From the NCBI GenBank assembly GCA_022494885.1, contig JAGVSM010001332.1:124001-188000 (forward strand): a stretch of 64,000 nt of DNA. The letters are read 5' to 3'. Positions 1-64,000 of the stretch are shown piece by piece. This stretch comes from Micrasema longulum. Taxonomy: Eukaryota; Arthropoda; Insecta; Trichoptera; Brachycentridae. Every line of letters begins with the position of its first letter. Position 1 is the first letter of the stretch. The position numbers were made by a program, and so were the translations under genes. Below the pieces are notes generated by a model that saw nothing but the letters and a program-made list of their open reading frames with translations, ran no database searches and had not been told where the DNA came from.

Positions 1-175
1 GTTATAGCATTAACAAGGGCTTATGGAATGTCATTGGCTGGTTTAAGTGGTCATTGCTCATAACATTCACCATTTGTCTGTTTGAACAGCCATATTTCTT
101 CATTTTTTCCGTCTGTTGATTTTTATTGATGTAGGTGAAATTCACCTCATTGAATTATTTCGTCCTGCCCGATGC
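1..175 (-). repeat. Interspersed repeat family RD, partial copy
   Basis: The sequence shares the diagnostic core of a family found about fifteen times in the window (cattggctggtttaagtgg followed by a 'cattcaccattctgcc' block and a 'cttctgttgatttttg' block). The copy is cut by the left window edge. A tail with the family's 'tttggacaaactaaaaat' end appears at about 420-500, so the SINE at 220-392 seems to lie inside or beside it. No coding potential is visible. Confidence 0.6.
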
Positions 176-219
176 CGCAATATATAATATAGGTATGTTC
201 CAATGATTTGGTGTCCATT

Positions 220-392
220 TTTTTTTTGTACCACAACAGGCCAGGAGGCCCAATTACAGTGGTTAATTACATCACAGAATATCCAGGCTTGAGAAAAATC
301 ACATTTTAATTTTTGTGTTCTCACCGGGAATCGAACCCGGAACCTTCCGTGCGTGAGTCAAGCGTCTTGACCACTACACTACGGAAGCCGCC
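220..392 (-). mobile_element. tRNA-derived SINE, family A
   Basis: On the minus strand the element starts with a tRNA-like head: an A-box-like TAGTGTAGTGG and a perfect B box GGTTCGATTCC. It ends in a T-run on the plus strand, i.e. an A-rich tail. Near-identical copies lie at 44633-44827 and, more decayed, at 15290-15592 and 62811-62951. The 60-codon minus-strand reading frame across it is only an accident of the SINE body. Confidence 0.85.
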
Positions 393-610
393 AATAATGT
401 AATATAATAATATTAATAATTCCCTGTGGAGTGAAATCCAGTATTTTTTCTTTAAACATTTGGACAAACTAAAAATATCGTTGGTATAATGATAAGTGTG
501 AAATTTTTGTTTTTAAATACCCGTATTTGAAAAAAAAAACGTATTTTCCTTAATGTATCAGGACGTTACAGCACCATTTCCAGAGGATTTTTTTATCAAT
601 CATTTAAGCG

Positions 611-825
611 TTAAAATGATATTCTTTTACGTTTATTGATGTGGTTGTGTGTTCCTTTGATGGAGTAGATCAGACCCTCGATCGTATTGACTGTAGCGGG
701 GCATCTCGTGAGACGATAGGCGCAGCACTTCCAATGAACCTTGACTCCACGTTGACTGTGCTGGCCGAAGTGGAACCCTTTCATAACCAACATTTTGGTA
801 CCTTTGCGTTTACTGACGAAGGAAA
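611..825 (-). CDS. mod(mdg4): Alternative terminal exon, FLYWCH zinc finger (exon 15, 3'-most)
   Basis: A mod(mdg4)-type 3' exon encoding a 70-residue tail, to be spliced to an upstream BTB part not in this window. The minus strand shows a pyrimidine tract ending TCTTGCAG, and the exon starts at 825 with TT completing a split codon. Residues 1-12 read SFVSKRKGTKML, the usual FLYWCH opening. The aromatic core GFHF is at 16-19, W31 and C33 begin the zinc site, C41 is the second Cys, and H59-N-H61 closes it. A short basic tail (KRKR) precedes TAA. FLYWCH fingers bind DNA or partner proteins and give each isoform its own targets. An in-frame Met exists inside the exon, but the splice site, not this Met, is the true start. 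In Drosophila such isoforms act in insulators, chromatin and male meiosis; the role here is unknown. Confidence 0.88.
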
Positions 826-1034
826 CTGCAAGACACAGAAATATTTAGTAAGGGAAAAATTTTAAACCTACTATTTTAAATGAATTAGTTTTTTTTTCTT
901 TCTCGTTCATAAGTTATCGTTTTTTCTTTTACTTACTTGATTTTTTGACATTGGTTTTCCCTTCTTTTTTGTTACTGATTTCATAAATAATGTTATTCTA
1001 TAAAAAGAGGTGGTTAAAATGAACCTGGGTCAGG

Positions 1035-1690
1035 GCTAAGTGGCGATGCCGTTTTTTTCGCAGAATCCGAAGATGACCTCCAAAGGATGTTTTATAGATT
1101 CCACCTTACATCGCAGTGATAGAATATGGAAATATCTAAAGAAAAACCAAAAGCCTCACAACATCAAAGAACTCAGTGAGATGTAAGCTGGCTGTAGACA
1201 AGAAGACGATAGATTAAGTGATGAAAATAAAATATCTTGGAGTTACCATCAGTACCTGGCAAGGGAAATCTGTACAATGAGTCTTGATAGTAAATTCAGA
1301 ATCTACAAAACATGTGAAAAGCCAATAGCCACATACAAAATTGAGGCAAGAACATCCGCTCTTGCCTCCTGAAAAAAATTGCGATTATGGCCTTTGGAAA
1401 TGCGAACTCTTCGTTGCATCACCGGAAACATGCTACGAGATAGCATAAGAAACACGGATATTCAAAGCACATGAAGTATCGAAGACATCTTAAGGTGGGG
1501 AAGACAGCGAAGACGATACTGGAATGAACATGAGAAAGCTGGAAAACATGTTTCCCGGAAACCCCGAAGGCAGAAGACCTCCAGGTAGATCATTGCAATG
1601 ATGGGGAGAGAGCAAGATGACAGTTGACTTCACAGGAAACGGATGCAGCGGCACAAACTAATCCTTCGGACCTATAAAAGGAAGAAGAAT
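1035..1690 (+). mobile_element. RTE-like LINE, 3' part, decayed
   Basis: Translated across several frameshifts and stops, the plus strand gives the end of a non-LTR reverse-transcriptase ORF: ADDLQRMFYRFHLTSQ, CKLAVDKKTID-like, KYLGVTIST-like, then MRTLRCITGN, RRRYWNEHV and GRRPPGR. This order (palm/thumb remnant, then the C-terminal 'W-E-H-V' and 'GRRPPGRP' motifs) is typical of RTE/BovB-like elements. It is clearly dead. Confidence 0.7.
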
Positions 1691-3948
1691 AATATTATTT
1701 TTATTTTTATTTTATTGAAATAAATGGCACTTAGTGCCTTTTACATATTGGTTACAAATACAGTTAAATATACATACATATAAGTATATTTATAAGTAAT
1801 ACAGAGCATTTAAAACAATATTATTAATTAACAAATTAAGAAAGTCTATCATATAAAAATAATATAATAAAAAAAAATATTACCAGTTATTTATAATTTG
1901 GTATTAGAAATACTTTGAACCAGTGAAAAAAAACACTAAACGATAAAAATAAAAATAAATATTTGTATTATTATTTAAAACTAATACTTAGGTGAATAGT
2001 ATATTTATGTATGAAAATACATATTGATGTAAAAAAATTAAAAAGAGAAATATTTTGTACTTATAAATAAATTCAAGAAAAGAAACAAAAAAGAAAAAAA
2101 AAACACTAATAAAGAAGTTTAAACAATTTTGAACAAAAGTAACAAATAGTTAACTAGAACTATTACCCATGAAATACGGGAGAAGAGCCGATCTATATGT
2201 ACTAAATTTCATAAGCAATAAGTCACCAACATCTTAATACTCATTGCCTAGAGTGTGAAGTCTATTGATGACTGCATTATACAATAAACAATATACAACG
2301 ATATAACTTCACTGTTATGCTGTGAAAATTTATTTCTGGTTAAAAAAAAAAAAACAACTGTATAATTTAACTTACCCCGTAAGATTTTTTTTTAATTAAC
2401 GATTTACATTTAATTCCTTTCCATATGTATAAATCCTAATGCATTTTTAAAATAAAACATCAACGTCAATACTTGAAAAGGCGCATAATTTATTAAAATT
2501 CTAGGCAATTTCACAAAACAAAATATTTATAAATTAATATAAATAGTGTATTTAACATTTACATTCAATGTTATTGTCCCTACCTCTTGAAGGTATTTAA
2601 ATATGTATAATTTTGCAGATTTTCAAAAGTATTTTAAGATTCAGACAATTATATCGTTGGTAGGAGTTAAATACAATTAAGAACTTTAGAAATAAAGATA
2701 ATAAAAAACGTAAGATTCATAAAAATACAATTTATTAAAAGTTTTACTATAACAAACAACGAAAACAAAACACTTAACTTAACACCACAATAAAAAAGGA
2801 AACAGCACCGTTAAGCAACCAACAATAATTTAGATATAAATTATACCATAAATACATTACTTTTTTTTTTTAAGTACACTAAAGGCCTTTAGCATGTGCT
2901 TAAAAGTTTAATTGATATAAAATAATATTCATTATATGTGTAAAACCAATAAGTAAATCCCATTTTTTATTCTCTGTGTCGAAGAGCAGCCAACGCACCC
3001 GACTGTATTTTTATGAAATATATTAAAATGGCTTGAGTGAGTTAACAATTACACAGACGATAAAGGCCTAACATGTTAACAAAAAGAATAGATTTAAAAT
3101 ATAAAGTAAAACAGACTTTGTTTTAATAAATATATAAACAACAATAACAATCAACATTTATATAAAATAGGGAATTTTCAATGAGATAGTTAAATTTATA
3201 AAAGCATATCTCACGTATACTTACAGATACAAGTAATTATTAATTAAACATGGACTAGGTCATTTTATCAAATAAAAATACCGTGAACCCTACGAGATTA
3301 ACACCAATGTATTACAACTGCGATGCAAACGAACCACTACAGAAATGGGGTAGGTACTAGGGGCAGACGTGTTTAAAGTGATAATTTGTTTTGAAATTGT
3401 AGGTTTGCTTTATCTTCCTTTTGTTTCTCAAATGTGTATTAGGTACATCCTTGTGCATATTTCGTCAGAAATTTATGTGGCCTTCTCGGACGGCCATTGT
3501 TTTACATATGCAAGAGCGAGCAAATATCTAGATTGGTGTCAATAAAATGGATAACAGAATTAAAGGGCAGCTTAAAATTTGGTTTAGCCAACGTGAATAT
3601 ATAAATAAATGTTAGGGGTCTATGTATTAAACACGCTGTAAATAGAGCAGTAAATACACCAATTTACGCCGTTAATGGTATAAAAAACACGACGGTCTAT
3701 AGATATTTTACGTACAATTCGCGGTGGTAGAAGAGAATTTCACACCTATAAAATTTCTTTAATGTTTTCATATGGAAATCGATTGTACGCGTGTCAACTC
3801 GCGACCCAACTGACAGTCCGCTAGCTTGATCTACAGACATCTAGTACGACCAAACTAAACACAGCATGAATTGTACGTAAGTGATCACTAAGTATTGAAT
3901 TAAAGTAAGTCGATATTCCATCTTGCCGATCAGTTACATATTTCTTTA
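1691..3948. other. AT-rich spacer, no gene seen
   Basis: Very AT-rich intronic or intergenic sequence. The start (1719-1760, 'aaatggcacttagtgcctttta') looks like an antisense LINE 3' end, as at 38640-38700. I checked the minus strand for further FLYWCH signals (W-x-C and H-x-H codon spacing) and found none. Confidence 0.5.
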
Positions 3949-4163
3949 TCAATTTGTTTCAAACTGTGGGCAATGGTTATGGACTAGCATACATTTGGTG
4001 ATACGATCGTTATTTGTGTACACCATGGCTCTGCACTTGGTCTTGTATCTTCTGACACATCTCCATAATATGCTACCCTTCGGAGTAAGTCTCTCCTTTT
4101 GAAAGCGATAGCCATTCATCAAAATGATACGATTTCCGTGCCTGGACAGTCCGAATCTAGCGT
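3949..4163 (-). CDS. mod(mdg4): Alternative terminal exon, FLYWCH zinc finger
   Basis: Encodes a 70-residue mod(mdg4)-type tail. The acceptor is a clean TTTCTTTCAG, and the exon starts with AC completing a split codon, the same phase as its neighbours. The domain runs from ARFGLSRHGN (1-10) through GYRF (17-20), W33-x-C35, C43 and H61-N-H63, followed by CPQFETN and TGA. All zinc ligands are present, so the finger looks functional. A longer upstream open frame exists only because the pyrimidine tract happens to be open; its F/Y-rich translation is intron, not protein. The next exon on the same strand (5090-5286) is less than 1 kb upstream. Confidence 0.88.
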
Positions 4164-5089
4164 CTGAAAGAAAGCCGATATAAAAAGAAAAGAAAGGAAA
4201 AAATAATGAAATAAATAAAAAAAGGAAACAATTATTAACAATGTATAAATAAAAAAATTCGCGCTGAAATGTATAAAGGTTCAAATATAACAAATATAAA
4301 TTGACCATATTCAAAATATTGTAGGTAATGGAACAATATTCTCAACAAACGAAATTTTTCGTTCAAGATACCACATTTACAATTGGATTGCACGTTTTAA
4401 GGAACTTGTTGCTCACCGCACTTATAGCTAGCAGCTTCATACTTATTAAAAAAACCGGCTTTGAATTTTGATACATCTAAAACACCCTATCGGCAAGATC
4501 TAATCACCAAACAAACGTCATTAAAGTGTTTTTTGTGGCTATAAAAACACGAATAATTTATTTTATTTTGCAAAAAAATACACAGAAAACAATAGGTGTT
4601 TCAAATAAACATGGTGACAGGCAATTAAAACCAAAACAAAAGTAATAATGCATTTAATAATTTGTATAAATATAATAATACAGAAAACAAATATGGATTT
4701 TACATTAAAGTCAAAACCTTTTGTAAACAAAAATTTAAATTAGCAAAAATCGTAAAGTATCAAATATTGTAAAGCAAAATATCTTCAAATCAGAGCCAAG
4801 GTTGTGAAACTGCTCGGCCAGTTTTGAGACACAGGTACTAGAAAATACATAATAACAGAAATCTCTAGTCTAAGTAAGATAGATGCTCGTATCTATCTTC
4901 GTTTCATTTGTATTTATAACAAAATAATAAAAATAATTTGAAAATTGTAAAGCGAACCCCACCTTAATAAAGGTCAATTTTAGAGATGTAAAGATTATGC
5001 AATAGTGAAACTTAAAAGTTATATGTTTGCAGAGTCGTGTTTTGATATTGACCTGGCGATATTATAAAAATAATAATAAATTAAAACAA

Positions 5090-5286
5090 TCAGTGGTTAT
5101 GTACTCCCCTAGCAAACATTATTTCATTCCCCACCGTATGCAAAATGGCTTTGCACTTCAAGTGTTTGGCTGAACACCTCCACCTCACCTTTTGGGTAAG
5201 CGAACTACAACCATTGTAACAAAATGAATATCCTTTACACATTAATTTCTTCCCAGAATATCTTATTCCATCAGTATTCATCGCAC
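5090..5286 (-). CDS. mod(mdg4): Alternative terminal exon, FLYWCH zinc finger
   Basis: A 64-residue tail whose stop directly follows the last zinc ligand. The acceptor is TAATTGTTTTAG, and the exon begins GT in the shared phase. Domain landmarks: GKKLM (11-15), GYSF (18-21), R34-W-R-C37, C44, then GVHNH at 60-64. An internal CYNGC pair adds extra cysteines in the variable loop. The open frame continues upstream past the acceptor into repeat RD (about 5330-5400), giving a false longer ORF. The stop immediately after HNH is also seen at 13839 and 29418. Confidence 0.86.
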
Positions 5287-5324
5287 CTAAAACAATTAGG
5301 AGATCGTGTAAATAAACAATATTT

Positions 5325-5400
5325 TGAGTGTGTCCAAACTTCCGTAGACAAGGACTGGATTCAACTCCCCGGGTAGCTGCCAACACTGGCATTACAACAG
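5325..5400 (-). repeat. Repeat RD end fragment
   Basis: Carries the 'gtagacaaggactggattcaa' end block of repeat RD, only about 40 bp upstream of the acceptor of the 5090-5286 exon. A similar fragment sits about 75 bp upstream of the 13839-14026 exon. Confidence 0.45.
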
Positions 5401-5420
5401 AGATGAAAAATATTTTAGAT

Positions 5421-5591
5421 CGGGTTGTGGTCCTGTGGCTAGTGTCTCGGACTCACGGACCAAAGGTCTGTGGTTCGAATCCCACTCTACCCCAACTTGA
5501 TTCCATTTTCTAATAGTGAGTTATTTACAACTCGTTGAAAATGGCCCTCAAAATTAAATATTTGGGTAAATCATAAGAACGCAAATATTTC
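5421..5591 (+). mobile_element. tRNA-derived SINE, family C
   Basis: The tRNA-like head (ggttgtggtcctgtggctag, B box GGTTCGAATCCC) is followed by the family's body with 'gttatttacaactcgttg' and the end 'aaatcataagaacgcaaata'. Minus-strand copies occur at 21771-21935, 22848-23010 and 37908-38082, and an interrupted copy at 44551-44925. Confidence 0.82.
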
Positions 5592-5639
5592 TTTTTTTTT
5601 AAAAAAAAAAAAATAAAAAAAATATAGAATCTATAATAT

Positions 5640-5860
5640 ATTATATAATGGGTCAAGCCGACCTCAGGTGTTACAAGCGTTTACAAGGGGTTACACTCGC
5701 AGGCTTTGGTCCTCGAAAGCGAAGTATTCTTAATTTCACCTAGACACGGGAAGAATTTAAGTAAATATGAGTCCGCCTCATGGTTGATTAGAGATTATGC
5801 GTGCATAAGGTCCCGGGTTCGATTCTCGGAAAAGTCGACTTCAAATATATGTTCAAAAGA
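5640..5860 (+). mobile_element. tRNA-like SINE fragment
   Basis: A tRNA-like head at about 5771-5840 (gtccgcctcatggttgat ... GGGTTCGATTCTC) is preceded by about 130 bp of moderately GC-rich sequence of unknown type. The arms do not pair as a working tRNA. Confidence 0.5.
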
Positions 5861-6029
5861 GTGATAAAATTTATTATTTATTATTGAATCAGTAAGGGGA
5901 CGTACTGCATCTAAAAGCGCACGAAAATTATGACTATATCAAAACGTTACACAATGTATGAGTTTTTGCAATATCCATGTTTAAACCCATGCACGCGAAA
6001 CAATTATTTACCATATCTACAGTGACTTA

Positions 6030-6294
6030 AAACTGAATCGTCAATTATGACTGCATCATCGACATACTCTGGGTCGCATAATTTTCGGGAGGAGGAGATG
6101 GATACTCCTCAATCTAGAGGAATGGACTTCCTTAGGATAAAGTCCATAAAAATGAAAAAAAGAAACGGCGCAAGGACGCAACCTTGGCGAACCCCGGTGG
6201 TGACCTCAAACCAATATGTGACAACATTGTTAATTCCGATAATAAATACATTGCAAACATCCAATAAATAAAACAATACGGCGTTACAGTACAT
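6030..6294 (-). mobile_element. Non-LTR reverse transcriptase fragment
   Basis: The minus strand encodes VTTGVRQGCVLAPFLFFIF, the finger/palm motif GVRQGCVLSPLLF of LINE reverse transcriptases. The catalytic YADD box is not in the fragment. Downstream sequence degrades into AT-rich DNA. Confidence 0.7.
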
Positions 6295-6610
6295 TACATA
6301 TTATTTTTTATTAACATTTCATCTTAAAAATACCACTAATTCAAACATTAAAAAAGAATAATACTTATAAGTAATACGTGCATTTTTTAAATGCTCTTAT
6401 AAAATAAGGTATGTTACCAAATAAGTTAAAATAAATACGTTAACATTGAACGAAATAATACAAATATGTACAGTCTTTATAAAAAACATGACGTAACAAT
6501 ATTATTTCTTAGTTACTATACAGAATACAGCTTTTGTTTTTTCAGTTTCACTGAGTCATTACATCTAATAAGTATGTATAGGTATAATAAAAAAGTACAT
6601 ATGTCAAAAA

Positions 6611-6887
6611 GCCAAAGTAGTTCCACACGCTTGCCAAGCGTCGACAAGCGCAAGCGGGGAGATCAGGCGTTGGACTTGACTTACGGACGCTTAAGCGCGA
6701 TTGCAAAAAAACTAACAGGCGCTTGCCGCAGATTGGAAAGGTATTGGTATAGATTAAAGATATATATATGGGTTTGAACCAATAAAAACTCAGGATTTTG
6801 CAAGCGTGTGTGTGGTGACGTTTTGGCTTGCGAACGTTTGCCAAACGTTCCGGCAAGCGGCTTGTGGCAAGCGTGTGAACTCAGCCT
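6611..6887. mobile_element. MITE with terminal inverted repeats
   Basis: The left end reads ttccacacgcttgccaagcg, and the right end, reverse-complemented, gctgagttcacacgcttgcc. The interior repeats cgcttg/caagcg words and has higher GC than its surroundings. No transposase is present, so it is non-autonomous; its superfamily is not recognised. Confidence 0.6.
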
Positions 6888-7129
6888 AAAGGATTTTTAA
6901 CGGTACTAAAAATAAAGTTTTTGATTGTTTGTTAATAATTACCAATTAGCGAGATACATATGAGCAAAAAATAGTTAAAAGAAAATGAAAAACAATTGAA
7001 AACGCCAGAAATTAAAGAGACGTTAATTTCTTATCATTTATGTGCGCAAAGCTCTGGGTGAGATTATTTAACTAAGGAGATTTAATGCACATATATAACG
7101 TTCCATAAGGTAATTTGTAATTAAAAAAA

Positions 7130-7400
7130 TGACTAGATTGTAATAATTTTAATTTCAGGCGGTCCCCGAAGCATATAAGCATAATCCATCAAATGAGATA
7201 TGAAAGTGACCGCAGATTGGTAAAAAAAACTCTCACAGCGGGCATTGCCACGAACTGCAAATCCAAGAGTAGAATTTGTATGCACGTTCTTGCGGTGGAT
7301 TTGTTTAAGAACAATAACGATTATCACGTCTCTTCCAAAAAGAGATCTCGTGATATTAAGAAAATTTTATGGCGTGACCGAGATACTGCAACAAAATAAA
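7130..7400 (+). other. Open reading segment, unrecognised
   Basis: On the plus strand a TTTTAATTTCAG site is followed by a frame of about 80 codons (RSPKHISIIHQMRYESD ... WRDRDTATK). A CX6C pair (NCKSKSRIC) hints at a very degenerate FLYWCH core, but W and H-x-H are missing, the strand is opposite to the array, and the phase differs from all array exons. It may be a relic or chance. Confidence 0.2.
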
Positions 7401-7439
7401 TGGGTGTTTTTGTTTAGTGGCGTTAGTAGGCGTTATTTA

Positions 7440-8350
7440 GGGACGAAATCGTAGTATAAAAACTGATTGAGACAGTTTTTTTTATCAATCAGAGGTCGCA
7501 TTCAAAATGCGTTAGGTGAATTCTGTTTATATGCGTCCCCGACATTTGTATGTTCTTCTTTCATACAATTTGGTATTATAGAACTTTTTATCAAAGAAAA
7601 AAAAGGTGATATTCATCACGTGTTTATCTGCACATAAGACACAGCGTAAAGCGTATATTAGCACGACTCATTACCTTTATATTTATTGACAAATAAATAT
7701 TTTCGTTGCTTTTTTTTTTACATTGCTTTTAAATTTAAAAGAATAACCTCACGAAATTCGATGGCCGCCTGCAAAATAAAAACTACATAATTAAGCAATA
7801 TAATAAATATAAATTTTATATTTGAAACATTAACTTTGTGGTTATTCATTATTATTAAAAAAATAAAAACAAATTTGTTTTAAACAACATTTTTTTCTAC
7901 CGAAGTTAAGTATACCTTGATTAAGAAGCTTGTATAGCTTTGAAACCGGTAGGTAGAAAAAAAAAGTGGTTAAAAACAAGGTTGTTTTAATTTATTTTAT
8001 TTAAGCTATATAATATTTATACTACTTGCGAGATACGACTTGCTAGGTAAGATAATGTGATACGTTTGTATAATATAGTCTAAAAGATTGATTCAAATGC
8101 ATTGTTTATTGCAGTCTTTTGAAAAGAGTAGAAAATACTTAGAACACAAGCGCTGTGGTTTTCGTGAATTTTCTCTTATGGTACAAAAAAAAACAACAAT
8201 CGGTACTGAAATAAATCGTATAAAACGAAATAAAACGTAACCAACTAATAATAATGTTTGTTTGCTATAAAAAAGGTAATTATCTACTTTATTGATTTTT
8301 CTAATATTATTATTTACTAATTACATATAAATATATTGATTTCTTCTCTG
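7440..8350. other. AT-rich spacer with a small inverted repeat
   Basis: Mostly AT-rich. At 7897-7965 'ttctaccgaagttaag' and 'aaaccggtaggtagaa' form a short imperfect hairpin related to the core of the element at 42348-42956 (shared word gaaaccggtag). No gene seen. Confidence 0.4.
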
Positions 8351-8739
8351 ATCAAAAACTCACCGCATGCCCCAGATAAGTACGTTGAACAGGTATTTCA
8401 ATGTCTCTTGTTTCGATACCTTTAAAAAGCAGTCGTGTTCGGCGGTCTCAATCTGCGGATCCCTGGAGTACCAGCGCCCTCTTGCTTTTAACTTTAAATA
8501 TAAATACTAACAGATGATCAACGTTCACATTTTCTGTGTCCAGGAGGATAAACGATACAGTTCTGTAAGATAAATTGAACCATGGAAGAGTGTTTTCAAC
8601 TCGATGATTCCACTAAAGTAAAAGACATAAGGACATTGAGTGGAGATAAGTCTGCCATCTTTTGGGGTGTTTGTGGACGTGAAATATTGATTTTAAAGGT
8701 TTTCCGAACCGCCACATTTCATTGTTTCTGAACTGGCAC

Positions 8740-8860
8740 TTGAAGCTGAAGACTGATCACCTAAGAATAACCTAACTACACGGCATTTGGTTTACCAATT
8801 ACTGGGTGCGGAAAGGGAGGATCATGATGAGAAAACCCATATTTTACTGGACCACAGTCC
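8740..8860 (+). mobile_element. SINE family B tail
   Basis: Holds the family-B 3' block (gactgatcacc ... accaattactgggtgcgg ... atcatgatgag). Its head is not visible. The unclassified 8380-8740 stretch in front shows no convincing ORF. Confidence 0.5.
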
Positions 8861-8939
8861 ACAGGTACAATACAGGAAGGAACCTTAACAATAACCAATA
8901 AAAAATAAAAAAAAATATCTATAGATTAATGCGGTCATT

Positions 8940-9310
8940 ATAAACCTATCCCTTACTATCCTTAAAACACCCGCGCGTTACGGTGCTGTGTAGTCACTAC
9001 ACATTAAAAAAATGAGAGATTTTAAAAGGGAAAATGGAATATTTATAGGGAATGGCTTTAAATAACCATAATTTCATTCAAAGATGATATTATTTGATAT
9101 TTGACTGCTGAAAACATGAAAAAACCATTGGGTATCGCTAACGACTCGGGCGAAACGTGCACCCGCGCCAACTTCCCGAGAGCTACTATGTAGCTAGTAC
9201 TGGACTGAAAATACTGAAAATCTAAACCCAATATTTATTATATTTATAAAGATATTATAGTTATAAGACGCAGTGTGTACTAGCTACACATCACCGGGGA
9301 GGGACAGTTA
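8940..9310. mobile_element. Non-autonomous DNA element, also split at 53.85/55.1 kb
   Basis: Blocks near both ends (acccgcgcgttacggtgctg; gtgtactagctacacatc) recur in inverse order and orientation at about 53855-53960 and 54870-55110, where LINE sequence sits between them. The ends resemble ttatccctt/aagggaa, but the target duplication is unclear. No transposase is present. Confidence 0.5.
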
Positions 9311-9385
9311 AAATCCAGTGTATTCCGATTTTCTCTACTGATTTCTACTCTTTTCAGACGACTAATCGATTTTGAATATTTTCGA

Positions 9386-9555
9386 TTACATGCCAAGCTT
9401 TTTTCTCTTATAAATAATTGTAGTTCTAGGAATATTATACTTCCTAGCTACTTGAGATACTGATATGATCCCGGCAGATACTTCTTGAAGAGCCCTCATC
9501 ATATCATCAGCGGAATAGTAACAATTTCTCTTCCGAGGAACCAAGTCGTAGTAGC
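9386..9555 (-). CDS. Alternative terminal exon, pipsqueak-type HTH only
   Basis: A 55-residue exon with no in-frame ATG near its start, hence easy to miss. The minus strand shows GTATTTTTCAACAG, then GC completing a split codon in the array's phase. It reads YYDLVPRKRN, then a psq helix-turn-helix: YSADDMMRALQEV (13-25), a turn, SQVARKYNIPRTTI (33-46), ending YKRKKLGM and TAA. The order 'Y-S-x..L..al..v.....s...vA+kY.iP+.Ti' is the HTH_psq DNA-binding signature of Pipsqueak and pogo-type transposases. Unlike the exons at 49202 and 55235 it stops right after the HTH. A short linker plus a single HTH would give a BTB-psq protein. Strand, phase and position between FLYWCH exons tie it to the same transcription unit; I have not seen the upstream exon. 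Confidence 0.8.
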
Positions 9556-9864
9556 CTGTTGAAAAATACGTATTTATGGGCTGTTTTTACATTTCCATCA
9601 ATATAAATTAAGCATAAAATAATTTAGAGGAATCATAACAATTGGTATAATTTATGCGACGGTATTTTTACTTAAACTGAAAACGGTCCACAAATAAAAA
9701 AATCACATACCTTTATTTCACATACACTATAATTATTGTATCGCCTGGATTTGTGTATGAATAGTATGTTTGCATTCGAAATTATTCGCAAATAAAAACA
9801 ACTGTTTGTATTAAATCCTTTTTATTTATTTAATCAAAACTAATAAGAACATTGAAATGAATTT

Positions 9865-10290
9865 CAACAGAGGGGAAAAACGTTTTTGAGAGAATCTATA
9901 GAAGTCAAGGCATTTGCAGGATTTATGACATGTAATTGGCCGGTTTAAGTGGGCATTTTACACATGTGTAACTTTCACCATTACACCAGTGTTTAAAATC
10001 CACATTTCTTCAACTCTTCCATCAGTTGACTTTTGATGATTGCACGCTCTTTCTGCATTAGTTTTTTTTTTATTTAAATCTATCACCAAAAAAAGTTTAC
10101 GTAGATAATAAATTCGTTAAAATAGCTTGAAAGAAAGAGACTTCCAGGACTTCAAAACAGCTGCGGGTGGAGGTGGGTTCCCCCTCAAGTAAATCAATCC
10201 TTTTTACTTCTTATGGAGTGAAATTCAACATTTTTACCAACATTTGGATATACATACTAAAAATTTGGGCAACCATCGTTTTTCCGGGTG
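9865..10290 (-). repeat. Interspersed repeat RD copy
   Basis: Begins 'cagaggggaaaaacgttttt', carries the ggtttaagtgg core and ends with 'tggagtgaaattcaaca ... acatttggatatac'. Related to the copies at 15822, 51475 and 61352. Confidence 0.65.
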
Positions 10291-10312
10291 GAAAATTCGA
10301 CCTTACCATACT

Positions 10313-10498
10313 TACTATATTTTTCGGACCATAAAACGCACTTTTTTACTCTGAAAGTTCAACCAAAAATTAGGGTTTGTCTTATGGTCCTATACGTCTT
10401 ATCGTCCAAAACATTTTTTTTTCTTCTAAAAATGATAATTAAATTTTGAGGTGCATCTAATGGTGCGATGCGTCTTATCGTTCGTAAAATACGGTACT
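10313..10498. mobile_element. MITE with 'cggaccataa.acgca' ends
   Basis: The left end tatatttttcggaccataaa and the right end (read backwards accgtattttacgaacgata) form imperfect inverted repeats around about 130 bp of AT-rich filler, with 'aagacgca/tgcgtctt' words repeated inside. Widespread MITEs with this kind of terminus are known in animals; the superfamily is not assigned. Confidence 0.6.
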
Positions 10499-10499
10499 T

Positions 10500-11448
10500 A
10501 CAATTGATAAATCTTTTACATTCCCGTATTAGTATAATAAAATATCTTGAGACATATTGTAGTATAGTCTATTTTTGATAATATTTTTTGTCAAACATTT
10601 AAACATTGCAAAATTATATACCTACCTTAAAACTGGTTGTAAATGTTGATAAATAATATATATTCGTAACACTCATTGTGAATACAAATAAAATTATAAA
10701 AATTAATAAGTCTCGACTTTTAAACGATGCAATTACCTGCTGCAAAAACCAAAAAAACGATGTTTTGTTGTGTAAAATTATACTTACAAACTAAATAAAT
10801 ATCGGCACAGCGACAGAAATATAATATTTTTCTTTTGGTCAACATTAAAGTCAGTTTTCTTAAACTATGATAGAAAGAATGGATTTTATGTACGAATGCG
10901 CCATCTAACACATAAACAATTTGTGTAATATGCAGGTATGTTAATGTGTTGATTAAAATTGCAACGTTGATTGGTTGACTTCATTTGATGACCACAGCAA
11001 CGTGTGTTTGCTTACAGAAAAATACGGTTACCGTGTCTGAAGTTAATGTTCCTTTGCCCTGAATCAAAATTTATGAACAACATATAAAAGGGTTTTAAAA
11101 ATACGGGGAAGTGCAAACTATTAATTAAAAATACAGATGTGCTTTTCACAGTAAAAAAATAAAACAGCATTAAATTCATAAATTTCTACGTGTAATGAAT
11201 ACAAAAAAAATTGCATCTTGTCTCTAGAATTATTCATCTATTCGTTTCTAGTACGAATGATCGGTTTAATTTAGACATGTTTACACTAAATTCGCCTACG
11301 TTTTTATATGAAAAACATTTCGAAAACTTTAAATCTGTTCAAATATTTTTCTGTTGCTTTACTATCCTGGAACGAGCAAATTACAATTTCAACTAAAGTA
11401 ATGTTTTGAGTTTTTCTACTGACATTTCTTGGTGGAACTACAGTTTAA
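10500..11448. other. AT-rich spacer, no gene seen
   Basis: Holds a 63-codon minus-strand frame (10720-10911) that starts in the array's phase after a TTAG, but the peptide has no recognisable domain, so I leave it uncalled. Confidence 0.35.
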
Positions 11449-11646
11449 TTATAATAATAAAAATACTTTATATTCCACTTTTATTTATGATTATTTTATA
11501 ATTTTTTTACCAGTGACCGGGTTTCGTCGTGACCGTCATCGTCAGACTGATGTCGGTCACGACGAAACCCGGTCACTGGTACAAAATTTATAAAATAATT
11601 ATAAATAAAAGTGAAATAAAACTATAGAGTATTTTTATTATTATAA
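11449..11646. mobile_element. Foldback element with 27-bp perfect core palindrome
   Basis: The arms are nearly perfect inverted repeats along the full length. The inner part, 11509-11535 (accagtgaccgggtttcgtc...), is exactly complementary to 11554-11580, leaving an 18-bp loop; the outer arms are AT-rich with a few mismatches. The arm similarity suggests recent insertion or gene conversion. Confidence 0.8.
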
Positions 11647-11844
11647 TAAAAAGTAATGTTTTTTTTTTCAATTTTACACCATGGATACCCTATGAGCGTC
11701 CACATTCTTCCAGTATACTATGACTCAGTTTTTTAATACAAAATATAAAAAAAATACAAACGTTATAAAGAGAAAAAAACATAGTTTAGTTCCTTATGAG
11801 TCCACGTTTCTCGGAGGAATGAATATTTTTTTGTAGAGAAAAAT

Positions 11845-11990
11845 AAATATTTGCGTTCTTATGATTAATATGTTATAGCCATTTTCTTTCAGTCGCAAAT
11901 AAACGTGATGGCAAATGGGAAACAAGCAGTGGTAGAGTAGGATTCCAACCTCGGATCTCCGGATTTCGAGTTCACAACACTATTCAAAGG
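11845..11990 (-). mobile_element. SINE family C, decayed
   Basis: Body 'atatttgcgttcttatgatt' and a damaged tRNA head (tggtagagtaggattccaac) in minus orientation. Confidence 0.55.
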
Positions 11991-11999
11991 ATTACAACA

Positions 12000-12600
12000 C
12001 ATCTAGTGCATAATAAACAAAATCAAAATGTTGGAGAATTTACGACTCGAGTGGAATCTGCCTGTATACCAGGAGCGTTCCGTCCATATATACTGTGGAT
12101 GCGCCGAATCCCTTGAAAATTTGAAAATAATGTGTATTTTACTAAAATAACATTATAAATACGAAATAACATCTCCAAATATGTATTCCTAAAATTCTCA
12201 CCGAAAACGTTCGGGTCCACGCGATTCAACGAATATTTTCACTATACATACCGAGCTACTAGCTTCGTATGCGTATTTCATATATTAACGAATGTTTTGA
12301 ATACTAGGTATCTTGTCCTTGATAGTATTCCTTGTATGCGCGGGATTTTGCTTGTTGAAATGCGTCTAATCGCCATAGCAATCGTCCGAATTTTCACGAA
12401 CGCGCTTTCGGTTCATTACGTTTTAGATTTCTCCTACGAGACTCGGAGAGATAAGAACATCCAATTTGTATAATGCGAAGAAAAAACGACTTTATTACCT
12501 TGTAGCATAAAATTTAAAGTAGCGTATTATTGATATTTGATTCAAATTTTAGAACGACTATCTCGGGTCTTGTTTTAGGTGTTTTAATATTTATCTCCTT
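12000..12600. other. Unclassified sequence
   Basis: Moderate GC. A 29-codon minus-strand frame (12023-12112) follows TTTTCAAG in the array phase but shows no domain. No gene is supported. Confidence 0.3.
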
Positions 12601-12770
12601 TTCTCACCTACGGGGACCGTCCTGGAAGACCGTCGATGGCGATCTTTCAGCTTTATTCGGCGGAACTAAGGGACGCGGAATTGACGTTGGAGGAGGCGAA
12701 AGTGCTGGCTAACGATAGGGCTTCCTGGAGGCGTCTGGTCATGTCCACATACTCCACATAGTAGTGAAAA
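12600..12770 (+). mobile_element. LINE C-terminal fragment (RTE-like)
   Basis: With one frame shift it reads GRPSMAIFQLYSAELRD, LTLEEAKVLANDRASWRRLV and a stop, the 'GRP..W.D.L..dL....TLEEA..LA.DR..WR.LV' tail of arthropod LINE ORF2. Confidence 0.65.
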
Positions 12771-12779
12771 AAGAAGAAA

Positions 12780-13560
12780 ATAAGACAGTTTAGAGCTTTA
12801 GCTCTCGACGCGCCTATGCTCAGTCAATTTATTGATCGTCAACTATTAATTTTCATTGTTTTAATGGATAACTTATGCAACGTATTATATAATTCCTCGA
12901 GTGCACTTTACGAAAGTGAAAATATGCAAAACTGAATTTCATTCAACTTAAAATTTAAGTAAAACTTTAAAGAAAAACAAATTATATTGTCATCAAAGTA
13001 TAAACTCATATTTCTTACTATAATATTGAGTGAGTTTCTAGAAAACATATCTCAATTATTATTTCAATTATGTTTTTTATACATACATTCTTTTTCTGTT
13101 GATTTCAATGATACTCTTATTTTGTTTTTTTTTAATTCTTCTATATTTTACTATTATTTTTTTGATTTTAATGATACCATTATTTTGTATATTTGAATAT
13201 AGGTAAATCTTAATTTGTATAATTTATATTTTAAAAATTATTTCTGATTACCTTTTTTGCATTGTATTCTTTGGAATTTTATTATTAATTACTTATACCT
13301 TTTTTTCTAGATTATTATTCTATTGCATCACACATGTCATCATAATTTAATCTAATTAATTTTACTACGTATTTTTATTGTTAAATTGGCATAGCCTAAA
13401 AACGGGACACGGGCATAGCTTAAAAAGCCTTAATAAGTTCATTAATATTTAAACTAGTGTAATTTTGAATGAATAAATAAACAAATACACCATAGCAGTT
13501 GATGTATGATATAAATACGCATATCTACGATAATATCTAATAAAAAAAGAACATGATTAT
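12780..13560. other. AT-rich, probable LINE 3' ends
   Basis: The 13390-13480 part ('ggcatagcctaaaaa', 'aatgaataaataaac') looks like the 3' end of a LINE inserted in plus orientation. No gene seen. Confidence 0.35.
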
Positions 13561-13564
13561 TTTT

Positions 13565-13838
13565 TGTCAGCATCCCTACTGATAAAAGTCACCGCACGCG
13601 CCTGCTGTACACATATTGTACGATAGTGGTTGGAGTGTTCGCTTATCATGATTGAGACGCCGCGCCGAGATGGATACCTAGAAAAATTGACTTATAATAT
13701 ATATTTATTAGGTGGTTTTACACTGCAGTATTTCGCTGCCCGTGGACTGGTCCCTGAAACGTAAGACTGATCACTGATCGAGACACGCTGCATCGGAGTA
13801 GCAGCGTTAGGCGTGGATAGAGAAGTACCGACGACGCT
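13565..13838 (+). mobile_element. SINE family B, decayed
   Basis: A degraded tRNA head (gatagtggttggagtgttcg) is followed by the family body (cactgcagtatttcgctg, gactggtccctgaaacgtaa, gagacacgctgcatc). It abuts the stop of the FLYWCH exon at 13839 and would lie in its 3' UTR. Confidence 0.6.
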
Positions 13839-14026
13839 TTAATGATTATGATTATTCGATATTCGAACAATGTTTTGTTCTACAGCAAAAAGAACAGCTT
13901 TGCAGGCGTGGTTTTGCCTCACGCACCTGTACCGCGAAACACCACTTTTGGTTGTAATATGCTCTTTGAATGTGTAAAAACCTAGACGTAATCCTTTTTT
14001 TCCTCTCGATGTGGTGAAAAACAAAC
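13839..14026 (-). CDS. mod(mdg4): Alternative terminal exon, FLYWCH with W-to-Y change
   Basis: A 61-residue tail ending directly at HNH. The acceptor is GTTTATTCCAG, then GT in the shared phase. It reads LFFTTSRGKKG (1-11), GFYTF (15-19), R31-Y-R-C34, C41, then NNHNH (57-61). The tryptophan that gives the family its 'W' is replaced by Tyr, while both Cys and both His ligands remain. It may still fold, but this is the only array member with this change. The stretch KEHITTKSG lies in the variable loop. The nearest same-strand exon downstream is the psq exon at 9386. Confidence 0.84.
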
Positions 14027-14089
14027 CTGGAATAAACAACGTATTTAGAAACGAACAAAAAATAATAACGAAATAAAAACATAAATATT

Positions 14090-14425
14090 ATCAACAATGC
14101 TTCGAGTTTGTCCGAATGGTTGTAGACAAAGACTGGATTTAACCTTTCAGGGGAAGTATTCCAAACGCTCTCGCGGCCGTAGAAATCAATTTTATTTCTC
14201 GTATTTTGTAGGTAAAAAATTAGGGCTGACACCTTTATCTTTTATCATGATGAATCTCACCCACATGATAAAAGTTTCAGCTCTTTTACTTCACAAAAGT
14301 CAACAGACTGAAGAGTTGAGGAAATGCGGATGTTTAAACATAGGCAGAATGGTGAATGTTACACAGTGTGTAAAGTGGCCACTTAAACATGACAGGGCAT
14401 GTGCCCTGTGAATGCCTAGACTTCT
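14090..14425 (+). repeat. Interspersed repeat RD copy
   Basis: Plus orientation, including 'gaatctcacccacatgataa', 'cacaaaagtcaacagactga' and 'acttaaacatgacagggca'. It produces a spurious 104-codon frame. It starts about 65 bp upstream of the FLYWCH acceptor at 14026. Confidence 0.65.
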
Positions 14426-14855
14426 ATTTTCCTTTCTAAAAAAAAATTTGCAACAAATTAAAAACCAAAAAACATCATAAGTGTATACTTTTATAGATCA
14501 AATTTTTAGTGTATATTTTAAATAATATATTTAAACATCACCTGTATATTGGTAATTGATATAATTTGAATTCATTTTATTTATTTATACATCTTAAGAA
14601 CGAATACAAACTCTTAATAACATTACATTTGATATTGAAATTTATCAAGAACATTTTTCTTTCAAATTGATTTGAAATATTTCGAGGCTTCCCATTATGA
14701 AAATAGTCACCACACCACACTCCAAACTCACAAAATAACAAGAATAACAAAACTATCACAATTAATATCATCTGTATTTATTCTCATTACATCATGATGT
14801 CCTGTTCATATATTTACATGACATATTTTGTAATGTACACAATCGTTGCTGCATG

Positions 14856-15140
14856 TTTTTTTTTGCACTACAACAGACCAGAGGGCCTAATTACAGTGAT
14901 GAGTACAGCACTAAAGACCCAGGCTTGAGAACAATCACATTGAAGGCGGATCCGTAAGCCCACCATCCACCCGCAGCTGTTAAAGAGTCCTGGGAGACGC
15001 TCTGTCAGCTGTGCATAGAGGAAAGTTATTATAAATATTTCTAAGAAATACAAACTCTATGCAGATTAAGGAGGGGGGAGGAGGATGCATGGACAGAGGC
15101 CAATACGCCGTCCCCGCCCCTCAGGATCCCCTCAATGCCT
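14856..15140 (-). mobile_element. SINE family A-related, decayed
   Basis: Starts with a T-run and 'gcactacaacagaccagagg' like the other A copies, then diverges into a GC-richer block ('cctgggagacgctctgtcag', 'tcaggatcccctcaatgcct') that recurs at 24030-24190. Confidence 0.5.
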
Positions 15141-15289
15141 CTTTTATTTTATTTTATTAAAAAATATCTATTTCTACAACTTACACAAATAAACGTAGAC
15201 AAACATACAAAAATAGTAACTGAAAAAAAAGTAACGCAGCAAACATAACTAACACAACAAACATAATTGAAAACACGGATTTTTATATA

Positions 15290-15592
15290 TACAATGAAAG
15301 GGCGGCCTTGAGTAAAGAAGGACTCCCTGGGTGGTCAGAGGCAGAGGACCCGAATAGCAACCCCGTAAGGGGAAGACAAAACAAGAGAACGTGTGCGTTC
15401 TGCTCAGAAGGAAGCACAGTCCCAACTGTATCAGCATCCCACGGGAAAGTCCACACCATATTTAACCACATAGGCATCCGCGCATCTCCAAGAACAATCA
15501 AATTCAATGCTTGTGTTCTCGCCGGAAATCGAACCCAGAACTTTCCGTGCATGAGTCAAGCGTCTTTACCACTTCACCACGGAGGCCGTCGT
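15290..15592 (-). mobile_element. SINE family A with longer body
   Basis: The minus-strand tRNA head at about 15510-15592 includes a mutated B box. The body of about 200 bp is GC-richer than its flanks and open in two frames, which yields spurious ORFs on both strands. Confidence 0.7.
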
Positions 15593-15821
15593 ATTTGTTT
15601 TTTTTAAATAATTTATTTGTATTATACCAATATTAGTACTATGTGCACAACATTAAATGTGCTAACATGTTGCAACAGAGATAGAAAATTTTTCAAATAA
15701 GGAAGATTTTTAAATACAAAAAGTTTAAAAAACAAAAGTTGACAACGGCATAATGAACTGAAAAATGTTTTCAGAGGAAGTTGAATAAATCAGCTAATGT
15801 GCTTACTTTATTTATGCTGCA

Positions 15822-16165
15822 ACAGAGAGGAAAAACATTTTTGAGAAGGGAATATGGAAGTCTGAGCATTTACAGGGGATAGGACCTGTCATTGGCTAGT
15901 TTAAGTGGTCACTCCGCACACTGTAACATTTACCATTCTGCCTACATTCATACATTTACATTTCCTCATTTCATCCATCCGTTGATCCCTCGGAAGTAAA
16001 AAAGTGGGCACTTAAACCAGCCAACGACAGGCCCTGGAAACGCCTAGACTTCGATATTCTATTCTAAAAAAGGTTACAGATCTTTATAACTCTCTAGGAA
16101 GGAAATCCAGCCTGTCTACAAACATTTGGACATACTCGAAACATTGTTGATTAAGCTGGTATAAG
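15822..16165. repeat. Repeat RD, two inverted half copies
   Basis: The first half runs in one orientation (cagagaggaaaaacattttt ... ggctagtttaagtggtcac) and from about 16000 the second half runs in the other (acttaaaccagccaacgaca ... tacaaacatttggacatact). This head-to-head arrangement suggests recombination or nested insertion. Confidence 0.6.
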
Positions 16166-16189
16166 GAGAAACATAAAAATTGTAAAAAA

Positions 16190-16530
16190 CATTCGGGCGT
16201 TGCCTAGTAGGTAAATTTGTTCAGCCGTATGAATCTTACCCACACGATAAAGGTTTCGGCTCTTTTACTTCACAAAAGTCAAAAGATGGAAGGGTTCAAG
16301 AAATGCGAATGTTTAAACATAGGCAATATGGTGAATGTTACACAGTGTGTGAAGTGGCATCTTAAGCCAGCCAATGAGAGGTCATAGCTCCTGTAAATAC
16401 CTAGACATACATATTTCCTTCTCAAAAAGGTTTTCCTTCTCTGATGCAACAAGTATAGATTTAAATAACTCCTTAGGGAAGAAATCCAACCTGTCTTCAA
16501 ACATTGATACATACCCAAAACATTATCAAA
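16190..16530 (+). repeat. Interspersed repeat RD copy
   Basis: Nearly full-length: 'tgcctagtaggtaaat', 'aatcttacccacacgataaa', 'acacagtgtgtgaagtggc', 'cctgtcttcaaacattgata'. Lies directly after the previous copy. Confidence 0.65.
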
Positions 16531-16949
16531 TGTGTCTTAAAGAATACAACTTACAAATATATGAGATAAATAAAAACAACCTTAAATATAGGCAGGTTTG
16601 AAAGTAACAGTTAATTTAAAAGACATATTAAAAATAGTAACCATCAATATAATTATTATTTCAGTCAGAGGCCCGGCTGTGCGGTCGCACATGAATAAAG
16701 CAAGAGGTTCGTTTTTTGTATGATTTCTTCAAATATCTTCTAGTATTTTCTTTTATTTGGTGACCCGGGCCTTTTGCTTACGCAGCAATTCGCCTCCTGT
16801 AACCTCAAACGCGAAAGAAGGATAGTGAAATAAAGGTATAAGTAAAAATGTTTGAAACGTGACATGAGGGCTGAAGGGCCGATTTTCCTAGTATGTAGCA
16901 GTCAGCAATAGCCGACTGTTGCCTGCTATTCTGTATTATTCTAAAATGG

Positions 16950-17120
16950 CCTAACTGCAAAGTCAAAGGATCAATGAATTTAAGAAATGTGAATGTTTAA
17001 ACAGAATAGTAAATGCAACACAGTGTGTAAACGATCACTTAAACTGGCCAATGATAGGTCATTCGCCCAGTAAATGCCTGAACTTTCATATTGTCCTCTT
17101 AAGCATGTTCTCCATCTATA
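16950..17120 (+). repeat. Repeat RD, partial
   Basis: Contains the 'aatgcaacacagtgtgtaaa ... actggccaatgataggtcat' core, truncated at both ends. Confidence 0.5.
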
Positions 17121-17339
17121 TTGTACATCAATAAATATTAATATGAAGATTAATCGAGGTTTTAAAATAATTATAAAATAACACACAGCCCACCAACAGG
17201 ATAAGGAAAGAGTACGAAGATGGGAATGGAAAATAGGGAATGAAAAGAACAATGCAAAGAAAAGTATAAAGAAACTACCAAAAAGGAAGTGAATTAATTA
17301 AAAAACAGAAAAGAAAGGACTATTATTGGTAACAAATTT

Positions 17340-20300
17340 TGTTGGTGTCTTTATTAATACAATCTTAACACTGAGTTTATATAATATTAGTAAATATACG
17401 TTTAATATAACCACCTCCACCTTTTTTATGTCTCGAGGGGTGGTAATCTAAATCTTTTCTACCCCCTAAAGAGTGGTTAATTTGGGTATTTTTATTTTTT
17501 GCATGCACCTAAACTTTGCTTCATTTACAGCCACACTGATAATTAAACGTCAAATAAATACGAACACGTAAAACTAAATTTAAAAAAAAATCTATTTGGC
17601 CATTATTGCGACGTAAAGCATTACCAAAAATACTTAATTAGGTTGAATTGATCAAAAGTTTTTATTTTTTATTGGACGTTTATCAGTGTAACCATTGAAT
17701 GAAGCAGATTGTCGTCGAATAAAAAAATAAATAACCACTATCTAGAAGTAGAGAAGGTAGAGAAGATTCGGAATACCACCACTGGTTTCGAGACATATCC
17801 CTCTTTTCGTCAGGACTCTCACTGCCTTAATACACCATTACCTTCATCATCACCACAGTACACGAAGTATTCACGACAATATTTTGTAATATACACAGTT
17901 AAATGTATGCGACAACCACCGATTCCAAACATGCACTAATTGCATTTAATTATTACTCAGTGGTTGTTGAGTAATCAGTAGGGATGAGGGAAGAGGGGAA
18001 TCGGAAGGCAGAAAACACCAGATTAGTTGAGTTAAATAATTTCAAAAAATGGGCTATATAATAAATGTTTACTAAAAATATATAAAAAGACATGTGATTT
18101 TATAGTTTATCGTTATTTTTTATTTTGATTAGCTGTAACGGCTGCACTTGCGAATAAAACATATCTAACTAATTTAAAGTGTCTGGTTTTGGACGTATCT
18201 AAACATTTATAATAAAGCTGGAGGAGGTTCTACGGGGTTCAAAGTGTTTACAATTAGCAGTTTGCAGTAAAAAAAAAACATTTCAGGTTTTGCGACACTT
18301 CATTTTATTAAATAATCAATATTTAAGTGATACAGAAAACGTAAGGTGCTTGTACTGACGTATAATAAATAGACACGTTATTTCTTTACTAGCTACATCG
18401 ATTTAGCGGATATTACGTTTCCCTCGACGATTCGAAAAAAAGCAAATTATTATACACGTAAAAACATTCGTGTGAGAAAGAGATATACATCCGTATTTTC
18501 ATATTTTTATGTAACTTGTTACCATAGGAACGACACTGGCTGTCAGTGTATTCAAATTGGGAAAAAATTACAGCAAATGTTGACTGTTTTCTTTACATCC
18601 AATTCGGCATCATATTTATTTTAGATGCATTAGTATATCTCAGAAAAATTCCCGCATTAACACTGTTCCCGAGAATTTACTTTTAAGAACAAATTATTTT
18701 TTAAAAATCTAATAATTGAGTTTCTAGTATTTTCATTTGTTTTCTTTTTTATTTTAAATTGAATATATTTGTACAATGATTATTTATAACCAATGTAAAA
18801 GCTATTTGGGCGTTGATAAATAAATAAATTTGTATTTACCAATAAAACGATACATAAGTTCAGTTTTTCACAGTTGCGGTGTAATTAACGTAATTTCTCG
18901 TCATACATGACAGTACACCCTAAAAGCTTTTTATACGGTTTCAAAATAGCATGGTAAAAAAAATAATAACAATGCGGTATGGTAATATAATTATCATATT
19001 TGTTTTTTTAAGTCTCTACATCACAATTTAACATACTAGGATTAGTGATAGTGAGTGATCTTTGTTACGATTTTTGTTAAGTAGTTTGTGGTCAAGTTGA
19101 TTTTTTTAATAAAAGAAAGCTACAATCAATAGTACACAAATCCATTAAAAAAAATCTCGAATTGATTAAGAAAACGTATTTACAATTCTGGTTCTTTTTA
19201 AATATACTTTTTACACAGTACCGTGTGGAACAAATCCTCCCTGTAACAAGAGGTTCCAGGGTATATTCTGCGAAGCGTCACGTCTTATCACAGTGAAGGT
19301 CCGTTAGAGAATGAGGGAAAGGAAAGCAATTACCCACGAATTGAAATGCCATCTATAACGCGCTTGTAACGTGACTATTTAATGTTACGTAGTTGGGTGC
19401 TTGTGTGAAAAATATAATAAAAAAATATACACACTCGTACATGTTAATCAAATAAAGCATAATCAAATGGCGTCAAAATACAAACTTAGTTGATAAAATA
19501 TGTTAAATACCTACGTTTACATTGAACACACATAATACGACGCGACGTAGGTAAATTTTAATTATTTAAAACTTCCGTTGCAATTAAATTATAATTTTAT
19601 TTCGTTTATCTACTCCCGTTATAAGCAAAAAGACAGGTATTTGCAAAAGTCACATTTCAAAATATGTCACTTTTTGGTATTCATCAATTAAAAATAAAAC
19701 ATGATTAATTATAAGTCATATTAGATAAGATTTATTTATTTATTGCAAAATACATCGTTTTAACTTCACATATTACATTACATTACATTATTTTATTTGT
19801 ACATTCCCAATCAGCATAATAACTGGTATGAGGGGATACAATATATTATGACAAAATAGTTTTTTTTTTAAGTCGATAAAATAACATTGCATATCACTCG
19901 TCGCGCGGGCTGTAAGAACTGTTTTCATTTATTTTATTTTATTTAAAGACAGTATGTCAATTGTTTTTAAAGCATAAAACCTGTGTTTGTCATATCTACG
20001 CTGAATTTTTGCCTATGGATCTCTGGATATTGTGTTGATGCTCAAAAAACTCAAAACCTTAAAAACATTTTATCATTTTTCGCAATGAATTTTTTTTCAT
20101 GGTTACTTTTCGAAAATTCTTGAAGAAGATAATTAACTCATTTTGTGATTTTTGTCAAAAAACTGTCTTTTTGCTTATGACGACGGCAGCAACAGTTACG
20201 GAAATTGCAACATCTAATATTTCGAGGTTTTTTAGAAATTGCATCAATTGAAAATTTTACTTAAATGTAATTACATTATGTAATCTAATTAAAACATGCC

Positions 20301-20430
20301 AGGACTGATCTCAGAAAAATGTTATAAAACATTATGGTCAAATTAACAGTTAATGAAATTTCTGTGACAACATCTTAATCTAACATTTTACATTATAAAA
20401 ACGTACATTCATTTTTTTATTAAAATTATT
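17340..20430. other. AT-rich, repeat-derived spacer
   Basis: No array exon was found here after checking the minus strand. 17700-17860 shares 'ctggtttcgagaca...cgtcaggac' words with the TIR element at 42348 (opposite orientation). 18410-18570 is homologous to 47890-48065 (same order: 'attcgaaaaaaagcaaatta', 'acattcgtgtgagaaag', 'ttaccataggaacgacactggc'), an uncharacterised repeat. 19200-19330 is moderately GC-rich and unclassified. Confidence 0.4.
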
Positions 20431-20439
20431 CCCTTCTCG

Positions 20440-20745
20440 CACTTAATGGTGCATAGGGTACTGCATTTGTACACCAACCGCAACGTATCTTAAGAATTTT
20501 TATTACGTGAAAGTAAGATTATCAGTCTTACGCTTCAGGTGTCAGTCCAGAGACTATGAAATATTCTATTAACTCAAATCAGTGTCTAATTTTAATATTA
20601 AAATTAAAATATTGAGTTCAACAAAATAAACACCAAATCAATAAATAAAAAACACCTTTTAAATAAATATTTCGTGGCAACAATGTCAGGAATCGAACCC
20701 GAGACCTTCCGCATGGTAGACAAATGCGCTGGCTTTCCGTTTATA
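20440..20745 (-). mobile_element. SINE family B
   Basis: Antisense copy: tail 'gcacttaatggtgcataggg', body 'cagtcttacgcttcaggtgt', and a tRNA head at 20690-20745 with B box complement ggaatcgaaccc. Confidence 0.75.
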
Positions 20746-20747
20746 TT

Positions 20748-20915
20748 TACAAAAATCAATAGATGGATGAATTGAAGAAATACGGACGTTCAAACATGGG
20801 CAGTGGTAAATTTAAAACAGTACAAAAAGTGATAACTTGAACCAGTCAATGACAACCCAGTGAACGTTTACAAATTTATATTGTCTTATCAAAAACATCT
20901 CCGGGTCGCGATTAC
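20748..20915 (+). repeat. Repeat RD, partial
   Basis: Contains 'aaaatcaatagatggatgaa' and 'tgaaccagtcaatgacaacc'; decayed. Confidence 0.5.
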
Positions 20916-20934
20916 GAACGATTTAGAAGAAAAA

Positions 20935-21035
20935 ATTGTAGGCATATTTAGCCTTTCATACAGAAAACTTAATTTTACTTAGTAGATAAAATTGAAGATA
21001 AATCTTAACTTCCCATTGTAACCGGGGCCCAGATC
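20935..21035. mobile_element. Solo end of the 42348-type TIR element
   Basis: Matches, in reverse, the left terminus of the 42348-42956 element: 'agcctttcatacagaaaact ... aacttcccattgtaaccggg'. Only one end is present. Confidence 0.6.
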
Positions 21036-21167
21036 TAATTATATTTTTGATCAAAAAACTTTAACCGCATCTATTATGTCTTCTTCTTCATCGTCGTTTG
21101 CTCCTGGCAGAGCAGTCGCGGTCACGTTGTTAGGATCCGCCTCTATCCGCTCCCGTATTATAATAGT

Positions 21168-21376
21168 CTAAGCATATTTAGGCAAATATTTGGACGCGTG
21201 TTCGTGCACATCGAAGCTGTACAATTTTATGGTTCCATTGGGAGTTGTATGCAATTTCGCTTTACAGTATCTCGAGGAGCATCTCCATCTTACTTTCAAA
21301 TCTGTTCTTCCACTTTCGTAATAGGAATATCCACGATAAAACAGCGTCGTTCCGCGTATAACAATCTCATCGAAAC
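21168..21376 (-). CDS. mod(mdg4): Alternative terminal exon, FLYWCH zinc finger (paralogue of 24994-25205)
   Basis: A 68-residue tail. The acceptor is TGTATAGTTTCAG, then GT in the shared phase. It reads FDEIVIRGTTL, the GYSYYESGRTD core (16-26), R29-W30-R-C32, C37 and then H57-E-H59, ending SKYLPKYA and TAG. The Cys-Cys gap is only four residues (CSSRYC), shorter than the six seen in most array members, and the same short gap occurs in the exon at 24994. The two match at 48 of 68 positions without a gap, so they arose by duplication of one exon about 3.8 kb apart. The upstream open frame (about 40 codons) is intron. Confidence 0.88.
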
Positions 21377-21770
21377 CTGAAACTATACAATATTTGCAAT
21401 GTTTATAAGTGTTCAAATTACATATTATGTGTCCAGGTGGATAAAAAATACAAGTTTGTTTGGAAAATAAAACCATTATTGTTGACGAGTGTTTTGGACT
21501 CAAGTCTGTTCATTATCACAAGAATTTCCAAATAAACAAATCAGCCGCGTGATACCCGATGAAGAATAGTATATTTCACACATATCATCTAAATCTAAAC
21601 GGCACGGTAAAATTATAGTGGATTGACATTTATTAGATTCGTTAGTACCTATTTAAATTTGTTCATATTTATATTTCTCCTTTCTTTATAAAACTCCATA
21701 GTTAATGATTTTAATAAAACTATCAATAAAAACGCCTCTGTAAATATAAATTTAAAAAATATATATACTA

Positions 21771-21935
21771 TTTGTGCTCTTATAATTTACCCAGATTTTT
21801 CAATTTTGACGACAATTTTTAAAGAGCTGTAAATAACTCACTCTTCGAAAATGGAAATCAAGTTGGGGTAGAGTGGGGTTCGAACGTCGGACCTCTGAAA
21901 CGTGAGTCCGCAACACTAGCCTCGAGACCACAACC
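21771..21935 (-). mobile_element. SINE family C
   Basis: Minus orientation; body 'gagctgtaaataactcactc' and tRNA head with 'gggttcgaacg' at about 21875. Confidence 0.7.
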
Positions 21936-22009
21936 AAATTCAAATAATTTAGTAAAACTTAACAAAAGAGATTTTAATGAAAATTTTATCAAAATCATTA
22001 TTTAAATTT

Positions 22010-22520
22010 AGCGGATAGGTACTCTCGGGTAAAAATCCTGCGAAAAGAACTCGACTGGAGATTAGTCGGTCTCATGGTGTACTGGTTATTGCGTTTGCCA
22101 GACATTAAATAAATAAAGAATTGTAAAACAATAAATATCGATGCACCGTATTGTATTTTATCATGCCGTGTAGATTTTTGCCGTGGTGTAAAATGGACCA
22201 ATCATGCGACATCACGCAGTGGGCTCGAGGTTTGCACGTGCACATCGGTCCAGTTTCCGTGAATGTACTGTTGATGGCTACTCTCAGGTAAAAATCCTGA
22301 AAAATATTATCGAGAGGAGATAATTCCGCCTCGTAGTGTAGACAGTGGTTGGCACATTTGCCTGCTGTGCGGAGCCTAAACCGCTGCAACTCACACTTTG
22401 TCGTTTTCAAGTTATTTGTTGATTCGTAATCAGAATTAAATTAGCAATAAGTGTATCTGACCGTATAGTCGGCCTCGTGGTGTAATGGTCAGCGCGATTG
22501 CCTAGCATTAAGTACCTACC
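22010..22520 (+). mobile_element. Cluster of three SINE-B-like heads
   Basis: Three tRNA-like heads follow one another on the plus strand: at 22060 (tcggtctcatggtgtactgg), 22338 (ccgcctcgtagtgtagacag) and 22471 (tcggcctcgtggtgtaatgg). A shared word 'ctctc(a/g)ggtaaaaatcctg' precedes the first two at 22021 and 22281. None has a full SINE body. Confidence 0.55.
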
Positions 22521-22847
22521 ACAACTAAAAAAATATTAATTAAATACCATCCCATGCAGTAACAACAAGTTTTCAGCCCATAAATGATTAAAATACTAAC
22601 TCAATTACGGTTTTTTTTAATGTTTTTAGTTTATTGTGTTAAATACATTTTTTTTATATGAAACCCCTTTTAAAATAGCACAAAGATTGATAATCAAAGT
22701 AATTTTAAAGAAACATTCAATACGGAAAATCTGTCTAAATTATTCAAAGTTCACACAGTAGACACTATTTTCAAAATAAATTCTATTTTGAAAATTTATA
22801 CAGAAGAAAAAATAAACAGATTTTTTTTTTATATAAAAAGAAATATT

Positions 22848-23010
22848 TGCGTTCTTATGATTTACCCAAATATTTAATTTTGAGGGCCATTTTCAACGAG
22901 TTGTAAATAACTCACTATTAGAAAATGGAATCGAGTTGGGGTAGAGTGGGATTCGAACCACGGACCTTTGGTCCGTGAGTCCGAGGCACTAGCCACAGGG
23001 CCACAACCCG
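22848..23010 (-). mobile_element. SINE family C
   Basis: Well-preserved minus-strand copy with intact B-box complement (gggattcgaacc) and an end closely similar to the 5421-5591 copy. Confidence 0.82.
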
Positions 23011-23069
23011 ATTTTGATTTTGATTTGAGATGAATATGTCACTCAGATACCAAAATAATATCATCATTC

Positions 23070-24000
23070 CAAAATTCCACACGAGTCATGGTCAACTAAT
23101 CGTGGTTTTGTTTACAAAGGAATAAAAAATTACAATAATCTCCCCAATGATATAAAAACGATTAAAACTAATACATTAGTAAATAAATTCTAAGGAAATT
23201 TCAAGATTTTTTTTGAACCCGAGTAAAAGCAGCTGTCTATTTTAATTAGTATTACTGTATTACTATTTTCTGTTTTTCTTTTTATTTCGTATAATTTTTT
23301 TGTCTCATGTATATTCGAAATTATTTAACTTCAAATATAAAAAATATATAAAAGTAGATCATATAGAAAAAAAACATGTATCAATTATGTAATTATATTA
23401 ATTAATAAAAAAACATTCAAAAAATGTAAAAAAAAAACAAAACGGGTTTTATTGTTTTTTTAATTAATAAATTAAGAACGTATTTTCAAAATTAATATGT
23501 GTTCAAACGGATTATACTAAAAAAAGTATTTGCTTTTAGTTTTTTCAAAAAACCAACTTAAACGCAGTGAACCTTATAAAACACTGCATTTGAGGCTGTA
23601 ATAATTACTAAAAGTACCTCTTTTTGCAGTTTCCATTTTTAACACAGCTTCAACTAGTTTCAGGCATTTTTTTGTCGGCAGTAACCGGTGTGAATTTTAA
23701 AAACTTTTTTTTAACAACTTATTTGAGACGTTTTTTGTCTCATAATTAATCGTTATACCACAGCCAAGAATTCATCAATATCATAATGATTTACTTGCTT
23801 GTTTTTGTTTGCATTTCTGTCGAAAGTGGATTTTACGAGTTATGACGGTTTAGGGATTGTGCGACAGGATATTATACTCATTTTTGTTTTTATATATTTA
23901 TTTCATTTTTTATTGTATATTGTATATTATTCTGAGTAACTATAATTTTGTTCTATCTGCTGTTCGTATATTTTGGATACATTTTATAATTTAATTAAAA
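23070..24000 (+). mobile_element. LINE 3' remnant and AT-rich filler
   Basis: At 23100-23190 the plus strand reads FVYKGIKNYNNLPNDIK, the 'YN.LP..IK' end of LINE ORF2 proteins. The rest, to 24000, is AT-rich with no gene. Confidence 0.45.
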
Positions 24001-24009
24001 AAAACAAAG

Positions 24010-24335
24010 AGGGGATCAGAGAGGTGACGACGAAGTGTTGGCCTCCGTGCAAACCTCTTCATTAATCCGCCCAGAGTTTGTATTCCTCAGGAATAATTTT
24101 GGAAAGTTTCCTTGGAGCAGCTGATAGACAGTCTCCCGGGACTTTGTAACAGCTGGAGGTAGATGCTGAGCTTTTGGATCCCCTCAATATAAAAAGGTCA
24201 TTGTTCTGCACTGCCGTCTAAAGACTAAACCTCATCTACCATGCTATCAAATTGATCCAGATACGCTGCAATGGAGTACCAATACAATGCCCCAAGTACC
24301 ACTGGGTGCGGATAGGTAAATGATGATGATTATAA
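24010..24335 (+). mobile_element. SINE-like composite
   Basis: A 'ggcctccgtg' start and a GC-richer body shared with 14940-15140 run into the family-B tail (gatccagatacgctgcaatg ... actgggtgcggataggtaaa, then atgatgatg). It looks like a composite of families A and B. Confidence 0.5.
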
Positions 24336-24374
24336 CAATGTTCCACAGTGTGTTAAATGAGGACCTAAATAAAC

Positions 24375-24800
24375 CAATGGTCGTAAGTACGCATTTAAAA
24401 AATACTTAATGCTCTAAGTGATGTTCCATTTCTATTGGAACTAATTTATTTTCATGTTCCAAACCGTGTCGCCAGAAGTCAAAATCTGCTATTTATTAAA
24501 TCTTCTAAGAGATTTCTTTTTTTTATGCCCCAATGTCTGGAATGTATAAATTTGTCAATTCGTCTCACAACTTAGAATTCTTTGGGATAGATCTTCCGGC
24601 GCTTCGAAGATCTCTTCGCCATTGACACAGTGTAGGATAAGGGTAGACTGGCATGGGTTAGCTCGAAGTTTTATATTATATATTTATCGTGTTTATGAAA
24701 AAATTGTATAACAATATTTTACAGCCTTTGATTGTCTTTGCTACACAGTTTTTTTTCTATTAGTTTCTTGTACATATGTTTCTTCATATTGTTGTAATTG
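24375..24800 (+). mobile_element. LINE 3' fragment (CR1/jockey-like)
   Basis: The plus strand reads DVPFLLELIYFHVPNRVARSQ NLLFIKSSKR over one open stretch (24420-24515), the same protein segment as in the minus-strand fragment at 54050-54750. It continues into a decayed end with 'gatagatcttccggcgcttc', also shared. Confidence 0.65.
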
Positions 24801-24993
24801 GCCCAACTCCTGTAAATGCCTAGACTTCTATGTTCCTTTCTCAAAAATTTTTATACATCTTTTATTCATATCATTAATTGTAGTACTTTCTCACTTATAA
24901 ATTACGCAGACAAGAGTCCAACTCAGCTTAATCGAGTTGCACAGTTAAAACCCGCCCTACACGAGCGGGTATCTTGCGAGACATCCATACAAT

Positions 24994-25205
24994 TTACGAA
25001 TATTTAAGCACAAGCTTAGGAGTATGGTTGTGCACATCATAGCTGTACAATTTTATTGTTCCGTCGAGAGTTGTATGTAACTTCGCTTTACAGCATCTCG
25101 ACGAACATCTCCACCTTAATTTCATATCTGTTCTTCCGTTTTCGCGAAAAGAATATCCACGATAAAGCAAAGATGTTCCGCGTATTATAATCTCATCTTC
25201 AGAAT
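24994..25205 (-). CDS. mod(mdg4): Alternative terminal exon, FLYWCH zinc finger (no useful ATG)
   Basis: A 69-residue tail missed by ATG-based ORF calling because its only Met lies mid-domain. The minus strand has ATATATTTTCAG, then AT in the shared phase. It reads SEDEIIIRGTSLL (1-13), YRGYSFRENG (14-23), R30-W31-R-C33, C38, then H58-N-H60 and the tail TPKLVLKYS before TAA. It is the close paralogue of the exon at 21168-21376 (48 of 68 residues identical, same CX4C spacing), which is strong evidence that both are coding: differences fall mostly at conservative sites (I/V, L/M, D/N, F/Y). An AATAAA lies about 130 bp past the stop on this strand. A repeat RD fragment (24785-24860) sits just downstream. 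Confidence 0.87.
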
Positions 25206-25299
25206 CTGAAAATATATGTGCATATGTATTGGCAACATTTATTAGTGTTATTTGAAAGATAAGAAAATTTTGATTAGAAAAGTCATATTTAAAAAAAAA

Positions 25300-25950
25300 A
25301 ACCTATTGTTAGGAACAACGCTTAACCTAATCTATACATATTTTTCCGTCCTTCCCGTTTACTAGAGCACTCCATGTAACAATAATTCTACGTGTGAGTG
25401 CCGGAATAAACATTTTACTATCAGTATTTCCACAAGCGAGCAGTGCCTACGTCATTTTAGACCGCTCGCTTCACCAGGGTTCCAGCACTTGTTACGCATA
25501 ATCCATCAGCAGGTTAGTGGAGTTGCGCAACCTTCCTTTCCTAAAGACACAGCCCTCTTACTAAATTTTCCTCCCCCTAGAACGAGGTATTGTTCACACC
25601 TCGTCCACTCCTCAACACCTACAGTATATCTACCGTAGCCGGATCGTCATTTAAGCGAGAATACATATTGGCCAGCCAAATTACGAAACGGCGCCGTATT
25701 GTAAAAGGGCTAATCGGCGATTAGCCATATTGACAACACTTGGCATTTCACAATAAAGGACTGTTTTTTTTTTCAAAACGAGACAATCGCTTGAAACGTA
25801 TTTTTTTAAGGAAAGGGTTTTTTGTGATTCGCGACAAATCGAGTGAGCAATATTTGCTTTTAAAAATTACACCTTACTTAATTAAACCTGAAAGTAATCT
25901 AAATGTGAGTTTAGATTTTTATTTTATATTTCATTAGCATCAATTAAAGG
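25300..25950. other. Unclassified, partly transposon-like
   Basis: 25360-25640 is GC-richer than its surroundings and contains 'tgtaacaataattctacg ... aataaa ... cacttgttacg', which could be LTR-like, but no partner LTR is visible. 25740-25937 holds an unremarkable 65-codon frame. Confidence 0.25.
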
Positions 25951-25954
25951 GTTC

Positions 25955-26415
25955 AAACTGTCTGTAGGGTCGCATCTTGCTGGAGGGTGATTCTGAGTCA
26001 CATCTTGCGATGGTGATTCTATAAAATGCTGCGAACGCCCAGTTGAATTCCACCGGCAACACTACTGACTGGTTCAACTCGTTAGCGTCCACGTCGCGAA
26101 CCCTGGGCAATGGAATCACACTCATAACCGTGTGTTCACAGCAGATAACGAGGAGAATGAAAAGCGAGTTTCTAGCGCCTCCAAACAAGAACCAGCCAGC
26201 TAAGGCAAGGTAGTAACCCCGATAGAAAAATCCACCAGAGAAGGCAACGGGAAACCACTTTGGTCATCTTTTCCCAGGAATCACTGTGGCGAGTACATCT
26301 AATAAGCAGTGGTGTCCTGGCTGCGGAGAAGCGCAGGACTGAGCCGCTTTCACTGTAGTGAACGCAAACGTCAAGGAGACCCGACAAGGCACCGCAAGAA
26401 GAAGCATTAATTAAA
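25955..26415 (+). mobile_element. Retroelement 3' noncoding-like repeat
   Basis: Includes 'cgatagaaaaatccaccaga', 'gaaggcaacgggaaaccact' and a sequence ending in 'ccgcaagaagaagc', which reads like the tail of a decayed non-LTR element. Open frames on the minus strand are accidental. Confidence 0.4.
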
Positions 26416-26649
26416 ATGAATAATGGAAATTAGGGATTAATATCCACAAGAATTCACAGAAACACGATATTTTATCGTGTAAGGCTTATTGTTTTTAAGT
26501 CGGTTTTTAGCGTGTTATGGTGAGTTTTCTCCAGGTTATATATGCGTCTTAATAATGGCTTAATTTTTTTTTTATTTTAAAAATTGCCATGTGGGGCGAA
26601 TATCATGTTTTGAAAAAACGATCCTCAATTTGGCTACTCACGTTTCATC

Positions 26650-27120
26650 ATCATTCCATGTCCGCTCTCTAGTTGGAGCATATGGAGTCAACAAAGAGCC
26701 TCTATGCATCTCTATCAGCTGCCAGCTCCTGTGCGTCCTCCCAAGTCAGGTTCGCGTCTCGTAGTTCTGATATTAACTGCTGAAGAACAGTCAGCAGTGG
26801 ACGTCCAGGACGTCGAGAACCTGATGCTTCGTTAAGTAGGCAAGCGCGGTTAAGGCTCCCAGAAGGCATCCGCAGTACATGGCCCAGCCAGTAGTATCGC
26901 CTCCGTTTGACGACAGTTGTCACCGGAGTTTCTGCGTCCGTTTATTTTCATTCCTTGCAAAGTCAAACCACCGCACACCCAAGATTCTTCTATTTTCAAA
27001 ACTCAGTATTTTGCTGTTTTGGGCCCAGTGAGGTGCCACGATTCGCATCCGTAGAGGAGAAAAGGTGTTATGCAGGTGTTACATAGGCGGCATTTGGTTT
27101 TTCTTGAGTAGTCATGTTTA
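26650..27120 (-). mobile_element. LINE ORF2 C-terminal fragment
   Basis: The minus strand reads, with few breaks, KTKCRLCNTCITPFLLYGCE, then RRRYYWLGHVLRMP, RRPGRP and TWEDAQELAADRDA. This is the 'YG.E.W ... WLGHV.RM ... RRPGRP ... W.eA..LA.DR' C-terminal signature of RTE/R4-like LINEs. Confidence 0.75.
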
Positions 27121-27129
27121 GCCGCTATA

Positions 27130-28480
27130 AAAATTGACGAATATTTTAGATCTTTTGGAAAGAGAGAGTGGTTTTTAAAAAGGAAACACGTTTATTTTAT
27201 TATTTACTGTTTTATTAAAATTAGCAGGATATACAACTAACTTAACCTAACCTAACTTCACATAACACATCAAAATATTGTTCAGTAGGGTTCACGTTCC
27301 CATTAGGTCTTCAAGTGATTTCTTCTTAATAATAAGCTATACCTAGTCATATTTCGTCCTCCAGTAGTATCGAGTGGATGTCTGTTTTTCATCCGAAACC
27401 ATGGCCACCTAACCTTATTTTTCATAATAAACATCATGGCTGATCGTTCGGTAAGCCAGAATGAATGAAAAAATATACTATACAATGTGACGCGTGATTA
27501 TTCAGCCAAAATGCAATACGGTAATCGTCTATTTGCCCGTTTACAATAAGGTGCTATTTTATAATTTGCATTCCAGCACATTACACATTGCAGCTAAAAT
27601 CCGGCACAATCCGGCTGCAAGATATCCATCTTGTTTAGTAGATAATGAGCAAAAGATCACAAAAATTTTATAAATTGAAACTTAAGAATATGTATGATTT
27701 TATTTCGTTAAAAGGCATAAAAACAATAGTAAAACCGTGATGTACGGTTTAAACACTCCACTGAGAAAAAAATGGTTGGTAAAATTTCAGGTTTTTAAAA
27801 CGAGGTCATTAATTTTGAAAATAATTTTTATTGTATGTTTTTTTTTGCACAAAATTAATGAAGGTCCTCCTTAGTATAAGTATAAAGGTAAACCTGTTCT
27901 TAGGACGACTGCACAATGTTCAAAATTTAATTTACATTGTTCAGATGTCACTTTAATATATTTTTTATATTTTCTTCTCTACTAATTTGCTACAGCCAGT
28001 TTTTTTTTTGTAAACTGTCAACATTAGTATGGGGTAGCATATGAAACAATTAAACAGACAAATAATTTACATCATTTGACAAAACTAATTTTCATCAAGT
28101 AAAGTTGTAAACATTTACGTTCGTTGCTAACTAAATATTACAAACTATATCATTCTTATTAAAATACCTGTTAATTTTGCTGTTAAGATATTGTTATTGT
28201 TTTATTCTACAGATCATAGTACTGAAGAGTGCACAGTATTCCAAAACTTTTGTAAATTATTGTGATATTGGACGTCCTTTAATTTTATTGTATTTTAAAC
28301 ACACTGGTGCTTACCTATTTTTAAACATTTTTATTGCCAATGAAACGAAAGAATAATAAAAAAATCTGCAACATAATATATAACATAACATAATATATAT
28401 CAAAGCTTACTCCTTTTATTATTATTTTTAAGTTTGTGACTTAAATTATTTTGTAACGTTTTTTTTACATCCTAATAGAT
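27130..28480. other. AT-rich spacer, no gene
   Basis: The 27303-27485 minus frame (RWPWFRMKNRHP ... LLLRRNHLKT) faintly recalls the start of Harbinger-type transposases but is too short to call. Confidence 0.3.
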
Positions 28481-28489
28481 GTTCATGAG

Positions 28490-28620
28490 TTTCAATCGAA
28501 GAAATTGCTAGTAGCAATAAGTCCTTCATTAACTATGTATCCCTTTATTATTTTTGTATGTGTGACATTGTATTTAATGGTTAATAAAGATTTATTATTA
28601 TTTTTATTATATTGGTGGCA
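28490..28620 (+). mobile_element. LINE 3' UTR fragment
   Basis: Shares 'agaaattgctagt(a/g)gcaataagt', 'acattgtat' and the (tta)n end with 44085-44200, where the same sequence ends a LINE fragment. Confidence 0.55.
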
Positions 28621-28749
28621 TAAGTACAGCACCCTTATGATTTTCACCAATGTGGCGCTAAAAAAATCTTTGATCTTACAGCTTCGATCAAATTTTGTTT
28701 TAATGGGAGGAATATTGACATTCATACAATGTCTTGCCACTGTCATATG

Positions 28750-29050
28750 ATTATATCCCTATAATTATATAGAGTCGGGGGATGACGATGTCATCTCCAA
28801 ATCTGTTATATCAGCCATATCTCAGGCACATCAAAGGCTCCAAACATTCCTACAGATAGAGGTTTAATTGGTACTTTAAGAATAACTTTTATAATGCCTT
28901 TTTTAATTATTCGTTTAAGACGTGTAGCTGCAGCGAATCTCTACCCTATTAGTCCGTATTCTAAATGTGATTGCCAAAATGCATAATATACTTTTGTCAC
29001 GTGATTTTTGCTCGTGAAGTTTCTAATGGTCTTGAATAAATACATCTTGC
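28750..29050 (-). mobile_element. LINE fragment, decayed
   Basis: The minus strand yields FGSHLEYGLIG and RFAAATRLKRIIKKGI, the 'shl.YGi..WG......ilk.QKraiR' region of CR1/jockey-like ORF2, with stops. Confidence 0.5.
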
Positions 29051-29058
29051 ATGAGTAG

Positions 29059-29327
29059 TCGGCCTCGTGGTAGAGTGGTCAGCGCATTTGCCTACCATGC
29101 AAGAGGTCTCGGGTTCGATTCCCGACATGGTTAATATGAAAAATTTATTTAAAAGATGTTTTTTTTTACACCAGAATATTTCATAGTCCCAGGACTGATA
29201 CCTGAGGCGTAAGACTGATAATCTTTACCTTCATGTAATAAAAAAATATATGGATAAACTGCGATTTGTGTACCAATGCAGTGCCCTATGCACCATTAGG
29301 TGCGGAAAGGTAATGATGATGATGATA
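29059..29327 (+). mobile_element. SINE family B, full-length
   Basis: Best copy: tRNA head tcggcctcgtggtagagtgg with B box GGTTCGATTCC, body 'cccaggactgatacctgagg', 'ccaatgcagtgccctatgca' and an (atg)n tail. Confidence 0.88.
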
Positions 29328-29417
29328 TGCGTCTAATTATATTATAGCTGTCTTTGCTCTTATATGTTTATTCGTATAATACATCAACTCTCGTTGTAAT
29401 TTCGTACATAATTTTAT

Positions 29418-29608
29418 TTAATGGTTATGTTTATTTCTAAATGCGCAAATACAATTTTCATACATGTAAGCTACCGCAGTACATTTTGTATTATGACGTG
29501 ATGAGCAGAACCACCTCGATTTTCCAGATTTATCGATTCTTTGTCGGTAAAAGGTAAATCCACCGATTTCTAGCATAACGGCGCCTCTCTGAGTTTTAAC
29601 GAACCTTC
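29418..29608 (-). CDS. mod(mdg4): Alternative terminal exon, FLYWCH zinc finger
   Basis: A 62-residue tail ending at HNH. The acceptor is TTTTATTTTTCAG, then GA in the shared phase. It reads RFVKTQRGAVML (1-12), GGFTFYRQR (15-23), R31-W32-F-C34, C42, then NKHNH (58-62) and TAA. An AATAAA overlaps the stop codon, so the poly(A) signal begins at once. An extra Cys pair (C52, C54) lies in the last strand. Because this exon starts with GA, a T as the last base of the shared upstream exon would make TGA, so the common donor cannot end in T. Confidence 0.88.
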
Positions 29609-29859
29609 CTGAAAAATAAAATAGCGCTATGAATTTGGGAATAAAATATTTCATTTATCGTCATAACCCGTTTTTCGTTACTTCTCAGAATCGTCAGTGA
29701 TCTGGAGACAGCATTACCAAGTTCATACTCATTAGAAGCCGTGCAACATTTGTTTGCAAAATAAACTTGCAAACGACGCACATTCGCATGGTGAATCGAA
29801 GCACAAGAAACTGCCATATAATTAGTCCTATTTAAAAAAATTAAAATATTGATATCAAA

Positions 29860-30620
29860 ATTATCTTACCTATATTACTACATCCATCGGCTGAAAAGTG
29901 TTAAGTATTCCGCGTCCAGACTACGGATTCTCGGAATGGGAACGGGGAGCAACATTGGAATTAAGGAATAATTAGCATGGAAATTCACAAAGTCAGTGTT
30001 TCAAATATTATTTTAAGTTTTACTGAGACTGAAAAATTTCTAGTTCATTCAAAATTCAATACAAAATTTTGTCTTCTTTTACTCGCGATTGTATTGTTAA
30101 AATTGTATTGCGTGCTATACCTTTAAATTACATATAAATAGCCGCATTATAAGTAAATTACGGACTTTTAAATTAGTGCTTTCTTAATTGACCATAATTT
30201 CTTCATGAATATATTGAGACTTCTTAACTGTACTGTGTTGTATTGTGTTTTATAGAATCATATTGTTTAATTTTATTGTTACCTTTATTTAGCTATACAA
30301 AAATACATTTAACAAAAAATTTATAAATATTGAAAAAACGAAAAGTAATATACCATAAGTAAATTATTATTAAAGATTTTTACATTTTTTATCGTACATG
30401 AGAAATTTCGATATTCAATTGAATGTTCATTATCTTATTATGTCTATCATCGTTATACGCAGCGTTTGGTGAACGAATGAAGTCTCCTATGCATCACTAG
30501 GTGCGGAAAGCGGAACGATAATGATGATAATGTCAATTGAAATATTGAAAAACATAATTTTGTGCAGAACGAACTTTCGTTTTGCTATTTTGAAAATTTG
30601 CATATAAATTTAAAACAAGA
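29860..30620. other. AT-rich spacer
   Basis: A SINE-B tail is visible at 30470-30540 (gcatcactaggtgcggaaag ... aatgatgataatg). No gene seen. Confidence 0.4.
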
Positions 30621-30629
30621 TTTTTCTTC

Positions 30630-31140
30630 TTCGTCGTTTCGCTATATTATGATGAGCGTTTTAGTCTGATGGAATGTCAGGTACTTGGTATATGATACGC
30701 CTCCATTTCTCCTGATCTAGGGCCAATCTGAGGACCGTTTGTAATTTTTATAGGATCCCGTTGGTTTTTTGTTTGGTCAGTCCATCTTGTAGAAGACCAA
30801 TCGAAATATGTCTGAAATGGGATAGAATCCTTTTTCTGTTTGTCGCGTCATGGTAAGTTTATCGATAGTTCTTCCAGGATGGACACAATTGTGCATCTTC
30901 CTATCCATCGAATACATAGTATCTGTCTCCAGCACTAAAGTACGTCGAGCGTATGCCTTTGTCTATCCATGTTTCTACTCAATACAATACAATGCAATAT
31001 ATATCAGCAGAGATTTCACTTGACGAATTTTAGTTCTTCTCAGTATGGAACGACTTTTCTTCATCTTTGTTAAACTACCCATTGCTGATTTTGGTATTTC
31101 GATTCGTTTGCTGAACAGTCTCCGTGTGAAATGAATAACA
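30630..31140 (-). mobile_element. Retroelement-like remnant
   Basis: Minus-strand fragments such as RRLFSKRIEIPKSAM, YSMDRKMHNCVHPGRTIDKL and RRNGGVSYTKYLTFHQTKT appear in several frames. GC content and broken coding suggest a dead element, class not assigned. Confidence 0.35.
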
Positions 31141-31150
31141 GGTCTTCATT

Positions 31151-31353
31151 TTAATTTAAAACATGTGGCAGTGAATGGTTTTTGACTCCGACGATTTCAC
31201 CTTCGATTATATTAACCACACCCGAACATCCTTTGTTATGTCCTGAAGTGCATATCCATCTTTTCTTTCCGAAAGTACTTTCAGAGTGAAAAGTAAAATA
31301 CGCACCCTTGTACAGAAGACGCGTGTGACCCTTACTGGTGACCACATATTCAA
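31151..31353 (-). CDS. mod(mdg4): Alternative terminal exon, FLYWCH with altered His pair
   Basis: A 66-residue tail. The acceptor is ACTTATGTTTCTAG, then TT in the shared phase. It reads EYVVTSKGHTRLL (1-13), GAYFTF (16-21), R31-W32-I-C34, C42, then VKNHSLPHVLN and TAA. The usual H-x-H end is replaced by H59-SLP-H63, giving an HX3H spacing. That spacing occurs in classical C2H2 fingers, so zinc binding is not excluded, but it is unique in this array. The exon lies less than 2 kb from its upstream-numbered neighbour at 29418. Confidence 0.83.
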
Positions 31354-31439
31354 CTAGAAACATAAGTATTGAGTTAAAAATATAACAAAATCAAAACCAT
31401 CGACAATAGTGTGCCGGAAATTCGGAAGAATAATTAAGG

Positions 31440-31640
31440 GACCATCTTAGCAAAGTTGGTCAATAAATGGCTGAAGAATTGGTGGAAACAGAGTGACTGC
31501 GAAAATTTTACAAAAAAGTTTGTGCAACCTAGCTGTATAATAGTAAGTGTCATTTATAGTAGTAAGTGCGTTTGTGTTTATTGGATGGACACGCAGTTAG
31601 GACCCCCCTTAGAACCGTCATTCATTGGTATTTTTTAAAC
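31440..31640 (+). other. Short open frame, unrecognised
   Basis: The plus strand reads LVNKWLKNWWKQSDCENFTKK. The WW..sD.enF.kk pattern loosely recalls the C-terminal region of neprilysin-type M13 peptidases, but the HExxH or CxxW ends are absent. Pseudogene fragment or chance. Confidence 0.15.
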
Positions 31641-31739
31641 CCCACTGTAATTCGTATGTTAAAAATAAAAGTAGAAATGCAAAATTTAAAAAAAACATCA
31701 GAAAGTATACTAAAAAACATTAATTAAGACAATATGCGG

Positions 31740-32130
31740 AGCCAAGCGGTTCAATTAATGGGTTTTTTTTGTCACTCTCTCGCGGGTGCCTCTCCGAATA
31801 CTGAGCAAAAGGGACAACTGAACGGTGGAGATTATGCCTATCGAAAATAAACATGATTGAATATTAAATAATTCAACGGATTACCGCTATCCGCACCCCA
31901 AAACTGAACCGATTTCGATTATTTTTTTAAGAAAGAGTATCAGAAATAAATTTGCTGTGGCGGCACGTTTAGCTGTTTTTTAAATAGTCACCATATTTGT
32001 ACAACGTACGTCTGAAAACGGAAGAATAAACGCTTGTTAAGTGTTTTTAGATAGCCTAGATTTTGTTAAAGGCAATTTATCAAAGAACAAAAAACGATAG
32101 AGACACGCCAATGACGGATATCTATAGAGT
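31740..32130. repeat. Repeat family RE
   Basis: Shares ordered blocks with 37440-37720 ('actc(t/c)ctcgc', 'tctcc(c)cgatactg', 'acgtccgaa.acgg.agataaa') and with a fragment at 63710-63755. No coding potential; probably a non-autonomous element. Confidence 0.5.
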
Positions 32131-32252
32131 GTTAAATAAATATCACTCTAGTGCCACAATCCAATGAGGGATACGGGAATACGTTTGTCTTTCAATCATC
32201 TAAGCGTCTTTTGGCATCCTTTTAAGTTCATAATTAAGGTATTGAATTTAAT

Positions 32253-32379
32253 ACCCGTATGCAGAGACCAACCTTAATGTGAGGAGAGTACATTCTATCG
32301 TCTTCACCTTCGGGTTATTCTCTGCATTTGAAATTAGAATGTACTTTCCTCACCTTAAGTTTTGTCTCTGCATACGGGT
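32253..32379. mobile_element. 127-bp MITE with 45-bp inverted repeats
   Basis: The arms start acccgtatgcagagacc on each strand and pair over about 45 bp with a few mismatches; the loop is about 37 bp. Compact and well preserved. Confidence 0.8.
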
Positions 32380-32389
32380 ACTAGACATC

Positions 32390-33225
32390 TGATCCGCGGG
32401 GTCCCCAATATTCGCACGTGGCCACAAACCTTAATCATTTGGTTACATGAAGCAACTTGCTGCTTTAATTTCTACAAAGAACATAAGTGACTTAAATACT
32501 TATAATATAATTGTGAGATTTTTTAAGTAAGCACAGATAAGTATATATTTTTAAAAAATGAAAAAGAACACAAATATATAAAGCATAATAAAAAACAATA
32601 AAACACATTAATTATCTTAGTTTTATAGGATTTATTTTAATGCAACAACGATTTATAATTTAAAGTGTTTATAATTAATTTTAAAGTCATAATATTGTTC
32701 ACAATTAAAGTTCAGGATTTGATGCTCGGCTACTAAACATGTTTAGAGTTAATATTATAAATGATTCATAAGAAATAAACATTTATTATAATTATTAACT
32801 CACTTAGCTAGGATAAGGTAGCTATTCAAATTATATAACAACGGATTGAAGAGATAATAAGTTAAAATACAAAAAAAAAATCCGCTGTAATAATTAAATA
32901 GTGAAAAGAGGTCGACTGGCGACATACAATAAAGAAAATCAAATTAGTGCCAAATCTCTTCAGATGTTTCGTAAGTTTGTTCCCACACAACTATAACTCT
33001 TCTGCTGACTACTCAGAATACCATCAACTATATACAAGAACTAGAAAATTGATATAGCGCATCGGACGTGTATGGAATTCCGGTTCCGATTTTCGACAAT
33101 ACCAAAAATTTTATAGCTGCATTTTAAAAATAACAAGTAAAATACTTGTACGTTTTACTGTTTTGATCCAAAGTGGTCAGTTAGTGTGTTCTTTTAGTTT
33201 CGATCTATTTTGAAAATAACAAATA
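32390..33225. other. AT-rich spacer, no gene seen
   Basis: No splice-site-plus-domain combination was found on either strand. Confidence 0.4.
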
Positions 33226-33227
33226 AA

Positions 33228-33560
33228 GAAGAAGGAGAATTCAGAGCAATTTTGGGAATTTCCTGGAGAGATCGCGTCATGAACGACGAGGTTCTTAGCG
33301 TAATCGAATGAGGAAGGCACCTGTTTAAGACCATCTCCGAAAGATGTGCTAGATGGACTGGACTCATAGTCTTCACAGTCGTCTCCTACATACAGGAATA
33401 GAGAGGATGTCTGAGGGCCCTCACCGAGAATACCTCGATAATTTATGTAAAGATATGAGCTGCAGGTCATATAAAGATTTAAAGAGGACTTCACAGGATA
33501 GAAAGAGTGGCAGAGGAGATGCAAAGCTTTGCCGCTAACCAACCCATCTTGAATGATTGA
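33228..33560 (+). mobile_element. LINE ORF2 C-terminal fragment
   Basis: Over three frames the plus strand gives ILGISWRDRVMNDEVL, ERCARWTGLIV, HSRLLHTGIERMSEG and REYLDNLCKDMSCRSYKDLK with a stop after PANQP-like sequence. This is the 'sWrdrvrNeeVL ... R..RWiGHilR' tail of RTE-like LINEs. The long minus-strand frame here is a shadow. Confidence 0.72.
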
Positions 33561-33878
33561 AACCAGATAGAGTGGAAATTTTGTACTTTTTTACATTACT
33601 TAAATTGCAAAAAAAACATACAGTTTAAATATGATATGTTAACTTAACTTTTACATATTTTTTCGTGTACCTACATAACTGTTAAAGTAAGAACAATCTA
33701 CAATGAACAGCAAGACCACCAGTTTATATTTTGTACTTTTTTTAAGAAATTTTATTCACTAAAAATGTACATGGTATATCAATATTTTCTAATTGAAACA
33801 TAATTTTCTTTTTAAAATCTTATATCTAGACCAAAACAGGGTAAAAAATAACGTTCACAATTTCTATACAGTAACTTA

Positions 33879-34060
33879 AGAGCCAGTTACACCAAAAATA
33901 GTCGAGTTTAACCATCGTGGCGTTTTCGTCAAAATGGACAATATGGGTGGTTTCCACCTCTTTTTTTTCCTGTTACTAATTTTGTCCATTTTGACGAAAA
34001 CGCAATAATTATTTGAATTTTAACCTTTCTTACTTTACTTTTTTTGTGCCACTGGCCCTA
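33879..34060. mobile_element. MITE with nested inverted repeats
   Basis: The outer ends gagccagttacaccaaaaa / agggccagtggcacaaaaa are inverted. Inside, gcgttttcgtcaaaatgg (33920-) pairs perfectly over 22 bp with its complement at 33982-34003. No ORF. Confidence 0.75.
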
Positions 34061-34554
34061 AATCGGGATATTATTAATTAACTATCAGAACAGTATTTTC
34101 TGTTTGTTTATTTGCTTTTACAAAAAAAACGTTACTGTTAAATGTTATGTCAAAAAATAACGGTTGGGCACCTAACGAAAACTTATTAAAACCTGAATTT
34201 TCTCAAAAATCTCCAATACTGAAAACGATTCGATGAACATAATTTTTTTATACACTGAAATACAACGACGGATTTGTGAAAAATGACACATTGGCTTTCT
34301 TTTACATTTGATCTTAAAAAGATTTTATAAAGGCTTTAAATGCCAAATTAAATGTATAAAACTAACCTTAGTATCAAAGTTTACACGTTCATATAATTTT
34401 GTGACATAAAGTGTAAATAAAACATTCAACCGCTCTCACGTAAAGTTGAAGAAAATAAAATGCGTCGTTGTTCCTACGATCATAACGATATTGAGGTTTA
34501 AAAAAATCAGCTAAAGCTAGCACATAAGTTATTAAATAATCTGGTTTATTTAAA

Positions 34555-34685
34555 GTTAGCACAATGGTTTGAGTATGTCCAAATATTAGCAGACAGGCTA
34601 GATTTCCACCCTAGGGAGTTATTATTATCTAAATTTGTTGAAACAGAGAGGGTAATAGAAGTCCCGGCACATGGCTGATTAAGAT
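34555..34685 (+). repeat. Repeat RD, partial
   Basis: Holds the end block 'gtatgtccaaatattagcag ... ccctagggagttattattat' of the family. Confidence 0.5.
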
Positions 34686-35280
34686 AACGTTAAGATACAT
34701 ATATACCTCGCTCATTGAATCCATTATATCTTACGGAGTGCGTGTCTGGGGTCTCACCTTCCGGTCTCATCTGGGTAAAATTTATGATATTCAGGTGAGA
34801 CTGTTGAAGGGGATTGTACCGAATAGCATAATCCGTGAGGCGAAACATATGGGCGAAGGTGTATATTTTAAATTCTGTAATGTCCTGCCGGTAAAACAAC
34901 TTTGTGACTACAAATTGATTGTAGATCACTTTGTTGATCCGGAATATAAAAAAAGAGTTTCCCACACTCACAACACTAGATTAAAAACTAAGGGCTCCCT
35001 GTCTGTTCCCCGAATTACAAATTACTTCGGAGAGCGAACATTAAATTGCGTTGTTCCAAGATTGTTTAATGATCTCCCACAAACCATCATCAACATGAAA
35101 AATCTTGAAATGAAAAAAAAAGAACTGAAGAAATATCTTCTAGATACTTTATAGAGCCTGTTTATAAATAAATCTGTAAAATATAAATAAAATAAATGTA
35201 ATATAAACCTGTCATAAAAAAAAAATGTGTCCCACCGAAAAGTCTTTAGACTTAGTGGGTAACAAATTATAATATGTATT
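34686..35280 (+). mobile_element. LINE ORF2 3' end (CR1/jockey-like)
   Basis: An open stretch to 35154 reads IESIISYGVRVWGLTF, GIVPNSIIREAKHMGEG, LPVKQLCDYKLIVDHF, SLSVPRITNYFGERTLN, VPRLFNDLPQ and a stop. These are the C-terminal landmarks of a non-LTR retroposon, followed by a 3' UTR ('ctttagacttagtgggtaac'). The coding part is better kept than in other LINE pieces, but it is 5'-truncated and dead. Confidence 0.75.
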
Positions 35281-35384
35281 TTTTAATTATAAAAATAAAC
35301 GCTTCTCTGCAGCACTGAAACTGAAACTAACTGCTATATGAAGAAGTATAAAAAAATTTAAATTGTTTTCAAGCGTTGGCTCCT

Positions 35385-35607
35385 AGTGAAATCTCACCCA
35401 CATGATAAAGGTTTCAACTATTTTACTTCACACAAGTCAACAGATGGAATAGTTCAGGAAATGTGGATATTTAAACATAGGCAGAACGGTGAATGATACA
35501 TAGTGAGTAAAGTGGCCACATAAACCAGAGAACGACAGGTCATAAGGCACTTCCATACTCCCTTCTCAAAAACGTTTTCCCTCTCTGTTGCAACAAAAAT
35601 AAAGTGA
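35385..35607 (+). repeat. Interspersed repeat RD copy
   Basis: Good copy with 'gaaatctcacccacatgata', 'gaacggtgaatgatacatag' and 'cttctcaaaaacgttttcc'. Confidence 0.7.
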
Positions 35608-35649
35608 GAAAATCAGCCGGTTTATTCAACATCTTCTGAAAACATATTT

Positions 35650-37430
35650 CGGTTCATTACGCCGCTGTCAATTTTTGATTTTTAAACTTTTTGTGCGGAG
35701 AAATCTTCGTTATTTGAAAAAAAACTTTTTGGACCGCAGTTCAGAGTCTACTATCATAAGATATTTAAATTAATTTCAAAAACGAAATTGCATTAGAGAT
35801 ACCTCGTAATTTGAATCAAATTCATAAATATTGTTTGAAATAGAAATAAATATAGTTTATGCTATCGCATAACCGATATAATATACCCTATGTACGTATA
35901 TTATAATCATTTACAATTCTTATGTACTAAGTTCTTAAATATTAGGTTGATAAAAAAAACCTTTCAATAAAACTGTATGATTTATAATAATTTGACACAC
36001 GACACTATTTAATTTAATATAATAAGTATATTATAATTTGTACCCTGCTATACAATTTTGTAATAAATATGCTCAATCAATCAAGACCATCTAAAAAAGT
36101 TACATAATTATCACTTATGAAAATTTTGACTATTATTGTGATTTTGTTCATTGGCACTCAAATAAATTAGGTATTATTATTGAAATTTTGAGATGAAATA
36201 TTTTTTTCTATGATAAGCTCTTCCTCGGCATCACTTAAAAGAATATGTTTTAATAACGAGATTGTTTGGTAAATTAAAACTAGTGAAATATATGTAAAAT
36301 ACACTACATATGGTAAGATTAAAATAAAATTTTCGATACCGTCTGTAATCTGCTAACTCCATAATGCCTTTTTAAAATGCAATTCAAAATCTTTAGCCTA
36401 AGACATATCTGAACGACGAAAATGCGAATGCAGTCATTTTACATTGAGAATCAATATATACAGTCTAAAGTAAAAACAAAGTATGTATACTTAAGAAAAA
36501 ATATAAAAGATTACTTGTGACATGTGTATTTTTTAGTTTAACAAATAATTACCGCGGTTCTATTATGTGATCATTGTGTTATTTTCATCATTAGGTTTCC
36601 ATATCAAGGTATCGGTTTACGTCTCTTAAAAAAATTTAATTTTTGTAAAGACTACAAAACATTAATATTGTTTTAACTACAACATACAATAAATAGGTAA
36701 CTGACGAGAATATACAATTACTTAAAATACATATTTTGAAATGGGTTTTGAAAAAAAACCTGTTAAACCACTGAAAAGGTTGAACGATTGTTAAATTTCA
36801 TAACTTATTTTTACCCTTTTTTATATACATATTTTATTTTATCTTGATCATTCAACAATGAGCTGGTTCAATTATCAAACTAACTGTGTTTGAATATATA
36901 AAAAAATATTTTAATATATTATCCCACAAAATCCCATTTCAATTTGATAAATTAAAAATGATACACAATGAATAATATCAATTTCATATTAGTTCATTTA
37001 CTAAAATTAAATTGTTCTACCGCACGGCATAAATTAAATTACTGGCAATCAGCAAGTTAGTCGCTGATCAAAATTATATTTTAAAAATATTTTCTTGGGC
37101 ATAATAACTGAACGCCGAAGCTTCTCTAAAATTAGGGAAAAATAACAATTCTACGAGTATGTCCTCATAATTTGCAAATTAATTAATACACAAAACACCA
37201 ACAAGCCACAAAAAGTGGCTTAATGGGATTTTAGATACATAATAATTGAAATGTCAAAAATGGAAAAATGTATAATAGCGAAAAAAAAACATGTTTGATC
37301 AAAGTAGGTACCAAAAAAAATCTGCAGATTTCGAAGAACTACGAGAAAGAAGTGACGTCAGCGTCAATAGTAAAAATTTTAGTGAGGGCTTAAAAGGATA
37401 TGCGGGGACTAAGAATTTTAATGAATAGGT
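35650..37430. other. AT-rich spacer, no gene seen
   Basis: Over 70 % A/T by eye, with many short A/T runs. 36020-36100 may be a LINE 3' end ('accctgctatacaattttg'). No FLYWCH or psq signature. Confidence 0.4.
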
Positions 37431-37439
37431 ATTTAAACA

Positions 37440-37870
37440 TTATTTTTCTGTTACTCCCTCGCAAATGTCTCCCCGATACTGTGCGAAAAATACAACAGCA
37501 TCGGACTGACTAAAATTGAGGTTTCGTTGTCCCGGTTTTTCAAGATTTGGTTGCTTTTTTAAAAAAAGAATATTAGTATGAAGTTTTCAATGTAAGTATC
37601 TTTTGCGTTTTTAAAAAATGGTTATTATTTTTGTATACCCGTACATCCGAAGACGGCAGATAAAACTGGGTCCTGGTTCCCATAATCAACCATATTTAAA
37701 AAATAGAAAAACAATCAGTGCTTTTGTTCTATAAGGGAAAAATACGATTGTATTAAGAAAAAGCAGACGGCGTTTCCTCTTAAATTCTCAATGTTTAAAA
37801 AATCAATATGAAGTCAAAATACAAAAAAATGTGTGCTTCAGACCACACAACTATGTATAGCTGTTCGGTC
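37440..37870. repeat. Repeat family RE
   Basis: Second copy of the element at 31740; best-conserved word cgaagacggcagataaaact at about 37650, identical at 63720. Confidence 0.5.
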
Positions 37871-37907
37871 GTTCAGCCTTAAACACATAATAAATTAAAG
37901 TTTTTTT

Positions 37908-38082
37908 TATTTTTGCGTTCTTATGAATTACACAAATATTTCAATTTAGAGAGCCATTTTCAACGAATTGTAAATAACTCACTATAAGAAAATGAGAATT
38001 AAGTTGTGGTACAGTGGAGTTCGAGCCACGACGGACCTCTGATCCGTGAGTCCGAGACACTAGCCACGTTACCACACCCAGG
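37908..38082 (-). mobile_element. SINE family C
   Basis: Minus-strand copy with 'aattgtaaataactcactat' body and a B box changed to 'gttcgagccacg'. Confidence 0.72.
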
Positions 38083-38383
38083 TTCAAAACACGGTTCGAA
38101 ATATTAGGCGATTAAACTAAACTCAGCGGGTCACATCAGCGACGCATAAAAATTTTACCAGTCTATTTCCAAAACCTCCTATCTCGGCAGCGAGTTTTTG
38201 GAAATAGACGACTAATTTGTGTCTCACTCTTTGGACCAAACTTAACTCTCCCGAATTTCACCGAATGAACGTTGAACGCGTATGCGATGGTCGTAAAAAT
38301 GTGTTTACTTAAATATTTCGGATTAGTTAAATAGTATCTAAACTAAAGTAATGAAAATAAAACATTGGAAATCCACTACATCA

Positions 38384-38580
38384 TTAATAATGGTTGTGGA
38401 CGCCGACGTGTTTGACAAATTTTTCGTCGAGAGTGTAGATCTTGGCTCGACAGGACGTTATCTTCTGCTTGATACAACGCCATGCTGTGATTCCTGAGGT
38501 AAGCACGTGGTATTTGGCATAGCGAAACCCGTGAAAGTCCAGAACGGGATTCCCCTGGCGAGATTTAACGAACAGTGGCC
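38384..38580 (-). CDS. mod(mdg4): Alternative terminal exon, FLYWCH zinc finger (no ATG)
   Basis: A 64-residue tail with no Met at all, so ATG-based ORF finding misses it. The minus strand has CTACTTTTTTTAG, then GG in the shared phase. It reads PLFVKSRQGNPVL (1-13), FHGFRYAKYH (15-24), A32-W33-R-C35, C43, then GVHNHY and TAA. It has the standard CX7C-type loop and an intact HNH. Its codon use is GC-richer than the surrounding DNA, which supports selection on the coding sequence. It lies in the largest gap between called exons on the array's left-centre (31.4 to 43.1 kb). Confidence 0.88.
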
Positions 38581-38639
38581 CTAAAAAAAGTAGTTGATTA
38601 ATACCCTACTCCCTGAAAAGGCTCACAGGTACATATTTC

Positions 38640-38830
38640 ATTTATTTATTTATAATAAGGCATAAGTGCCTTAAACACAATAAAATATAATTAATTTAGT
38701 TATACAAAAATGAAAATCAATGTATAAACATGGATGGATATGTGTATAACAAGAAAAATATACGTACTCGTATGTCACCATACAAAAGATATTGATAAAA
38801 TCGGTATATTCTGAATATAATATGGAATAT
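38640..38830. other. Antisense LINE 3'-end-like AT-rich DNA
   Basis: Contains 'ataaggcataagtgcctta', a short palindromic end motif also seen at 1725-1742. Confidence 0.4.
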
Positions 38831-38839
38831 TATATTCAT

Positions 38840-39400
38840 AATATATGGAAGGAATGGTTGACTGTACAGAGCTGCTTGGTTTAATAACAATACATGTGCC
38901 AGCCAGGATTTGTAGACGGTACTACCTGTTTCATGTACCAATAAGTAAAACATCGTATGTTAAAAATGCTTTTTTTCGTAGGATTTTTTCAATGTACAAT
39001 ACAAAATTTAAAAATATAGATTACGCAAACATCACTCTGTCAGATTAAAAATTTTACACTAAAATGTATTATGTAACTTAGTAGACATTATAATTATAAA
39101 TATGTACATCTCCCCTCCCCTCCTTATCCTCTCTTCAAGCATTCTTGTCCTTATCCCGCCCAATTTACAGTAACTTAATGTCCTTAAAATAAATATTTAA
39201 AAAATCTTTGATTATTGAGTACATGAAAATAACATTTTTATATGTATAAATTGTATGTATTTATTTGATATGTAATATATTTTCTTTACTAACTTTGTAT
39301 ACTATGTGGAAATCTGTTATTAGTTCTGAGTTTATACGCTATATCTGTTTGTTTACTAAAAATATGTATGTAGAACTGTTGATTTCCCAAATAAAATAAA
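38840..39400 (+). mobile_element. LINE 3' end (CR1/jockey-like)
   Basis: The frame 38845-39048 reads LLGLITIHVPARICRRYYLF, ISKTSYVKNAFFRR and NIDYANITLSD-stop, the final part of an ORF2 protein ('INl.VP....R....f......+Tny..nsf..r'). It is followed by a 3' UTR ending in AATAAA runs. Confidence 0.65.
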
Positions 39401-39429
39401 AAAGGTTAACAGTAGTTCGTTAGCATGAG

Positions 39430-40400
39430 TGGCTTTTACAAATTAATCATTAGTATAGAACATCATAAAATGTTTATAAGAAGATGATTTGAATTCACCG
39501 ATACTCGAATTAAAAATGCCGATATGAGAGGTAGGCCTAGACTTCCACATTTCTTTCTGAAAAATGTTTTCCCTCTGTGTTGCAACAAATTTAAGTGTTA
39601 TATATATTAGAAAATATAATCTAGGAATTCTAGGCATTTATGGGGCTTACAATCGGTTATTGGCTGATTTAGTGTGTTACTCTCATTATTTTGACTACGT
39701 TTGAACTTTAAAATCTCTTCAAAAAAATTTAAAAACAATCTTCGAGATGCATTCTCAACAGGGAAAAATACGCAAGGGTTTGTCATGTTCATAATACTAG
39801 ACACTCCAATAAGGATCTGATTCTACAGAGAGGAGTTAATACTTTTTTGGCTCAAAGGCAGCAATATTATATAGGCCCGAGGGTATATAACCGAGGGTTA
39901 TAACCCCAGTTCGTGGAAATGTGGTGGGATTGCCAGGCTGAGGAAGGTGTTGACTGCATTCTTAATCCATATTGGTCGGAGGGAGTCAGAGAAATTTGTT
40001 GTCCGATGTAGAAGGACGTAAGCTGGTTGCTTGTTTTACTAGTAATGACTTGGGACTTAGGATATAGAGATTTTGGTATTATTTATGTTTTCTCTGGATA
40101 TTCACTGTTTACCTTTAAGATTGAAAAAGCACACATTATGATAAAACTGTAAATACTTTTAAATATCATTACAAAATACATAATTTACTGCCTTAGAACG
40201 GGGAAGCTATCCCTAGTTAGGCAGTTTAGATGAACCAACAGCAAAAATAAAAAATATGTATGCTTACTTTTACTACTGAATTAATTTGTTGTATTAATAA
40301 TTACTTGTATATTGCTATAATAAATATGTAAATATAATAAATATGTAATAATAATGTAATAATTATCAATCATATGAATGGCTATAATTTATTGACAGTT
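39430..40400. other. Repeat RD piece and LINE-like DNA
   Basis: 39520-39600 carries 'agacttccacatttctttct ... tctgtgttgcaacaaat' from repeat RD. 39800-40230 is moderately GC-rich and ends 'tatccctagttaggcagttt', like a LINE 3' UTR. No gene. Confidence 0.4.
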
Positions 40401-40404
40401 TAAT

Positions 40405-41749
40405 TGATCTAAGGTGGAGTGTGGGAATTACAGAGCTATCAGTCTTCTGAGCGCTGTCGGCAAAATGTATGGAAGAATACTGATAGAAAGAGTAAGAAAC
40501 GTGACCAAGGAGAGAGTATGGGATGTACAGAGTGGATTTATGAATGGTAGAGGATGTATGGATCAAATATTTGCATTACGCAATATGACAGAAAAGTTTT
40601 TGGCAAAAACCAGAAGCTTTTTTGCGCTTTTGTTGATTTGCAAAAAGCATTTGATCGAGTTGATAGGAAAAAAATTATGGATGGTTCTATCGGAGTATGG
40701 AGTGAGTGACAACCTTGTCCGCGCTATTGCTTCTTTGTACAAAGATAGTGTAGCGTGTGTAAGGGTAAATGGGTCACTAACTTCCTGGTTTGACATCCCT
40801 AAAGGAGTCAAACAGGGATGTGTAATGTCACCGTGGTTATTCAACATATACATGGATAAATGTATGAAAGAATTGAAAAGTATGGATGTGGGAGCGAAAA
40901 TGAGTAATCTAATTGTCAGTTGCCTTCTGAAGAGGAACTGCAATCTTCGGTTACAAAGGTTTACGAAGTGTGCAAGGAGAGTGATTTGCTAATGAATGTG
41001 CAAAAGTCGAACGTCATGGTCTTTGAAAGAAATGTAACTATGACTGAATGTAAGATTATAGTAAATGGAGATAGTTTAAAACAGGTCGAAGAATTTGTAT
41101 ATCTGGGTAGTATGTTTACTAGAGATGGAAATATGGACAAGGATATTGAAAGGAGGGTTAGTGCCGGTAACAGAGTTAATGGTGCCTTAAAGTCTGTCGT
41201 AGCAAATAAGTGTCTATCGCAAGAGGCTAAATTAGCAGTTCATAATGGAGTTCTGGTACCAACCCTAATGTATGGAAGCGAAGCATGGAGTTGGAAAAAA
41301 AAGGGACGAAAGTAGACTGAATGCTGTTGAAATGCGATCCCTCAGGCAAATGTGCGGAAAAAACAATGTATGATAGGTGCCCTAATGTCGAAATTAGAGC
41401 AGAATGCAAGGCTGAGTTAAGCATTATCGACAAAATTAAGAAAGGTCTTTTGCGATGGTTCGGTCATGTGGAGCGAATGAATGATGAAAGAACGGCTAAA
41501 AGATTTATGATGCGAATGTGTCTGGTTGTAGAAGTCGAGGAAGGCCGAGAAAGACATGGCATGATCAAGTACAACAAATTCTTGAAAGTGGTCATGTGAA
41601 AAGTCGGAATAATCGACGTGCGTGCATGAGAAGATGTATGAATGTGAAGGAAGCAAAGGAAGTGTGCCAGGACAGAGTGGTGTAGCGTTCTATCCTCTCT
41701 GCCTACCCCTCTGGGGAAATGGCGTGATGGTTAGTTAGTTAGTTAGTTA
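40405..41749 (+). mobile_element. Non-LTR retrotransposon, RT and C-terminal region, pseudogene
   Basis: The longest retroelement piece here. Across several frameshifts it encodes reverse transcriptase (YRAISLLSAVGKMYGRIL, QSGFMNGRGCMDQIFALRN, PKGVKQGCVMSPWLFNIYMD). The sequence then jumps over the YADD region, which is deleted, to LMNVQKSNVMVF, VEEFVYLGSMFTRDG, VLVPTLMYGSEAW, RSLRQMCG and LLRWFGHVERM. It ends with a (ttag)n run at 41730-41749, the kind of simple-repeat tail typical of RTE-type elements. Missing catalytic Asp residues and frameshifts show that it is inactive. Confidence 0.85.
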
Positions 41750-41754
41750 ATTGA

Positions 41755-42340
41755 TTATTGAGTAAATAATACGAACTGTTGATGATTAATAAAATAATAT
41801 TTTAATAACCTCAATACATTACGTAACAAAACACGAAACAAAATGAATATGTAATTTTTATGTATTTTAACATAATTCGGATGATTTATATAGTTACGTA
41901 TACGTAAGCCCTTTTTCACACGAATGCTATCCGTGAAAACGGTTCTGTCACGGGCGTCACAGTCCACTCATAGTATTAAAGCTTTCACTGTTTGCTCGGT
42001 AACTGTTCACACTCATATTTATTGATTTTACATGATACATTTTTTTCGTTTTCTATGTGAACACCTGATTGGGCACAACCATTGTCGAGGCATTCATTTA
42101 CATTGTTTATATTATGCTCCTAGTCATAATGGTTAGTAGCTAAATAATATACGTTTACATACACAAATAAATGTATACATACATATACACATACACACAT
42201 TCATAAATAATATTTATAAAAAAATAATTTATAAGAGAAATAATACACGCACAAATACATAAATAGGCACTGTGCTGATATTGAGCCCAAAAGAAAGCCA
42301 CTGGCACTGTCGCGTGCTATTGCGCGCTTCTACACCGGCA
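41755..42340. other. AT-rich spacer, no gene seen
   Basis: Short simple-sequence stretches of 'acatac' type at 42160-42210. Nothing coding. Confidence 0.4.
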
Positions 42341-42347
42341 AGCTCTT

Positions 42348-42956
42348 GGGCCCCGATTACAATGGGAAGTTAACATTTATCTTCAATTTTATCTACTGAG
42401 TAAAATTAAGTTTTCTATATGAAAAGCAGAATATGCATACATTTTTTTTGTTTGAACATGTTTAATTATAGGTTACTGATGAACGTTCATTAAATGTTTA
42501 TGCAAATATACTCATTTTCGTACACAAATAACTCTTATTAATATTTAAAGCATTAACTTTGTGGTCAAAAATTTTACTAAATGTTTTTAAATATTTGTAA
42601 ACAACCACTTACCGACTTTTCTATTTCAAAAATATAAAACTCTACTTCCACTTTTGTATAAACCTCTACTTTTTTCATTTATTTCTCAAACGACAAAATA
42701 TTTTCATAATTTAATCAGTGCATGTGCTTATTAAAATGCATGTCGTGTCGGTTTTATATTTTTGTGCAACAACTATGGTGAAGGTGTATAGTGGGTTATG
42801 TATGTTGGTTTGCATGTTAGTTTAATCTGTGTCCTGACGAAGAGACGGGTACGTCTCGAAACCGGTAGACATAGAAAAGTCGGTGAGTGGTTGGATAAAA
42901 ATATTCAATAACATTTAGTAAAGATAACTGTTAACTTCCTATTGTAATCGGGACCC
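42348..42956. mobile_element. 609-bp element with long inverted repeats
   Basis: The left end gggccccgattacaatggga matches the complement of the right end (gggtcccgattacaatagga). A second inverted pair inside, aaccacttaccgacttttct at 42604 against its complement at 42870-42893, makes the element a long foldback. The central part includes 'gacgaagagacgggtacgtc' and 'gaaaccggtag', words shared with 7897-7965 and 17760-17815. No transposase. One end alone occurs at 20935-21035. Confidence 0.75.
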
Positions 42957-43055
42957 TGAAAGCCCAATTTCTGCACAAATACTTACGAATCAAAACAGTT
43001 TACTTCGAAACCATATGTTAAGAAAATGGAATAATCATCTGAACACGTCTTGCAG

Positions 43056-43249
43056 CTACTGAGCACATGGAAAAATCGGAGTATCGAAACTAGTAGAACT
43101 TTTCTTCATTATTCGTTTTTTCTTTCTCATGTCTGCAATTCTTTCTTTGCTTCTCTGGTAGTATCGCTGGTTCCGGCTTCTTCTTAATCGCCTCACGTGA
43201 TCATTTCTACATTCAATATTATGACTCTCAGCTACACGTAGAAGCCATA
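43056..43249 (-). CDS. Candidate alternative terminal exon, basic tail without FLYWCH
   Basis: A 63-residue frame that opens after AATTTGTTTTTAG with TA in the same phase as the FLYWCH and psq exons, and closes at its own TGA. It reads WLLRVAESHNIECRNDHV, then a strongly basic stretch (RRLRRSRNQRYYQRSKERIADMRKKKRI split over residues 19-46), ending STSFDTPIFPCAQ. No zinc finger or HTH is recognisable. Drosophila mod(mdg4) also has a few isoforms whose variable tail lacks FLYWCH, so such an exon is expected. It could be a nuclear-localising or nucleic-acid-binding tail, a decayed exon, or chance; no repeat family explains it. Confidence 0.45.
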
Positions 43250-43409
43250 CTAAAAACAAATTTTACATAAATATTATGTAACTGTGTACAAATTACTTAA
43301 TTAAATTTAAACCACAATAAAACTTAACTGCTCGATAATTGCGCAAATGGATTATTGTACTAAAAAAAATTCTCACATGTCAACCGCGGTCCTCTCTCTC
43401 AAGTTACAT

Positions 43410-44205
43410 TTTAAAGCCCTCCGCTGCTTAGTTAACTTCACGAACTATTAAAATCATTTATATGATGTTGTGTTATGTCCACTTATTATTGAAATATGGA
43501 ATTATTTTTTGGGGAAGCTCTACTAATATTCAGGATGTTTTTAAAATTTAAAAAGATGCGATAGGAAAATGATAAATGCTGATTACCTGGCAATATGTAG
43601 ACCATTTTTTATTTGATTAAATTTATTAACAGTGCGTATTTATACAATGTAACTTTGTCTCATTGTTAAATAAAGACCTGAATATTTTAGTACACAGGGA
43701 AAAGGCCACATTCATAACACCAAGAATAAAAATCAATTAAAAATTCCACTGGCTAAACAATCATTTATACAAATAGGGTCCGTATGCAAGGCAGTAAAAA
43801 ATTATAATAAACTTCCCAAAAAAAAAATAAGGAAATAAACTGTTTTAAAAAATTGCAGGAGTGTTTAATGTGTTTCTAAAAAAAAAATGTTTCTATACTA
43901 TTATAGATGAATATTTGGAAGAAGCAATAGAATAAATTAAAATGTATTAAATATAAACAATGTAAGCAATAGACACCATAATCTTTTATAATGTTTTAAC
44001 TGTTTACGTTTTCTAAAATATTTTCTGTTTTTTTTTTAATTAATTGCTATTATTGTATTTTTCATTTAGTTTTGGTAACACTGTAAGAAATTGCTAGTGG
44101 CAATAAGTTCGTCATTTAACTACGTATACCCTTTTTTTGTTGTTGTATGTATGACATTGTATATCATGGTTAATAACAATTTATTATTGTTATTACTATA
44201 ACTAT
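43410..44205 (+). mobile_element. LINE 3' region (CR1/jockey-like), decayed
   Basis: The plus strand in broken frames gives KYGIIFWGSSTNIQDVFK, DRKMINADYLA, VKNYNKLPKK, then a 3' UTR (44085-44200) matching 28490-28620. Confidence 0.65.
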
Positions 44206-44207
44206 AA

Positions 44208-44513
44208 GTTCGTGAGTTTTCAATCAAAAAGTGGTGGAACTTTGTCACGAAACATACGAGTGCACCAATTCAAGAAAAATTTAATGAACACTGCTTTTTC
44301 GATAAACACGTTTTAAAGTTTAAACCGCCATATGACCAATATTTGAGTAGTATAATAAGACCGTGTAGCCCACATCAAAAATATATTGAGTATATCCAAA
44401 TCCTTGCAAATAAATACGGGATTAAAATCACTGTAAAGTATAATATAGTAAATACCGCATTGGCAGGTTTGGGTGATGAATTTAAGAACTATAATATTCA
44501 CCATGATGTTTAA
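44208..44513 (+). pseudogene. Open frame of about 100 codons, unrecognised
   Basis: From the preceding stop (TAA at 44205) a single plus-strand frame stays open to TAA at 44511-44513 without an ATG near its start. It reads SIKKWWNFVTKHTSAP, HVLKFKPPYDQYLSS, PCSPHQKYIEYIQILANKYG and LGDEFKNYNIHHDV. The composition looks protein-like, and 'QKYIEYI..lANKYgi' loosely recalls IST1-type helices, but I cannot assign it. It lies directly between a LINE 3' end and a SINE, so it may be transduced flanking sequence, part of a retroelement or a retrocopy fragment. Confidence 0.35.
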
Positions 44514-44550
44514 ACAAACTAAGAGTAATATAAAAGTGAACGAAATTCTA

Positions 44551-44925
44551 GTTGTGGTCCCGTGGTAGTATAGTGGACTAACAGAAAAATTGTCCGAGGT
44601 TCAAACCCCACTCCTACCACAACTTGATACACGCTTTTTTTTTTTTTTTTTTACATTTTTTTTGCACCACAACAGGCCAGGAGGCCTAATTACAGTGGTG
44701 AATTACATCACAGAGCACCCAGGCTTGAGAAAAATCACATTTTAATTTTGTGTTCTCACCGGGAATCGAACCCGGAACCTCCCGTGCGTGAGTCAAGCGT
44801 CTTGACCACTACACTACGGAGGCCGCCGATTGATTCCCATTTATCCAGCACTAGTTGTTTACGACTTGTAGGAAATGCTCTGAAAGTTGAAATATTTAGG
44901 TAAATAATAACTCAAATATTAATAA
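44551..44925 (+). mobile_element. SINE family C interrupted by SINE A
   Basis: Head 44551-44630 (ggttgtggtcccgtggtagt type, B box aggttcaaacccc) and body 44828-44925 (ttgattcccatttatccagc, gtttacgacttgtaggaaat) are the two halves of one family-C element; the SINE A at 44633-44827 sits between them. Confidence 0.78.
44633..44827 (-). mobile_element. SINE family A, inserted in SINE C
   Basis: Nearly identical to 220-392, with intact A and B boxes on the minus strand and a long T-run (A tail) on its plus-strand left side. 'ttgat' words on both sides may be the target duplication. Confidence 0.85.
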
Positions 44926-44929
44926 AAGA

Positions 44930-45820
44930 AAATAACTAAAATTGTACATATTTATAATACACATTTTTTAAATATCTTTAGTAGTATGATAAATTCTATG
45001 CATATATGCAAAATCACAAATTCCTTACGAATCAAACAAACAAAGAACAGGAAAATATCACATACTACGGATACCGATAAAAATATATGAAACTTTTTTA
45101 GAAAAATTAATTTTATTTACAAAATCAATATGGATATTGTGGAGAAATGTTTTAATTCATAACTTTCAAAAAGAAATTATAAAAAAATATGTCCCTACAA
45201 AAAGGAGATAATTGTAAATAAATTGTAATAAAACACCTTAATAATTGTAAAGTCAAAATTTGTGACGACATTCTACGAGTATTTAAATTTAAACGGTCAC
45301 AAACAAACTTCAAGTTTTACACGAATCGTGACGTATTAGGGGCGTGGCCCATGTAATATACCGTTTTCACGGGAATTCAAAATTATAAATTTGAAAATAT
45401 TTTTTATGCTAATAGTAAGTATTATAAACAATTATTTTTTACTCGACAGTATTTCTTTAACCCTTATTAATTTAAAAATCTAAAGAAAAAAAGGGGTTAT
45501 TCCCTATTATTAACTTAACATTTGAAAAATACATGAAACAAATAGTTTAATATTTTGTTTATAAAATTTTATTGAAAATTATCAAGAAGTTTCCAACTCA
45601 AAATTCTTCCTCCAATAAAAATTCAGTCTTAAAACCCTCTCTTGAAAATGGTTTTTGTCTTTGAGAGCTTAATACGCTCTTCCAAAATACTTATCACTCT
45701 CAGGGCGATAAAGAGTAGTAGCTTCTGAACAAAAGTCTGCGAGTTTTAAAGTGATAGTGACTATTTTGTAGGTTGCAGAGTATAATAGTGACGATTTAAA
45801 AAAATAACTCCAAGCTTTAG
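44930..45820. other. AT-rich spacer, no gene seen
   Basis: No domain-bearing frame on either strand. Confidence 0.4.
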
Positions 45821-45821
45821 G

Positions 45822-46219
45822 TACGAGGGTTAATTGATAATATATGCTCCACCCCTGACCTATTTTGAAGTGGATAAGAAAAAGTTTTAATATCCTTTTT
45901 TCAACGTGGGATGACAGGGTAGTCGCTGGTGGCTAGATAAGGTGAATATGGAAGTATTTCAACCATTTCAAACCCAGCTTCGTGAATAGCATCCATCGAC
46001 GCTAACACTTTGTGTGCTGGAGTATGAATGGTGGTGTGTAGATGAGTGATTAGCAGGGATAAGACAAATGTTCTACCAGCATAGTCAAAGAAATGTTAAA
46101 GCATCACTGGAAGAAGTGCATAAAAGTCCAGGATGAGTAACTCGAAAAATAAGGTACGAAAACATTTTCTCATTCACGTCGCAATAGGTCAGGGTGAATC
46201 ATATCAATCAACCCTCGTA
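45822..46219 (-). mobile_element. Deleted mariner with TIRs
   Basis: The ends tacgagggttaattgata and, on the other strand, tacgagggttgattgata form inverted repeats of about 37 bp that also include a 'ctgacctatt' block, with TA at both borders as expected for Tc1/mariner. The minus-strand interior keeps a C-terminal transposase remnant, HKVLASMDAIHEAGFEMVE then LPYSPYLATSDYPVIP, where the catalytic DD34D region's last Asp (PDLAPSD) is partly mutated. About two thirds of a normal 1.3-kb mariner is missing. Confidence 0.8.
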
Positions 46220-46224
46220 TAATA

Positions 46225-46810
46225 TAGACAATTTTTTTTTTTATTTGAAAATTTATTTATTAACCCTTACGGATTATTACATTTATTTTACAAAAATAAT
46301 ATATACATTTTTTATTCATACTCTGTTGTTCAAAATAATATTTTTTACATCTTTTGAAAAGTTTGTCTGAGTCTTTTGTTTAGTTTTGTTTGGTAGTTTA
46401 TTGTATAATTTCAGTCCCTGGTTTATTAGTCTCGACTGTCCTTGTCTTGTTTTAGAAAGTTGTATATGATATCTTTCTGATATTCTCGTATTATGTTCAT
46501 GTTTACTACAATTGTTAACAAGTTTTAGGTCTTCGTCTATAATTACATGAGTGGCTAATTTATGAATAAATTTAAATGATTCTAGTTGAAAGAGTTCAGA
46601 TATATTTCATTGCTTAGTTTGTTTAAAAAGTTCTCTAGTTGCTGTTAAATAGGAATGGTCATATACTAACTTTAATATTTTATTTTGTTGTCTTCGTAGT
46701 CTGTTAATGTCATTTTGATATCCTGTTCCCAACAGTAGTTGCATATGACATATTTTAGTTTTTACATAGGCTTCATACATTATAACTTTTTCCGTTTACG
46801 GAACTAAATT
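46225..46810 (-). mobile_element. LINE ORF2 3' end
   Basis: The minus strand gives, nearly continuously, YEAYVKTKICHMQLLLGTGY, RRQQNKILKLVYDHSYLTAT, KFIHKLATHVIIDEDLK, SRLINQGLKLYNKLPNKTKQ, ending with AT-rich 3' UTR. The same protein segment is at 57070-57345 on the plus strand. One stop interrupts the frame. Confidence 0.75.
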
Positions 46811-46950
46811 TAAGATTTTTTTAAAAAGACTCGATAATATCGTTACTTTGCTAATTTGATATTATAATAGTGATGTAACTACTAAATAGTTTTCAGCAGA
46901 TGAATAATTGGTCTCGAAATCCATCCCTCCCTTTAGAAGTGTTGACCTGG

Positions 46951-47252
46951 CTATTGTTGACCGGAATATTGACCTTGGCGTTGTTGACCTGGACGTTGGT
47001 AGCCTTGGTGTTGTTCTGGGTGTTGTTGACCCGGGTAATAACGTAGGTTTATTTGACCAGGGTGTTCGTGATGACCTTTCTTATAGATAATCTTATTATC
47101 AAATGTTCTTACTCTACAATAACTATTTGATTTACTCCTCAGAGAACACGACCACCTAGTGATCCCTTTTTTGGCCTCGCCATTCATATTATAAGTGTAG
47201 TTGTTATACACAAGCAATATTTTTCCCTTCGAGGATTGTATGAACCGTAAAT
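46951..47252 (-). CDS. mod(mdg4): Alternative terminal exon, FLYWCH plus Q/P/G-rich tail
   Basis: A 99-residue tail, the longest FLYWCH exon here. The acceptor is GATATGTGTTTTAG, then AT in the shared phase. It reads LRFIQSSKGKILLVY (1-15), NNYTYNMNG (16-24), R32-W33-S-C35, C45 (a long CX9C loop), then H61-E-H63. After the finger comes a low-complexity tail of about 36 residues rich in Gln, Gly and Pro (PGQQ, PEQ, HQGYQ, RPGQQ, GQYSGQQ) before TAG. The tail may mediate protein contacts; it is absent from all other exons. The acceptor lies in the first unit of a 76-bp tandem array (47249-47630), which copies the splice site four more times. Closest relative: the exon at 57842-58089 (shared NYTYNM and GHH-x-HP). 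Confidence 0.87.
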
Positions 47253-47630
47253 CTAAAACACATATCGATGATTAAAACATACATTTATATATTATACGAC
47301 CACTCCATAACTATTGGATCCATCAAATCTAAAACACATATCGATGATTAAAACATACATATATATATTATACGACCACTCCATAACTATTGGATCCATC
47401 AAATCTAAAACACATATCGATGATTACAACATACATATTTATATTATATGACCACTCCATAACTATTGGATCCATCAAATCTAAAACACATATCGATGAT
47501 TAAAACATACATATATATATATTATATGACCACTCCATAACTATTGGATCCATCAAATCTAAAACACATATCGATGATTACGACATACATATATATATTA
47601 TATGACCACTCCATAACTATTGGATCCAAT
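47249..47630. repeat. 76-bp minisatellite, five units, carrying splice acceptors
   Basis: Units start at 47249, 47325, 47401, 47477 and 47555 (spacings 76, 76, 76, 78) and are nearly identical; differences are a few bases and the length of an (at)n run. Each unit contains, on the minus strand, GATATGTGTTTTAG followed by AT, i.e. the same acceptor that begins the 46951-47252 exon. Confidence 0.93.
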
Positions 47631-47639
47631 AGCCTCCAG

Positions 47640-49195
47640 GCGTCCCTGTCGACGTTATTTCCGTAAAAACTGAATCTTATATTCATTGAATTGTACTGAC
47701 TATGTGTATTTGATTGATAACAAATTATTGACAATGAAAGATTTTAAAGTTTCTATGTTTTGCTATTTTCGCAGTACAATTGTTATTAAAGTTTAAAAAA
47801 ATTGATAGTGATTATGCGAAATTGAAGAAAGACACAAGTTTTAGTAAACAGTTCCGGGAAAAGCGTGGGTGCTTTCATTGTAATTCCATATTTAGCAATT
47901 ATTGCGCTGCCCTCGAGAATCCGAAAAAAAGAGATAGCAAATCAGGATACACAAACGAACATTCGTGTTAAAAAGGGATACTTATATTTCCTTAGATCGT
48001 ATTTATTTCTGTGTAACTCATTACCATAGATATGACACTAGCTGGCAGCTGTCAATATTTGAAATGTTTTAAAAATATAGCAATAAATTGTCAGCCTATT
48101 CTATAAACTGGATTGTATTTAAGAATAAAATTATATTTCTGTTTTGTTTTTCCACTATATTTTCTGTTGCTAGGCAGAGTCAATCAATGGCCCGTGTACG
48201 TTTCTATAAGTATAAACAATATACATAAAAGTTCCAAAATATTTAGATACAAGAGTTCGAACATAGCCAGAATATTTATGAAAATACATTTTTTTATTGA
48301 TTACGGTAACCCATTCAACAAGGATGATTTGTGCAATATAGTGTGCTTTAAAGGTCAGTTTAGAAAAATTATAAAAACCTAATACATTCCAGTTAAAAAA
48401 TTATAGAATTTAAAACAATCAATTCGAATAAGTGCAAAACTACTTCTAGGGATAAGATATATTTTCGTGTTAAAGAGTGAAAAATTATCAAAGAAAAATA
48501 TTATCCTTGCACCTTTAATGTTAGTAATCAAATGATGTCTCGAATGTGTTTTTATTTGAATAAATTAGTAGAAACAACAAATAAATGAACAACAAACTAC
48601 TTACGGAATCAGCATTGAATCAAACAACAATCTAATTCTAATTTACTTAAAATCAAATGAAAAACATGAATTTGTTTTTAAATGTTTATTTGATAATTAA
48701 AAATAAAACTTTTTACCTAATATTAAAATGTACTCTGATATGTTAGTTCGGCAACCGTACTATTGTAAAAATGAGAGCTATGTTTTTATAATAATTTTGA
48801 ATACAAAAAATGCAAATTTGTTCAAACGTTTTGGATGGATCAAGGTATAAAAACTCTCCAAATTAAGGAACAATTTAATAATTTAGCGTATTTGATAACA
48901 GTTATATTTTTTAAATGTTATAGAAGCAATTTTTGTATTCTTTGTTTTTATTATGTACCTATCTATCATTCTTTGTTAAATTTATTCATATTGGTTTTAA
49001 GAATTTACATTTGTTTTGATTATTCATCGATCTTTAATTTGAATATTCAATTTGGCTATTCATCTATCACTGTTTTTACTATTGACCTATCTGTGATTGG
49101 ATTACTTATATTTATTAGAATAATTTATTTTTTGTTTTTACTATTCAACAATCACTGTTTCGATTTTTCATAATTCTCTGTTCTTACGATTCATC
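47640..49195. other. AT-rich spacer with a repeat
   Basis: 47890-48065 is homologous to 18410-18570. The 48113-48382 plus frame (89 codons) has no recognisable domain. 48835-49173 is a low-complexity F/I/Y-rich frame, probably noncoding. Confidence 0.4.
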
Positions 49196-49201
49196 TTTGA
49201 T

Positions 49202-49668
49202 TTAATTACTTTTTTTGGTTTTCTTAATTTGTCGACAACTTTTTGTTAAAAAGTTAGACAGTTCCTGGTTTCTGCTAACGAAATTCTTCACCCATTGCAA
49301 TCCAGGAAGATTGTTTTTGAATTGAGGTACATTCCTGCCACTTTTTTCCAAATAATTTTGAATGACCAAACGCAATGTCAAGGCAAAATCAGAGGGGAGA
49401 ACCCTTGTATTCTCAATGATACAAGAAACGAAAGATCGTTCTTCTTCGACAGAGAATACTGGTTGTTTGCCAGGTTTTTTTGAGTGTTTATTCTTTAGAC
49501 GATTCCTCAACGTGCCTCTGGGTACCTGAAAGAATTTGGCAGCACCTCTCTGGGTCATTTCCTTGCTTCTGATTGCCTCCAAACACCGCTGCAACGCTGT
49601 CTGAGAATACTGGTTATATACCCGCGGACTGCGTAGACGGGGTGAATGCATTGATATCAATGCTTGAA
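49202..49668 (-). CDS. Alternative terminal exon, psq HTH plus CENP-B/Tc5-type domain
   Basis: A 154-residue tail. The acceptor is GGTGTGTTTTTAG, then TT in the shared phase. Residues 1-18 are a linker (QALISMHSPRLRSPR). A pipsqueak HTH follows: YSQTALQRCLEAIRSKEM (20-37), TQRGAAKFFQVPRGTLRNRL (38-57). After a basic linker comes a CENP-B/Tc5-type region: EEERSFVSCIIEN (74-86), LRLVIQNYLE (98-107), VPQFKNNLPGLQWV (113-126), FVSRNQEL (129-136), ending in a basic KKTKKSN. This is the N-terminal DNA-binding half of a pogo/Tigger-type transposase, with no DDE catalytic domain after it. It is 48 % identical, without a gap over residues 20-136, to the exon at 55235. Strand and phase place it in the FLYWCH array; a BTB fusion would make a new DNA-binding isoform. 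A pure transposon remnant is unlikely given the intact frame and splice site. Confidence 0.84.
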
Positions 49669-49689
49669 CTAAAAACACACCACATATTG

Positions 49690-51470
49690 TAAGTAAATAA
49701 ACAAGAATATGGTTAAGATTTTTTACTATGAACTGATTTTATTATCAATATCTGTACCTTAAAGCTGAAAGGCTGGAAGTCACATTTTTTGCAAAATTGA
49801 GTTATGAATGTCATTTTGTTCAAATATTCAGATTCTATTAACGCTAAAAACATTGGAGTCCTCCAGTATACCCTTATTGAAATAGCTTGTTCTAAAACAC
49901 CAGTAGTGCAGTAATAATACTAATGCTTTCAACAAAATTCAACGGTTTGATGGTATTAAAGCAGTGGATACCTAATAAACTCCACAATTTTTATAACAAA
50001 CTACCTCTGACCCAGTGAGCGATTTGCAAATACTTAACCATTATATCATTTTTTTTGCCGTTAATTTCATTATTTTACTTTGCTTTTTTTTCGCATAATG
50101 ATTTCATTCAATAACTGTTTTATTGCTATTAATATGTCATTAAATTTATATTTACCTGTTATTTTCAAAAATAATTAATGTTTTAATTAATGGCACGTAA
50201 TTTAATGTCTTTTCCTAAAGAAAGTTTTATTAATACATTGTTTTTCATTCAATATTCTACATTAGTTTTTAAACTAAAGTCCGAGGAGGAATTAGGCGGC
50301 AGGCCGGGCGGTTGGATCAAAAAACATTGAAGTCCCATAGTTATTTGATAGTCCATACTTGAAAAGTTTTTTCACTTAAATATTCCTTTCAAAAGCCCAT
50401 AAATAAAAATAAAAAACAGCAATAAATTGTGTTTTTACTTCGAGATACATTTGAAACAGTTTTACAACTTCAAACCGCTCTCCTGAACAATTTACGAAAT
50501 GTGTTCCAACATTTCAGCATTAACGTAAAGATATTATTTTTGCGTTGAGCACACTGAATTTGCGTCTATGTTCGGACTGAATCAGCTGTCATTAAACAGG
50601 CTTCCGAGGTGACTTTTCATCTACGTTTTCTCTTTCAGTTTAAAATACCTTGATATTAATCCATTATTGACTCCACGCTAAGTTAACCACCATTTTTATA
50701 TTCTTAATAATTATTCTAGTAAATATCTAAGTAAATGTATTTACAATGTTTTCAATTACCACGTCAATAACGTAAATGAAGAGAGCAAAGGCCTATTTTT
50801 TTACAAGTATACAGTCCACAACGTACCAAATATAATATTTTAATTGTCAATATTTTATTTTTTATATTACGCGATTACGGTCGTAATGTCGAAGAGTCGT
50901 AAGTCAACGACTACCTGTTATCAATTGTAAATAAACCTTTTATGTTTTTTTTACACAACAAACAGAATTACAAAATATTTTTTTAAACAATTAACTCGCC
51001 GTTGAGACCGCCATCAACAGATTCGAGTTTATTTATTTTTTAAACATTGTTTTTCAACAAAAACTATTTAAGGTAGTATTATTGGGTTATTTAGCCATTT
51101 TGTGTTCGATACCCATTATTATTCATTTGGTTTCATGTTTTTTTTTATCGTTTGTATATTGTATTTGTTTATTTTGTATGGTTTATCACATTGCACTTTA
51201 AAAATATAAACATTTTAAAATGTAAAAACCCATTGTGAACGTTAAAAATATACAAAATAAAAATAGAATTTTCGAGTTATTTTTAAATAAATCAATTAAA
51301 TAAATAAAACACGTTAAAAAATATCTAAATAAAATTTATTGGGACTTGTTAAAGGCCAAACCGACATTTAAAAAAATAAAGTTTCAATACAGCTTAAGCT
51401 AACTTAATTAATAGTATAAACATTAAGATTAAAGAGTACTTTTAAAAAAAACTAACATTGTAACTGAAAT
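49690..51470. other. AT-rich spacer, no gene seen
   Basis: A small GC-rich island at 50278-50325 (gaggaggaattaggcggcag) is unexplained; it carries no ORF of note. Confidence 0.4.
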
Positions 51471-51474
51471 ATTT

Positions 51475-51662
51475 TAACAGAGATTGAGAGTATTTTGGGG
51501 AAGGACATATGGAAGTCTCGGCATTTGCTGGGTTTGTGACCTATCATTGGCTATTTTAAATAGACCTTTACGTACTGTGATACATTCACCATTCTGCCTA
51601 TGTTTAAACATCCGTTTTTCTTCAATTCTTCCATCTGTAGATTTTTGTGAAGTAAATGGTTT
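51475..51662 (-). repeat. Repeat RD, partial
   Basis: Contains 'acatatggaagtctcggcat', 'ggctattttaaatagacctt' and 'cttccatctgtagatttttg'. Confidence 0.6.
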
Positions 51663-51805
51663 TCGTAAATGGACCAGCCTATAGCCGATTTCACACCGGT
51701 TGCGGTCGTACAAATCCACACGACATGGTAAAATGAGATTGGATTTATTTTGCTGATGCAATTATTTTTTTACTGGCTTGTTAAAAATCTTGCAAAAGGA
51801 AATCG

Positions 51806-51850
51806 AGTCGGCCTCGTGGTCGACAGGTTAGTACGTTTGCCTTCTATGAA
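51806..51850 (+). mobile_element. SINE family B head
   Basis: Only the tRNA-like start tcggcctcgtggtcgacagg is present. Confidence 0.5.
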
Positions 51851-52025
51851 AAAAATAAATTTAAATTAAAAAAATTGTAATACAATCAAAATCATTCACC
51901 CTATAAAAGTACATATATTGTAAGCAGAGGCGGTTTCTTAGTGTGTGCATACGTGCAGTGCACTGCCACGTAAAACATGTGAACTTAATGTATAAATAAT
52001 TAATGGTAAAATATGTGCTACAATT

Positions 52026-52288
52026 TCGGCCTCGTGGTGTATTGGTCAGTGCGTTTGCCTACCATGCGAGAGGTCTCGGCTTCGATTCCCGACATGGTTG
52101 ATATGAAATATTGATTTAAAAGGGTGTTTTCAAACTGGAATATTTCGTAGTTCCTGGACTGATACCTAAAGCGTAAGACGGATCATAATACCTTCATATA
52201 ACAAAAATGATCAAGATACGCTGCATTTGGTGTACCAATGCAGTTCCCTGTGCACCATTGGGTGCGGAAAGCGAATGATGATAATGAC
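52026..52288 (+). mobile_element. SINE family B, nearly full-length
   Basis: Head tcggcctcgtggtgtattgg, B box GCTTCGATTCC, body 'ttcctggactgatacctaaa', tail 'accattgggtgcggaaag' and (atg)n-like end. Confidence 0.85.
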
Positions 52289-52289
52289 A

Positions 52290-53850
52290 ACGAGACAGGG
52301 ATTTATTGCAACATTATATTAAATCCTAGCGCCGAAAGGTCTAGCGAGATCAACTATAGCGGACAATTTTCTAATTTCGTCATATCACGCATGCGCTTAT
52401 CGTCACAAGCACATTCTGGTTTGCAAGAGCTTTTACCCTGAATTTGTATAAAAAATACCAAGGCCTCGATTATGAACGCTATCTTCATCTGTTTACGTCG
52501 AGACGGTATACTTAACTTCTGTACTATCTATATCTTACCTCGGTATGTTCTACCTACTTGCCATATCGAAATCATATGATCGAAACAAACTAATGAATGA
52601 CTGAAAAACTTAGTCCGCGTTCCTTGCTTCATTAACATTTAAAGTAGTTCTCATTTATATTTTAAATAGGCTTCTGTGATAGAAAGTGCCCACTTCAAAG
52701 CGATTATAAACTTTAAAAAACCCCAATTCAAGCAAAAAAAGCTCGCTTGTATAAGATTTTTATATGACTTTAAACCATTGCCAAAACGATATGCTTAACG
52801 ATCGTCTGCATTTATCTACTGAGAAAGTACTGAGCGATTACAAGGCCGACTCTCGATACGTTCTCTCAGAAAGATAGTCAAACGGATGGAAAAAATTTAA
52901 TAACAAAATTTATTTTTTACAGTGGTAACTTTCTAACGCCTAGATACTCTTATATGTTAATAGAACAGAACCTAGCGTCTTTATTTTTTGCATCAATGCG
53001 TTCGTTTTATTAAACTGACAGTTGTGTCGGAATTAAATTCGACTTCAAGATTTACTTTTTTCTCTCTCATATTTTTAATGGGCTTTTAAGAAAAAAAGTG
53101 CCGTCCCCAAAACGATTAAAAATTTTAATAAATTATAATTAAAGGAAAAATTGCTCGCTGGAACTAAATTTTTAACAATTTTAATGCGTAGATAAACGTA
53201 TCGAGGGATTCTAGACCCGTCGGTATAAACCGATGTACTTACATCAAAACTTGATGGTGGGGGAATCGGTAGTATATCTTTGTAGTCAGTCGGGAGCATT
53301 TTATCTTCAACTATGACGTCATACTGAAGCTATGTCATTTTAGAGCGTAGATATGTGTACCGTGACGTACGTTTCCCCTTGTTTCATATTGTTGTACCTA
53401 CCCAAAACTTGAGGAAGGGGGGTCGGTAGTATATCTTTGTAATCGCTAGAGAGAATTTTTTTCAACTATACCGCCAAGGTGAAGGTATGACGTCTTTATC
53501 TTCTAATCATATTTGAGGCCCAGATATAGTAAAACCGTGGCTTGAGCGAGATAGACTATGCACCATACCGGTGACTTGTACGTCAGAGGAAGAAATGAAT
53601 ACACACACAAGTGCCTGCGCATGCTCAGATTTGGAGTTCATTTGTAACATGACTTTGAACATGCGCACTGACAGAATATTAGTAAGAATTAATGTTAATT
53701 AATGCGTATAAAACATGCAAACAGAAACAAAGGCGAATTTAGCGTTCTGAACTTGTTTCAATGCGCGGGCTGTCATTGCACCTAATTTCGTTTGTTTACC
53801 ACGTCAGACTGATCATATAATATTAATTATCCCTTCCTGGCGATGTGGAG
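52290..53850. other. Unclassified, with a degenerate tandem duplication
   Basis: 53258-53340 and 53415-53500 share 'cggtagtatatctttgta(g/a)tc', 'ttcaactat' and 'tatgacgtc(a/t)t', a decayed duplication with a period of about 155-160 bp. Repeated words such as 'cgtagataaacgtatcga/gcgtagatatgtgtaccg' suggest more decayed units. No coding frame is supported. Confidence 0.35.
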
Positions 53851-53854
53851 CTAG

Positions 53855-53965
53855 TACACATCGCATCTAATAACTCGATTATATCTATAAATATAATAAA
53901 TTCTGGATTATGATTTTCGGTATTCCTCTGTTATACATTTACATATCGGTTAAAGAGCTTTTTTA
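53855..53965. mobile_element. Left part of an element related to 8940-9310
   Basis: Block 'gatgtggagctagtacacatc' and following AT-rich DNA match the right end of the 8940 element in reverse; its other part is at 54870-55110. Confidence 0.5.
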
Positions 53966-54049
53966 AATGAAATAATTAATATTTATTGGGAACAGAAAAA
54001 ACTTTTTATCATAAATTGCAGATAAATCACGAATAGAATAAAAATATTA

Positions 54050-54750
54050 CCCATATTTATTTATTATATTTATACGGCCTAAGCCAATTACAACAGTTAC
54101 ATGAAGAAACATAAATGCAAGAAACTAAACAAAAAGAACATAAAACTATTAAGCAAAGACAAACAAGGGCAAAACAATAATTGTATACAATATATTAAAA
54201 AAACGAAAGACCAAAAACTTTGAGCTAAACCATGCCAATCCAACTTCATCCCACACTGTTTAGTCGCGAAGAGATCTACGAAAAGCCGGAAGATCTATCC
54301 CAAAAAATTCCAAGTCGTGTGATGAATTGACTAATCTACACATTCTGGACATTGGGGCATAAAACCAAAGTTGCTCTTAGAATATTTTATAAATAGCAGA
54401 TTTTGACTTCTGGTGACACGGTTGTGAACATGAAAAGAAATTGATTGCAACAGAGATGGGACATCACTTAAAGAATTAAGTATTTTGAAAATGCATATAA
54501 GGTCCATCTCAGTTCTACGTCTCTCCAATGAAGACAGATTAAGAGATTGCTCTATTTCAAAATAAGAATAATTACCCCTTTGTAATCCGAGCAACCATGC
54601 CACTTTTCTTAAAAAACGGTGTTGGACAGACTCGATATGGTCAATATGAGTCCTGTAAAATGGAGACCAAATAGGAGAAGCGTATTCCATATGTCGCAAG
54701 TCGCGGTGTATGACGTAAAAGAAAACTGAATATACAATTATCTCACACAC
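54050..54750 (-). mobile_element. LINE ORF2 3' end (CR1/jockey-like)
   Basis: The minus strand is open over 54331-54750: EYASPIWSPFYRTHIDHIE, VQHRFLRKVAWLLG, LERRRTEMDLICIFKILNSL, FHVHNRVTRSQNLLFIKY. The motif order (YASPiWsP, iE.vQ.rFlR, L..RR...dl..lyKil+g, f.vp....R) is classic for jockey/CR1 ORF2 C-termini. It ends at about 54050 in a short antisense 3' UTR and splits the element at 53855/54870. Confidence 0.82.
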
Positions 54751-54869
54751 TCTGTACTTTACACTATAGATACTGCAGATATATTCGGGAGCGAGAGACG
54801 CGGACGCGGACGCGTTATACGCGTTAACAGAAAAGTTGCAAGTACTTATGCCAGACGCCGATTAGTAGC

Positions 54870-55110
54870 TCATCGAATTTCGTCAGGGGTAGTTCTTTCG
54901 TTCGAGTTGCGAGCATGAGCTGATGATTTTTTCATGTTTTTAGCAATTAGATGAAAAATATTATTTCTTTTGATTTAAACTGTAAATAATTGAAGCACTT
55001 GCCTATGCATATTCCATTTTTTAGATTTAAAATCTCTCATTTTTGCATGTGTAATGACAACACAACACCGTAACGCGCGGATGTTTTCGGCACAGTAAGG
55101 GAAGGGTTAA
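54870..55110. mobile_element. Right part of the element related to 8940-9310
   Basis: Contains 'caacaccgtaacgcgcggat' and 'gatttttttcatg' blocks seen in reverse at 8940-9150, and ends 'gtaagggaagggttaa'. Confidence 0.5.
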
Positions 55111-55234
55111 TTAACTTGATTTAAACGTTGACAAAATGTAACAAAATGCACTACCAGTGTTTTTAGTCAGGAGCCGCCTGTGATTCATGTGAAAATCAGT
55201 TTAATGTTTTAATCCGTATGGTAAATGCTTAAAT

Positions 55235-55686
55235 CTAGCTAAATTTACAACGCCTAGCATTTTCTAATTTTAATTTTAAATCCGTATTCCTCTTCATAAA
55301 ACCACTAACCCAATCGAGCCCGGGCATATTATCTGTGAATAGGGGAACGGTTCTTTTTTTTCTTTCCAGATATTTTTTAACCATCAATCTAATTTCTAAA
55401 TAAGTCACTTTAGATCCTGAATCGATTATTTTTAATATGCATGATACAAATGACCTCTCTTCGTCTTCTGTAAATATTGTTCTTTTGACGGATTTCTTGG
55501 GGGCAAGGTTAAGTAGTCTTTTTCTAAGCGTTGATCTGGGAATGCGGAAGTATTTGGCTGCTTCGCTTTGGTTCATTTTCTTACTTTTTACAGCTTCAAC
55601 CCCTTGCTGCAGCAGAACTTGTGAATAGTTAGACCGACTCTTACTCGATTTACGCTTTTTGGTTTTCGTAAGAATTCGTTCATCAT
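55235..55686 (-). CDS. Alternative terminal exon, psq HTH plus CENP-B/Tc5-type domain
   Basis: A 149-residue tail. The acceptor is TTTTATTTATAG, then AT in the shared phase. It starts with a basic linker (DERILTKTKKRKSSKSR), then the psq HTH: YSQVLLQQGVEAVKSKKM (20-37), NQSEAAKYFRIPRSTLRKRL (38-57). The second domain has DEERSFVSCIL (74-84), IRLMVKKYLE (98-107), VPLFTDNMPGLDWV (113-126), FMKRNTDL (129-136), and a basic end (ARRCKFS). It is colinear with the exon at 49202 at every landmark (56 of 117 identical), so the two are duplicates that have diverged considerably while keeping the frame, which argues for selection. The DDE catalytic region of pogo-type transposases is absent. Downstream on the same strand comes the paralogue, upstream the FLYWCH exon at 57842. 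Confidence 0.84.
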
Positions 55687-55819
55687 CTATAAATAAAATT
55701 AAAATAGAAAACATTAATACTACATCTTATTACAAAAGACAATATTTTTCCGAAATTTGAATTAATAGATATTTTTTCATTTATGTAACCTTTAAAAGCT
55801 TTGTATTTCGCAACTGAAT

Positions 55820-56245
55820 TTCAGGTGTTCACTGCAATATTTCACTATCCCTGGACTGGCATCTGAACCGTAAATATGCCCGCCTTATCTTCACGTAACA
55901 TATCGGTAATCAGATGGCAGAAGGAACCATCTGAATAGTTTTTCTGTGTTTTACTTTTCAAAGGTTATAATGAATATTTCAGTAAATACACATATAAAAG
56001 GAAAAAAAAAACAGCATAATTTAGAATGGTAATTTATTATTGAAAAGCAACACTAAAATATTTTAGTTTGTGGATTAAAGTCTTGAAATTGAATCGTATT
56101 TCAGCTCTCCTGAACATTTTTGTAAATTACGGAAGGTCCCTTCTGCCATCTGACTACCGAAATGATCAAAATACGCTGTATTTTTGGTGTACCAATTTAG
56201 TGCTCTAAGCACTATTAGATGCGGATAGGTAAATGATAATGGAGA
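55820..56245 (+). mobile_element. SINE family B interrupted by a foldback element
   Basis: The body half at 55820-55902 (tcactatccctggactggca ... cttcacgtaaca) and the tail at 56161-56245 (aatgatcaaaatacgctgta ... tgcggataggtaaatgataa) join cleanly if the 258 bp between them are removed. Confidence 0.8.
55903..56160. mobile_element. 258-bp foldback inserted in a SINE
   Basis: Terminal inverted repeats tcggtaatcagatggcagaa and, from the other end, tcggtagtcagatggcagaa, continuing for about 28 bp with few changes. The interior is AT-rich, with no ORF. Confidence 0.82.
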
Positions 56246-56259
56246 TGCATGGCAACCCA

Positions 56260-57065
56260 ATATTTTATACGAAAATCACATACTGCGACGAATAAATTTA
56301 AGTAGGTACGCCGTCACATATTTTCGCACGGATTACACTCACCGTTTCTCTATGATACGCGATGTGAGCTATTGGTCGCATCGAATAATCTCTTTTTGCT
56401 CTATGATTTCTTAACACAATACTAAAATCGAGAAAAGCATTTTATTTTCTTTTCTCCCTTAGTAGATTTACCACTTCCTTCATTCTTGAAAGCGTCTTTA
56501 CATATTTATTCTGCTTGTCTACGAAAAGATTTTTGGCTCATTTATTTTTTTGTTATATTTAGTTATAAATGTGCTAAACTTGCTTCGTTTCTTTGTTGTT
56601 CTCAATAAGTGTTTTTTTTATGTTAATATTTTGTTTTTTTATAGTCCCGAATTGAGTTGTTATAACTCCAGGAAATGTACAGTATTATACTTGTAAAATA
56701 CTTTGTTTTATATGATTTATAAATAAATAAAATAATTAAGGTTCGTCTGGTGCGCAGTTCAAATGGAGTGGAGAAAATATATTTTGGTCTCTTGTTCCCC
56801 TCGACTGATCTGGTCGGTGGAAGAGCAAGCTCTGGTGAGTGCTTCGCCCCCATCACAATACATAATAATATATTGTAGATCGTACAAAAAATCAAAATAT
56901 TTTAAGACAAATTTTATGTTTGTTTTAAGTATTCTTTTATCATTGGTTCTTCGCATGGCAATTTTTTTTGAAAACATTTACAAAGGGTTATTTAGTTGTT
57001 ATAACCAAATCACCTTTTTGACACTTCTTGAATATTTTCCGCTATGCCTGTCCCAGATTTAAATT
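56260..57065. other. Unclassified spacer
   Basis: 56740-56870 is GC-richer (tgatctggtcggtggaagag) and unrecognised. No gene seen. Confidence 0.35.
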
Positions 57066-57069
57066 ATAT

Positions 57070-57346
57070 TCGGATTTTAACTGTTAAACAATCAAATGTA
57101 ACTAAACTTTTTCAACTAGAATCATCCAAATTTACTTAAAAATAAGCCACTGATGTAATTGTAGACAAAGAACTTAAAAATATAATAAACACGGACACAA
57201 TGCGATAATATCATAACAATATCACGAACAATATTCCAAAATGGACAAGGACAGTTGAGACTAATAAACCAAGGACTGGAATTATCCAATAAACTACCGG
57301 ACAAAACTAAACAGAAGACTCAGACAACTTTTCAAAAAGATAAGAG
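57070..57346 (+). mobile_element. LINE ORF2 3' fragment
   Basis: The plus strand gives LINQGLELSNKLPDKTKQKT QTTFQKD (over 57255-57340), the same segment as the minus-strand element at 46225-46810, preceded by a frameshifted version of the 'kFihkLAt.VI.de.LK' part. Confidence 0.7.
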
Positions 57347-57520
57347 AGGCGTCGTGGCTCAGTGGGTTAAACGGCCAACTGTGAAACTGGCGTCGCGGGT
57401 TCGACTCCCGCCAATTGCAAGAATAAAAATACAAGAATAGAACAAAGATTTTTTTCTTAAGTGGTCCCAGTTCTGTGGTATATAATTCAAAACTTCCTTC
57501 CAAATCCTTTCTTTCCTACC
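57347..57520 (+). mobile_element. tRNA-derived SINE, distinct type
   Basis: The head ggcgtcgtggctcagtgggt has a good A box (TGGCTCAGTGG) and B box (GGTTCGACTCC). The acceptor-stem ends do not pair, so it is not a working tRNA. It directly follows the truncated LINE, which could mean insertion or a shared end. Confidence 0.65.
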
Positions 57521-57841
57521 CACTGACAAGTTTCTTAAATAGAGGCTTAGCTTGTTATTCCTTTTAATAAATAAAAAAATAAATAAAATAGTAACATGTA
57601 TGAATTAAAAAAACAAATAGTTTTTTTAAAGAATGTAATAATCCATAAGGGTTTACAAACTAATTTCAAATGAAAAAAACATCAATATCTCACACGTTCA
57701 CTTAATTCAAAATGAACCAAACGGCGTGCTTTAGCTAATTTATTTATTGCAACTCAGTAGTTAGCTTTATTTCAATGTAACTATTTTTTGCAGTAATAAA
57801 GTTAAAAATCGTGATGTGTATTAAATAAAAAAATTGATTTC

Positions 57842-58089
57842 TTAATTCAGTTGACCAGCAATCTTCCATTTCTTAATTCTGTTCCAGGGTGGAGGGTGAT
57901 CATGATGTCCATCCACCTCGATCATTTTACCGTCCAACGTTTTGACAAAGGCCCTACATGAGTTCTTGGTCCTCATGGAGCATTGCCATTTTGTTATCAT
58001 TCCTCCACCAAGGACGTGAGACATATTGTAAGTATAATTTGAATATATAAGTAGATGCTTTCCTCTACTAGAAAGGACGAAACTAAATT
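57842..58089 (-). CDS. mod(mdg4): Alternative terminal exon, FLYWCH zinc finger (5'-most in window)
   Basis: An 81-residue tail. The acceptor is CTTGATTTTTTCAG, then AA in the shared phase. It reads FSFVLSSRGKHLLIY (1-15), SNYTYNMSH (16-24), K33-W34-Q-C36, C44, then H62-D-H64, followed by PPPWNRIKKWKIAGQLN and TAA. The motif NYTYNM and the GHH-x-HP end link it to the exon at 46951-47252. The basic, proline-led tail is unique. Starting with AA, it again excludes T as the last base of the shared donor exon (TAA). AATAAA motifs lie about 70-105 bp beyond the stop. No further array exon was found between here and the right window edge, so the common BTB exons are expected beyond it. Confidence 0.88.
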
Positions 58090-58154
58090 CTGAAAAAATC
58101 AAGACAAACGTTATAAAAAAGACAGGATTTCACCTCCGGGGAGATATTAAAATA

Positions 58155-58530
58155 AATATATTACAACAGAGATGGAGAAAAAAAAAAAAAAGAAAATAGC
58201 AGGAAATATGGAAGTCTGGGCATTTACTGGGTTTATGATCTTTGATTGACCGGTTTAAGTTTTGGAAAAACTCAAAATATTTTCAGGCGTTGCCTAGTAG
58301 GTGAAATATTTCAGTCAGATAAAAAGTTTTTTGCTTTTTAATTTCACAAAAATCAATAAATGGATGTAATGAAGAAATATGGATTTTCTTACATAGGCAG
58401 AATAGTGAGTGTTACACCCTATGTAAAATGGCCGCTTAAACCGGTTGATGACAGGTCTTAGTCTTGTAATGCCTAGACTTCCATATTTCCTTCTTCAAAA
58501 TGTTCTCTATCTCTGTTGTAATGTGACGGC
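58155..58530. repeat. Interspersed repeat RD copy
   Basis: Two halves in opposite orientation: 'ggaagtctgggcatttactg ... gaccggtttaagt' then 'gtaaaatggccgcttaaacc ... tgcctagacttccatatttc'. This resembles the 15822-16165 arrangement. Confidence 0.65.
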
Positions 58531-58534
58531 TTGG

Positions 58535-59195
58535 CTTGATGACAGATTTGACACTGATTCATATGTTAGTTTGTATTTTACAGTCATTGCAATAAGCAGA
58601 GCCACGACCTTTTTGCTAAAATGGGGAATGTGTTGTATCGTTCAGTGATTCGATTTTGTCGCGATGTTGCGGAAAATGTGTGAGGAGATAAAAGGCAAAT
58701 CGTATGCTGTTTATGGGGACCCTTCGCCATCAATGACAACGGTTAGACATGGGTTCAATGAATTTAAACGTGATCGAACATGAGTTTTCGATGAGGATCG
58801 CCCAGGACGCCCGGCAGATGTGGCTACCGAGGAAATAATTTGAAAAGTCCAAGACATGATTTTCGCTGATCGTCAAACAAAAGTGCGCGAAGTAGCAGAT
58901 GCCATAGGTGTGTCGATTGGAACGACGATTAATATTTTACGTGAAAAGTTGGCGAAGAAAAAGTTGTCGGCCTGATGGGTGCCGCGATTGCTTACAGAGA
59001 AGCGGAGCGGCTTTCAACTTCGAAGCTGTGTTTGGGGCAAATTAGGTACGATCCGAAGGACTTTTTGTATCGAGTTGTCACCGTCGATAAGAATTGGATT
59101 CACCATCATACACCGGAAACCAAGCAACAATCAGAACAATGGGTTGCTTTCGGTGGATCAACTCCAAAGAAGGTGAAGACAATCCCTTCGCCCTG
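58535..59195 (+). pseudogene. Mariner transposase, decayed
   Basis: The plus strand keeps mariner landmarks in broken frames: MCEEIKGKSYAVYGDPSPS, TVRHGFNEFKRDRT, then a stop, VFDEDRPGRPADVATEEII, a stop, VREVADAIGVSIGTTINIL, a frameshift, and finally VDKNWIHHHTPETKQQSEQW. The first catalytic Asp motif (normally DETW) reads DKNW, and the second and third Asp regions are missing beyond 59190. Clearly inactive. Confidence 0.82.
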
Positions 59196-59199
59196 AGAA

Positions 59200-59770
59200 A
59201 TTATGGTGACAACTTTTTGTTTTAGAAATACGAGTAAAAGTTTATTGCAAGAACGAAGAACATCGACCGATCTTACGACTTTATATAAAATAATAAAAAC
59301 AATGTTTGATACCCCTGATCTACTGAAATTGATTTCATTCTATGTACCACCTAGATTAAGCAGAACATCTACAATATTTTATTGTCAAAATTCTCGAACG
59401 GTAGCTCAATATAACTCACCTATTGTTAGATTACAGAATACCGGGAATGAATATGCATCACATTTTGATATAGTTAGTTTATCTCTGCCTAACTTAAAAA
59501 ATAAAGTGACCAACATATTTTTATCAAAAAGAGCAAATCATCTTCAGAAGATTGGGTTGGAATAGTTATAATTTGATTGATTAATGTATTTTGTTATTGT
59601 ATAATCTCCTTAAAATATATATGTAATTCAAGTAATTCATAATGTGTACAGTACGAGTATATTAATATTTCATACTCGATTTTTTTTTTAATATTTTTAT
59701 TTTTAAGCACTCTTTATACCACATATATGTAAATGGCAGAAATGCCGTTTATAAATAAATAATCACTTTT
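59200..59770 (+). mobile_element. LINE ORF2 3' end (CR1/jockey-like)
   Basis: Open to 59565: LLQERRTSTDLTTLYKIIKT, DTPDLLKLISFYVPPRLSRT, NLKNKVTNIFLSKRANHL, then a stop and a 3' UTR ending 'gaaatgccgtttataaataa'. It interrupts or truncates the mariner in front of it. Confidence 0.75.
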
Positions 59771-59774
59771 AGTT

Positions 59775-60580
59775 ATATTAAAACAGCTTAAAAATGTTTA
59801 AATAATATAATATGTCAAACAATACATAATTAAAAAAAAAAAACAACATAATAAAAGCTGGAAATTACAAATTCACTTACTACACAAATTTATTACCAAT
59901 ATTATATTCGTCGTCGGCATAATCCGTATTTGATTTTAAAAATTTGTATGTTCAGTATCAATCATAACTATCACAAAAAATGTAACAACTTGGAATAAAA
60001 AACATGTGATTATTAAATCTATCAAGGAACATTATAAATTATTAAACATGAAATAATTTTATTTGAGAAATAACTAAAAAATATATTTTTAACTTCCAAA
60101 ATTAAAAATCCATCAAAATCTCAAATTTGTAATCATATATCGTAAGTAAATATTAAAGCGATTTTTTTATCATGATATCAAATAAAATAGAAAAAATTAA
60201 TTTTAAATAAAATTTAAGAACAGAAAATATAAAAATTTAGTTTAAAATTAATATTTTATTACCAATATATACCAATATAACATATTGATTTAAAATAATA
60301 AAATGTTTTATATTTTTTAACATTAACAATAATAAACTTAGTATTATAAAAACCTTTAATAATCGAAATTTAATGTAATAAAATGAAAAATTACAACCAA
60401 TTGAGTAAAAAAATCTTAAAGATTTTTTAAAAATAAAATGGAATGTTAATTAAAAACACATTTTAAAAAATGCAATTTTCATTAAATAAATACAGACAAT
60501 GTTATTTAAAAAGCAAATTAAAACTAAAACACACACCGGAAAAAAACAACCCAAAAGTTTAAAATTAAATAGGACGTATT
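59775..60580. other. Extremely AT-rich spacer
   Basis: Little but A/T runs; no gene. Confidence 0.45.
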
Positions 60581-60584
60581 AAGG

Positions 60585-60993
60585 GGTAGTGGACAGTTGC
60601 ACCACAAAAAGTCGAGTTGAAAAAAGTTTAAACACTCGTAATGCGTAGTTAATACGACGACAGCACAAGATTGTCTTGTCCCAGCTTCGGAACTATTGTT
60701 CTGGTGTAAACAGAAATCGGAGGACAAGACAATGGACCAAGACATTGTCCTAGAGATAGACGGGCAGGCTATCTCCGCAGGACTACTAACCCTAACATCG
60801 CTGTAGGTATCCATTTTGGCAGCGATCCGCGTATGAACTACGGTCCATTTGTTGTATTATCTCACTGTTTTGTCCAGCGCGGTCGAGTCTGGTCACGGAG
60901 GAGTGACCGGACAATTCGCCCTGTCTTTTGTATTGTCCTCGAGATAACTCTGCTTTATCAACTTAACTTTTTGCTGCAACTGGCGCTGAACAC
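60585..60993. mobile_element. Non-autonomous element with TIRs
   Basis: The left end gtggacagttgcaccacaaa and the right end read backwards (gcgccagttgcagcaaaaag) are imperfect inverted repeats over about 35 bp. The interior is GC-richer with internal inverted words (gacaagacaatg / ttgtattgtc). It yields short spurious frames on both strands. Confidence 0.65.
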
Positions 60994-61232
60994 ATTGCGC
61001 GCAACGCATGACGATAAACAATCCATCTTACACTTCAGGCACAAAATAAAATAAAATAAAATAATTCAACAGTACAATAAAAACCATGATTTTCATTAAT
61101 TCAGCCCTTTTCAAACATGATTTATTATGTGTTACGCTAGAAAAATGTCATTTAGTTACGAAAATATTACAAACATGAAAATGGGAAAAATGGTTAAAAA
61201 ATAAAATATTCTTAATTAGACGATACAGTTAA

Positions 61233-62345
61233 ACTGCCGTCATAAGAGAGAAGGACGCATCTAACATTTTTTCGAAAATGAGTTAAATACATATTCGGAA
61301 TCAGGAAAAAAATACGCATCTACTAAAAATACATCTATTGTCCTTAACATATTACAACAGAGATGAAAAACATTTTAGAGAAGGTAATATAGAAGTCTAG
61401 GCATCTTCAGGGCTTATGACCTGTCATTGGCTGGTTTAAGTGGCCACTTAACACACTGTGTAACATTCACCATTCTGCCCATATTTGAACATCTATATTC
61501 CTTCAATTCTTTCCTCTGTTGATGTTTGTGAAGTTAGAGAGCTGAAACCTTTATTTATGCGGGTGAGATTCATCGAATTGAATTATTTCACCTACATACT
61601 AGGCAACGCCTGAAATTTTTTAATTTTTTCAATTTCTATACTTCTTCATGGACCAGGTGGATTTATCAACAATTTGGACAAACTCAAAATATTGTTTATC
61701 TTCCTTAAATAACCACAACCCTATTTTTTTCACTAATAAATGAAACTAAACTGCAAAAAGTCTTAAAGATTACTAAATATAAAAGGCTGTTCTGACTTAT
61801 ATAATTATTAAAGACTGATTAAACTACTTTTTTTTTCTATTCCCTTTTTAAAAATATCTGAAATGAATGTACTTACTCGTTTTCAATTAAATTTAAGATC
61901 TGCTGGTAATTTCGAAGTTAATTAATTATTAGGTCGGCGTTTCTAGTTTGAAAAACAGTAAATGGCCAGTAACGTCTATTTTATTTAGTTGAGTAGAATC
62001 AATTGGCATATAAATACTAAAAAAGAAAGACGTTTACTTAATTACTAAATAAAAGGGCGTTTCTAGCTAGAAACGTGTTTTCATTGAAGTATGACATATT
62101 AACTTGTATTTTTTTACTAAAAAGAAGATGAAAATGTTAATTTTTAAATATATAACGAAAAATTTATTAAAATTTATATATATAATCCGTTAGGGCAACC
62201 ATAATACGCACTGTCGCATAATAATATACATAATTTTTGTCGTATTTTTCACACAGCGAATTACGAAATATCTCCAAGATAAAAAATATTTATTTTCTCC
62301 GTTTTTCGTTTATGTAGAAACTTCCTTCTCTCTTATGATAGCAGT
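61233..62345. mobile_element. 1.1-kb TIR element containing a repeat RD copy
   Basis: The ends actgccgtcataagagagaa and, reverse-complemented, actgctatcataagagagaa are inverted repeats of about 25 bp plus weaker flanking similarity. A full repeat RD copy lies inside at 61352-61700. No transposase is visible, so it is non-autonomous. Confidence 0.75.
61352..61700 (-). repeat. Interspersed repeat RD, best copy
   Basis: The most complete member: 'acaacagagatgaaaaacat', 'cttatgacctgtcattggct', 'aacacactgtgtaacattca', 'gcgggtgagattcatcg', 'ctaggcaacgcctgaaattt', 'caatttggacaaactcaaaa'. It has no tRNA head and no ORF. Confidence 0.75.
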
Positions 62346-62354
62346 ATAGGACAA

Positions 62355-62805
62355 CATGAAGACTTGTGTTATAGGGATGAAATAAAAATGATTTTTTTTT
62401 TTTAGTAGCCAATAAAATAATTACTGTTTTAATCCAACGTGTTATCGTGGTACAGAACTAGTGTATTTCCACAAACTGTTCGTAGATATATATCTGAAAA
62501 AGAAATTATAATATTATAGAAAAGTATAGGTAGTAAAATATATGTTTAAAAATTTAAAATTGCTCAGTCCTTGCATAATAAACTGCTCGGTAAAATTAAA
62601 GCAAAAATAACTTATAAATCACAACATTCCTTAAACACTAAAACATATTATATTAAAATAACATAAGCTACATCTTTCGAGACGGTTATTAACATTGTAT
62701 GTTTCTTTAACGTTTCGTGGTGCAATAACTCGTTCTTTCCTTTCTTAATAATTAAAGATAGTTAAACGAGACATCTAGGATGTTTGATTGTTTTGTTTTT
62801 ATTAT
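62355..62805. other. AT-rich spacer, no gene seen
   Basis: Nothing recognisable. Confidence 0.4.
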
Positions 62806-62810
62806 TTTTT

Positions 62811-62951
62811 TAATTAAACAACACGCCAGAAGGCCAACTAAAGTGGTGAATAAAAATCACATTCGATTTTTTTGTGTTCTCACCAGGAATCGAACCCTGA
62901 ACCTATCGCGCGTGTGTCAAGCCTCTTAACAACTACGCCACGGAGGTCGCC
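62811..62951 (-). mobile_element. SINE family A
   Basis: Minus-strand copy with B box complement ggaatcgaacc and a head mutated at several sites (cgcgtgtgtcaagcctctta). Confidence 0.75.
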
Positions 62952-62954
62952 AAT

Positions 62955-64000
62955 CCTTCATACTTAACGCGCTGAGGAACAGCAACTCCATTTATAAAGA
63001 ATGCTGCACTTCTATACATACACATAGTAAGTTTTTTTTTTTTTTTAATATTTACAATTTTTTCGTTTATATTTGGTACATTTTTGATAAAATAATACAT
63101 AACTTTGATGAAAACAAAAAATCCCACTTAGGCAAAGCCTGTGCGTGGGTATATTAAAAATAGGATGCGTTATGAAATCTATGGTGTAGATGCATAATAT
63201 TTAAATATTTTTTTTTTTTAAACAAATAAATAAAAATTGAATGTTATATTCAGGTTGTTTAAAAAAAATATGAGTAAGAGTAAAGAATCTGAATATAAAA
63301 AATAGAGTAGATAAAGAATGCACGTAGAGAAAAAAATATTAAATTAAAGTTGATAATTAAATTAGGAGAAAATACAAGAGCAAATTAAAAGTTTATCGGG
63401 AAAAGAAAACATTGATATTCATATTTTTGACCCAGTTTATAAATGAATTATTAGTAGAAGAGAGGCTTAAATTATCATTTTCCGCTGTGTCTATAAAGTA
63501 GGAGTAATATAGTTATATTAGCCTAAATCCAAGTTGTCTCTTCACACCTACGCCTACGGCCAGAAGCCCTCAGAAGCCCTCCTTGATATTTTGGAACTAA
63601 CGGACTTTTTAAAAAAAAAAAATATTATTTTATTATTTTTTCTTTTTATTATAACATTAGAACTATGTTAATACACTTTATGCGGGAAAGATAGATCTAC
63701 TTAATTAAAGTGTGTACGTCCGAAGACGGCAGATAAAACTGGGCACGTTTATGGGTAAATACATATGGTGTGTACAAAATCAGAAAATATGTAAACTTAT
63801 TTGTAAGAAGAAAAGTCAGACCCCGCATCCTCTTAATGGTCATATTGCATTGATTATTTTTTTTTTCTTGTTTCAAATAGTGATAATAATAACAATGTAT
63901 ATTTGATTCAAGAAAAAAGTCTACATTCTACTACATTAAAAAAATATTTCAACACATTTCTTAAGCTGAGTTCACTCAAGGACAATACTTTTCTATCCCA
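62955..64000. other. AT-rich spacer to window edge
   Basis: 63710-63755 is a fragment of repeat RE. The last 40 bases begin another sequence (gctgagttcactcaaggaca) that cannot be judged. No BTB or other exon is visible. Confidence 0.4.

Follow-up and report, generated by a model that had tools for sequence, protein, structure and literature searches.

Pipsqueak-type helix-turn-helix exons interleaved with a FLYWCH exon array in Micrasema longulum, a putative mod(mdg4)-type locus

The window, that is, the whole stretch of 64,000 nucleotides of Micrasema longulum DNA that was analysed, contains 11 FLYWCH exons and three exons with a Pipsqueak-type (psq) helix-turn-helix (HTH), interleaved with one another and all 14 found on the minus strand (Table 1). 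Read along that strand their order is F57, P55, P49, F46, F38, F31, F29, F24, F21, F13, P9, F5, F3 and F0. All FLYWCH exons were matched by a local profile made from seven of the array's own exons, which like the local psq profile was run against the 1,556 stop-to-stop open reading frames (ORFs) of at least 25 residues on both strands; the next best match had an E-value of 0.19. The earlier note had ascribed the same strand and the same spacing to the psq and FLYWCH exons. The common strand is confirmed, whereas the spacing is similar only in a loose sense, as the gaps between array exons range from about 0.9 to 8.4 kb.

That P9, P49 and P55 encode psq HTH domains, as the note had also proposed, is borne out by Pfam, where all three score above the cut-off of 20.4 bits for HTH_psq (PF05225). 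The local psq profile returned these three by construction and no further ORF below E 0.52. The P9 exon stops directly after the domain. Protein searches found no relative of the P9 peptide outside the window, no match to the P55 tail at E-values up to 10 and none to the P49/P55 alignment up to 1, and searches of viral contigs and genome contigs, collections probably poor in insects, gave pattern matches and no relative. In sequence searches of the PDB the HTH of LCoR was matched weakly (E 0.44, and E 0.0085 in a second search).

Table 1. Array exons (acceptor to stop) and features within them, in minus strand order
Feature	Position	Strand	Evidence and remarks
F57, FLYWCH tail exon	57842..58089	-	Pfam FLYWCH 38.7 bits; acceptor phase 2
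P55, psq tail exon, 149 codons	55235..55686	-	Pfam HTH_psq 27.8 bits; best acceptor 55686, phase 2
HTH_psq match in P55	55514..55600	-	ORF residues 43-71
P55 second conserved segment	55268..55495	-	predicted helical; 42% identical to P49 segment; model pLDDT 59
P49, psq tail exon, 154 codons	49202..49668	-	Pfam HTH_psq 32.2 bits; acceptor 49668, phase 2, second-best score
HTH_psq match in P49	49475..49600	-	ORF residues 47-88
P49 second conserved segment	49247..49477	-	conserved with P55 segment
F46, FLYWCH tail exon	46951..47252	-	Pfam 38.7 bits; acceptor phase 2
F38, FLYWCH tail exon	38384..38580	-	local profile E 7e-17; Pfam; phase 2
F31, FLYWCH tail exon	31151..31353	-	local profile E 6e-8; phase 2
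F29, FLYWCH tail exon	29418..29608	-	local profile E 3e-14; Pfam; phase 2
F24, FLYWCH tail exon	24994..25205	-	Pfam 33.8 bits; phase 2
F21, FLYWCH tail exon	21168..21376	-	Pfam 29.9 bits; acceptor 21376 or 21382, phase 2
F13, FLYWCH tail exon	13839..14026	-	Pfam 26.1 bits; phase 2
P9, psq tail exon	9386..9555	-	Pfam HTH_psq 38.1 bits; best acceptor 9555, phase 2
HTH_psq match in P9	9392..9508	-	residues 19-57 of the peptide used as query
F5, FLYWCH tail exon	5090..5286	-	Pfam 40.2 bits; phase 2
F3, FLYWCH tail exon	3949..4163	-	Pfam 45.1 bits; phase 2
F0, FLYWCH tail exon	611..825	-	local profile E 1.7e-12; Pfam; acceptor 825, phase 2

Candidate splice acceptors were taken to be the AG dinucleotides that lie after the upstream stop and before the domain start, with hand-made scores and domain starts, and a site was assigned to phase 2 when two bases are left before the first codon. 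By this measure, 13 of the 14 exons have a phase 2 site as their top-scoring acceptor ahead of the domain, the exception being P49, where the phase 2 site at 49668 (0.92) ranks second to a phase 1 site at 49628 (1.01). In a wider list of sites reaching into the domain the count is 12 of 14; here F0 is missed as well, since 825 is outscored by a phase 1 site at 812, whose use would remove part of the domain. For F21 the top-scored site (21505) lies far from the domain, and the near sites 21382 and 21376 share its phase. At one third per exon, 13 or more out of 14 would arise by chance with a probability of about 6e-6, a figure to be read with the hand-made score and the non-independence of paralogous exons in mind. 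The splice phase that the note had described as common to psq and FLYWCH exons thus stands for the best acceptors of all exons except P49, where the shared-phase site is the second-best. Motifs for poly(A) addition occur near the stops, although none lies within 600 bases of F31; as about two per 600 bases are expected in AT-rich DNA, we do not count them as evidence.

Seven of the 14 ORFs (F57, F46, F38, F24, F13, P9 and F0) lack an in-frame ATG ahead of the domain and would therefore need an upstream coding exon. In P49 and P55, in-frame ATGs precede the psq domain, and these two could thus be separate small genes. The two tails share 41% identity; aligned from 49668 and 55686, they show no gap up to and including column 146 of 154, and Y20 is in register. 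In 122 codons compared, the two differ at 50, 37 and 80 first, second and third positions, respectively, and, judged from these alignments, P49 and P55 are paralogues with an excess of third-position change. Might they then be independent single-exon genes, domesticated N-terminal halves of a pogo-like element, each with its own promoter and start, which lie in introns of the FLYWCH gene, with P9 as a separate case? The ATG in both ORFs, the second conserved segment in both and their mutual paralogy would fit such genes. They would, however, not readily account for the strand shared with the array and for an acceptor of array phase at corresponding positions of the two exons, nor for P9, whose domain is not preceded by an ATG, and we consider this explanation unlikely.

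The earlier note had further read a CENP-B/Tc5-type domain into the two long tails. Their second segment carries a W...F..R motif, recognised by eye, and may be called CENP-B/Tc5-like by motif only. The corresponding Pfam profiles (PF03221 and PF04218) gave no listed match in either long tail at E-values up to 10; the one match to CENP-B_N was to the short P9 exon, at E 0.04 and below the cut-off. Alignment to CENP-B with hhalign covered the first HTH and not the second segment, whose own score is no better than that of shuffled sequences (552 and 385 of 1000 reach it). Fold searches with the whole tail (model pLDDT 63) and with the second segment (pLDDT 59) yielded nothing decisive, and CENP-B (1hlv) is absent among the 11 matches listed for the latter. 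The domain assignment is left with the motif and was backed by none of the profile and fold searches.

In the N-terminal half of pogo-like transposases HTH_psq is followed by a second helical segment, and it is this layout that the long exons recall. They resemble pogo/Tigger-type transposases and CENP-B in joining a psq-type HTH to a second segment with the motif W...F..R (by eye) but differ in that no transposase domain is found here and in that profile comparison with CENP-B aligns the first HTH only. The psq exons might accordingly be decaying remnants of pogo/Tigger-type transposons outside any gene; in support of this, HTH-psq is described as pogo-derived in the available passages of one report (PMC10027918), further mobile-element remnants (recognised by eye, by an RVT_1 match and as dispersed repeats) are present in the window, and short imperfect inverted arms frame the exons. 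These arms, however, are 14-24 nt long, 74-88% complementary and mostly AT-rich, and come without a shuffle control. The earlier note had named a DDE domain as a mark of ordinary pogo transposons; the 1.9, 3.5 and 2.5 kb that follow the three psq exons, translated in three frames each, gave no match to a transposase domain, and the only match in the nine translations was DUF6536 at E 0.043. For this reason we hold an ordinary pogo transposon to be unlikely. Moreover, P49 and P55 have kept open frames of 154 and 149 codons, the P55 exon has no match at the DNA level elsewhere in the window and P49 a single 43-bp match, located at the 3' end of the exon, and all three psq exons lie on the array strand with an acceptor of the array phase. 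An excess of third-position change, for its part, would be expected also between copies of a once-active transposase. On balance, transposon remnants seem quite improbable to us. A flank of P9 (8940-9128) and a flank of P55 (54923-55111) are 76% identical in opposite orientation, for which reason we take this repeat to be dispersed.

Taken together, the reading of the earlier note is partly supported. Strand, interleaving, phase, the missing transposase domain downstream, the paralogous tails and their third-position excess favour membership of the psq exons in the array. To which gene would such an array belong? A BTB profile built on just two sequences had no match below E 0.11 on the plus or the minus strand, and Pfam, which covered most of the minus strand (all but one frame of 55740-57841), detected no BTB; in these scans long chunks with stops read as X are less sensitive and missed F13, which reaches 26.1 bits alone. 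With no BTB exon detected in the window, both the joining to a BTB head and the name mod(mdg4) are putative. Bric-a-brac combines a BTB head with a psq reader, and such BTB-psq genes, like Pipsqueak, are fixed and are not known to carry psq as a swappable tail in a FLYWCH array. A BTB head with a psq reader is reported for Pipsqueak too (PMC11426971, in the passages available). A mixed FLYWCH/psq array might have its head from another BTB-TTK gene or from a non-BTB gene and not be the mod(mdg4) orthologue, which would agree with the head not being found in the window and with psq in other insect BTB proteins (PMC11426971, same passages). However, mod(mdg4) is known to possess a FLYWCH array as large as this, as far as the available parts of one survey tell (PMC4667647), and we regard a different head as quite unlikely.

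According to the same parts of that survey (PMC4667647), mod(mdg4) of Diptera and Lepidoptera joins one BTB head to many alternative 3' parts, most of them with FLYWCH (26 of 31 isoforms in D. melanogaster and 25 of 34 in A. aegypti). The array described here is like it in its FLYWCH tails with candidate acceptors in one phase and differs in that three tails carry psq and that no head exon was detected in the window. Furthermore, some 3' parts of the fly gene lie on the strand opposite to the head (PMC4667647, same parts), whereas here all 14 found share one strand. In the literature searched (listings and passages) no psq tail of mod(mdg4) was found. The premise of the earlier note, that mod(mdg4) tails either are FLYWCH or lack it, is nevertheless incomplete. 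BEN and psq are different domains. For Drosophila Mod(mdg4), a predicted isoform with a BEN domain has been published (PMC3510454 and PMC5094011, in the passages available), so that tails are not just FLYWCH or none. It resembles the tails discussed here in bringing a DNA-binding domain other than FLYWCH to Mod(mdg4) and differs in number, as one isoform is named in those passages as compared to three psq exons here.

We believe that the array is probably a set of alternative terminal exons belonging to a mod(mdg4)-type gene, and suggest the following model, whose BTB head, splicing, DNA targets and pogo-like origin of the long psq tails are inferred. The window would be the variable 3' part of such a gene on the minus strand. 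One upstream set of head exons, presumably encoding BTB, would lie past base 64000 or come from a separate transcript and would end one base into a codon, the terminal exons beginning with the other two bases. By cis- or trans-splicing this head would be joined to any one of the terminal exons, of which there are at least 14. Eleven of these would add a FLYWCH finger and three a Pipsqueak HTH, and with two unrelated types of reader in its tails the same oligomerising head may be aimed at different DNA sites. For the long psq tails we propose that the array captured the N-terminal part of a pogo-like element, which later underwent duplication there. The full reading, a BTB-headed insulator-type gene with tails from two transposon-derived readers, FLYWCH and psq, the latter a captured and duplicated pogo-like N-terminal half, is tentative, with a probability that we put at just short of even.

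In one survey, mod(mdg4)-like genes of further species were identified by way of a BTB domain upstream of FLYWCH (PMC4667647, in its available parts), an approach by which psq tails would be missed. If the psq tails are real, the locus would be a site that can accept various DNA-binding modules as plug-ins through a match to one splice phase, and the entry of reader domains into an insulator protein would become testable by comparison of the array between insect orders. If this is true, one gene may build proteins with two unrelated DNA readers.

The window is AT-rich (G+C 32%), has contents that point to an insect, and carries 14 domain-bearing exon candidates on its minus strand, 11 with a FLYWCH and three with an HTH_psq domain (F and P, respectively, numbered by approximate position in kb), with gaps of about 0.9 to 8.4 kb between neighbours. 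Their order 5' to 3' on that strand, F57, P55, P49, F46, F38, F31, F29, F24, F21, F13, P9, F5, F3, F0, shows that the psq exons are interleaved with the FLYWCH ones. The FLYWCH exons were recovered with a local profile for which seven of these same 11 supplied the sequences. Each of the seven also exceeds the Pfam cut-off when run singly; F38, F29 and F0 were also placed by Pfam within longer translations, from which their coordinates were converted, and F31 is supported by the local profile, at E 6e-8, with a second, unplaced Pfam stretch in a longer translation perhaps adding to it. Pfam matched HTH_psq in P9, P49 and P55, bearing out the earlier note's reading of psq helix-turn-helix domains in three exons on the FLYWCH strand; the local-profile scan of the plus strand gave no FLYWCH or psq exon. 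The psq exons are real and coherent, lie within the FLYWCH tail array and are probably functional. Within the array, the divergence of the young paralogues F21 and F24 is a possible clock for array growth, and one exon-like frame between F31 and F38 may be a tail without FLYWCH or psq.

Acceptors were sought among AG sites from the upstream in-frame stop to a hand-set domain start, using hand-made scoring rules. In 13 of the 14 exons the top-scored site is of phase 2, with two bases standing ahead of the first full codon; the proposed common splice phase holds for the top candidate acceptors of P9 (9555) and P55 but not for that of P49, where 49628 (phase 1, 1.01) outranks 49668 (phase 2, 0.92). 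We nevertheless prefer 49668, because P49 read from there aligns with P55 read from 55686 with the Y20 residues matched, and the first gap in the 154 columns comes only after column 146. When the list of AG sites reaches into the domain the top site is of phase 2 in 12/14, P49 and F0 being outscored by a site of another phase. In F21 the top site lies far upstream, and two sites near the domain share its phase.

Seven of the 14 open reading frames, P9 included, lack an in-frame ATG before the domain. ATGs do occur upstream in P49 and P55, as they would if these two were small independent genes, which we consider unlikely. The earlier note took an own promoter to refute array membership; on its own it would not, since alternative 3' exons of Drosophila mod(mdg4) are described, in the text available, as transcribed from independent promoters and trans-spliced (PMC12692577).

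The two long tails, P49 with 154 codons and P55 with 149, share 41% identity, and their dS is not computable, as if saturated. Their differences at codon positions 1/2/3 (50/37/80 over 122 aligned codons) indicate constraint on the protein sequence, which would fit selection in the host or on an active transposase alike. P9 is short and stops directly after the psq domain. Its psq core scores higher with the LCoR HTH (66) than with P55 (49) or P49 (40), so that a recent origin of P9 by copying from P49 or P55 is improbable. The cores of these two score 120 against one another, and against LCoR 63 (P49) and 66 (P55). That the psq exons are transposon remnants also appears unlikely: nine translations of the DNA downstream of them gave no transposase domain, and elsewhere in the window P49 has only one 43-bp match at the DNA level and P55 none. 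Short imperfect inverted arms flank the psq exons, which is not decisive either way. Repeats and element fragments in the window are listed below; two of its three tRNA-like genes, recognized by Rfam only and barely over cut-off, may be tRNA-derived repeats, the other being a tRNA-Gly by ARAGORN and Rfam.

Features of the window
Position	Strand	Feature	Details
9386-9555	-	P9	psq
49202-49668	-	P49	psq, long tail
55235-55686	-	P55	psq, long tail
21168-21376	-	F21	48/67 residues identical to F24; dN 0.15, dS 0.67
24994-25205	-	F24	paralogue of F21
33177-33385	-	open frame, 68 codons	strong phase-2 acceptor; acidic, serine-rich start
47249-47628		76-bp tandem repeat	five copies, 96% matches; reaches F46 acceptor at 47252
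55899-56164		inverted arms, 33 nt	separated by 200 bp and 88% complementary; upstream of P55 acceptor; possibly a small non-autonomous element
9862-10036		dispersed repeat, ~175 bp	at least 8 further copies, some partial, both orientations
40408-41599	+	LINE reverse-transcriptase-like ORF fragment	by eye
34642-35154	+	LINE reverse-transcriptase-like ORF fragment	by eye
54331-54861	-	LINE reverse-transcriptase-like ORF fragment	by eye
6043-6246	-	RVT_1 match	weak, E 0.0005, below cut-off
58945-59196	+	mariner transposase-like ORF fragment	by eye
29061-29133	+	tRNA-like gene	
316-388	-	tRNA-like gene	
44751-44823	-	tRNA-like gene	

But where is the head? A BTB exon was found neither by a two-sequence profile on both strands of the window (best E 0.11) nor by Pfam over most of the minus strand. 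A BTB domain (~110 residues) would be expected to outscore the FLYWCH exons recovered in the same Pfam scans, which did miss one real exon, F13. The head is probably located upstream of 64000 or at another site; its fusion to the tails is so far a proposal, and the CENP-B-like half of the two long psq tails is putative.

In the accessible portions of the literature, FLYWCH is present in most mod(mdg4) isoforms (PMC11426971, which also mentions BTB-psq proteins). PMC4667647 counts it in 26/31, 6/9, 25/34, 37/41 and 37/40 isoforms in five species, and sought mod(mdg4)-like genes in further species through a BTB upstream of FLYWCH. HTH-psq (pogo) and FLYWCH (Mutator) are both given as transposon-derived (PMC10027918). 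The open-access text covered yielded no psq tail of mod(mdg4); outside it, gene models of such architecture may well exist already. A Mod(mdg4) isoform with a predicted BEN domain is mentioned (PMC5094011, PMC3510454), and Mod(mdg4) is listed among BEN proteins (PMC5043383), which sets a precedent for a non-FLYWCH DNA reader on the same head.
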